From Cytauxzoon felis (lineage: Eukaryota > Apicomplexa > Aconoidasida > Piroplasmida > Theileriidae), in the NCBI GenBank assembly GCA_020283715.1, contig JAIQCW010000136.1:1-46813 (forward strand): a stretch of 46,813 nucleotides of DNA, given 5' to 3'. Both the position numbers and the translations under genes were made by a program. This document shows positions 1 through 46,813 of this stretch, one piece after another. Within the stretch, counting starts at the first letter, position 1. Each line of letters opens with the position of its first letter. The notes below the pieces were generated by a model. That model saw only the letters and a program-made list of their open reading frames with translations, was not told where the DNA came from and ran no database searches.

Positions 1-90
1 ATCAGAAACCCATTAAATATTCATTCCACAATCTTCATGAGTTTCCCCAGAAATTAAGATTTTCCTTCAAATTCTGGACATAAAAATGAA

Positions 91-240
91 GTAGTGGAAG
101 ACAGTGATTGGACCTCAAGTGGTACCCGCAGCTGATCTCAGGGAAGCGGAGGGGGAAATAAATAGAAGAGCTCTCTGCAAGAGAAGGAGAGTAGGATTGG
201 ACCTCGAGTGGAGAGCTGCCTGCAAGACGAAGAGAGGTGT
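91..240. repeat. Modular element copy 1 (in HRD1 intron 7)
   Basis: Reading on +: end motif (cctcaagtgg), then the CAGCTGATCTCAGGGAAGCG block ending in GAAGAGCTC, a CTCTCTGCAAGAG variant, a second end motif (cctcgagtgg) and a CTGCCTGCAAGACGAAGAG block. It lacks the CGATCTCCGGGAGTGG block within the window. Bases 1-90 upstream match a second sequence near 28,410. Confidence 0.85.
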
Positions 241-295
241 ATTGAGTCTCATATTGAGCGTATACTTTTGTAATTAAATCCTTCGTGTAACATAC

Positions 296-1344
296 ATGTA
301 GTGCATCGATGAGCATATAGACGGGTACATTGACGGGGTTATTGACAAAGAAGATGACCATGAATAGCTATAGGAATTTTAATGATATTATGAGAAGGAC
401 ATACAAGGAAAGAGAAGAGTGTAGTGATATCATGGAAGAGTTCAATGTAGAATAAAAGTGTGACTTTATTGGTAAGACCTGTATTGAATTTTTTTTTAAT
501 GAAATAAAAGAGTACAAATCTTACCATTTTCGTAATATAAATCCAATACGTTTATTATATATTTAAATGTACAAAAAATACATGTTTGTATCATTCCAAT
601 GAGCTAAATTGGTTAAGATATGATAATAGTAAAGACAAACCTCGAAAATGATCCAAATTGTAAATGTATCATCCGTATACAAATCCCTCCAGAAAATATT
701 CAACAGAAAACAATTTACCAACGATAGTACATAAATTAATGATAGAATCCTCAATAATTTTATAAAATCCGGTACTTCAACTTGAAACATCTATAAATAT
801 ATGAAGATGATATATAAGAGAAGGAAGGATTTGAATGTACAAATGATATCATACTGAAACTTACATGTGATAGACGTGTATATAACATAATATGGAAACA
901 TTTTAGCGCAACTAAAAATGTTAGGCATTTTACAAGCTCAAACATAATGACCTCCTTTCCGTTATATCTCGGCTTAGATAAAACCAGAAATAATACGGCA
1001 TCCATAACATAATTTCTAGCATTTTCAATTAGTTGCTGAAAGAAATATTAAATATTTATAATAAATTAATACAAACCTCCTTCTCCAATTGCGATAGTTG
1101 ACCTAAGAATATTATAATTGGTAGCTTACAGCTATATAAAAATAACATCAATCCATAGTTATATAAAATCTATAAATTAAAATGAATTCCTTACATATAA
1201 ACATACAGCTAAACATGTCTTATTCGATAGATATGATGTTACAAGTTCATAGAAGCCAGTCGCCGTAATTGAAGTGTGTCCCAGCGAACACGCCAATAAT
1301 AAATGGCTTATCAGTGCATAACGTTGTAAAATTTCATTAATCAT
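296..1344 (-). CDS. HRD1: HRD1/synoviolin-type ER membrane E3 ubiquitin ligase, N-terminal part (3' end off window)
   Basis: Seven small exons were read by hand: 1344-1195, 1169-1077, 1035-865, 790-641, 603-525, 478-405 and 367-296. The introns between them are 25-74 nt with GT/AG ends, and every junction keeps frame, giving about 263 residues. The protein is a run of hydrophobic membrane segments. Family-like stretches include FYELVTSYLSNKTCLAV, IIIFLGQLSQLEKE, FLVALKCFHIMLYTRLSH and NKVTLLFYIELF, which line up in order with the multi-span part of HRD1. In eukaryotes HRD1 ubiquitinates misfolded ER proteins for extraction by CDC48, which is encoded in this window. The RING domain is not visible and should lie beyond base 1. 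Intron 7 starts at 295 and contains a modular repeat copy. HRD1 identity is inferred from segment-by-segment resemblance; a related membrane E3 such as gp78/AMFR is less likely. Confidence 0.75.
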
Positions 1345-1543
1345 TGATTAATTAATTATATATAATAAAACATAAATAATATACATTAAATCTACCATTT
1401 ATTTAATTTCTAGACAACGACAACAACCCGTGGTATATGTGGATTACCATACTCGGATGAATCCAAAAAATTCAGCAATTTTCCACATAAATGATGTTAA
1501 TTATAAAATTTAAATATGTTATTCTAAATTTAATTACTTTTAA

Positions 1544-3061
1544 ATGCTAAACTTGTTAAATTGCTTCAATTTCTGTAAAAATGCGTCGAATATTGGGACG
1601 CTCACGTATTCCCGCAGATTTAAGAAATACATGCCCATGTATACCGAAATAGTAAAGCGTAGAAGGGGTAAATTGAAGAAAGTTGATGTTAAAACTGAAG
1701 ACAATGAATCTAAGGTGGAAGTCATACCTGACGACCTCGTACCACACCCTACTACCGCAGAACAGGCATTAAACGTATTGAAATGCATTGAGAAATCATA
1801 CATAGACTTAAATAACATAATACAAGTATATCTACATGTATGGGTCAAAATTGACATCAGACGGATATCACTACGTGGTAATATAACACTACCCTATGCT
1901 GTTGGTCCTAAAGTTAAAGTGTTAGCCATTTGTGAACCGGAAGAAGTCAATTTGGCAATTGAAAATGGCGCCACATATGCTGGTAATGATAACCTCATAG
2001 ATAGAATAGCAAGCGGGTGGACCAATTTTGATGTTTGCCTTTGCACCAGTATACACATGCCTAAACTAATGAAAGTAGCTAGAATACTAGGACCAAAAAA
2101 ATTAATGCCTAATCTTAAATCTGGTATGTTTATTAATTGTGATTAAACAACACTACATATTAACCCCACTTGCCCCACTAACGATTCAATAGGTACATTG
2201 ACAACTAATTTAATGGAGTCGATAAGGAAGTTGAGTAGTTCGAAATGTGTTCAATATCGTGGTGAACCAATAACAAAAGATGATTACAACAAGTTAAAAC
2301 TCAACAATCAAAGATTGAACACATCATTCCAGCATAACGAACACGATATCGCAGTTCTACAAGTACCAATAGGTACCACAAATGATAATCCACAACACAT
2401 AATCACAAATACCAAACATTTCATTATCGAAGTGAGTCATTTCATCTGTATCATAATACCCTCACATTCTATCGAAGTTGCTTCCACCGAGGTCAAGCCA
2501 CATATCTTCTCCACCTTGTCTTCCACTCGCCATTCCACCTGAGGTTACATTCCTGCCGTCAGCTTCTCTATTTATTTCTCCCTCAAGTTCCCGTAGATCA
2601 CTTTCGGGTATTCCACTTCCACTTGAGGTCATGTACTCATCATCTACATCATAGCCACGATCTCCGGGAGTGGCTTTACCGTTTACGGGGAGGTAATTGG
2701 AAGAAGCCTCAACGGCGAGTGGAAGAGATTTGGATTGGACTTCGGGCGGAGAGATGTCTGCAAGACGACCCATGTGGATGACAATATTTCTTTTTCTTAT
2801 ATCTGTCTATATAGCTTATAAAGAATAGACCGACGAGTGTATTACAGCGTAGGAATATACAATTCCAATGGCCTCCTCCTAGAAGGGACGTTAATTCTAT
2901 ACTTACGGATACTATAAATGGTGAGTTTACTTCCTTTATTGTTATAATTTATAGATGAGGGTGGTTCGACTAATTCGTTTATACTATCAGTGGCTTTGGG
3001 ATTAGTGGATCAAAATAATATGATAGCACAGCCGATATTTATAAATGACTTGATATTTTAG
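1544..3061 (+). CDS. Organellar (apicoplast or mitochondrial) large-subunit ribosomal protein L1
   Basis: Four exons: 1544-2123, 2193-2431, 2815-2920 and 2955-3061 (stop TAG 3059-3061), 343 residues in total. The middle shows the L1 core. RISLRGNITLPYAVGPKVKV is the strand before the rRNA-binding region, GATYAGNDNLIDRIASGW matches the bacterial pattern, and ILGPKKLMPNLKSGTLTTN is the signature loop, which is rebuilt exactly by splicing at 2123/2193. About 90 basic residues precede the core, which fits an organelle-targeting leader; which organelle cannot be told from sequence. L1 binds 23S-like rRNA at the ribosomal L1 stalk. Intron 3 (2432-2814) holds a modular element, whereas introns 1 and 4 are short. 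The last two exons are less certain because they match the family only weakly. Confidence 0.8.
2465..2775. repeat. Modular element copy 2 (in L1 intron)
   Basis: Contains the end motif CCACCTGAGGTTACA at about 2535, CTGCCGTCAGCTTCTC, the CCCGTAGATC variant of the purine block, a second end motif near 2617, the CGATCTCCGGGAGTGG block near 2660, GGTAATTGGAAG, the ACGGCGAGTGG block and a terminal CTGCAAGACG. It sits wholly inside the 383-nt intron between L1 exons 2 and 3. Confidence 0.85.
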
Positions 3062-3238
3062 CTCTTTGCACATTTATAAATTAGTATACTATACTTAATC
3101 TTGTAATACTAAATCTACAGCTTGTTACCATAGATGGCTGATAATGTATAGAAATTGTTGAAGATGGTAGATTTATGTACATTAAATTAAAATACTGACA
3201 TCAAACACATGTAAACGGTATGAATATTTAAATGAACA

Positions 3239-3679
3239 ATGAATTTGATTATTAGATTAATAGTTTTAATGGGTTTTATAAACCTGATGGTGGAGGCGAA
3301 GATATCCACCACCATTGATTTAAATAGTGATAATGAAGTAGGATATACAAAGACGGATCCAAATTATGAAATACCAGCGATAAAATATGTTCCGAAACCT
3401 GAGTACGATTTAAATAAAATCGTAGATGGTAATATTAAAATATGGGAAAGTAGACGCGATGAGGTATTTGTTGTAGCCATAGCATATCCAATTGGAGGTG
3501 AGATTTTCTTCATCAACATTGGTTTATTACTGCCAAATAATAAGGTCGATAAGAGATATTACATAAAGCATAACAACACGTGGTCAAGAACTACCAATAG
3601 AAAATACTTTGAATCACTAAGATTTATATATCGATCATTAAAATTTATAGACGAAAGGATTTATGGAGGAGATGTGTGA
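3239..3679 (+). CDS. Small secreted protein, possibly one FAINT/DUF529-like domain
   Basis: A single-exon ORF of 146 residues. The first ~20 residues (ending ...LMVEA) look like a cleavable signal peptide: a short basic start, a hydrophobic core and small residues near the expected cut. The mature part is mixed-charge with aromatic residues (IWESRRDEVFVV, RYYIKHNNTW, YFESLRFIYRSLKF). This recalls the FAINT/DUF529 domain abundant in exported Theileria proteins, but I see no diagnostic motif, so this is a weak family guess. There is no membrane anchor or GPI-like tail, so it is likely secreted. It lies alone between the L1 gene and the unknown gene on the opposite strand. Confidence 0.5.
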   Translation: MNLIIRLIVLMGFINLMVEAKISTTIDLNSDNEVGYTKTDPNYEIPAIKYVPKPEYDLNKIVDGNIKIWESRRDEVFVVAIAYPIGGEIFFINIGLLLPNNKVDKRYYIKHNNTWSRTTNRKYFESLRFIYRSLKFIDERIYGGDV

Positions 3680-3807
3680 AGGAAGAGGCTAAAGAATATT
3701 TAATCTGAACTAGACATGTAATGAATATAGAGTTTAAATAATATTTAAAGTCATATCATCCGCTTGTTAAATACAATTGCAACACATCACCCTATGAAAT
3801 TATAATT

Positions 3808-5667
3808 TTATACAATTAATAAACATACACTCCTCAACTGTACATGACATTTATGATCATATTGTATTCCAATACGTTCAATCATACAAGTTATAGGCCC
3901 ATCTCTATCTACAACCTCCAGTGAATGACCCAAAAAATCAACCGATTCATCAATCATACCTATATATATATATATATGAATATAGCACAAACAAAGAAGA
4001 TGGATTAATCCACCTGAGGTTACAGCCTGTGCTCCCACTCGCCATGGTGGCCTCTTCTATTTACTTCTCCCTCCGCTTCCCTGAGATCAGCTACGGGTAA
4101 TACACTTGAGGTCTAGTACTAACTCCACTTGAGGTCATATCCATTACAACTTCATCATCGCCACGATCTCCGGGAGTGGCTATACTCTTTAGAGATAGGT
4201 AATTAGAAGAAGCCTCCATGGCGAGTGGAAGGGTAGATGATAATGATTGGACCTCAAGTAGATGCAATGGAAGGTTGCTGTAGAAGATAAGGTTGAAGAG
4301 CTTCGATATACAACGGCTAATTCACCACACATCTTAGGCAGAACATACCTATATCATTGGCGATATAATTTAATTTAAATGTGACTACATCTACACCTGC
4401 GACGAGCGTGGATTGGTGTAGTAACTGTGGTTTGAGTAATTCATGTTGTACAAATGTATAATTGGTGATATTTTGTGGGAATAGTTGCTTGAGGTATTGT
4501 GAATTGTGTTCGACATTATACCATTCTCGATGAAGGGTATCGATATTATTAAGATTGTTATTTAATTTATTCTGTGTTAAAGGTAGGAATTGTAGTGTGT
4601 GAGTATCGGTGACACCGATGGCATTTATTAGAGTGATGGGTATATCTATGAAATCACCTTCATTTAATTGTACAGGTGTAGTGTAATTACTGTAGTTGAA
4701 ATCATAATTACATGTGGTTGATGTATCGCGTATTAATGATACCACACGCTTAGTACCCTTTTTAAGTACATCAAATGTGAATTTATTAATGAATACAGAG
4801 CTATCCTTGTTGTAATTAAATGTATAACTGAAATTATTCCCATGTAAACTGCACTTGTATCCTATTTTAGCTCTAATATACAAATCTATTTTAACTGATT
4901 TTATAGAGGTCAAAATCGGGTTGAATAATAAATAACAGCTCTTATATTCCATATAATCCTTATAGACCTCAGTAAATCTACTTATTATTTCATCACATCT
5001 ATCCATTAAAATATAATTTACATTTTCATACCATAATTTATTTACATGTCTTATATAATTTATCTCAATGCCATTCAAATATTTCAGCATATATTCCATG
5101 AACCGCACACCTAGACCACTCCATCCGAAATGAAGGTTCATAGACTGGAAATTTTTAGAAAGAAGATACTTATCTCCTGTAGGAGATGAGAGAAATTTGT
5201 TCTTTTCAGAAGGAAGATTACCCTTTGTTGATGATGTAGAAACATCTTTCAGGGAACACCGAGTGGGTGTAACTACATTGTCAGAACTCCTATCACTTCC
5301 TTGATCTTTCTCTTCTATTAGGTAGAACTTTGTCTCGTCAGTGGGTCGGCTTTTGAGGTCGAGGGTGCCAGAGTGAGAGATGTTAGTTTCACTTCTAGTT
5401 TTGGTAATCTGAAGGTAAAGATAATAATACTTGTAATCAACGTACCCTCTTTTCCTTAGGGCTAAGGACAAAAGTACCAAAACCAAAGTAATTGTTATCG
5501 ATACTATCACTCCTGTTCATAACTTTATTATTTAGTTCATTTTTATCCAATGGGATTAATTTAGTATCACTGAATGATTTATTAGATTTAAGTGTTACTA
5601 GAAACGGGTCAAATTCATCAAATTTATGACCGTTCTCAGACTCGGTCGGTGAATCCTCATGAGTCAT
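3808..5667 (-). CDS. Unidentified three-exon gene
   Basis: Exons 5667-5446, 5408-4349 and 3959-3808 give 477 residues. The first junction (37-nt intron) joins ...PKEKR to ITKTRSETN in phase 0. The second joins ...NYIANDI to GMIDESVDF in phase 1 across a 389-nt intron that contains a modular element. The N-terminal ~150 residues are polar and Ser/Asp-rich and probably disordered. The rest is a folded, beta-rich region without membrane segments (for example VNKLWYENVNYILMDRCDE and HGNNFSYTFNYNKDSS). An alternative ATG at 5510 in another frame would add a hydrophobic leader, but the spliced model explains the overlap of frames better. The end may lie further on if GTATGT after LRS (near 3825) is a donor. 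I do not recognise the family. Confidence 0.55.
4000..4285. repeat. Modular element copy 3 (in intron of the 3808-5667 gene)
   Basis: Order on +: end motif, ACTCGCCATGGTGGCC, CTTCCCTGAGATCAGCTACGG, two end motifs, CGATCTCCGGGAGTGG, ACTCTTTAGAGATAGG, CCATGGCGAGTGGAAG and a final cctcaagt. It is nearly identical over about 130 bp to copy 6 at 9,800-9,955. Confidence 0.88.
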
Positions 5668-9667
<4,000 letters not shown>

Positions 9668-10059
9668 AATTAATTCAATCTACATTTATATATTATATAC
9701 AACAACTATTCAGCACAAATAAGTGTAGTTTATGCTCTACTTGACGTCCAATAGAACCATCTACCTGAAGTTACAACTACCGTTCCACTCGCCGTGGAGG
9801 CCTCTTCTATTTACTTCCCCTCCGCTTCCCTGAGATCAGCTACGGGTAATACACTTGAGGTCTAGTACTAACTCCACTTGAGGTCATATCCATTACAACT
9901 TCATCATCGCCACGATCTCCGGGAGTGGCTATACTCTTTAGAGATAGGTAATTGGAAGAGCCTCCACGGCGAGTGGGAAAAGAGGAGTTTGTAACTTCAT
10001 GTAGAGGAGTGACATGATTTACTTTATAAATCATAGTATATATTTTTTATTTATACAAT
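9668..10059. repeat. Modular element copy 6 filling the CDC48/Tpr-A intergenic gap (element about 9745-10010)
   Basis: This 392-bp gap between convergent genes is mostly one element: TACCTGAAGTTACA, TTCCACTCGCCGTGGAGGCC, CTTCCCTGAGATCAGCTACGG, two end motifs, CGATCTCCGGGAGTGG, CTCTTTAGAGATAGG, GCCTCCACGGCGAGTGG and TGTAACTTCATGTAGAGG. The left TTCCACTCGCCGTGGAGGCC and the right GCCTCCACGGCGAGTGG are inverted copies, so this is one of the clearest examples of the palindromic layout. Confidence 0.9.
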
Positions 10060-13000
10060 TTATATGTTTTGTGGTGGATCTAACAATGGTATTTGATTTA
10101 TTTTTAGAGTTGATGTGATTAAAAAAGGGCTCCACGGTGATTGAATGCGATATGTATATGGTTGTGTATATGTGTCTACATGTGTAAGTGTTTTAAAATA
10201 TCCATCACAATACAATGTTATTAACATGTGTAATGATAACATTAACAAAATATTGAATTGACTTATTGAACCTATAAATCCATCATGACTTTGTACAGGC
10301 CCTCCACCAAGTGCCGAGGATTCCATTAATTTTTGTGTAATATTTAGCATAATTCCAAAAAATGAAACGAGATATGTATTATCTTTAACACGTTTACCTA
10401 TCCATCCATCAGGTGTACGAATTGTAGATGTAAAGACATAGATACAGATTATGTAAATTAATCCTCCAAACCATACATAATGATAAAATAAACTATTCTT
10501 ATTCCATTTATTACTAGGGCCATAATCCACTTTTTCTAAATCTAATACAGCTAAAATAATACTAGGTATTGTAGATGCTAATAAAATACATAAATCAATC
10601 GTATCACCCCTATCAGGATCAATTAAAGAATATGGGGTAATTATGGGGCAAGCCGCATAAATTGTTCCAAGGGAGAATGATAGCATTAATATGGGGGACC
10701 AATGTAACAAATTATCAAAATAAATTAATTCTTTAAAAGTGCCCTGAACTGAGATAGCATTGAGTTTGGATGCAATTGCTGCATGCTGATTGGAATAATC
10801 ATCTAATTCATCAAGACCATTTGATAAACTAATCTTTTTTAATTCTGTATGTTCTTCCCACTTTTTCCCTTTACCATACCAATTGTTGGCGCCGTTGCTA
10901 AAGTATAACATTAATGGTTTACTACGAGATTTATCGCCGCCCTCATAGAATAGCCAGAAGGTAGTTACACCTGAGATAGTTTTGCCATCCTTTAAATTTT
11001 CAATACCATTAATCTCGTTTCCATTATATGTAATCTTTTCTATTGTTGAAAAATTTCCATAATGTTTGTATCCTCTAAAAATACTATTACTTAAGTCTTC
11101 GGAAATCACGGTGATTTCCGTATCACTAGTTTTATATTTAATGGTACTAGAACCAGTGCTCTTTGGACTATAATCCAATTTTAAAACGGGAGAGAATTTG
11201 GGAAAATTTTTATCACCAGATTCATAAAGTTCATTTTTAATTTCATAGAGTTTTTCTTCAAGTTTGCCTTCAATTTTACTTGGAAATATAGTACTATAAC
11301 CAACTTCTTCTGACACATCTTGCCATTTAGTACCAATTTCAATAGTAAAAGTACGCTTATACCATTTGGACATAGCATTAGGTTGATCAAACTCAGATAG
11401 ACATATCAAAATAGGCCTTTTAACGCCTTTAACCACAGTATCGTGATCTTCTACATAATATACAAAGACATATTGTCTATCACTTATACTTTTACCTTCA
11501 TCTAACTCGGATATACCTTTTATAGGTTCATTGTGTAATGTTATATAGTTTATATCATCAACACCAGCTTGATGCTTATAGCATTTAAAGACCCCATTCT
11601 CAGCTACTTCAGTAACATCAATTGTATCATTCTTATTGTCAGGACGTGCCTTATATTTAGAAGTCTGTTCAATCCTAATTTCATATTCTTTTTCTATGGT
11701 TCCTAATTGTTTTTTTAAATCACCAATTTTATCAAGCGGATTTTCTGGATCTATTTTGTTAAGGTCTGTATCACCTCCTTTCCACTCATTCCCTCTCTTA
11801 TAATACCTCCATGATGATTCCGCATGAACACATACGATTAATGGGAATTGATATTTGATATCACCATACTTATGATAATATACATAAACTGATTGAACCT
11901 CTTTATCATATTCTTTTATACCATTGAATGATATTCCGTAATATGCTATAGATCCCAATATGAAATTATTGCCATCACTGGATATATGACCAAATCTAAC
12001 ATAACCTGTCGGTATTTTATCACCACTACTAGCGTCGTGCAATCGTGTAACAATGATTTCACGATTATGACCTGATGAATACTTTCCAACGCCATGTTTA
12101 AGATCAATTCTACAAGCAACTCTGAGGTCATCAAGCTTTCTTTGAAGCCTTTTAATACCATCATTTACCAGATTATCTGGATTTAAGGAAGTGAGAGATT
12201 TGGATTCATACCATGTAGGTCCACGGTTATAATATTTTCTCTTATCATTATCCTCCTTAACACATATAATTAATGGAATTTGATCATCATTGTCTTCATT
12301 TTTATAGAAATATACATAAATTGCGTCTACATCAGTCTTTCGAGTGGTTAATTCACCCAATTCTATATCATTATACTTAATAACATCTAATTTAAATTTT
12401 GTGATATCATCAACTAATGTGTGATCCATTCTAACATAATCTTCTGGAACTATTTTGCCATCGCCATTTTTCCTTTCAACCTTAACTTGTAAACCTCTAG
12501 AGGTATAATAGCCTACATTATAATTATAGGGATGGCTAGGTTTAACACTAATATCAATTTCGACAGGTTTATAATCAGATGAAAGACGACTATATTTAGC
12601 AACATCACTATTCTCCTCTGATTTATCAGATTGATTCCACATCCATAATACAGAAGTAATAACAAGAGAGTACATGGAAAGACAATATTGTACAATAACT
12701 AAATAATAATCATATTCAGCCCAATTATATTTGTTAAATAACCAATGATATACTTTATGTAAAATAAATGTGGTAAAAGATGATACAGAGATGCCTGCAG
12801 CATAGATTATGGAATTGGTATTAACTGCAAAGGCGAAACAAGAAGAGAAGCCATTAGAGAGTGTCATTAATACAATACTCAAATATACATATCGAAAGCG
12901 TCGATAATCTTCACAAGATATAAACGCTATATAGGATATAACAGAACTAATAAGTGTTACCCACATGGAAATACATGAGACTTTCCTTTTGAAGCTCATG

Positions 13001-13257
13001 TTATGAATACTTTTACTATCAAATGATACATCAATAAATACTGTTAAGGCAAAGGCAAGAAAAGCTGAAATCAAATTAGATAAATCCATAGGATAATGGA
13101 ATTTATATACAAACAATGATGCAGCATGTGGAGATAAATGAAACCTATTGATTGCATGGTTACAACAGGTATTTGCTATATTATAAGGACATAATGTAAC
13201 AAACCCATTTAAGAACATACATATTATACCCAACAAACCATCCATACTATATTTCAT
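10060..13257 (-). CDS. Tpr-related multi-span membrane protein with four inserted extra-membrane domains (copy A)
   Basis: An intronless ORF of 1065 residues. Residues 1-~210 are several hydrophobic spans (LLGIICMFLNGFVTLCPY..., LISAFLAFALTVFIDV...). A central ~600-residue soluble part holds four imperfect repeats with recurring features: a G-x-x-KH/VRF core, an aromatic VYVYY strand, a PLI-x-C-V strand and a YY/WY-K/R-RG-x-x-W turn, each followed by a Leu/Glu-rich helix. The last ~200 residues return to the membrane (WSPILMLSFSLGTIYAACP, ITPYSLIDPDRGDTIDLC). The membrane halves match the shorter 403-residue paralogue at 21570, so the central domains look like an insertion into a Tpr-like frame. 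Function unknown; it is likely an expanded surface or vacuolar-membrane family. Family name by resemblance only. It shares a duplicated block with copy B at 36423. Confidence 0.7.
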   Translation of the reverse strand: MKYSMDGLLGIICMFLNGFVTLCPYNIANTCCNHAINRFHLSPHAASLFVYKFHYPMDLSNLISAFLAFALTVFIDVSFDSKSIHNMSFKRKVSCISMWVTLISSVISYIAFISCEDYRRFRYVYLSIVLMTLSNGFSSCFAFAVNTNSIIYAAGISVSSFTTFILHKVYHWLFNKYNWAEYDYYLVIVQYCLSMYSLVITSVLWMWNQSDKSEENSDVAKYSRLSSDYKPVEIDISVKPSHPYNYNVGYYTSRGLQVKVERKNGDGKIVPEDYVRMDHTLVDDITKFKLDVIKYNDIELGELTTRKTDVDAIYVYFYKNEDNDDQIPLIICVKEDNDKRKYYNRGPTWYESKSLTSLNPDNLVNDGIKRLQRKLDDLRVACRIDLKHGVGKYSSGHNREIIVTRLHDASSGDKIPTGYVRFGHISSDGNNFILGSIAYYGISFNGIKEYDKEVQSVYVYYHKYGDIKYQFPLIVCVHAESSWRYYKRGNEWKGGDTDLNKIDPENPLDKIGDLKKQLGTIEKEYEIRIEQTSKYKARPDNKNDTIDVTEVAENGVFKCYKHQAGVDDINYITLHNEPIKGISELDEGKSISDRQYVFVYYVEDHDTVVKGVKRPILICLSEFDQPNAMSKWYKRTFTIEIGTKWQDVSEEVGYSTIFPSKIEGKLEEKLYEIKNELYESGDKNFPKFSPVLKLDYSPKSTGSSTIKYKTSDTEITVISEDLSNSIFRGYKHYGNFSTIEKITYNGNEINGIENLKDGKTISGVTTFWLFYEGGDKSRSKPLMLYFSNGANNWYGKGKKWEEHTELKKISLSNGLDELDDYSNQHAAIASKLNAISVQGTFKELIYFDNLLHWSPILMLSFSLGTIYAACPIITPYSLIDPDRGDTIDLCILLASTIPSIILAVLDLEKVDYGPSNKWNKNSLFYHYVWFGGLIYIICIYVFTSTIRTPDGWIGKRVKDNTYLVSFFGIMLNITQKLMESSALGGGPVQSHDGFIGSISQFNILLMLSLHMLITLYCDGYFKTLTHVDTYTQPYTYRIQSPWSPFLITSTLKINQIPLLDPPQNI

Positions 13258-14638
13258 CTACTTACACCCTCACACAATATCCTATCACAACTCTATCATC
13301 CTCATCATATATACATACTAATGGTGTAACATCACATTTATATCCCCATAATTTACCTGATGAATTTTAAATTGAACTATTACATTCTACCAGCATTTGA
13401 CATGGATAAACGTATAGAAATATTGAAATAATCATCATGAATAGGTTCATAATTCTCATCATTAGATGATTTGATGTCTGGAACTTTATGATAAAATAGA
13501 TCTAGGGCAGTTGAAATCTCCAACAATATATTTTTTAAAATATAAATCCGCCTCTACAATAATTTACATATTGAATGAAATGGCAATTCATTCATTTAAT
13601 ATAGTAAACACTCAATGCATAATGCATATTTAAGTGGGTATGATGATATGGTGGGCAAATATTATAAGATAATTAAATATAATTACAATTATCCCAACGA
13701 ATACAAATGAGTAATATTTTATAGACAAATCGGAAAACATATAGACAGTCTTAAGAAGATTAATTATCTCCACATAATCACATATTGATGTTTACAATAT
13801 AGTACAAGATATGATGGAACAATAAAAAAGTGTAATTGATTATACCCTCCAACAAAATCAGGGGTTCCCATAATTTCCCCCAGAATCTAAAAATTGTAAA
13901 TTACACTATTGATGATATTTCAATTGATTATTTAAGTAAATTAGACAATAATCTTCTCATACCCACATTTAAATACTGCATGATTTGCATATTATGTTAA
14001 ATTCATTAAAATATTATACAGAAATCATTCATTCCATATGATTGCATATTAATATTTAAACTATTATACAGTAAACAGATTGGACTTTAAAACCTCAATA
14101 TACATTAAGCACGTATAATTGCGATATGTTGATAGTTGAAATGTTAGGTGTGGAGAGGAATATGGTACCTCAACTAACAATGAAGAAGAGTCACTTTAAA
14201 TATAACATATCTCCATTTTATCATTCATTCAATACCATTCTATAGATATTTGAAGCTTTACTCAGGTGGGAGAGAGATAAGTCCTTACAATACATATACC
14301 ATGATGGGAGAGATTTTTTCATACTATTAGAGAGTAACATCCTAAAGGTAGGCATTAGTGTAATAATTAACCATTAGGTAATAGTATAATGTTTTTCCTC
14401 ATTACATTTGATGATGATATATTACATGTTGGATTAAAAGTGTATTTATCCTTCATTATATTCGAGTGATTATAAGTAGATACACAAAAGCGTAGAAACT
14501 TCATCTTTCAATTAAATTTATGAAACTTCAAATAATAAATTTATAAAATTACATGAAATGAAGGATACTTTAAGTTATAAAATTATATTATTAACAATTA
14601 ATTTGAATTTAAACTAATTAGAGTTACACCCTCGTTGT
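13258..14638. repeat. Duplicated noncoding block upstream of Tpr copy A
   Basis: No gene is visible. Its start (just past the ATG) and its end (AATTAGAGTTACACCCTCG, near 14618) recur in the same order at 39165-40530, together with anchors such as TAATTAACCATTAGGTAATA (14364) and TGAAGGATACTTTAAGTTAT (14559). It is therefore the 5' part of a ~4.1-4.6 kb segmental duplication that includes the adjacent Tpr-related gene. Bases 14639-14827 show nothing recognisable. Confidence 0.85.
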
Positions 14639-14827
14639 AAGACATTATAAGCACATCTTACACAAACAGACATGACAATTCAACAGACATTTGTAAAATT
14701 ACTTATTTATACGAAATTAATTATTTATATATTATAATTTATATATAATTAACTAGATGAATTGAATTGTATAAATATAGTGATAGTAGACATCATCTAC
14801 CATTAGACATCTTACAAGGAGCTCTAC

Positions 14828-15110
14828 TCCACCTGAGGTTACAACCTTATCTTCGTCTTGCAGACAGCTCTCAACTTGAGGTCCATCATTTCCATTGCAT
14901 GGAGCTCTTCTAATTACCTATCTCTAAAGAGTAGAGCCACTCCCGGAGATCGTGGTGAAGGTAGTGATGGATGTAAACTCAATTGGACTACCCGAGAGCG
15001 ATCCACGGGAGCTTGAAGGGGAAGTAAATAGAAGAGCTGTCTGCAAGACGAAGAGAGGTTGGACTAGGTGTAGTGGAAAGGACCTCAGGTGGAGAGCTGA
15101 TATAGGACTA
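14828..15110. repeat. Modular element copy 7 (between Tpr-A block and SRR1-like gene)
   Basis: CCACCTGAGGTTACA, CTTGCAGACAGCTC, an end motif, inverted core (ATTACCTATCTCTAAAGAG, GCCACTCCCGGAGATCG), GAGCGATCCACGGGAGC, GAAGAGCTGTCTGCAAGACG and a terminal cctcaggtgg. It lies just outside the right edge of the duplicated block. Confidence 0.88.
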
Positions 15111-15146
15111 TGGATAGGTGTACTAAAGTAGATTATGTTTGATAAA

Positions 15147-15857
15147 TTATTCATGAGATTGATGATTTAGTGTAGAGATGTAGGTATCATTGAATGCTTC
15201 ATAATATGATTGAAATTGTGTTAATTTAATTTCATTGAATTTGACATCAAGATTGAGATTATTATAATTGGAGAGTGAGTTACCGATGATGATAGTATTT
15301 TGTAGATTATAAATTGAATTAAATTTATTATCATTAAAATTTGAATTGATAGTACCATCTATATTGATAATTTTAGCGAGTTGATATGGATTTTTATTAA
15401 TAATTAGACCATTGATAATATATTTATATAAATACATTTCACAATGTGGCATAAATAATATTAATTGATGATTATGATTATTATCATTATTAATATTAAT
15501 AAAATTGAAATAATTATTATATTTTAATTCATTTAATAATAAATTCCATAATTTATAATCAAATTTTGTCATTAATGGATCATAAATATAAATATTTTTA
15601 TTAATATTAAAATATTTTATAATTATAATTGCTAATATCCATTGATATCTACATGATTTCATTAATGATAATATATTATTTGTAGGTGTACCACAACCTA
15701 ATGCTATAAAATGTATATATTTTGATACAATTTTATTACTTAAATTTATTATTACATATTTAATAAATTTATAATCTATATCTAACATATTATTATACAT
15801 TAATTTTATACGATTTATTATTTTATTTAATTCATCTTCATCTATTTCTTTAGACAT
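15147..15857 (-). CDS. SRR1-like domain protein
   Basis: A 236-residue single exon. It has the SRR1-like pattern in order: IHFIALGCGTPTNN (family ALGxGS), QWILAIIIIKYF, IYIYDPLMTKFDYKLWNLL (family DPxF), LILFMPHCEMYLY (the FMPHC motif) and TIIIGNSLSNYN (the IGNSF-like motif). SRR1 proteins are small conserved eukaryotic proteins first linked to plant circadian and light signalling; in parasites the role is unknown. The N-terminal ~45 residues are Asn/Ile/Lys-rich, as in this genome generally. The ATG at 15857 overlaps by one base the predicted stop of the upstream ISWI gene (TAATG), which is unusual for nuclear genes. Confidence 0.75.
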   Translation of the reverse strand: MSKEIDEDELNKIINRIKLMYNNMLDIDYKFIKYVIINLSNKIVSKYIHFIALGCGTPTNNILSLMKSCRYQWILAIIIIKYFNINKNIYIYDPLMTKFDYKLWNLLLNELKYNNYFNFININNDNNHNHQLILFMPHCEMYLYKYIINGLIINKNPYQLAKIINIDGTINSNFNDNKFNSIYNLQNTIIIGNSLSNYNNLNLDVKFNEIKLTQFQSYYEAFNDTYISTLNHQSHE

Positions 15858-18800
15858 TATATATACTGATTATATACCCAATGTATACTAACTTCATCAT
15901 CATTCTTCTCTCTTCTGTCTCTTAATCTTTTCAACTGTTGTAATTTTTGTATTCTATTAATCATTTATAAAATTTTAATAATCTTCAACTTACATCTTTA
16001 ACAATATGTTTTATAATATAATCTACCCTCTTTGCTAAATCTATATTACTCCTACTCTTAAAAAACATATTACATTTAAATCTAGGATCCATCCTTATCA
16101 ATTCATTAATATAATTCCATCTCTCATAACCAAATATCGCTACAATATTCAATAACCACCTATCCTCATCCTCACTAAATGTCGATTTACTACGATGAGC
16201 AGAAAATAAACTCTCTGTACCAACCCATGGATTCTTCAATTGACCCTGCTTTGTCAATATTATCTGTAATATTTATTAAGTTAATCATTTATATATTTAA
16301 TATACACTTCGTTCCACTTGAGGTTACATCACTATCTACTAGTACAACCTTTCGTCGTCCTGCCGTCAGCTTCTCCACTTGAGGTCTTTCCACTAGGCGT
16401 GGAGCCCTCTTCTAATTACCTATCTCTAAAGAGTAAAGTCACTCCCGGAGATCGTGGCGGTGAGAAGGGTAGTGATGGATCATCCATCATGGGAATGATG
16501 GAAGATGCTGCTAAGGATGTGTACTACTAGACCTCAAGTGGAGAACCCGCAGCTGATCTCAGGGAAGCGGAGGGGGAACTAAATAGAGAAGGCCACCACG
16601 GCGAGTGGAAGAGGTGAAGGTGGTGAAGAAGAGGTGGACTAGACCTCAGGTGGATTGGTTTTATAATAATGTTTGGTATGACGTACATTATGTAATTGGT
16701 GTATTTTGAGTAGATTTTCTTCACCTAGTTCGATTTTTTTGATATATTTTTGCCAATCGGTGAGTGTATTATATTTTTGCCAGAAGACTCGACTATATTC
16801 TTTAACTTCATCATAAGATTTACCTTCGATCATTGTAGTAATAGATTTGATATCATAACGACTATACATTGTACATGCCCTAATAAATTAATGATAATAT
16901 AATTTAAAATTACTTTATAAAATTATTAAAATCCTTCTTAGACCATGTACTAAAACCCTCATTCAATAAATTCTCCTTCAACATCTGCAAATCCTCCGGT
17001 AATACACCAAACTCCATCTCATGCTGATGTATACGCAATAACTCCTCACGATTGTAAAATTGATACTCCTATATATATTATATGAAGAGTTAAATATCAA
17101 CTAGACGTCATCATCCACCTGAGGTTACATCATCACTACCCACTCTTCTTCCACTCGCCGTGGTGGCCTCTTCTATTTACTTCCCCCACCGCTTCCCTGA
17201 GATCAGCTGCGGGTTCTCCACTTGAGGTTACATCTACTACATCCTTAGCACCATCTTCCATCATTCCCATGATGGATGATCCATCACTAACTTCCACCAC
17301 GATCTCCGGGAGTGGCTATACCGTTTACGGGGAGGTAATTGGAGGAAGGCTCCACGCCGAGTGGAAGAGGTGAAGGTAGTGACTGGACCTCGAGTGGAAG
17401 AGGTAACTTCGTATATTGTTCGTTAAACATACGGGTAATGAGATGGTTTTATCAAAGTGTTTTTGAGTATTATAGAGTTCGAGTTGTTCTTTGGCGATTC
17501 TGAGTTTGCGTCTGGATTCTCTTTCGATGATATTATCATTGATGATTTTGAGTGATTCTAGTTGATTCCATTGTTGTTTATCATCATCATTGGAATCGAT
17601 GGTATATTGGTATAATTGTTGTGTATTATTATTGATTGAGAAATCGAGTAATGCTTTTTTGGTATGTGTGGTTAATTTATTATTGAGGCAATTAGCTCTT
17701 TCAAGTCCTTTACTGAGTATAACATCAAGATCGGCATCTGTGATACCTTCATCACCAGCTTTGAAGATATGTCCTGCACCATATTGTACCATAGCTAATA
17801 ATTCTTTTTGTGCTAATCGTCCATGTTGTATAACAGCAGAATCTAATTGTAATTTTAATGTAGCACGTTCAATAATTTTTTCTTCAATAGTATATTCATG
17901 TACAAGACGATAAACATGTACAGGTTTTAATTGTCCAATACGATGTGCACGATCAATAGCTTGTAAATCAACTTGTGGATTCCAATCACTATCATATAAT
18001 ATAACAACATCAGCAGTAGCAAGATTAATACCTAAACCACCAGCTCTAGTAGATAATAAAAAAATAGGTACTTGTGAATTAGGTAAATTAAATGATGAAA
18101 TTTGTGAATCACGATCTTCACTAGAAGTATTACCATCAATTCTATAATATAAATAACTTCTCATTCTACAATAATCTTCAAGTATATCAAGCATTCTAGA
18201 CATTTGACTAAATATTAATACTCTAGAATTATTATTTAATAATCTAGATAATAATTTATCTAATACATTTAATTTACCAGCATTTTCAACAAGATGTTCA
18301 CCAAATGGATCATCATTACGATTTTCATAACCATCAAATAAATATGGATGATTACATGCTTTTCTAAGTTGCATAGCAAGATTAAGTAATTGTACATGTA
18401 TACCAGATTTACTATTATCATCAATACCTAATTCTGGTACATTTTTTCTTAATAAATCTTTATATAATTGTTTTTGCATTTTTGATAATGGTATCATTAA
18501 TAATAATTCATTTTTAGGTGGTATATCTGTTAATACATCTTTTTTTGAACGTCTTAACATAAATGGACGTAATATATCATGTAATCTAGCTATTATTTTT
18601 AAATTTCTTGATTCTCTTTCTGATTGTGTTAATTCTTTTGGACCTATTAAATCAAATACATATTCAAATTCATCTGATGATGTAAATACATCTGGAAATA
18701 AAAAATTTAATAATGCCCATAATTCTTTTAAATTATTTTGTAATGGTGTACCCGTTATTAATAATCTATATTCTGTACGAAACATACGTACTACTTCACT

Positions 18801-19412
18801 TAATTTTGATTCTTCATTTTTTATACGATGTGCTTCATCTATTATTATATATTTCCATAATAATTTATTTAATGCACCTTTTGTTTTACAACATGTCTCA
18901 TATGATGTTACTATTACATCATATTTTGTTGGATCTACTAATTCATTATTCATTAAATATTGACGCTCTTCTTTATTACCAATAAATTTTAATACACGTA
19001 TACTAGGACAAAATCTATTTATCTCATTAATCCAATTACCAATTGTTGATTTTGGTGCTAATACTAAATGTAAACCATTTATATTATAATTCTCTTTCAA
19101 ATATGCTATAAAACTAATCGTTTGAAATGTTTTACCTAAACCCATCTCATCAGCTAATATACCATTCAATCCTTTATTATATAAACCAACCAACCATCGT
19201 AAACCATCCAATTGATATGGTTTTGCTTTACCTATCAATATACTAGGCTGATTTATAACTTCTGGTAACTTCCTATCAATATCATTACCATCATCTATTA
19301 TATTCTTCCTACCACGAGATAATATCTCATCTATAGAACCATCATTATTCAATAACATATGTAATGCACTTGTACCCAAAGATACCCTTTCATATCCTAT
19401 ACCAGCATCCAT
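15857..19412 (-). CDS. ISWI: ISWI-family chromatin remodelling ATPase
   Basis: Exons 19412-17433, 17068-16914, 16879-16645, 16263-15994 and (less sure) 15934-15857 give about 905 residues. Exon 1 holds the SNF2 helicase core: motif I DEMGLGKT, the DEAH box IIDEAHRIKNE, LLITGTPLQNN, RVLIFSQMSRMLDILEDY, STRAGGLGINL and DRAHRIGQ. Exons 2-4 give the ISWI C-terminal module: HAND (EYQFYNREELLRIHQHEMEFG), SANT (FSTWSKKDFNNFIKACTMYS, rebuilt across a 34-nt intron) and SLIDE (FSEDEDRWLLNIVAIFGYERW ... FKSRSNIDLAKR). ISWI slides and spaces nucleosomes. Introns 1 (17069-17432) and 3 (16264-16644) carry modular elements; in intron 3 the donor is the element's own CCTGAG^GTC end. The N-terminus is short compared with animal ISWI, so an upstream exon could be missing. 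Confidence 0.9.
16310..16655. repeat. Modular element copy 8 (ISWI intron 3)
   Basis: Runs from CCACTTGAGGTTACA (16315) to cctcaggtgg (16644-16653). It includes CTGCCGTCAGCTTCTC, a CACTAGGCGTGGAG variant, the inverted core, the CATCATGGGAATGATGG block, CAGCTGATCTCAGGGAAGCG and GGCCACCACGGCGAGTGG. Its right edge forms the donor of ISWI intron 3 on the minus strand. Confidence 0.9.
17105..17412. repeat. Modular element copy 9 (ISWI intron 1)
   Basis: CCACCTGAGGTTACA, TTCCACTCGCCGTGGTGGCC, CTTCCCTGAGATCAGCTGCGG, end motif, ATCATTCCCATGATGG block, CGATCTCCGGGAGTGG, GTTTACGGGGAGGTAATTGG, GGCTCCACGCCGAGTGG and cctcgagtgg. It lies inside the 364-nt intron whose donor is GTATGTTTAACG on the minus strand. 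Confidence 0.9.
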
Positions 19413-19860
19413 TTTCTACCACAATTATACATCAAATTTATATATACTACATAAAATTATTATACAATCTCTACAAAAGTTACGTCATTTATTGAAATAC
19501 GGTCATGACAATCAAATGAAATACAAAAATAATGATAAATATAACCAAAAATTTAAATCATTTCCATCATTTATATAATATTATATTCATCATCAATATA
19601 AATATCAAGAGACCATCAACACCTTGACATTACAAGATACAATAAACATCAACAATCAAATATCAACAACACACTCAACTATAGTCATTAATTGATCTAT
19701 AATTTTATATTTTAAATTGAAATTATTAAAATTCTTCAATTTTTATTACATCTGTCACGTCTAATACGGATATCATCTACATCACCACCCATATGTCACC
19801 TACACAACTATATACTACACATTAATGTCAATATATTATTAATAATATCAAATTAATTCA
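19413..19860. promoter_or_regulatory. Intergenic region upstream of ISWI
   Basis: About 450 bp of very AT-rich sequence between the ISWI start and the end of the next minus-strand gene. No ORF, RNA gene or modular element is seen. It presumably holds the ISWI promoter and the upstream gene's 3' end. Confidence 0.4.
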
Positions 19861-21090
19861 TTATTTATAGTATTGTAAATTAATGAATTTCCTCTCATCA
19901 TCTTCAATACCTCAAGGTCAATTCTCGCATCCGGACTCAACACCTCCATCAAACACCCACCACTATCTTGAAGACAACTTCCATTCGGCGTCCAATCACT
20001 ATCTTTTCCACTCACCATTCCATCTGAAGTCGTCCTGTAATTGCCACTCCCCTTGGTGGCTACACTCGAGGTCCTGCCGTCAGCTCTTCTATTTACCTTT
20101 CCCTTCGCTTCCCTGAGATCAGCTACGGGTAATCCACCTGAGGTCCAATCACTATCTTCTTCACCACCTTCACCTCTTCCACTAGGCCTTCCACCTGAGG
20201 TTATTCCACTAGGCGTGGAGCCTCTCCTATTTACTTCCCCCTTCGCTTCCCAGAGATCAGCTGCGGGTTCCACTTGAGGTCTAGTACTACTCTTCATTCC
20301 ACTTGATGTTACATCCAATACATCCTTAGCAGCATCTTCCATCATTCCCATGATGGATGATCCATCACTACCCTCTTCACCTCCGCCACGATCTCCGGGA
20401 GTGGCTTTACTCTTTAGAGATAGGTAATTGGGAGAGGGCTCCACGCCGAGTGGAACAGAGTTGGATTGGACCTCAGGTGGAGAAGAGTCGGATTGGATAG
20501 GTATAATTTGATTATAAATAAGATTTCTATGATTAGTATGAGTTTCTTTTATAATCTTGAGTATATTATGATCATTGATTGTATAATAGGTATTATTTTC
20601 TTTATTGATATAATAAAGTCCATTTATACTGGATAATTTATATTGTGATGTATATCCTAATGGTAAATTATTGGGTAATTTATTAATGGGTATAGAATGA
20701 CCAAGTAAATTTGATACTTTATATAATAATTCTTGTTGTTTAATATTTAATTTCTTATAAACTGATTTCATTTCAATTATAAAATGTTCTGTATTATTAG
20801 ATGAATAACCATTTCTATATTTATAAATATAATAATTATTACAATAAAATTATAAATAAACTTACAATTTTAATATAACAAGACAATATAAAATATGTAA
20901 TATTTGTATTGGATTCAATTGTATATTTTTCAATTTCTCTATCATCACATCAATAATATTGAAATTATTATAACCTAATCTTATTAACATATACAAATGA
21001 TATGAATATTGACCAGATTTATAATATACATCATCTAATATCATCTCCAAATAATCAATAACAGAATTCAATACCGAATATGATGATAAC
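19861..21090 (-). CDS. RAP/OPR-like organellar RNA-binding protein, 3' part of a split gene
   Basis: Exons 21090-20866 and 20814-20472 join in phase (48-nt spacer) to a helical-repeat stretch (SSYSVLNSVIDYLEMILDD, NIIDVMIEKLKNIQLNPIQ) followed by a RAP-like C-terminal region (LPNNLPLGYTSQYKL ... HRNLIYNQIIPIQ). A short terminal exon ending EDDERKFINLQYYK (stop 19861-19863) fits the RAP C-terminus, but its phase does not match the only visible donor (CCTGAG^GTCC at 20472, again an element end). A frameshift or a missed exon is therefore possible. RAP proteins act on organelle RNA. No start codon is convincing here; the N-terminal exons appear to be those at 24303-26235, 3.2 kb upstream, with two Tpr-related genes between. 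Confidence 0.55.
19905..20490. repeat. Modular element copy 10, double-length (RAP-like gene terminal intron)
   Basis: About 580 bp made of at least two units. It has repeated CTTCCCTGAGATCAGCT blocks (about 20105 and 20250, the latter CCCAGAGATCAGC), several end motifs, CACTAGGC(C/G) variants, an ATCATTCCCATGATGG block, one CGATCTCCGGGAGTGG core and a final CTCCACGCCGAGTGG ... cctcaggtgg. This is the longest copy in the window. Open frames through it are spurious. Confidence 0.88.
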
Positions 21091-21149
21091 CTATAGAAAT
21101 ATATATTATGAAATATATAGAATACATTAATACAAATCATATCGTATAT

Positions 21150-21475
21150 TAATACACACGAGGTCCAATCCTTATCTTCACATTTCCACTTTCCGTTCCA
21201 CCTGAAGTCCATCCTGCCGTCAGCTTCTCCACTTGAGGTCTTTCCACTAGGCGTGGAGCCTCTTCTATTTACCTCCCCCTCAAACTCCCGTAGATCGTTC
21301 TCGGGTAATCCACTTGAGGTTAAATCACTAACTTCCTGTTCTTCCGGGTAGATTTCCTGTTCTTAGGGGTTGACATACCGAGGATGATCTACGGGAATCC
21401 GAGGGGAGATAATTGGAAGAAGCCTCCACGGCGAGTGGAACACTGGTTGTAACATCAGGTGGAAGAAGCCTCTAG
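21150..21475. repeat. Modular element copy 11 (left border of Tpr pair)
   Basis: Degenerate left end (cacacgaggtcc), CACCTGAAGTCC, CTGCCGTCAGCTTCTC, an end motif, a CACTAGGCGTGGAG variant, CTCCCGTAGATCG, an end motif, a unique ~70-bp patch with two CCTGTTCTT copies, GATCTACGGGA, GCCTCCACGGCGAGTGG and TGTAACATCAGGTGG. It lies exactly between the RAP-like 3' exons and the first Tpr-related gene. Confidence 0.85.
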
Positions 21476-21569
21476 GTTAGTTTAAAAGAGTATTGATTAA
21501 TGACTATTTATGGTAATGTTCAACCCGGAAGAACAGGAATAAAATTTTATTTCATAATAAATATAAATC

Positions 21570-22781
21570 TCAAATTATTATGGATATGTTCACGATAGTA
21601 ATCGTGAGTAATACATTAAAAGCAGCAATATCGCCATTAAATGGATTACTTGTATTACTAGTTTGTGCTCCGGCTCCTGCGAATCCTACGGCTTCTAGCC
21701 ACTCTTGTACGGTGTTAAATGAAACACATATGATTCCAATTACAAGATTGCTATTATTTATAATTTTGGATATCCGTCCATTGGGGAAATGCATTAATGA
21801 AATAAAAATATGTATAAATAAAACATATGGTATAATACCCAACCATCCAATTAAATGCCACCACCATTTATCACTATTCCAATGATTACCACCTGGTCCT
21901 TTTTGTGCTATATCTAGTGCTGCTATAATAAATGTTGGTATGTTAGCTATAAATTGAATGGCTAAATCAATTTTCTTTCCAACAACAGAGTCCACCAATT
22001 GATAGGGAGAGATGGATGGATAAAAAATATACACCGTGCCTAGAGAACAAGCTAACATGAATATAGGAGACCAATCTGCAGCATGTGTACCAAATAGTTG
22101 ATCAATACCTTGATTAGGATCTTCAGTTGCAGTAGAATCCTCTTTAATATCTATTCCAATGTTCACTGACCATAGGATGGCTGTTATCCCCAGGATTAAT
22201 ATCGTAATCCAAAATTGAACTTTCAAAATGCTCCTATCAAAATCTTCCCAACTAAATCTAACGGATAACCAACTGCAAATGTGGTGTTGAAAGAAGGTGA
22301 AAAAACCCGATGCTGGAATCCCAGCACCATACATTGAGGCATTCATCCCCTCCAGTTTAAATGCAGAGGCACAGTATAAACCATTTGTAAAGGTCATTAG
22401 GATAATACTCCAAAAGAATTCATTAAATTTGCCGTAATCATCACCAGCTTTAAATAATTTATATGATATGATACCAGATGCGAACATCGACCAGACAAAT
22501 ACAATAGAGAAGCCTCTAAAAACATTCTTTGGTATTGAATCAGGTTTAATTCTAAATAACCAAACTATTATATTGGCTATGTATTGTCCCAACACATTTA
22601 ATAACTCCATCGGAGTATGGATTTTATATATAAACAGCCCAACGACATCAGGAGGGAGATGATAACGCTTCAATATATGAGGAGCACAAGTCATGGCAAT
22701 TCTATGTGGAGTGAGCATAATAAAGCCAGCCAGAAACATAGCAACCTTACACAGAGCTGGATGTTGATGTGGACCAGCCAT
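21570..22781 (-). CDS. Tpr-related multi-span membrane protein, short form
   Basis: A 403-residue intronless ORF. The N-terminal half has about five or six hydrophobic spans (KVAMFLAGFIMLTPHRIA, LLNVLGQYIANIIVWLF, SMFASGIISYKLF, FWITILILGITAILWSV). A ~30-residue acidic loop follows, then a second membrane half (WSPIFMLACSLGTVYIFYP, SISPYQLVD, LIGWLGIIPYVLFIHIFISL, EWLEAVGFAGAGAQ). This is the same frame as the 1065- and 913-residue fusions, but without the inserted soluble domains, so it may represent the basal form. Its start ATG at 22781 begins MAGPHQHPALCK. It is bracketed by modular elements at 21150-21475 and 22872-23135, and its strand is the same as the split RAP-like gene in which it seems to sit. 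Cell role unknown. Confidence 0.7.
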   Translation of the reverse strand: MAGPHQHPALCKVAMFLAGFIMLTPHRIAMTCAPHILKRYHLPPDVVGLFIYKIHTPMELLNVLGQYIANIIVWLFRIKPDSIPKNVFRGFSIVFVWSMFASGIISYKLFKAGDDYGKFNEFFWSIILMTFTNGLYCASAFKLEGMNASMYGAGIPASGFFTFFQHHICSWLSVRFSWEDFDRSILKVQFWITILILGITAILWSVNIGIDIKEDSTATEDPNQGIDQLFGTHAADWSPIFMLACSLGTVYIFYPSISPYQLVDSVVGKKIDLAIQFIANIPTFIIAALDIAQKGPGGNHWNSDKWWWHLIGWLGIIPYVLFIHIFISLMHFPNGRISKIINNSNLVIGIICVSFNTVQEWLEAVGFAGAGAQTSNTSNPFNGDIAAFNVLLTITIVNISIII

Positions 22782-22871
22782 TTTAATAGATCCTTGGTTC
22801 CATTTTTTTATTCCAAATTATCCACCTCCCCCGTTATTTAAAGGAATATTTTGAACTCCTATTAATCAGAC

Positions 22872-23135
22872 ACTCAACTTAGGTCTTATATCCACTCGCC
22901 GTGGTGGCTTCTCTATTTATCTCCCCCTCCGCTTCCCTGAGATCAGCTACGGGTTCCACCTGAGGTTACATGACTACAATCGCCACGATCTCTGGGAGTG
23001 GTAATACTCTTTAGAGATAGGTAATTGGAAGAGCTGACGGCAGGATGGACCTCAGGTTGAGAGGCTCCACGCCTAGTGGAAGAAGAGTAGGATTAGACCT
23101 CAGGTGGAGAGCTCTCTGCAAGAGAATGCGAGGTT
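22872..23135. repeat. Modular element copy 12 (between the two tandem Tpr-related genes)
   Basis: CCACTCGCCGTGGTGGC, CTTCCCTGAGATCAGCTACGG, CCACCTGAGGTTACA, CGATCTCTGGGAGTGG, CTCTTTAGAGATAGG, GAGCTGACGGCAGGATGG, an end motif, GCTCCACGCCTAGTGG, cctcaggtgg and CTCTCTGCAAGAG. The 3' end of the downstream truncated Tpr-related ORF runs into this element. Confidence 0.88.
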
Positions 23136-24120
23136 GTACATTCGGATGATGAGTTGTATAAAACATGAAGAAATGCGGAAATATAATGGATATGGATTTG
23201 AACGTTTGATTGTCATTAAATACCGCTATATCATCGTTGAACGCTGCAGGAACAGTACCAAAGTTGATTTTTCCTTCATTATTGGTTACAAAGAAAGACT
23301 CGTCATTATCTTTACGTATCTGCGCTCCTGCGCCTGCAAATCCGATGGATTCTAACCACTCTTGGAAGAAATTAAATATAATCCCAACAAACCCAATAAT
23401 TATTGGGTTACCATAATTTTCGTGATATACAGCCAACATGAGGATGCAATGAGATAGAAATATAAATGTGCAAGCTAAATATGGTATTATAGCTAGCCAT
23501 GATAATTGCCAATACCAAGAATTATCTCTGAGCCAAGTTCTAGTACTAGGACCTATATGTTTATTACCCACTGCATCATCGATAATATCCAGCAGGGCTA
23601 CCGCAAAATTTGGGATAGCAGCCGTAAATAAGATCCATAAATCAATCCTTTTACCCACAATATCATCCTCAACGAGTTGATATGGGCTGATGGAAGGATA
23701 AAATGCGTATACTGTACACAACGAAATGGCAAGCATAAAAATTGGTAACCAGTCACCAACATGACCGACACTCGCACCCTTATCAGTAGGAGCATTATTA
23801 GTATCTTTATCATTACTGAATAATTGTATAATACCCTTATTAGGAGCTTCTTTAGTTTGATCGTGATCATCATCATCTTCTTCGACGTACTTCTTTGTAC
23901 CATAACCGCGTTTAGAATTTTCATCATTTGCGGTACTGTACATATCCCATCCAATATCCACTGTCCACCAAACGGCTGATAGTCCCAATGTTATTATCGT
24001 AACCCAAAATTGGACGTTTAATATGCTTCTATCAAAATCCTCCCAATCAAATCTAACGGATAACCATTCGCATATTTTATGGAGGAAAAAGGTAAATAAT
24101 CCAGGAACTCCTAGTGGAAG
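23011..24120 (-). pseudogene. Truncated Tpr-related gene (5' end missing, 3' end read through an element)
   Basis: In-frame similarity to the 403-residue paralogue begins abruptly near 24,120 (GLFTFFLHKICEWLSVRFDW), equal to about residue 175 of that protein. About 170 N-terminal residues are absent, and no ATG precedes residue MGLSAVWWTVD at 23988. The break lies in an element-like remnant (cctagtggaaggctaggatagacc, 24110-24133). The C-terminal half is intact up to EWLESIGFAGAGAQ, then diverges, and the last ~45 codons are translated element sequence, ending at 23011. It has a longer Asp/Lys-rich central loop than its neighbour. Most likely a decayed copy; an unseen 5' exon cannot be excluded. 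Confidence 0.65.
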
Positions 24121-24302
24121 GCTAGGATAGACCTACGGTGTAACGACGGGCATACGATATAAAATATATACGCCTTAAACACACCTGGTATATTCCATGA
24201 TTGTGAGTAGTGTTGAAATGTATTGCTGATTATATTTATTGGAATCTTTCAAATCGTTGCTGTATATTAACGCCATAAATATTTTATACAATAGTAACTA
24301 AC

Positions 24303-26235
24303 AGTAATAAACTTATATATTCATCATTATATGACCATCTTGATAATATATTTAATAAATACAATTTCTTCTTTAAATTCAAGCCCTACAATTTGAAAAT
24401 AAAACCCAACATTAAATAAAATTCCCCACTAAAACCCTATCATACCTTTATAATATCAAAATTGGTGTATTTTTCTTTAATGTATTTGAATAGTTGATCG
24501 TTTACTGAATTAAACCTCGATAGAGAATCAATAAATCTATTTTATAATTAATGATTATTAATAATTCAACATACTTTAAATCATTACGCACATCAATCGT
24601 CAATAATACCCTTGTAGATAATAAATTATAGAAATCCTCATCAATCATATTCAAAGCCACACAATTCATTATAATATGGGGTAATTCTACACCATAATTA
24701 TGTAAATTACCCAACAAATTTGTTTTTAGTGGTGGTATAATCTAAAGTTGTTATAATTACATTAGAATAAATATACTTTATCATGTGTAATATTAAGTAA
24801 TTTACATATAGTTAATAATTCATATACACGTTTAGGAGATGGATTTTCAAATAAATCAGGTCTATAATAAAGAATATATACAATATTCAGTTAAAATACC
24901 TCATAATCATTGACGATAATATAAATTCATCAGAATAATTCAAATTAACAAAAGAATTTAATGCCTATATGGGGTATGTGGGGAATTTTATTATTTAAAA
25001 AATTTACCCTCATAATTTGTAGAGGGTAGAATTTATTAATATTATCATGTAATTTAGTACTTGCATGTCTAATTACACTATAATCATTACATTTATTCAA
25101 TGCCTACTTTCATTAATAAATGGGGTTTTTTATTTTATAAAATATACCAATTGTTCTATAAATTTAATTATACCTTCATTACTAATCTTACTATCCATTT
25201 TATTGGATATTGAATTTAACAATAAATTAAACCTAATCATTATAACCAACGGAATTAAAATTATCAACACCAGTAAAGTATACATTTATAGAACCCAATG
25301 ACCAATAAGCCATCATCATTTGAAAATTCATGCATAAATTAACATCAACAAAAAAATCCCCAACAAATAAAACACTATAATTATAATAAATGGGGTTTAT
25401 TAAGTAAAATTACCTCTTTAAATTATTCAAACTACAATGTAAATTAGCATGTTGAGTAACATTAACAAATAACATCTCAAATAAACTTCTCAATAAATCC
25501 TCCTTATTTACAAACTATATTTAACATTAATATATATACTCAGTAAAGACTCATACATCACACTCACGTTCCACCTGAGGTCTTTCCTGCCGTCAGCTCT
25601 TCTATTTACTTCCCCCTCCGCTTCCCTGAAATCAGCTGCGGGTTCCACTTGAGGTCCAGTACTACTCTTCATTCCATCTCTACCTTCGCCACGATCTCCG
25701 GGAGTGGCATTACCCTTTAGGGATAGATAATTGGGAGAGCTGACGGCAGGACGACCTAGGTGGAAGCTGTCTAAAGACAAGGAATGATTGTAACCACAGG
25801 TAGAATTCACGTACTCACAGTTCACTGGGAACAAACCTCTTTATATGATTGTAATTTTCCGAAAGCGGACGCAGTTAGTGTTTTTGGTAATCCGACTTGT
25901 GAGTAGTCACCACCGTAGATATCTTCCACTAACAAATTGCAACTTCTATTATTACCTGTAGTTGATAGGCCTAACAGTTCAAATAAATTCAAATTATCAG
26001 CGTTTAGATTATATTTTTTCAGGTACAACTTGTAAAGCATTAAAAGAAATTTAAATCCAATGGTTGTATTTCCGAGATATTTAACATCGTTTGATTTCAT
26101 TTGACCATCGCCATCATTTAAATCTTTTAAAACATAAAATTTAAACTCATCACCAAATAATACAGCAACTGCGGGTCCATTTAACTTTGAATTGTGGAGT
26201 TTACCATCTAGTACAGTATGGACTAAATTATTCAT
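24303..26235 (-). CDS. RAP/OPR-like protein, 5' part of a split gene (many small exons)
   Basis: ATG at 26235. Exon 1 (26235-25837) is joined in phase 0 across an element-bearing intron to an exon from 25514 (FVNKEDLLRSLFEMLFVN...). Short exons follow, separated by tiny introns. Their coding pieces read LNKCNDYSVIRHASTKLHDN, NSFVNLNYSDEFILSSMIMR, PSPKRVYELLTICKLLN, LLGNLHNYGVELPHIIMNC, LSRFNSVNDQLFKYIKEKY and (24385-24303) KKLYLLNILSRWSYNDEY. These are ~35-residue helical repeats of the kind seen in apicomplexan RAP/octotricopeptide proteins, which bind organellar RNA. Several exon edges are approximate. The last piece can be spliced in phase to the exon at 21090, but two Tpr-related genes on the same strand lie between. 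Exon 1 might belong to a separate gene. Confidence 0.5.
25560..25812. repeat. Modular element copy 13 (RAP-like gene intron 1)
   Basis: CCACCTGAGGTC, CTGCCGTCAGCTCTTC, CTTCCCTGAAATCAGCTGCGG, end motif, CGATCTCCGGGAGTGG, ACCCTTTAGGGATAG, GAGCTGACGGCAGGACG and a degenerate GTAACCACAGGTAG end. The CTGCCGTCAGCTC / GAGCTGACGGCAG pair gives this copy its inverted arms. Confidence 0.88.
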
Positions 26236-27257
26236 ACTAATTACAAACAACAATTTATATAACGACTTTTTATGATTGAAAATCGAAAATACGCCGTATA
26301 AAAATACCTATCCGTGTAGCCTAAATTCCCGAACCTAATTCCGATATTCAGACAACTAATGGAGGATATGTGTCGAAGGTACTAACACATACCTTCTTTA
26401 ACAATTTATTAAATTATGGTGTAAAAATCTAAAGATAAATAGATATAATTTATTGAAATATCTAAATAATGTAAATAACTTCTTATTTACATTATAAAAT
26501 CCGTCTATATCATTGGCGGATCATATGAGTGTATACAAAATAGAGTTATGACCGTTAAGCGCTTAAAAATTTAAATAAATGGATATTATATCATCCATAG
26601 ACGGTGCTATGGAAAATATTTAGTGACGTATCGGAAATTAATAGTGATGATAAATTATAGTGACAGTGACATAGCAGAAATTAACCAACAACTATAGGCA
26701 AACGCTAATAGAAGGTATAATATATAAATATATCATCATTAGCCTCTTGCAAACATACGTCCCCCTCAAATCCCCTTAATGTCCTTTGCACTACTAGTCA
26801 CAAAAATTTCAAATCTATCTACATTACATAATTCTATATCAATTTGAATGCAATATACATTAAAATAAGATTTAATAGAGATATAAAGAACGGAATAATA
26901 TAAAATAAATGTGAAATCGAGATGAAATTATAAAATAGTTCAAGAATACGACAATAAGGAATTGAATAAAAAATAAGAGATTATCATATAATTTAAAAGA
27001 ATTGACATACTTTAGAGTGTATAATAATAAATTAAATGTTATCAATAGTGACTCGTTATAATATCTCTAGCACGACAATTGTTTGTATGATTATGTCATG
27101 TAGAGATAATATGGGTGAGGGTAGAAATTTTTTATGAAATTGGCTAAAATTGACTTTTTTAAAGAATAAGACAAGTTAATTAATTATTATTAAAGTAATA
27201 AATTGGTTTTTTTTATCGGCAAAAAATTTCTTTTGAAAAAATCGAACCTTATATGCC
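26236..27257. promoter_or_regulatory. Divergent intergenic region (RAP-like gene on -, ApiAP2 on +)
   Basis: About 1 kb of AT-rich sequence with no credible ORF, RNA gene or element copy. It separates two divergent genes, so it should contain both promoters. No motif stands out. Confidence 0.4.
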
Positions 27258-28030
27258 ATGCCAAAGAGTGAATGCAGTAATATTTCTACCACAGAGCCAT
27301 CAAAGAAGAATCGTAAGGTTAATAAATGGACATTAGAAGAGAAGAAATTATTATATAAGAAGTCATTAACATTACCTAAAGTGGTTGGTGTTAGTTATGA
27401 TAGAATCCAAGCTATATGGATAGCACATTGGAGATTTGCCGGTAAGACATATCATAGATATTTTAATACATGTGTATATGGATTTGAACAAGCATATCAT
27501 AAGGCTATAGAATGTCGTTTAAAAAATATTAATAAAACAAGTAAAAATAGCTTTATTTCTACCCAAGATAGTAAAAGTAATACATCAAGTCTTGATAAAT
27601 CTATTGGTTTAAATACTGATTCTGATTCTAATAATGAGGTAAATTTTATTTTCCCCCTTTCTAATAAATTTATAATATTCCCCATTTATTATAGGAAAAT
27701 TTATTAATTAAATTATATAAAATACCAATTTATTATATATTACTGGATCTTAAAGAATTATCATCAAAGGCTATTAATTATACAGCCGTTGATACATATT
27801 CAAAATTATGTAAAGTTATTGATGATCACATTAATAATGTATGTCAATCATCATCCATATCTGATATACAACATTATCTCGATCTATTCCAACACTTACT
27901 AGATCTACAAACATTACCAAATACACTACCCATACATGAACAAGCGGCATACCTTTTTACCATATTCAATATGCCAATCATACATGGTGATGTACATCAT
28001 AGGTTACATCATCAAATTTATTCATATTGA
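27258..28030 (+). CDS. ApiAP2 transcription factor with probable ACDC C-terminal domain
   Basis: Exons 27258-27638 and 27695-28030 (56-nt intron, phase 0) give 238 residues. Residues ~36-88 form one AP2 domain: VVGVSYDRIQAIWIAHWRF, GKTYHRYFNTCVYGFEQAYH, KAIECRLK, matching the GVxxD-x-W-x-A-x-W, three-strand plus helix plan. A Ser/Asn linker follows, and then a helical C-terminal ~110 residues (LLDLKELSSKAINYTAVDTY, HYLDLFQHLLDLQTL) in the position and style of the AP2-coincident ACDC domain. ApiAP2 proteins are the main DNA-binding transcription regulators of apicomplexans. The 5' region is lysine-rich. The target motif cannot be told from sequence. The ATG at 27258 is the second of two overlapping ATGs; the first is out of frame. 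Confidence 0.85.
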
Positions 28031-29139
28031 TATAAATATAATTAAAATAAAATAATAAAGGAATTATATTAATGAACTAATATATACCAATTGAAGACTA
28101 ATACTACACAATTCTCAATAGGCGTTCCACCTGAGGTTACAACGTTATTTTCACTCAGGGTCCAATCCAACTCTCTTCATCCTGCCGTCAGCTCTTCTAT
28201 TTATTTCCCCCTCCGCTTCCCTGAGATCAGCTACGGGTGGTCCACTTGAGGTTATAAATCTAATCTCGTCGAGATACGTCTAAAGTGACGAATTTCATGT
28301 TTGTGAGGATGACTCAATGAATTTAAAATGGAATGAAGTGGAAATAAGTAAATTCAATAAATCATCAGATTCCTTTAGAATGAAGTATAGACATTAGAAT
28401 TCTATCCAATATTCATTCCACAATCTTCATGAGTTTCCCCAGAAATTCAGGATTTCCTTCAAATTTTGGAGGTAAAAATGAAGTAGTGAAATTAGTGGTT
28501 GGACCTCAAGTGGAGACCTCAAGTGTAACCTGTAAGCGATCTACGGGAGCTGGAAGGGGAGATAACTAAGGAAGGCCACCACGGCGAGTGGAAATACCTC
28601 AGGTGGAAGCTGTCTGCAAGACGAAGAGAGGTGGATGTAACCTTGTGTTGAGGGGATGGTATTTCATTTATTATATTCCTTCATGTATTTATATGAATTC
28701 ATATCTTTGCAGTAATAGCATTGGACAATTACAAAATTGAATGATGTGATGATATTAATTGGTATAAAATTATCAACGATGGACTACCATCCATCATTTT
28801 TATTATTAACTATTATTCTCCATCATTGTATATTATTGGAGGATTTGATTTAATCTTCTATTAGTTTTATAATACATGATGCATAGTGAGTCTAATATAT
28901 AGTGAGGGGTGCTAGTATGACTCTTCGTATGTAATAGTGTCATTGGATTCTGTGTGATAGATGATAAATTCATAAATTAGAATTAAATTGTGTTTTTATT
29001 TTATAATTATTAAAATTATAAATAAACTTATATCATTGTAGAATTGATTAAAATTGTAGTAATAAACATCTTTGTTCTACAGATGTATATACATTGACGA
29101 CAATCTTGTAGTAATTATATATATATTAAAAAATTAATA
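28031..29139. other. Intergenic region holding element copy 14 in two parts and a second repeat
   Basis: No gene seen. Element blocks lie at about 28125-28260 (CCACCTGAGGTTACA, CTGCCGTCAGCTC, CTTCCCTGAGATCAGCTACGG, CCACTTGAGGTT) and 28495-28640 (two end motifs, GCGATCTACGGGAGC, GGCCACCACGGCGAGTGG, cctcaggtgg, GCTGTCTGCAAGACG). The ~235 bp between them include 28404-28495, which nearly repeats bases 1-105. The rest, 28640-29139, is AT-rich and must include the GRP94 promoter. Confidence 0.75.
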
Positions 29140-31860
29140 ATGGCCAATCATATACGTTCAATAATCCTCATTTTTATAATTTCAAATTTAAATGTCTATG
29201 CTGATGAATCTAAACTTCAGACAAAGGAAGTTAAAGTAGGTGAGGATGGTGTATTCAACGTACAGGATTTATTGAATGAAGGAAGTAATGGTGATGATAC
29301 TGGAGATGAAACCGATGGTGAATCTTCAAATAAAGTTAAAGTTAATGAAGAGGATTTATTAAATGCTGAAGAAGATCCTATATTATTATCTGATTCTGAT
29401 TTACAACATGGAGAATCACATCAATATCAAGCAGAAGTATCAAGACTATTAGATATCATTGTCAATTCATTATATACAACAAAAGAAGTATTCTTAAGGG
29501 AATTAGTATCAAATTCAGCAGATGCTTTAGAAAAATATAAAATTTTAGGATTTAAAAATAAATATACTGATGTTAATGATGAATTATTCATCAAAATTCG
29601 TGTATATCCAAAGAAAAAAATGTTAACTATACATGATAATGGTATAGGTATGACTAGAAAAGATCTCATGAATAATCTCGGTACAATCGCTAAATCTGGT
29701 ACAGCTAATTTCCTAGATCTTCTAGCCAAAGGCGGTGATTCGAATAATCTTATTGGACAATTCGGTGTAGGATTCTATTCCGCATTCCTTGTAGCAGATT
29801 CTGTAGTAGTACAATCCAAATATCCAGGAGAAAAACAACATGTTTGGAAATCATCAGCAGATAACAACTATCAAGTCTATGAAGATCCAAAAGGTAATAC
29901 ACTCGGTGAACATGGTACTCTCATTACACTCTTCCTCAAAGAAGACTCAACCGATTATCTCAAAAATAATAAACTCGAATCACTCGTTAGGAAATACTCA
30001 CAATTCGTACGATTCCCCATTTACCTCTATAAACTCGAAAATGATCAAGTATGTTTACACGAAGATACCAGATTGAACTTGAAACTGATGGAGTGTAATA
30101 GGCACTCCACCTGAGGTTACATCACTATACTTCCACCTCATCTTCCACTCGCCTCCACCTGAGGTCCAATCAACCTCTACCATCCTGCCGTCAGTTCTTC
30201 CAATTACCTATCTCTAAAGAGTAGAGCCACTCCCGGAGATCGTGGCGAATGTAGTGACTGGACCTCAAGTGGAACCCGGAGCTGATCTACGGGAAGCGAA
30301 GGGGGAAGTAAATGGAAGAGCTGACGGCAGGACGACCTCGGGTGGAAAAGATATTAGTATTGGATATCGATCCTAATGACGATAATTCGAGTTTATTTTT
30401 TCTTTCATTTAACTTTATTCATTTTTCTTTAGATGGTATGGAAGCATATGAATGAAGTTCCACAGATATGGACTAGGGACAAGTCTACTATAACGGAGGA
30501 GGAGTATGATTCATTTTACAAGGCATTGAGTGGTGATAATGATAAGCCATTAGCTCATGTACATTTTTCTGCGGAGGGTGATGTAGAATTTAAGGCATTG
30601 TTATATATTCCATCTCGCCCACCAAATATGTACTTTGATAGTACTCAAAAGGGGCATAATGTCAAATTATATAGTAGGCGTGTATTGGTATCGGATTCAT
30701 TACCGGATTTGGTACCGAAATATTTATTTTCTTTACATGGTGTTGTAGATTCAGATTCATTTCCATTGAATGTTTCTAGAGAAAATCTTCAAGAGTCTAA
30801 GATGATGAAAATAATTACAAAGAAAATTACACGTACTATATTGGATACATTACATGATTTAATGACAAAGAGTAAAGAGAATCCAGAGGATAAAACATTT
30901 GACAAATTTTATCAGGCATTCAAAGGTTCATTAAAGATTGGTTGTTATGATGATGCAACTAATAGGAGTAGAATAGCGAAATTATTGAGATTTAAAACTA
31001 GTAGACATAAGGATAGTGAAATTACTCTTGATGAATATGTAGGTGAGATGAAAGATGATCAAAAAGTAATTTACTATGCTAGTGGTGATTCTTATAAAGA
31101 AATCCATTCATCACCATATCTTCAAGGGTTCCTAAAGAGAGATTTGGATGTATTATATCTTACAGATAATATGGATGAGTCTTGTATATCACAATTGGGT
31201 GATTATCAAGGCAAGACATTTAAATCTATACAAAAGGGTGAAGTTACTTTTGATTTAACTGAAGAAGAATTGAAATTAGAGAAGGAAAAATTGAAGAAAT
31301 ATGAACCATTCACTAAAGTTTTAAAGAAACATGTTAATGATGTTATGGATGTTAAAATTTCTAGACGACTTGTTACTGATCCTTGTATTGTTGTATCATC
31401 TGATTGGGGTTTATCTGCACAAATGGAGAGGCTTATAAAATCATATGTAGTTAATAAACAAGAGGATGAATTTAATTTCATGACAGGTATGAAGATGAGA
31501 ATATTGGAGATTAATCCTGATCATCCTATTATGATAAACTTATTAAAGCGTTGTATTGAAGATCCAGAAGATGAAAATTTGAAAGGATCTATGACACTAC
31601 TTTATAATACTGCCAAATTAGCAAGTGGTTTCACTGTTGAAGATACTAGTGATATAGTACGATCGACTTATCTACACATTAAGGGTGTTTTGGCTGTAGA
31701 TGATGATCTTACACTTGATCAAGTAGAAGTACCTCAAGAAAGTTCTAATGATGAATCAAAAGCATCAGATGATGATGGTATGGCAGATGAAGATGTAAAT
31801 AGCTCAGATGATGAAGAAGGAGAAGACGTATCATCAGAACATCGTGATGATGAACTTTAA
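29140..31860 (+). CDS. GRP94: Endoplasmic-reticulum Hsp90 (GRP94/endoplasmin)
   Basis: Exons 29140-30048 and 30433-31860 (phase 0) give 778 residues. A signal peptide-like start (SIILIFIISNLNVYADES) and a C-terminal DDEL tetrapeptide mark ER import and retention. The ATPase domain shows LRELVSNSADALEKYK, DNGIGMTRKDLMNNLGTIAK and IGQFGVGFYSAFLVAD. The middle domain shows FYKALSGDNDKPLAHVHF and FPLNVSRENLQESKMMKII, with the catalytic-loop Arg. GRP94 folds secreted and membrane proteins. The long acidic linker usual between N and middle domains is almost absent (IYLYKLENDQ joined to MVWKHMNEVPQIW), exactly where the single 384-nt intron containing a modular element lies. The tail before DDEL is strongly acidic. 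Confidence 0.95.
30095..30350. repeat. Modular element copy 15 (GRP94 intron)
   Basis: CCACCTGAGGTTACA, a second CCACCTGAGGTCC, CTGCCGTCAGTTCTTC, inverted core (ATTACCTATCTCTAAAGAG, GCCACTCCCGGAGATCG), end motif, AGCTGATCTACGGGAAGCG, GAGCTGACGGCAGGACG and cctcgggtgg. The intron begins GTATGTTTACACGAAG, as in the CDC48 element introns. Confidence 0.9.
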
Positions 31861-32132
31861 TTTAATCTACAATGAAATTATATTTATATCTATTTAGCCA
31901 TGGAATCTTGTAGGATCTTGTTGGCTCTTCTATATATATCCATATAACCTCATTTGACAATGAAATTCCTGCGCGTCATTTTCCACTATAGATTGAGGTA
32001 TAGTACCTGACTTTTCATTTTACATTAAACGCGCCATTTCACTTTTTGCGCGTCATTATACATAAATAACTCTACTTACTTCATCGCGCGCCATTTAATC
32101 CTCCTAGTATCATAGCTCTAGTCAGGTCATCA
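31861..32132 (+). promoter_or_regulatory. TRAPPC8 promoter region with repeated GCGCGTCATT / GCGCCATTT motifs
   Basis: The 272-bp gap between two same-strand genes contains GCGCGTCATT at 31971 and 32048 and GCGCCATTT at 32031 and within 32085-32095. These four CpG-rich words are all on the + strand, in an otherwise AT-rich sequence and within 165 bp of the start codon. They look like binding sites for a sequence-specific factor, plausibly an ApiAP2, but no factor can be assigned. Confidence 0.5.
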
Positions 32133-35100
32133 ATGCCATCTGGTATATATGAGGATCATGTCTATTTGAGGGAGCTGTTGAGGAAATATTCTACTCCAGT
32201 TATATTTTATAAAGTTTACCCAAGTGTAGAAGACTTTACAGGATCACTTCAGCTAGAGTCATACGGTGGAGATGTTCTGTTTAAGGATTACAGCGAGCTT
32301 GAGTATAAATATGAGAGTATAGGTGATGAATTGTTCAAAATTTTGACAAAATATGAATCAGATGAAGATTTAAATTTAAATATCAAGTTAACAAAATGGT
32401 TTTATCATTGGTCTATAGAATTATCTTATCTAGTCAAATTGGATATCTTCAAGCGCTACAGTATACCCTTAGACATACATGGTATACTTATATTCATAAA
32501 CGCGCACGATGATTTTCAACTGTTAACTGAGTTTAAAGACAAACGAATCATTCTCGTTATAATTTCTGATGAACAAGATAATTCGCACATACCAGAAAAG
32601 CTCTCAACAATCTTTACTGAACTTCCAAAATACATTATACTCTATGCACGGGATGGAAAAGAAGGAGATGAAGATAAGGTATATGGCCACGAGGATAATG
32701 TCACTCCGTCATCGTCTTCACCTCTACCTCCCTCTATGACTACAATCTCGGTGTCATCATCGGTTTCTGGATGGCTTAGACGAATAGTTTCCTTTGTGAG
32801 GGAGGTGATTGCTTCTTCCTCGAAATCATCGCAAAATTTTAAAAAATATGGGGATAAATCAGCATACAAGGGTTTAAAGAACGATGTTGAGATGATAAAT
32901 AGTGTAGCTCTGCTAATGTATGAGGAGCTGATATTGGGTGCGAGTACAACTATACAGATAATGAGTCGCATGTCAGTGGACCATGAAATACAAGCATTGG
33001 CATGTGGATACCATGGGTTGTTGAAGTTGAATGACGATAGCGTAGATTTGGATGACGTTATAATGTATTTTGACAATGCTTCATCATTATATTTAAAGTA
33101 TGATATGATATGGGATTGTATTTTCTACTCTTTAATAAGTTGTATTTTAAATAGGACTGATGGTATCCAAAAATTCGGTACACGATGTTCATTAATCCCC
33201 ATAAAAGATAAATTTGATAATTGTAGGGCGGCCCTATGTATAGAATTATGCGCCCTACATTGTGATCTAACTAGGAAGAAAATGTTCCAATTAGTAATGG
33301 CTGGTCATTTATATAACCAGTCTGGTTTATTAAAATTATCAAAGAGGTGTTATTTATTATCATTACCGATTTATATAAACAGCCAATGGTATATACCATT
33401 AGAACATTTATATGGTATATTAAGTAGATTTGATCCATATTATTCTATATATGCATTAAATATACTATGTAACACCACAGAATTTAATTTCATCAATGAT
33501 AATACCCCACATTGTGTAACAGATGATTATAATTTGGCATCTGAGCATGAAATATCATATTTGAAACGTTTAATGAAATTATCATTTATGGAAGATATAA
33601 AAGATGAATTTAAAATACATGGTATTACATGTAAATATAATAATTACCCATCATTATTTATTAAATTATATGATTTACCCCATATTTCAAATGATATTTT
33701 AACCCCATTTCCAGTTAGGATACCATTGATATATCTGAAGAATAAGGAGGGTGTACCGGGTAAGAATTGTTATTTGACATCATTGGATAATATAGATAGA
33801 TATGGTATAGATATATTTAAAAATGATAATATATATGATGACTATAAATTAAAAGAGGAATCTATATATAATTTATTATGTAATGATGATAAATTTGTAA
33901 AATGTAGGGTTTTTTATGATTCTATAATAAAAAATATTAAAAGGCGTGATGTTACCCCATCATTAATAAGAAGTTTTAATATTAATACGTTTTTAATATT
34001 ACAATTAGATTTAATTAATCCATTACATATCCCCATACATTGTGATGATTATTATTTATTAATTAAAGATGTTGAAAATGATGAATTATTTTGGATACAA
34101 TGTGATATATTAGATTACCCTACATGTAATATTATTGATCATTTATATCTTGTAGAATTACAACGACGTATTATTTTTATTAAATTCAAATTAAAAAAAG
34201 TCGGGTAAATTTATTATTAATGGTATTAGATGGAAATTATTTAATTGTGTATACTTTTGGACCCCATTATATTTATCAGGCGATTACACAACACCTGGAT
34301 ATACTATATGTAACAAGGATGGTCAATTATTAGATGAATTCATTAACAATCGAAGAGCCAATAATGGACTGACGTTTATTATTACCGATCGTGAACCAAA
34401 GATTAAATTCAAATTCATTGATGGAGGTGGAGGAACAGACACCAAAGGTTCTTCAACTAGGCATAGTGGGTTTGCACCTGATTATACAACCTTATCTTAC
34501 ACTTCACCTGAGGTCAATCCAACTCTGTTCGTCCTGCCGTCAGCTCTTCCAATTACCTATCCCTGAAGGGTAATGCCACTCCCGGAGATCGTGGTGAGGG
34601 TAGTGATGGATCATCCATCATGGGAATGATGGAAGATGGTGCTAAGGATGTATTGGATTGGACCTCGAGTGGAATACCCGAGAGCGATCCACGGGAGCTT
34701 GAGGGGGAAGTAAATAGAGAAGCTGACGGCAGGACCTCAAGTGGAGAAGCTCCATGCAATGGAAAAGATGGATCTCAGGTGGATACTGCCTGCAAGACAA
34801 AGGATGGTGGATCTCTACATGAAGGTAAGAATCCATCACTTCCATCATTTAGATTTTTTGTAAAGAGGGGAGAGTATTTGGAATATGATAAGATGGTGAT
34901 GAATCATGTATCATGGGATGATTTATTATATGATAGGGTAAATAAAGATGATGATTCTGATATATTGGATGTTGTAGATATAATATCTGGTGAGTATTTA
35001 TTTACTCAACTTTGTATAATAAATATTGGGCAATTTACATTGAATTCATTGTCATTAAGATTGAAATGTATAGGTAATTTCAAATATCCTTGTTATCCTA

Positions 35101-35987
35101 TGGGGTTTATTACATCATCAAATGGGGATATAAACCCTACATGGACAAATTATATTTATGATGATGGTAGTAAATATATTGAAAGAATATTTGATATATC
35201 ATTTAATTCAAATTCATTATTAAAACCCCATGATCAATTGAAAATTTATTTTTTTATGGTGCCACTATACGTACCAAATGGGGCAAATCTATTATTTATA
35301 GAGGGTAAAATAACAATAAATAATGATAATTATCAGGCATTTAAGAGATTTTATAATGTTAATAGTGGTATATCATCAAGTTGTACATTTGATTATAAAA
35401 AACCCGATAAAATTAAATGTCATTTATTTAATCATTCATCAAAGATTGTGAATTCCATCTCATATATTCATGACGGCATTAAAAATAAAATACCCAATCA
35501 CGAAATAATTACAACAACATCGGAAGAATTAGTCTTCTATATACCAGAAATTCATTTAAAGTCATTAGCATTTAAATGGGGTACAGAAGATTCATGGGGC
35601 ATAAGTATACCCACAATTGATATAGCAAGTGGGGTTCAATTGAAATTAATTATAGATTCAAAATTAAATTATATAATATGGAATGGTAATCCATATACCA
35701 TAGAAATATCATTCAAATTTATAAATATTTCAAAGTATAATCTACAATCATGCTATATCAAAGGCTTAAATAATAACAAAAATATCTGGTCATTTATCGG
35801 CACAACAAAATTTAAAATACCCAATATTAATTCAGGTGATGAATTTAGCACCACATTTAATACATTATTACCAATACCAGCAGTTTATACATTCAACAAT
35901 GAAAATATCGAAATAATCACACAAGAAAAAATACAAATCATACACGATACATCATTCACATTAACACTCGGTATCGAAGATAGTTAA
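32133..35987 (+). CDS. TRAPPC8: TRAPPC8/Trs85-like trafficking complex subunit, with an apparent frameshift and one element-bounded intron
   Basis: The first ORF (32133-34208) includes TRAPPC8-like features: a tetratricopeptide-like helical part with MFQLVMAGHLYNQSGLLKLS and KRCYLLSLPIYINSQWYIP, matching the family's MVLAGHRFSKAG stretch, followed by beta-rich segments. At an A7 run (34193-34199) the coding frame moves. The shifted frame stays open as SGKFIINGIRWKLFN up to 34512. Exon 2 (34779-35987) carries the C-terminal Ig-like part. The splice uses CCTGAG^GTC and CTCAG^GTGG, both phase 0 and both element ends. If the frameshift is a sequencing error, the protein is about 1195 residues. 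TRAPPC8 belongs to TRAPP III, which activates Rab1/Ypt1 in ER-Golgi and autophagy traffic. Identity by family resemblance. Confidence 0.7.
34505..34790. repeat. Modular element copy 16, coincident with the TRAPPC8 intron
   Basis: CACCTGAGGTC (34505), CTGCCGTCAGCTC, inverted core, CATCATGGGAATGATGG block, cctcgagtgg, GAGCGATCCACGGGAGC, GAAGCTGACGGCAGGACC, end motif, CTCAGGTGG (34774-34782) and CTGCCTGCAAGAC. The predicted intron is 34513-34778, so both splice sites are within the element's terminal motifs. Confidence 0.88.
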
Positions 35988-36422
35988 TATTCTCTCATTT
36001 AAATATTTATCACATACATTCTAATACAAACGACCTCTCTTCCACTCGCCGTGGAGGCTTCTCCACCTGAGGTCAGTCCTGCCGTCAGCTCTTCCAATTA
36101 CCTATCTCTAAAGAGTAGAGCCACTCCCGGAGATCGTGGTGAAGAATCCGAGACGATCAATGGGAGTCGAGGTGAGGTAAATAAGAAGGCCACCACGGCG
36201 AGTGGAACAGATGGAGATAGATCTCATATATTATACAAGACCTACGATTGACGAATTTAGTATAACTGACAAATATTATAAACACATTACAGAATTATAC
36301 GTGACGCTGTTTTTAGCAAGACTTTTATTTATGTTACATTTTGTTATCTTTTGATACTCTTTCAATTGTCATTTAAGAAATATCATCATTACTCTCTTCA
36401 ACTTTACTTCCATCACCTTATA
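35988..36422. repeat. Convergent intergenic gap with modular element copy 17 (about 36025-36215)
   Basis: TTCCACTCGCCGTGGAGGC, CCACCTGAGGTC, CTGCCGTCAGCTC, inverted core, GACGATCAATGGGAGTCGAGG and GGCCACCACGGCGAGTGGAA. The remaining bases to 36422 are AT-rich, with nothing recognisable. It lies just outside the left edge of the second Tpr-related block. Confidence 0.87.
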
Positions 36423-39164
36423 CTATGATGCTTCAGGATAGAAGAACGATTCCGACTCGAGTGGCTGTTGTATATGTAAGGGTGGTGTGATTAAAAGAGG
36501 GGTCCATGGTGAATGAATATGATATGTATATAGAGGTTGTGTATATCCACCTACATTTAAGACTGAATCAAAATATCCATCACAAAATAAAGTTATTAAT
36601 AGACGTAGTGATAACATTAATAATATAGAAAATTGAATGATAGTCCCTATATATCCATCATAACTTTGCAAAGCTACTCCGCCAAATGCTGTGGACTCCA
36701 TCAATTTCTGAGTAGTGTTGAGAGTGACACCGAATAATCCAACAAGGAAAGGATTATTCTTTACACCTCTACCTATAACTCCATCAGGTGAACGAATCGT
36801 ACTAGTTAAAGCACATAAACAGATAATATAAGGCATAGCAACTATCCACATACAATTATAAAACCATCTATCGTTATTCCATTTACCACTTGGACCCATA
36901 AAACCGATTTTAATGAGGTCTAAGTCTAGGATAGCTAGTCCAAGATTAGGAATCGTGGAAATAATTACAATACATAAATCGATTCTGTTAGCTCTCTCTG
37001 GATCAATTAAAGAATATGGGGTACTTATGGGGTATGCCACACAAATTATACCAAGTGGAAATGTAAGCATTAATATGGGGGACCAATGATAGAGGTTATC
37101 AAAGTAAATTAATTCTTTTAAAGATCCTTGTCTAATATACTTTGGAAGTACCTCAGCAAGACCGGTGACGTTACTATTTGGGTCCCCATTAACTTTATCA
37201 GTTGTATCCCATGGATCACCTCTACGATACCACGTATGACTAGTACTCTTATAAACGCATATTAATAATGGTCTATTTATGATAGGACTTCCCTTGGAAT
37301 CCTTCTCATAATATACCCATAATTTATTACTAGTATTAATAGTTATACCTGTTTTAGGTAATCCTTTAAGTTCTAGCCCGTTATTATTAATGGCAGCATT
37401 AGTGATATTGCCATTAGTGGATTTGTATTCATATGCTAAATATCCTGAGGGTACATTAGCAGTTACCTTAGAGACAGTGATTTGATTGCCAACAGTAACA
37501 TATGTAATAGGATTAGTGTCGTCCTTAGGAATATAATCTAATCTCACAGCAAATGATGGCTTGGGATAGCCTGTATCGTTACCAACAAGGTCATCATTTA
37601 TTTCAGTGAGTTTTGCTTCGAATTTTTCAATTTTAATTGGGTCGTAACTACTGCAATTTTCAGTTAGAATAGCCCATGTATATCCACCACCGGATTTTTT
37701 CACACGTTTGTACCACATGTTTCCAGTATTAGGTCCATCACTCTTGGATAAACATATTAGCAATGGTTTCTCATATTTATTATCATGTTTGGCAAAATAT
37801 ACGTAGAAAGCTTCGCCAACTTTGAGTGAATATACATCACTATCTAAGGCAGTGATGCCAAGTATGACTTGCTTGTGTACAGTCATACGATTAATTTGCC
37901 TTTCACCAGTTCCAGAGAAATAATGCCTATAACCTTTATATTTATCGTTATTGGCCAAACTTTGAATATTAATTTTATCTGCATCGCCATTACCTGGACG
38001 TGCTGTGTATGAACCAGTATTCTGCTCGAACTTAACCTCATATTTTTCTTTGAGTTTCTCAAGTTTAGTTGTAAGTTCACCGGCAACACCTTGTTGGTCA
38101 GGACCTTTGCCTATTTTGGGGTTATCTACTTCAGTCCATCTATTCCCCCTTTGATAATAAGTGTGGGATGAACTTTTACTCACACAGACAACCAGAGGAA
38201 ATTCATGATCTTTATCATTATTACCTACTCTATAGTATACATAGACTGCTGTAACATTTTCCGTAAAATGTATTCCATTTAGTTGAACATCTCTGTGTAT
38301 AACAGAGCTCAAGTTAAATGGTTTATGTCCGTCACGTTTATGATCGAATCTCTCATATCCTGTTGGTACATAATTAGTATTAGCCTCTTTACTAACAGTA
38401 ATTTTCATAGATCCATAATAACCATTTCCCAAATTTGTATCAGTTTGACTCAAGTCAATTATAACATCTGTACCAATGCATGGACAAAAGGTACCCCTAG
38501 GAACATCCACTTTACTCTCATTTTCAATTTCATTGTATTGATCAAGTATCCATAATGTACGGGCAACTGAAAGAAATAGCATTGTAAAGGAATAATGTAA
38601 GATGACTAAATTATAATCATAATCATCCCAATGATATAAATTATAGAAATGTTTATATATCTTATGTAGAAAGAAGGCAACAAGTGAGGATACAGAGATA
38701 CCTGCGGCATATATTATGGAATTGGTATTAACTGCAAAGGCGAAACATGATGAGAAGCCATTAGAGAGTGTCATTAAAATAATACTCAAATATACATATC
38801 GAAACCGTCGATAATCTTCACAAGATATAAACGCTATATAAGATATAACAGAACTAATAAGTGTTACCCACATGGAAATACATGAGACTTTCCTTTTGAA
38901 GCTCATGTTATGAATACTTTTACTATCGAATGATACATCAATAAATACTGTTAAGGCAAAGGCAAGAAAAGCTGAAATCAAATTAGATAAATCCATAGGA
39001 TAATGGAATTTATATACAAACAATGATGCCGCAGATGGAGGTAAATGGAACCTATTAATTGCATAACTACAACATGTGGTTGCTATATAATAAGGACATA
39101 ATGTAACAAATCCATTTAAGAACATACATATTATACCCAACAAACCATCCATACTATATTTCAT
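36423..39164 (-). CDS. Tpr-related multi-span membrane protein with three inserted extra-membrane domains (copy B)
   Basis: A 913-residue intronless ORF. Its first ~157 residues are nearly identical to copy A (10060-13257), then similarity drops sharply after NSIIYAAGISVSS. The centre has three domain repeats (cores VYVYYRVGNNDKDHEFPLV, FYVYFAKHDNKYEKPLLIC and LWVYYEKDSKG...RPLLIC, each with a YY/WY-x-RG-x-x-W turn), one fewer than copy A. The C-terminal membrane half (WSPILMLTFPLGIICVAYP, STPYSLIDPERANRIDLC, MESTAFGGVALQSYDG) again matches. The abrupt change of identity suggests gene conversion or recent duplication of the N-terminal part. The inserted domains probably face away from the cytosol, but topology is not proven by sequence. 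Confidence 0.7.
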   Translation of the reverse strand: MKYSMDGLLGIICMFLNGFVTLCPYYIATTCCSYAINRFHLPPSAASLFVYKFHYPMDLSNLISAFLAFALTVFIDVSFDSKSIHNMSFKRKVSCISMWVTLISSVISYIAFISCEDYRRFRYVYLSIILMTLSNGFSSCFAFAVNTNSIIYAAGISVSSLVAFFLHKIYKHFYNLYHWDDYDYNLVILHYSFTMLFLSVARTLWILDQYNEIENESKVDVPRGTFCPCIGTDVIIDLSQTDTNLGNGYYGSMKITVSKEANTNYVPTGYERFDHKRDGHKPFNLSSVIHRDVQLNGIHFTENVTAVYVYYRVGNNDKDHEFPLVVCVSKSSSHTYYQRGNRWTEVDNPKIGKGPDQQGVAGELTTKLEKLKEKYEVKFEQNTGSYTARPGNGDADKINIQSLANNDKYKGYRHYFSGTGERQINRMTVHKQVILGITALDSDVYSLKVGEAFYVYFAKHDNKYEKPLLICLSKSDGPNTGNMWYKRVKKSGGGYTWAILTENCSSYDPIKIEKFEAKLTEINDDLVGNDTGYPKPSFAVRLDYIPKDDTNPITYVTVGNQITVSKVTANVPSGYLAYEYKSTNGNITNAAINNNGLELKGLPKTGITINTSNKLWVYYEKDSKGSPIINRPLLICVYKSTSHTWYRRGDPWDTTDKVNGDPNSNVTGLAEVLPKYIRQGSLKELIYFDNLYHWSPILMLTFPLGIICVAYPISTPYSLIDPERANRIDLCIVIISTIPNLGLAILDLDLIKIGFMGPSGKWNNDRWFYNCMWIVAMPYIICLCALTSTIRSPDGVIGRGVKNNPFLVGLFGVTLNTTQKLMESTAFGGVALQSYDGYIGTIIQFSILLMLSLRLLITLFCDGYFDSVLNVGGYTQPLYTYHIHSPWTPLLITPPLHIQQPLESESFFYPEAS

Positions 39165-40530
39165 CTACTTACACCCTCACACAATATCCTATCACAACTC
39201 TATCATCCTCATCATATATACATACTAATGGTGTAACATCACATTTATATCCCCATAATCTACCTGATGAATTTTAAATTGAACTATTACATTCTACCAG
39301 CATTTGATATGGATATACCCATTATATATTTGAAATTATCATCATCCAATCAATCATAATTCTCATCATTAGATCATTTAATGTCTGGAACTTTATGGTA
39401 ACAATAGATCTAGGGTAGTTGAAATCTCCAACAAGATATTTTTTTTAAAATATAAATCAGCCTCTACAATAATTTACATCTTGTATAAAAAGGGGGTAGT
39501 TATCCCATACAATTTATATAACTATACTTCATTAATCAATGATGATTATAGAATGAGAATTGAAACTCAGTATGAAGCATATAATTATAATTGTTACATT
39601 TAATATACATCTGTATTAATTTATAGACATGGATAAAAAACGTAAAGAAATATGAGTAAGATTAATCAAACCTCATATAATGATATAATGATGTTTAGAA
39701 TATAGTACAAGGTATCATGGAACAAAAAAAATGTAATTTATGAAACCCTCCAATAAAATGAGGAGTTCCCATAATTCTCCCCATAATTTAAAAATTATAA
39801 TTTACAATATTGATGGTATGGTAAATGATTATTTACATAGGCTATACAATATTCTATTAATAACATCATCTTTAAATATTGCATTACATATATATTGTAA
39901 TTAAATCATTACAATGTAGTACAGTAACTATTCATTCCATATGATTGTAGATTTAATTAATGAAGTATCTATCATGGTATATAATTAATAAAATCATTTA
40001 ATGAGATGAGTGTAAATATTATTGCGATATTGTGAGTAGTAAGTAATGAGTATGAAGAGAGGTACAATACCTCATGTGACATTTGTGATTATCCAATTTA
40101 ATTCACTTCATTATACTTTCCATCATCAATAACTAATAGTTGAGTTGATAACAAACTAAGCATATTCGTTCCTCAATATATCCCTGTATGAAGAGGAGAG
40201 TTTGTTTCATACTAGTGTGAGAGTAAGATCCAAATGACACATGCTCAGTGTAATAATTAACCATTAGGTAATAGTAAAATGTTATTCCACATCACATTTG
40301 ATGATAATAGACCGAATGATTTATTATATGTGTATTTATCCTTCATTATATGTGAATGGTTACAGGTACATACATAAATGTATAAAAACTTCATTTTTCA
40401 ATTAAATATATGAAACTTCAAATGATAAATTTATAAAATTACTTGAAATGAAGGATACTTTAAGTTATAAAATTTTTATTACCTCAAATTAATTTGATTT
40501 TAAACTAATTAGAGTTACACCCTCGTTGTC
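39165..40530. repeat. Duplicated noncoding block upstream of Tpr copy B
   Basis: Matches 13258-14638 in the same order and orientation: identical ~90 bp next to the ATG (CTACTTACACCCTCACACAA), TAATTAACCATTAGGTAATA at 40253, TGAAGGATACTTTAAGTTAT at 40447 and AATTAGAGTTACACCCTCG at 40508. Between these anchors the copies differ by indels and substitutions. There is no ORF or RNA gene. Confidence 0.85.
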
Positions 40531-41361
40531 TTACATACACATCACGACTGAATCATTACAAAGCTCTTCAATATTGATAAATTCAATATTTACTTCTCAT
40601 TATTTCTCAATTTACCTATGAATAATGGATGGTATAACGTGCTTATGATTAATGTTGATAAAATGCTGGAGTCCAATGAGAGTTACATGATGAAACTACA
40701 TATTTAGATTAACTATAGATTTAATAAACCAGATACAACCTAGTTATAACAATTCCTGTAGACAGTTCTCCACCTGAGGTCTTTCCACTCGGCGTGGCGC
40801 CTCTTCTATTTATTTCCCCCTCCGCTTCCATGAGATCAGCTGCGGGTTTTCCACTTGAGGTCCAACCCTATAATATTTTATTCATTAATTGAATTAAATA
40901 CAATAATTATCTTCTCTCAATCATTTATAACTGAAGTTTAATATTATAATAATTTATTAAAGTATATATATTTAGTATTATTACTATGTTATCTAGGTAC
41001 TATGATTCAATTCATGTTAGTAGTATTATAGTTTATATATTATATTAATTATTTATATAACTACATTTATACAATCCCACTATCATCATTCATCCTTCAA
41101 TCATATTATTATACATGTACATATTATATTAAAGGAGAAATCATAAGTAGACACTAGTATTATAGTGTAAATAGTGTTTTTATCCCGACATTTCTGTGGT
41201 GTCAAAGTATCTATTTATAGTGATTGTCATCCGTCACGATCTCCGGGAGTGGCTTTACTCTTTAGAGATAGGTAATTGGAAGATGCCTCCACGGCGAGTG
41301 GAAGAGAGTTGGATTGTACCTCAGGTGGAGAGCTGTCTGCAGGACCGACCTCAACTATAGA
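40531..41361. repeat. Modular element copy 18, split into two halves by ~360 bp
   Basis: The left half, about 40760-40870, has CCACCTGAGGTC, CACTCGGCGTGGCGCC, CTTCCATGAGATCAGCTGCGG and CCACTTGAGGTCC. The right half, about 41229-41350, has CGATCTCCGGGAGTGG, CTCTTTAGAGATAGG, GCCTCCACGGCGAGTGG, cctcaggtgg and GCTGTCTGCAGGACC. The halves are in the order of a normal element, but AT-rich DNA (40871-41228) without a gene lies between. 40531-40759 shows nothing. Confidence 0.8.
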
Positions 41362-44300
41362 TTATATTATAGAGGTTATGAAATGTGAATAATGAATGAG
41401 ATTATAATTTGGTTTTTTATTATTATATGTATTGATATATTTAATGGTATTGGATTTATTGTTATTATTGATGAGTGGTACTTGTAATTTATATAAAAAT
41501 TTATTATTTTTTTTCAAGATACTGGTAATAAGAGTACAATTATTAAAGAGTATATGTAATGTGAATATATTTTTAAAATCAAGATTGATTAATAATGAGA
41601 AATCATAAATCCAATATTTATTAGGTGATAAATAAAAACATAACCATATAATATAACATAATAATTTTATACATCCATCATTATATAATTGATAATAAGA
41701 ATTAGAATTTTTAATAAAAAATTTATTTAATATCCAATTACATAAATCTAATGGTATTTTATGTATAATTGTTATAAATTTATATAATTCTAATGTATTA
41801 TTAAATTGTATTGTAGATTTTTTTAATAATATTATAAATATATCTAATATTTTTAAACAACGTGATAATTGTTTATTATTATAATTTATATTTCCATTAT
41901 TTATTGATATTAATTTACATAAATTTATTGATGTTCTTGTTAATTTATTTACATTTAATAATTCACATAATTCTGATTTTATTAAACATTTATAATATGG
42001 TTCTACTGTAAATTTATCATCATTTAATATATCACAATCTATTATTCTATTTAAATCTGTTAATTCCATTGGATTAATTGCATCTAATTCACATTCTGGT
42101 AAATATAAACGACGTAATTCTAATAAATTGACATCTTTATCTATATGAAGTAAATTTTCTAATTGATTTGATATTACACTAGATTCTCCATCGTTTGAAA
42201 TCAAGTCATGATGTGCATCTCCTCCACCACTTCCCTCTTCATCACCTCCTTCACTTCTTCCTTCATGTCCATCACTTCCTCCTTCCTTTGCATCATTAAT
42301 AGTTTGTTGAAATCTTCTATAACCTTCATTTAAAGTGTTAGATTCGGATAGTTCATGGTAAATTTTCGGTCGAAGACTAGAGTATTGAAGATTGAATTGA
42401 TGATAAACAATAGTACGATATTTTTCAATTAAAGAGACAATATTATCAAAAATTTTCCCATCATTATCAAGATAATTAAAAAAATCAAGACAAATAGCAG
42501 GTAATTGTGTATCATTAACATCAGGATTAATTTCAAAATTATTTAAAGCTTCAATAAAACAATATTCAGTAACATTAGATCCATTAAAAAAATTCCAATT
42601 ATACCATAAACAACTCCATTTAATAGAAGAAATACACTACATAAATTAAAATAAATCAATATATATATAAACAAACCTTATTAATAATATCAATATTCTT
42701 CCTCCAATCTCTACAAGATTCTAACCGAGCAAATTCATAACGTAATAATTTCAATAATAACCTATCCCTAAGCTTACCATCAACAACCTCATTTTTGTAA
42801 ATCAATTCACACTAAATATAATTATCATATTAAAACCAAACTTACAATATCTCTATGCCTTTCCTCTAAACTCGGCTGGATCGTAGCAGAATATGTATTA
42901 CAATTATATATAGTAATGTCTACACCAATTACGACTATATACTCACGACTATATATATGTTATTAAATATATAATTATAAATTAAATCGAATTTATGTCA
43001 ACCTGAGGTTAGATCCACCTCTCCTTGTCTTGCAGACAGCTCTTCTAATTACATATCTCTAAAGAGTAGAGCCACTCCCAGAGATCATGGCGATGTTGAA
43101 GGTATAGATGGATATGGATTGAAGAATAGTAATGGACCTCAAGTGGAGAACCCGAGAACGATCTATGGGAGTTTGAGGGGGAGGTAATTAGAAGAGCTGT
43201 CTGCAAGACGAAGGAAAGGTGGATGTAACCTCGGGTGGACTACCCGAGAGCGATCTATGGGAGCTTGAGGGGGAAGTAAATAGAAGAGCTGTCTGCAAGA
43301 CGACCTCAGGTGTAATTTCATGGAATTGTGGTAGAGATGGGTTGTATTCACCTAGACACATCTATCATTGGTATTAACATTCCAGTTGACAACTGATGAC
43401 TGGTAAACTAATTCATTACTTTAAGTTCAACATACGTGATATTTTGTTGATCATTTTGTAAAGATTCATTTGTAAGGATAATTTCTTTCGATTGTGTATC
43501 ATTGATGTATTTTGCTGATAATTTCAATGGGTGTTGTTTATTTTTATAGGTGAGATCGGGTGCTCGATAGACTTCTCTGAGTGATTTTGAGGTTGATTCA
43601 ATACGATAATTAGTTTTATTATTGTAGTTGTAATATAGATCAAATGTATCATACTTTACAAGGGTGACTGTTGGTAACTTAAAAAGGTGATGTAAATGTA
43701 GATTTTTTGGGATGTCATTGGAATCCAAATTGATAACATCATTGAAATCATTTGTAACTTCTTGGAAATCTTTAATAATTGATATATTCGATTCAGTTTT
43801 TAATGGAGTGCGTACATTTCTACAATAATTATAAATTACATCGTTATAATCCCCTTTCTTTTTGTATCCATAGTGAAATTTATTATTTACATGGACTGTA
43901 TTATCATATTTATAATAACCATCTGTAAATAATTTGAATATGTTCTCATTATCCTTTACTATTAATGAGTCTTTGGACTCTTTCAAGTGACCTATTGGAT
44001 AATAGTATTTGAAAATATAAAAATCATCAACTTACATAAATAAATGAATTCATTTGATTGAATATAATTGCGATTTTTAATTAATTGAATAACATTTGTT
44101 AAATTTACTTCATCTAGTATTATATTTTGTACATTTAAATTAGATTCATCTTTATGTGTAATTTCTAGACAGGTATGAAGACAATTTGCTACAGTATTTA
44201 TTACATTATCATAATTCAAATCATTTATTTTCAAATCTTTAATAGTAAGTGTAGGATTTATTAATGTTTTTGTGTCTAGAGCTATATTTCGAAAATCATT

Positions 44301-44381
44301 CCTTAGACGCATATAATTATCCCTACAATCTACACCTACTCTCTCCTTTAATACCTTTTCACAAAATTTATACCTATCCAT
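41362..44381 (-). CDS. Unidentified five-exon gene
   Basis: Exons 44381-44036, 43991-43420, 42941-42846, 42811-42677 and 42636-41362 keep frame throughout and give 807 residues. The model joins two neighbouring coding stretches across a 478-nt intron (43419-42942) that contains a modular element. That join is inferred: without it the 3' half has no ATG, and exon 2 would run to a nearby stop at 43408. The protein is rich in Asn, Ile and Leu, largely helical in appearance, without signal peptide or membrane spans. It has a Gly/Ser/Glu-rich low-complexity segment around residues 520-555. Readable stretches include LLLKLLRYEFARLESCRDWR and LPAICLDFFNYLDNDGKIFD. I do not recognise the family. Confidence 0.5.
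42990..43325. repeat. Modular element copy 19 (putative intron of the 41362-44381 gene)
   Basis: CAACCTGAGGTTA, CTTGCAGACAGCTC, inverted core (CTCTAAAGAG, GCCACTCCCAGAGATC), end motif, then twice the unit GAACGATCTATGGGAGTTTG or GAGCGATCTATGGGAGCTTG followed by GAAGAGCTGTCTGCAAGACG, and a final cctcaggtg. The internal tandem duplication of ~95 bp is unique to this copy. Confidence 0.88.
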
Positions 44382-44961
44382 CTAGGAGAAGAAGTGTTGT
44401 ACGATGTGTTTTATAACTACAGATCCATATGGTGGGCTGAAGGAAGGTATATAAACTATAAGCTATAATATATAATATACATAAATCTAATAATAATATT
44501 CACTCAATAATTGTACTATATGTAACATTTTCCATTGAAGTCCAATCAACTAACTTCTTATAGAGTTCCACCTCTTACACTTGCTGTTCCACCTGAAGCC
44601 AATAACGTCTGTTCCTCTTGCAGAGAGCTCTTCTATTTACCTCTCCCTCCGCTTCCCTGAGATCAGCTACGGGTTATCCACTTGAGGTCCAATCCACTCT
44701 CCTATCCACTTAATGTTACAACCTTATCTTCCACTCTCCGTGGCGGCCTTCTTGTTTACGTCACCTCGACTCCCATATATCGTCTCGGATTCTTCGCCAC
44801 GATCTCCGGGAGTGGTTATACTCTTTAGAGATAGGTAATTGGAAGAAGGCTCCACGCCGAGTGGAACAGTAGATGACAGTGATTGGAATTCGGATGGAAT
44901 CGACTCCAAGCGAATTTAATTTGAAGATTTTAATTAGGGGGGTACTCTGCATTATTTATAT
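44382..44961. repeat. Intergenic gap with modular element copy 20 (about 44535-44905)
   Basis: CACCTGAAGCC, CTTGCAGAGAGCTC, CTTCCCTGAGATCAGCTACGG, end motifs, CCACTCTCCGTGGCGGCC, CCTCGACTCCCATATATCG, CGATCTCCGGGAGTGG, CTCTTTAGAGATAGG and GGCTCCACGCCGAGTGG. It occupies most of the gap between two minus-strand genes. The left 150 bp are AT-rich and presumably promoter for the gene starting at 44381. Confidence 0.87.
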
Positions 44962-46545
44962 TTAATAGCATCTATTAGCTTTCCAAAGGCGATATCTATT
45001 GGTTTTTTTCCATAGATAGTACATATCTACGATATCTTTGACGGATTTATTTGGTATATCTCTTTGAATTTCATGGAATTCTTTACCATATTTGAAGATA
45101 CCTAATTCGAATAGTACAATTTCTTTTGGTCCCCAAAGATCTATAACTTGTGGTTGTCTATGTTCGGATTTGAGTATACGGAATGAGATATTGAAATTTA
45201 CATCTAATTTTGAGCATTCATTCAATCCACCATAATTTATTATACTTTCTACATCCTTTTTAGGTGGTTGAACTTTAATATTTAATTCATCACTACCCAT
45301 AGTACATAATGGTTTACCACAATAAAATCTCTCACTCAAGTCTAAATATTCTTCAATTGCTGTCATTTTCATACGTGAATATTCATTTGAAAATTTATCA
45401 TACGTTGTATTCTCTTTAATATTTTCATCTTTTTGTTGTGTCATTTCCCTTTCTGCATCCTTCATTGACATTTCAATCGCTAATTTAAGTTCAGCCTCGT
45501 ATGAACTCTCAGCCTGTCTTGTAAATTTTTTATTCAAAAAGAAAGTCGGGTCATCTTTGTTAATCTTCTCTCTCTTTTTGTAAACTTTCTTCTCTTTAGT
45601 TATACTTGAAGATGTTTTTGATTTAACCTTTTTCTTTGAAGATGATTGAACTTGTGGGATTTTTATATGAGAGTGGGGATTTTTAGTTGATGGGGAAGTA
45701 GGGATTTTTATCGATTGATGTGAGGAGCTTAGTGATTCGAAGGGTTGAGGTTGAATGATGATGGATGGGATATAACTATCTTCTTTTAATTTGTCAAATG
45801 TACTTTCGATTTTAATTGAGGTAAGAGATTTATTAGTAGAAGTTGAAGAACGAGATGATGGAGGAATGGTAACAAGTCCAATACTAGAAGGTTGGATAGA
45901 TGGTGAATGATGAGATGTACTCGTTATAGTTTCACATTTCACCTTCACATCAGCTATTGGAGTATTAAATTCTTTAGAAGGAAACTTCGTCTTTATTTTA
46001 GATACCTCTAAGTAACTTTTTGGAATCTCAGCAGTAGTGTCTTCAGGCGTTATCTTCCTCCCTCGACCAAATTTACTCTTCGCTTTAATCTTATCATAGA
46101 GATCAACAAATTTAATCTCTACATCATCATTCAAATAATCTACATTTCCATTAACCCCGAAAGTAGTCACTTTAATATTATTATATTGAGAATCTTCAAT
46201 AGAATTATCAGGCAAAACCCCATTATTTCCATGTGGTTTTTTAATATTATTGGCCCCAGAATCGAGAGAAAAATCCCCACTTTTCAAATTAAAATTATCT
46301 TCGTTACCCGACAATTCCTTTTTTTCCTTTTACTTATAGGAAACTTCTTTTTAGGAGGCCTACCCCTGGGTCTTTTTGATACAGGAGGTTTCAACGTATT
46401 GGAGGCAGGTTCTACAGAGGCTACTGTAACTTCATTTCCAATATTAGATTCATTGACATCGAGAGATAATTCGACTTTATGTTCATCAATATGGTCTGGG
46501 GTCTTTCCAGTCACCATGGCATCCTCTCTAACTGAGGTCGTCTTG
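44962..46545 (-). CDS. AT-hook and SANT-domain nuclear protein (5' end uncertain, apparent frameshift)
   Basis: Reading from the 5' side, a short coding stretch carries an AT-hook (SKRPRGRPPKKKF) and a basic SKRKK tail. At an A7 run (46325-46319) the frame must change to continue as LSGNEDNFNLKSGDFS through a long Ser/Lys-rich disordered region, a coiled segment (LKLAIEMSMKDAEREMTQQ) and a C-terminal SANT domain: LWGPKEIVLFELGIFKYGKE, FHEIQRDIPNKSV, then DIVDMYYLWKKT and a stop at 44962. That SANT type, ending YYxWKKT, is typical of MTA/RERE/MIER-like corepressor proteins, which recruit deacetylases; the function here is inferred. The first exon border near 46545 coincides with a degenerate element end (cctcagttag), so upstream exons may lie beyond the window. 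Confidence 0.7.
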
Positions 46546-46813
46546 CAGACAGCTTCTCTATTTATCTCCCCTTCCAGCTCCCGTAGATCGCTTCCAGGTA
46601 GTTCAATTGATGAACTTTCATTCAACTCGTCCTGGTGGTCATTATAAAGTTGTCCCTCAGATTCTCTGAGATCTGATGCAGGTAGTAGACTTGGGGTCCT
46701 TACATTGTCTTGCAGACGGCCTTCCATATTTACTTCCCCCTCCGCTTCCCTGAGATCAGCTGCGGGTTCCACCTGAGGTCCAGTACTACTTTTCATTCCA
46801 TCTCCATCTTCGC
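46535..46813. repeat. Modular element copy 21 (runs off the right end)
   Basis: CTTGCAGACAGCTTCTC, TCCCGTAGATCGC, a region with TCAGATTCTCTGAGATCTG, CTTGCAGACGGCC, CTTCCCTGAGATCAGCTGCGG, CCACCTGAGGTCC and the start of a further block at the window end. It is likely part of the 5' intron of the AT-hook/SANT gene; open frames through it are not real exons. Confidence 0.82.

Follow-up and report, generated by a model that had tools for sequence, protein, structure and literature searches.

Do the short palindromic blocks that recur along this contig of Cytauxzoon felis, a parasite of cats, belong to a mobile element, and does that element create introns? The original prediction had described about 21 loci in the window (the whole stretch of 46,813 nucleotides that was analysed). 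Defining an element as a cluster of at least three modules, we counted 23, with 139 module matches in the window and none in the reversed sequence. The same blocks recurred in both orientations across the window, as had been claimed. The features of the window are as follows.

26-212, unstranded: terminal part of a long-form element of the class with a 205-nt interior, lying at the contig left edge; 111-212 holds modules E' P' S' B' E', interior assigned by eye
2534-2723, plus: element, probably intronic, in a ribosomal protein L1-like gene; GT donor at 2432, Pfam PF00687 on the first exon
4009-4262, plus: core-class element bounded on either side by an end motif (module clusters, end-motif scan)
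7335-7640, plus: CDC48 intron with element (modules 7356-7565) in the D1 Walker A codons GPPG/SGKT; RNA fold z -7.33
8542-8804, plus: CDC48 intron with element (modules 8595-8722) in the D2 Walker A codons GPPG/CGKT
9784-9953, plus: element downstream of CDC48 (module cluster)
14828-15093, minus: element bounded on either side by an end motif, its core reversed (module clusters, end-motif scan)
16264-16686, minus: ISWI intron with element (modules 16313-16654); once joined, the exons align with the SANT region of ISWI (PDB 8v4y chain W, for example)
17069-17432, minus: ISWI intron with element (modules 17114-17365); joint at alignment edge, RNA fold z -5.10
20074-20481, minus: element array, exonic type, in frame in a 333-aa open frame (19851-20849, minus) in which no Pfam domain was found
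21214-21321, unstranded: partial element (module cluster)
22891-23121, unstranded: element separating two related open frames (module cluster)
25570-25749, plus: element located downstream of an open frame of Fumble (pantothenate kinase-like) type (module cluster)
28126-28619, unstranded: long-form element, arm sets 28126-28253 and 28502-28619 around the 205-nt interior; single-strand DNA fold z -5.80
30049-30432, plus: GRP94 intron with element (modules 30106-30330); joint compared with Babesia GRP94 by eye
34534-34745, minus: element, exonic or intronic, with the usual frame open, where a 491-aa open frame starts
36041-36206, minus: element (module cluster)
40769-41302, plus: two elements (40769-40862 and 41234-41302) enclosing a different shared interior, ~40884-41191
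43135-43298, minus: element (module cluster)
44618-44865, plus: core-class element (module cluster)
46724-46780, plus: element near the window right edge (module cluster)

The family was not confined to this locus. In the 8.62 Mb genome, the core block (up to two mismatches) had 2,819 matches, spread about equally over the two strands (1,425 and 1,394), and the reversed-sequence control in the same search gave none. These matches support a piroplasm repeat family that is palindromic, dispersed and apparently non-autonomous. We found 109 elements in 246.8 kb of sampled sequence, the 23 of the window included, which amounts to approximately one per 2-3 kb and ~6-10% of the sampled sequence. Most module spans measured 60-400 nt, and the long form came to about 500 nt. 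Some copies lay in introns and some outside long open frames; others sat in frame within such frames. The family is absent from the literature we searched, which included few subscription papers and preprints, and no piroplasm element of such structure was found there, in line with the original prediction. According to a survey published in 2022, C. felis is without transposable elements (PMC9141347).

The elements are built from interchangeable short palindromes. In the core-bearing class, the order is end motif, arm, purine block, end motif, core, inverted arm and inverted end motif. The predicted block order thus holds for this class but not for a second one, in which the arms are retained around a 205-nt interior in place of the core. 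The shuffling of blocks is real: three arm sequence types occupy one position after the core, and 69 of 72 copies carry a listed arm there. One hairpin covaries, with full pairing in 69/72 copies and four versions of the stem, and the folds of all three elements tested beat 100/100 shuffles. Hairpin structure is conserved across copies.

Size, inverted arms, differing interiors between common arms and the lack of an encoded enzyme would all fit classical MITEs of a DNA transposon, moved by cut-and-paste through a transposase acting on the inverted ends. The resemblance, which the original prediction had pointed out, stands for size and inverted arms. The end motif was inverted at both outer ends in 13/109 clusters, and the same motif also occurred inside elements. 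No target-site duplication was found in these 13, and no offset was consistently above shuffled pairing. The envisaged autonomous partner with a transposase was also sought: rve (PF00665), DDE_3 (PF13358) and MULE (PF10551) had no match in the genome while their controls matched. The piggyBac search (PF13843) was uninformative, its control being silent. The survey found 64 apicomplexan genomes to be without Class II genes (PMC9141347). We regard a MITE origin as rather unlikely. A retroelement or SINE reading was rejected, since the only RVT_1 frame in the genome also holds a telomerase domain. For none of the loci was an empty counterpart found; two paralogous regions of the window (10.1-14.6 kb and 36.5-40.5 kb) were discarded as empty sites because the duplication ends short of the neighbouring elements.

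Five window elements lie in GT-AG introns that, when removed, leave the expected protein sequence (two in CDC48, one in GRP94 and two in ISWI); the ISWI joint 17432-17069 is the weakest of the five because it falls at the edge of the homologue alignment. With a sixth copy probably intronic (2534-2723) and one array of exonic type (20074-20481), 7/23 elements were placed, so that the claim of half the copies within introns holds for a part of them. Relative to their genes, the five elements are oriented both ways (three in the frame-0 sense, two opposite). GTATGTYTA sites ran into an element within 80 nt in 8/40 cases, compared with 3.8% at random. No Theileria-named entry was among the 120 GRP94 matches listed, which is not evidence of absence. 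A hexamer-score intron classifier was not used, because elements were slightly above control at one threshold and below it at the other (31/107 and 23/107 against 82/400 and 99/400).

These introns raise the reading that the elements are introners, which carry splice sites and create new introns. In its favour, all five checked introns carry elements, the two CDC48 copies occupy the same Walker A codon in D1 and D2, and GTATGTTTACAYGAA occurs at only 10 places genome-wide, of which the five in our sample all lead into an element. However, the donor-to-element distance was not constant (21-70 nt, within the 80-nt limit examined), many copies lie in open frames instead, and 81-159 nt of each checked intron fell outside the module span. 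Four element-free introns measured 34-69 nt, less than these remainders; this comparison is a weak point because module spans understate the element. We conclude that creation of introns by the element, as first proposed, is improbable, and we rejected it as a general account on the variable donor distance, with the donor-sharing group of 10 places left over.

Could the elements instead be functional host elements, such as chromatin, replication or RNA-processing signals, selected at each site rather than selfish? The covarying hairpins and the high density would suit such a role. On the other hand, modules are shuffled and interchanged, copies lie inside unrelated proteins, and Rfam gave no match at gathering score in the window, so that a structured RNA family was also rejected (a run on 16200-17500 returned one chance-level match, sR18, E 0.67). 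Host function is in our view quite improbable.

The elements had been thought to lack coding capacity. We found otherwise: a single frame, running antisense to the core, stays open through elements, and many copies occur in it inside long open frames. Among 107 clusters tested, 12 were open across; one was the known CDC48 intron copy and was dropped, and 10 of the remaining 11 shared the same sense and frame. Two further in-frame copies were seen separately, and one cluster (C9:44275) was open on both strands and is ambiguous. Among the best 150 of 175 genome-wide matches to the frame-0 peptide, a list biased toward the best-scoring copies, at least 90 lay in stop-free frames of at least 300 aa. 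The opposite-strand peptide had two such matches among those listed (151 matches; rows read by eye). In-frame copies in long open frames therefore nearly always share one orientation and frame. This preference partly follows from the sequence, because the opposite-strand frame usually contains TAA. The purine block was in frame with the core block in 3/3 exonic copies and in 9/26 others, which is chance level outside exons. In a CAF1B-like frame, 374 residues, element included, stand where CAF1B (PDB 7y5k) has 42. Most in-frame copies would be translated as an insert of tens to more than 100 residues.

The CDC48 intron copy at 8595, also open across its flanks, demonstrates that an open frame alone is no proof of an exon, and frame 0 was open across the span in 16/41 unassigned copies; that the in-frame copies are merely introns that happen to be open is nevertheless scarcely credible, as at least 76 distinct long frames hold copies (best 150 of 175 matches), a 1246-aa and a 1307-aa frame contain two and three open copies, respectively, and the cDNA of the vaccine-candidate antigen cf76 retains both of its elements.

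This antigen is encoded at 100% identity in the analysed genome. In the published work, RNA treated with DNase was turned into cDNA, from which the full cf76 ORF was cloned (PMC3748084), and both elements are therefore retained in the mRNA; cDNA support for retention concerns cf76 only. Between two cf76 alleles, 43/101 columns differ in the first element (bounds by eye), compared with 18/629 elsewhere. Compared with our element positions, the cf76 fragments published for serology include parts of elements, and the C-terminal region that served as in situ probe takes in the second one (PMC3748084). Such reagents may thus recognise other parasite products. The published sera reacted more weakly with cf76 fragments holding parts of the first element.

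Taking these lines together, we consider that the elements probably represent a high-copy, palindromic, modular, non-autonomous selfish repeat family of the C. felis nuclear genome that behaves like the Rickettsia palindromic elements (RPEs). The family would have spread by some form of transposition. We favour an unrecognised enzyme or hairpin-based copying, because the transposase families searched gave no match and the only reverse transcriptase match was telomerase. Modules may have been swapped between copies by recombination or gene conversion. Selection would purge exonic copies in other frames, introns would tolerate any frame, and the translated insert may be a tolerated, flexible stretch.

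A more specific version of this RPE-like reading is offered tentatively: a nuclear counterpart of RPEs, in which selfish hairpins escape selection via introns and a single stop-free frame and spread without transposase or reverse transcriptase. We gave it lower odds because of the weaker serum reaction with first-element fragments. If it were true, hundreds of parasite proteins would share a fast-evolving, possibly antigenic peptide that could mislead studies of antigens and serve as an immune decoy. In the survey, Apicomplexa have few mobile elements and C. felis none at all (PMC9141347), a picture that the family would change for C. felis if it is mobile. The way in which insertions within proteins are tolerated by a small eukaryotic genome also becomes testable.

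Among known systems, MITEs share with the C. felis elements their shortness, non-autonomy, inverted arms and differing interiors, but in C. felis neither a target-site duplication nor, in the families searched, a transposase was seen. Foldback elements are modular, with long inverted arms composed of sub-repeats, and the C. felis elements resemble them in both respects. The alveolate parasite Amoebophrya is described as having intron repeats with inverted repeats and predicted hairpins; there, the two ends of an intron are joined by the inverted repeats, and direct repeats overlap its borders with the exons (PMC7789003). In C. felis, by contrast, splice sites are found beyond the modules, at distances that vary, and many copies fall within open frames. 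Nematomorph genes are reported to contain coding palindromes, and inverted repeats within coding sequence are thus common to both, but those genes are mitochondrial and the C. felis family is nuclear (PMC6649704).

RPEs are described as short palindromic repeats of several families, many of them in frame in unrelated protein genes with a conserved peptide (PMC10969869). The C. felis elements are likewise palindromic, short, repeated and present in unrelated genes, with copies in frame that carry a constant peptide (cDNA supports this for cf76, and the others are presumably translated). RPEs differ in being bacterial and ~150 bp long, with 44 integrations reported in R. conorii, whereas the C. 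felis family is nuclear and modular, has thousands of copies and also occupies spliceosomal introns. To our knowledge, no RPE-type element is known in any nuclear genome. We do not claim the family of this apicomplexan host as a member of the RPEs; they appear to be its nearest analogue, and it would seem to work as they do.

With up to two mismatches, the core block CCACGATCTCCGGGAGTGGC of the palindromic repeat has 1,425 forward and 1,394 reverse matches across the genome (8,623,106 bases in 181 contigs; the window is contig C79:1-46813), and its reversed control has none. We scanned 246.8 kb (~3% of the genome), comprising the window, 120 kb of contig C4 and 80 kb of contig C9, with twelve module patterns and scored at least three modules as a cluster. 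The patterns matched 139, 256 and 265 times in the window, C4 and C9, and 0, 10 and 2 times on the reversed sequences. The resulting 109 clusters (23, 41 and 45, respectively; median span 170 nt) cover 9.2, 5.8 and 9.6% of the sequence. If this sample is typical, the genome would hold ~3,800 elements (3,127-4,594). The repeat family, put at about 21 loci in the original prediction, is borne out and larger than envisaged, with 2,819 core matches genome-wide and 23 clusters in the window.

Elements of the core class run from end motif, arm, spacer, purine block, end motif and variable spacer through the core to a hairpin, inverted arm and inverted end motif. Three arm sequence types are interchangeable 3' of the core, and the listed arms were found in 69 of 72 copies. 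Four stem versions (CTCT/AGAG, CCGT/ACGG, CCCT/AGGG and CCCA/TGGG) exist for the hairpin 3' of the core, which was fully paired in 69 of 72 copies. Paired stem cells amounted to 99.0%, compared with 87.2% with partners shuffled (best of 2,000 shuffles: 91.7%); the copies, drawn from the window, C4, C9 and contigs C1-C3, were counted as independent though related. The outer stem of the core itself is almost invariant and uninformative. In a second class, arms and purine block flank a common interior of 205 nt (nine copies aligned). Among three sequences tested for fold stability in all, two element introns in RNA folding (z -7.33 and -5.10) and one long element in DNA folding (z -5.80) were each more stable than 100 of 100 shuffles.

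Repeats and duplications in and beside the elements
Window 28274-28481 and eight sample loci: 205-nt interior of the long element class
Window 40884-41191, C4 57044-57359, C9 5351-5660: another common interior, ~310 nt
C4 32070-32216, 7807-7957 and 102471-102624, C9 51138-51295, others: dispersed repeat, ~150 nt
Window 10111-14638 and 36483-40529: large open frame present twice by segmental duplication, 73-80% identity in the aligned parts

The ~310-nt interior at window 40884-41191 sits between two element halves. Outside masked elements, a 323-nt stretch at C4 48809-49131 recurs inverted at 22099-22421 with 99% identity; this pair is a recent duplication.

The elements had been thought to have no coding capacity. 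This did not hold: one frame antisense to the core (frame 0) is open, with a median open length of 234 nt versus 39-117 in the other frames, and copies lie in frame inside long frames.

Open frames with in-frame elements
1246-aa frame, ABC1 kinase and beta-lactamase: two elements
1307-aa frame: three elements
FAINT-domain protein frame: one element, not forming a cluster
734-aa frame: one element, not forming a cluster

Twelve of 107 clusters tested were open right through with their flanks. One of them, the CDC48 intron copy at 8595, was dropped; because this copy is also open, openness alone is no proof of an exon. Sense and frame were identical in 10 of the 11 remaining clusters; in the eleventh, at C9:44275, both strands are open. 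Together with the FAINT and 734-aa cases, these make 13 in-frame copies in 246.8 kb, which extrapolates to roughly 450 (242-777) genome-wide. A 76-aa frame-0 peptide was searched against the whole genome (best 150 of 4,323 candidates scored); among the best 150 of 175 matches, which were listed, 90 lay in stop-free frames of at least 300 aa, representing at least 76 distinct frames. The opposite-strand peptide gave 151 matches, and reading through those listed showed two in such long frames, one being the query's own, a contrast that is partly built in because the opposite frame usually contains TAA. The purine block was in frame with the core in 3/3 exonic copies and in 9/26 others, the latter equalling chance. 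Residues 16-51 and 426-502 of a CAF1B-like frame align with residues 227-262 and 305-380 of CAF1B (PDB 7y5k); the frame has 374 residues in place of CAF1B's 42, and the element is only part of them. In-frame placement of elements inside proteins is well supported. Beside element modules in the 1307-aa frame, the 178-nt stretches C9 28746-28923 and 30414-30591 are 100% identical.

When residues 480-1246 of one element-bearing frame served as a protein query (scoring the 8,000 candidates with most words in common), two proteins were retrieved, both of them cf76, a published C. felis surface antigen and vaccine candidate. One cf76 sequence is encoded at C114:6540-8708 (100% over 723/723 residues); the published position, in the excerpt available, is contig00195:6540-8711 (PMC6310948). 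This identity, with a FAINT-domain protein also present, assigns the assembly to C. felis. By eye, elements lie near residues 180-270 and 575-665. The accessible text of PMC3748084 describes cf76 as a single-exon gene whose full ORF and three fragments were amplified from cDNA of DNase-treated RNA. Translation of elements is supported for cf76, and we infer it for the other in-frame copies. Between two cf76 alleles, 43/101 columns of the first element differ (29 of them gapped), and 18/629 outside it (13 of the 18 before the element). This fits quick turnover via exchange among copies, which two alleles do not distinguish from ordinary divergence.

The C-terminal fragment of cf76 contains the second element, and the N-terminal and central fragments contain parts of the first. 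In tests with sera of surviving cats, full-length cf76 and the C-terminal fragment gave strong reactions and the other two fragments weaker ones (PMC3748084, accessible text), and a later vaccine study, as available in part, found cf76 less immunogenic (PMC10058880). Given these mixed reactions and the later finding, an antigenic element peptide common to several proteins is a possibility rather than a result. Again by eye, module sequence is present in two fragment primers, and the second element falls within the C-terminal region used as the in situ probe, as far as that text gives them (PMC3748084); these reagents may therefore lack cf76 specificity.

Half of the copies had been placed in introns, as elements that invade or create them. 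Intron copies do exist, five of them in checked window introns of CDC48, GRP94 and ISWI; 'half' is unproven. Both CDC48 element introns interrupt Walker A codons, at paralogous positions of D1 and D2, and their removal restores GPPGSGKT and GPPGCGKT, respectively. Their first 19 bases (window 7335 and 8542) are identical. GRP94 has one element intron, its joint checked by eye against Babesia GRP94, and ISWI two, the first joint falling at the alignment edge. The five element introns measure 263-423 nt, with 81-159 nt of each outside the module span; the four measured introns without an element, from CDC48, ISWI and the L1 gene, are 34, 37, 48 and 69 nt long. Orientation relative to the gene is mixed (frame-0 sense in 3/5 checked introns). 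An element lay within 80 nt downstream of 8/40 GTATGTYTA donors versus 3.8% of random positions, and of 16/224 GTATGT sites versus 3/227 for scrambled TGTATG. The genome has just 10 copies of GTATGTTTACAYGAA, and all five that fall in the sample lead into elements. We read the intron copies as insertions into already existing introns, with the GTATGTTTACAYGAA donor group as a small exception.

That the elements move, we infer. The suggested checks for a mechanism were negative: no target-site duplication was found at 13 elements with outer end motifs, and no autonomous partner appeared as rve, DDE_3 or MULE proteins in genome searches whose controls gave matches. piggyBac had no genomic match either, but its control was silent too. 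The single RVT_1 frame in the genome also carries a telomerase domain.

In the part available, a survey of 64 apicomplexan genomes reports no transposable elements in C. felis and discarded MITE candidates as likely false positives (PMC9141347). Rickettsia palindromic elements are described, in the text available, as sequences of ~150 bp with a conserved peptide, nearly half of them inserted in open reading frames (PMC10969869). The original interpretation changes: the C. felis elements form a palindromic family that looks selfish, whose copies introns tolerate and which inside proteins keep to the reading frame. In the literature searched, we know of no nuclear counterpart of the Rickettsia elements, which in behaviour are the nearest analogue of those in C. 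felis.
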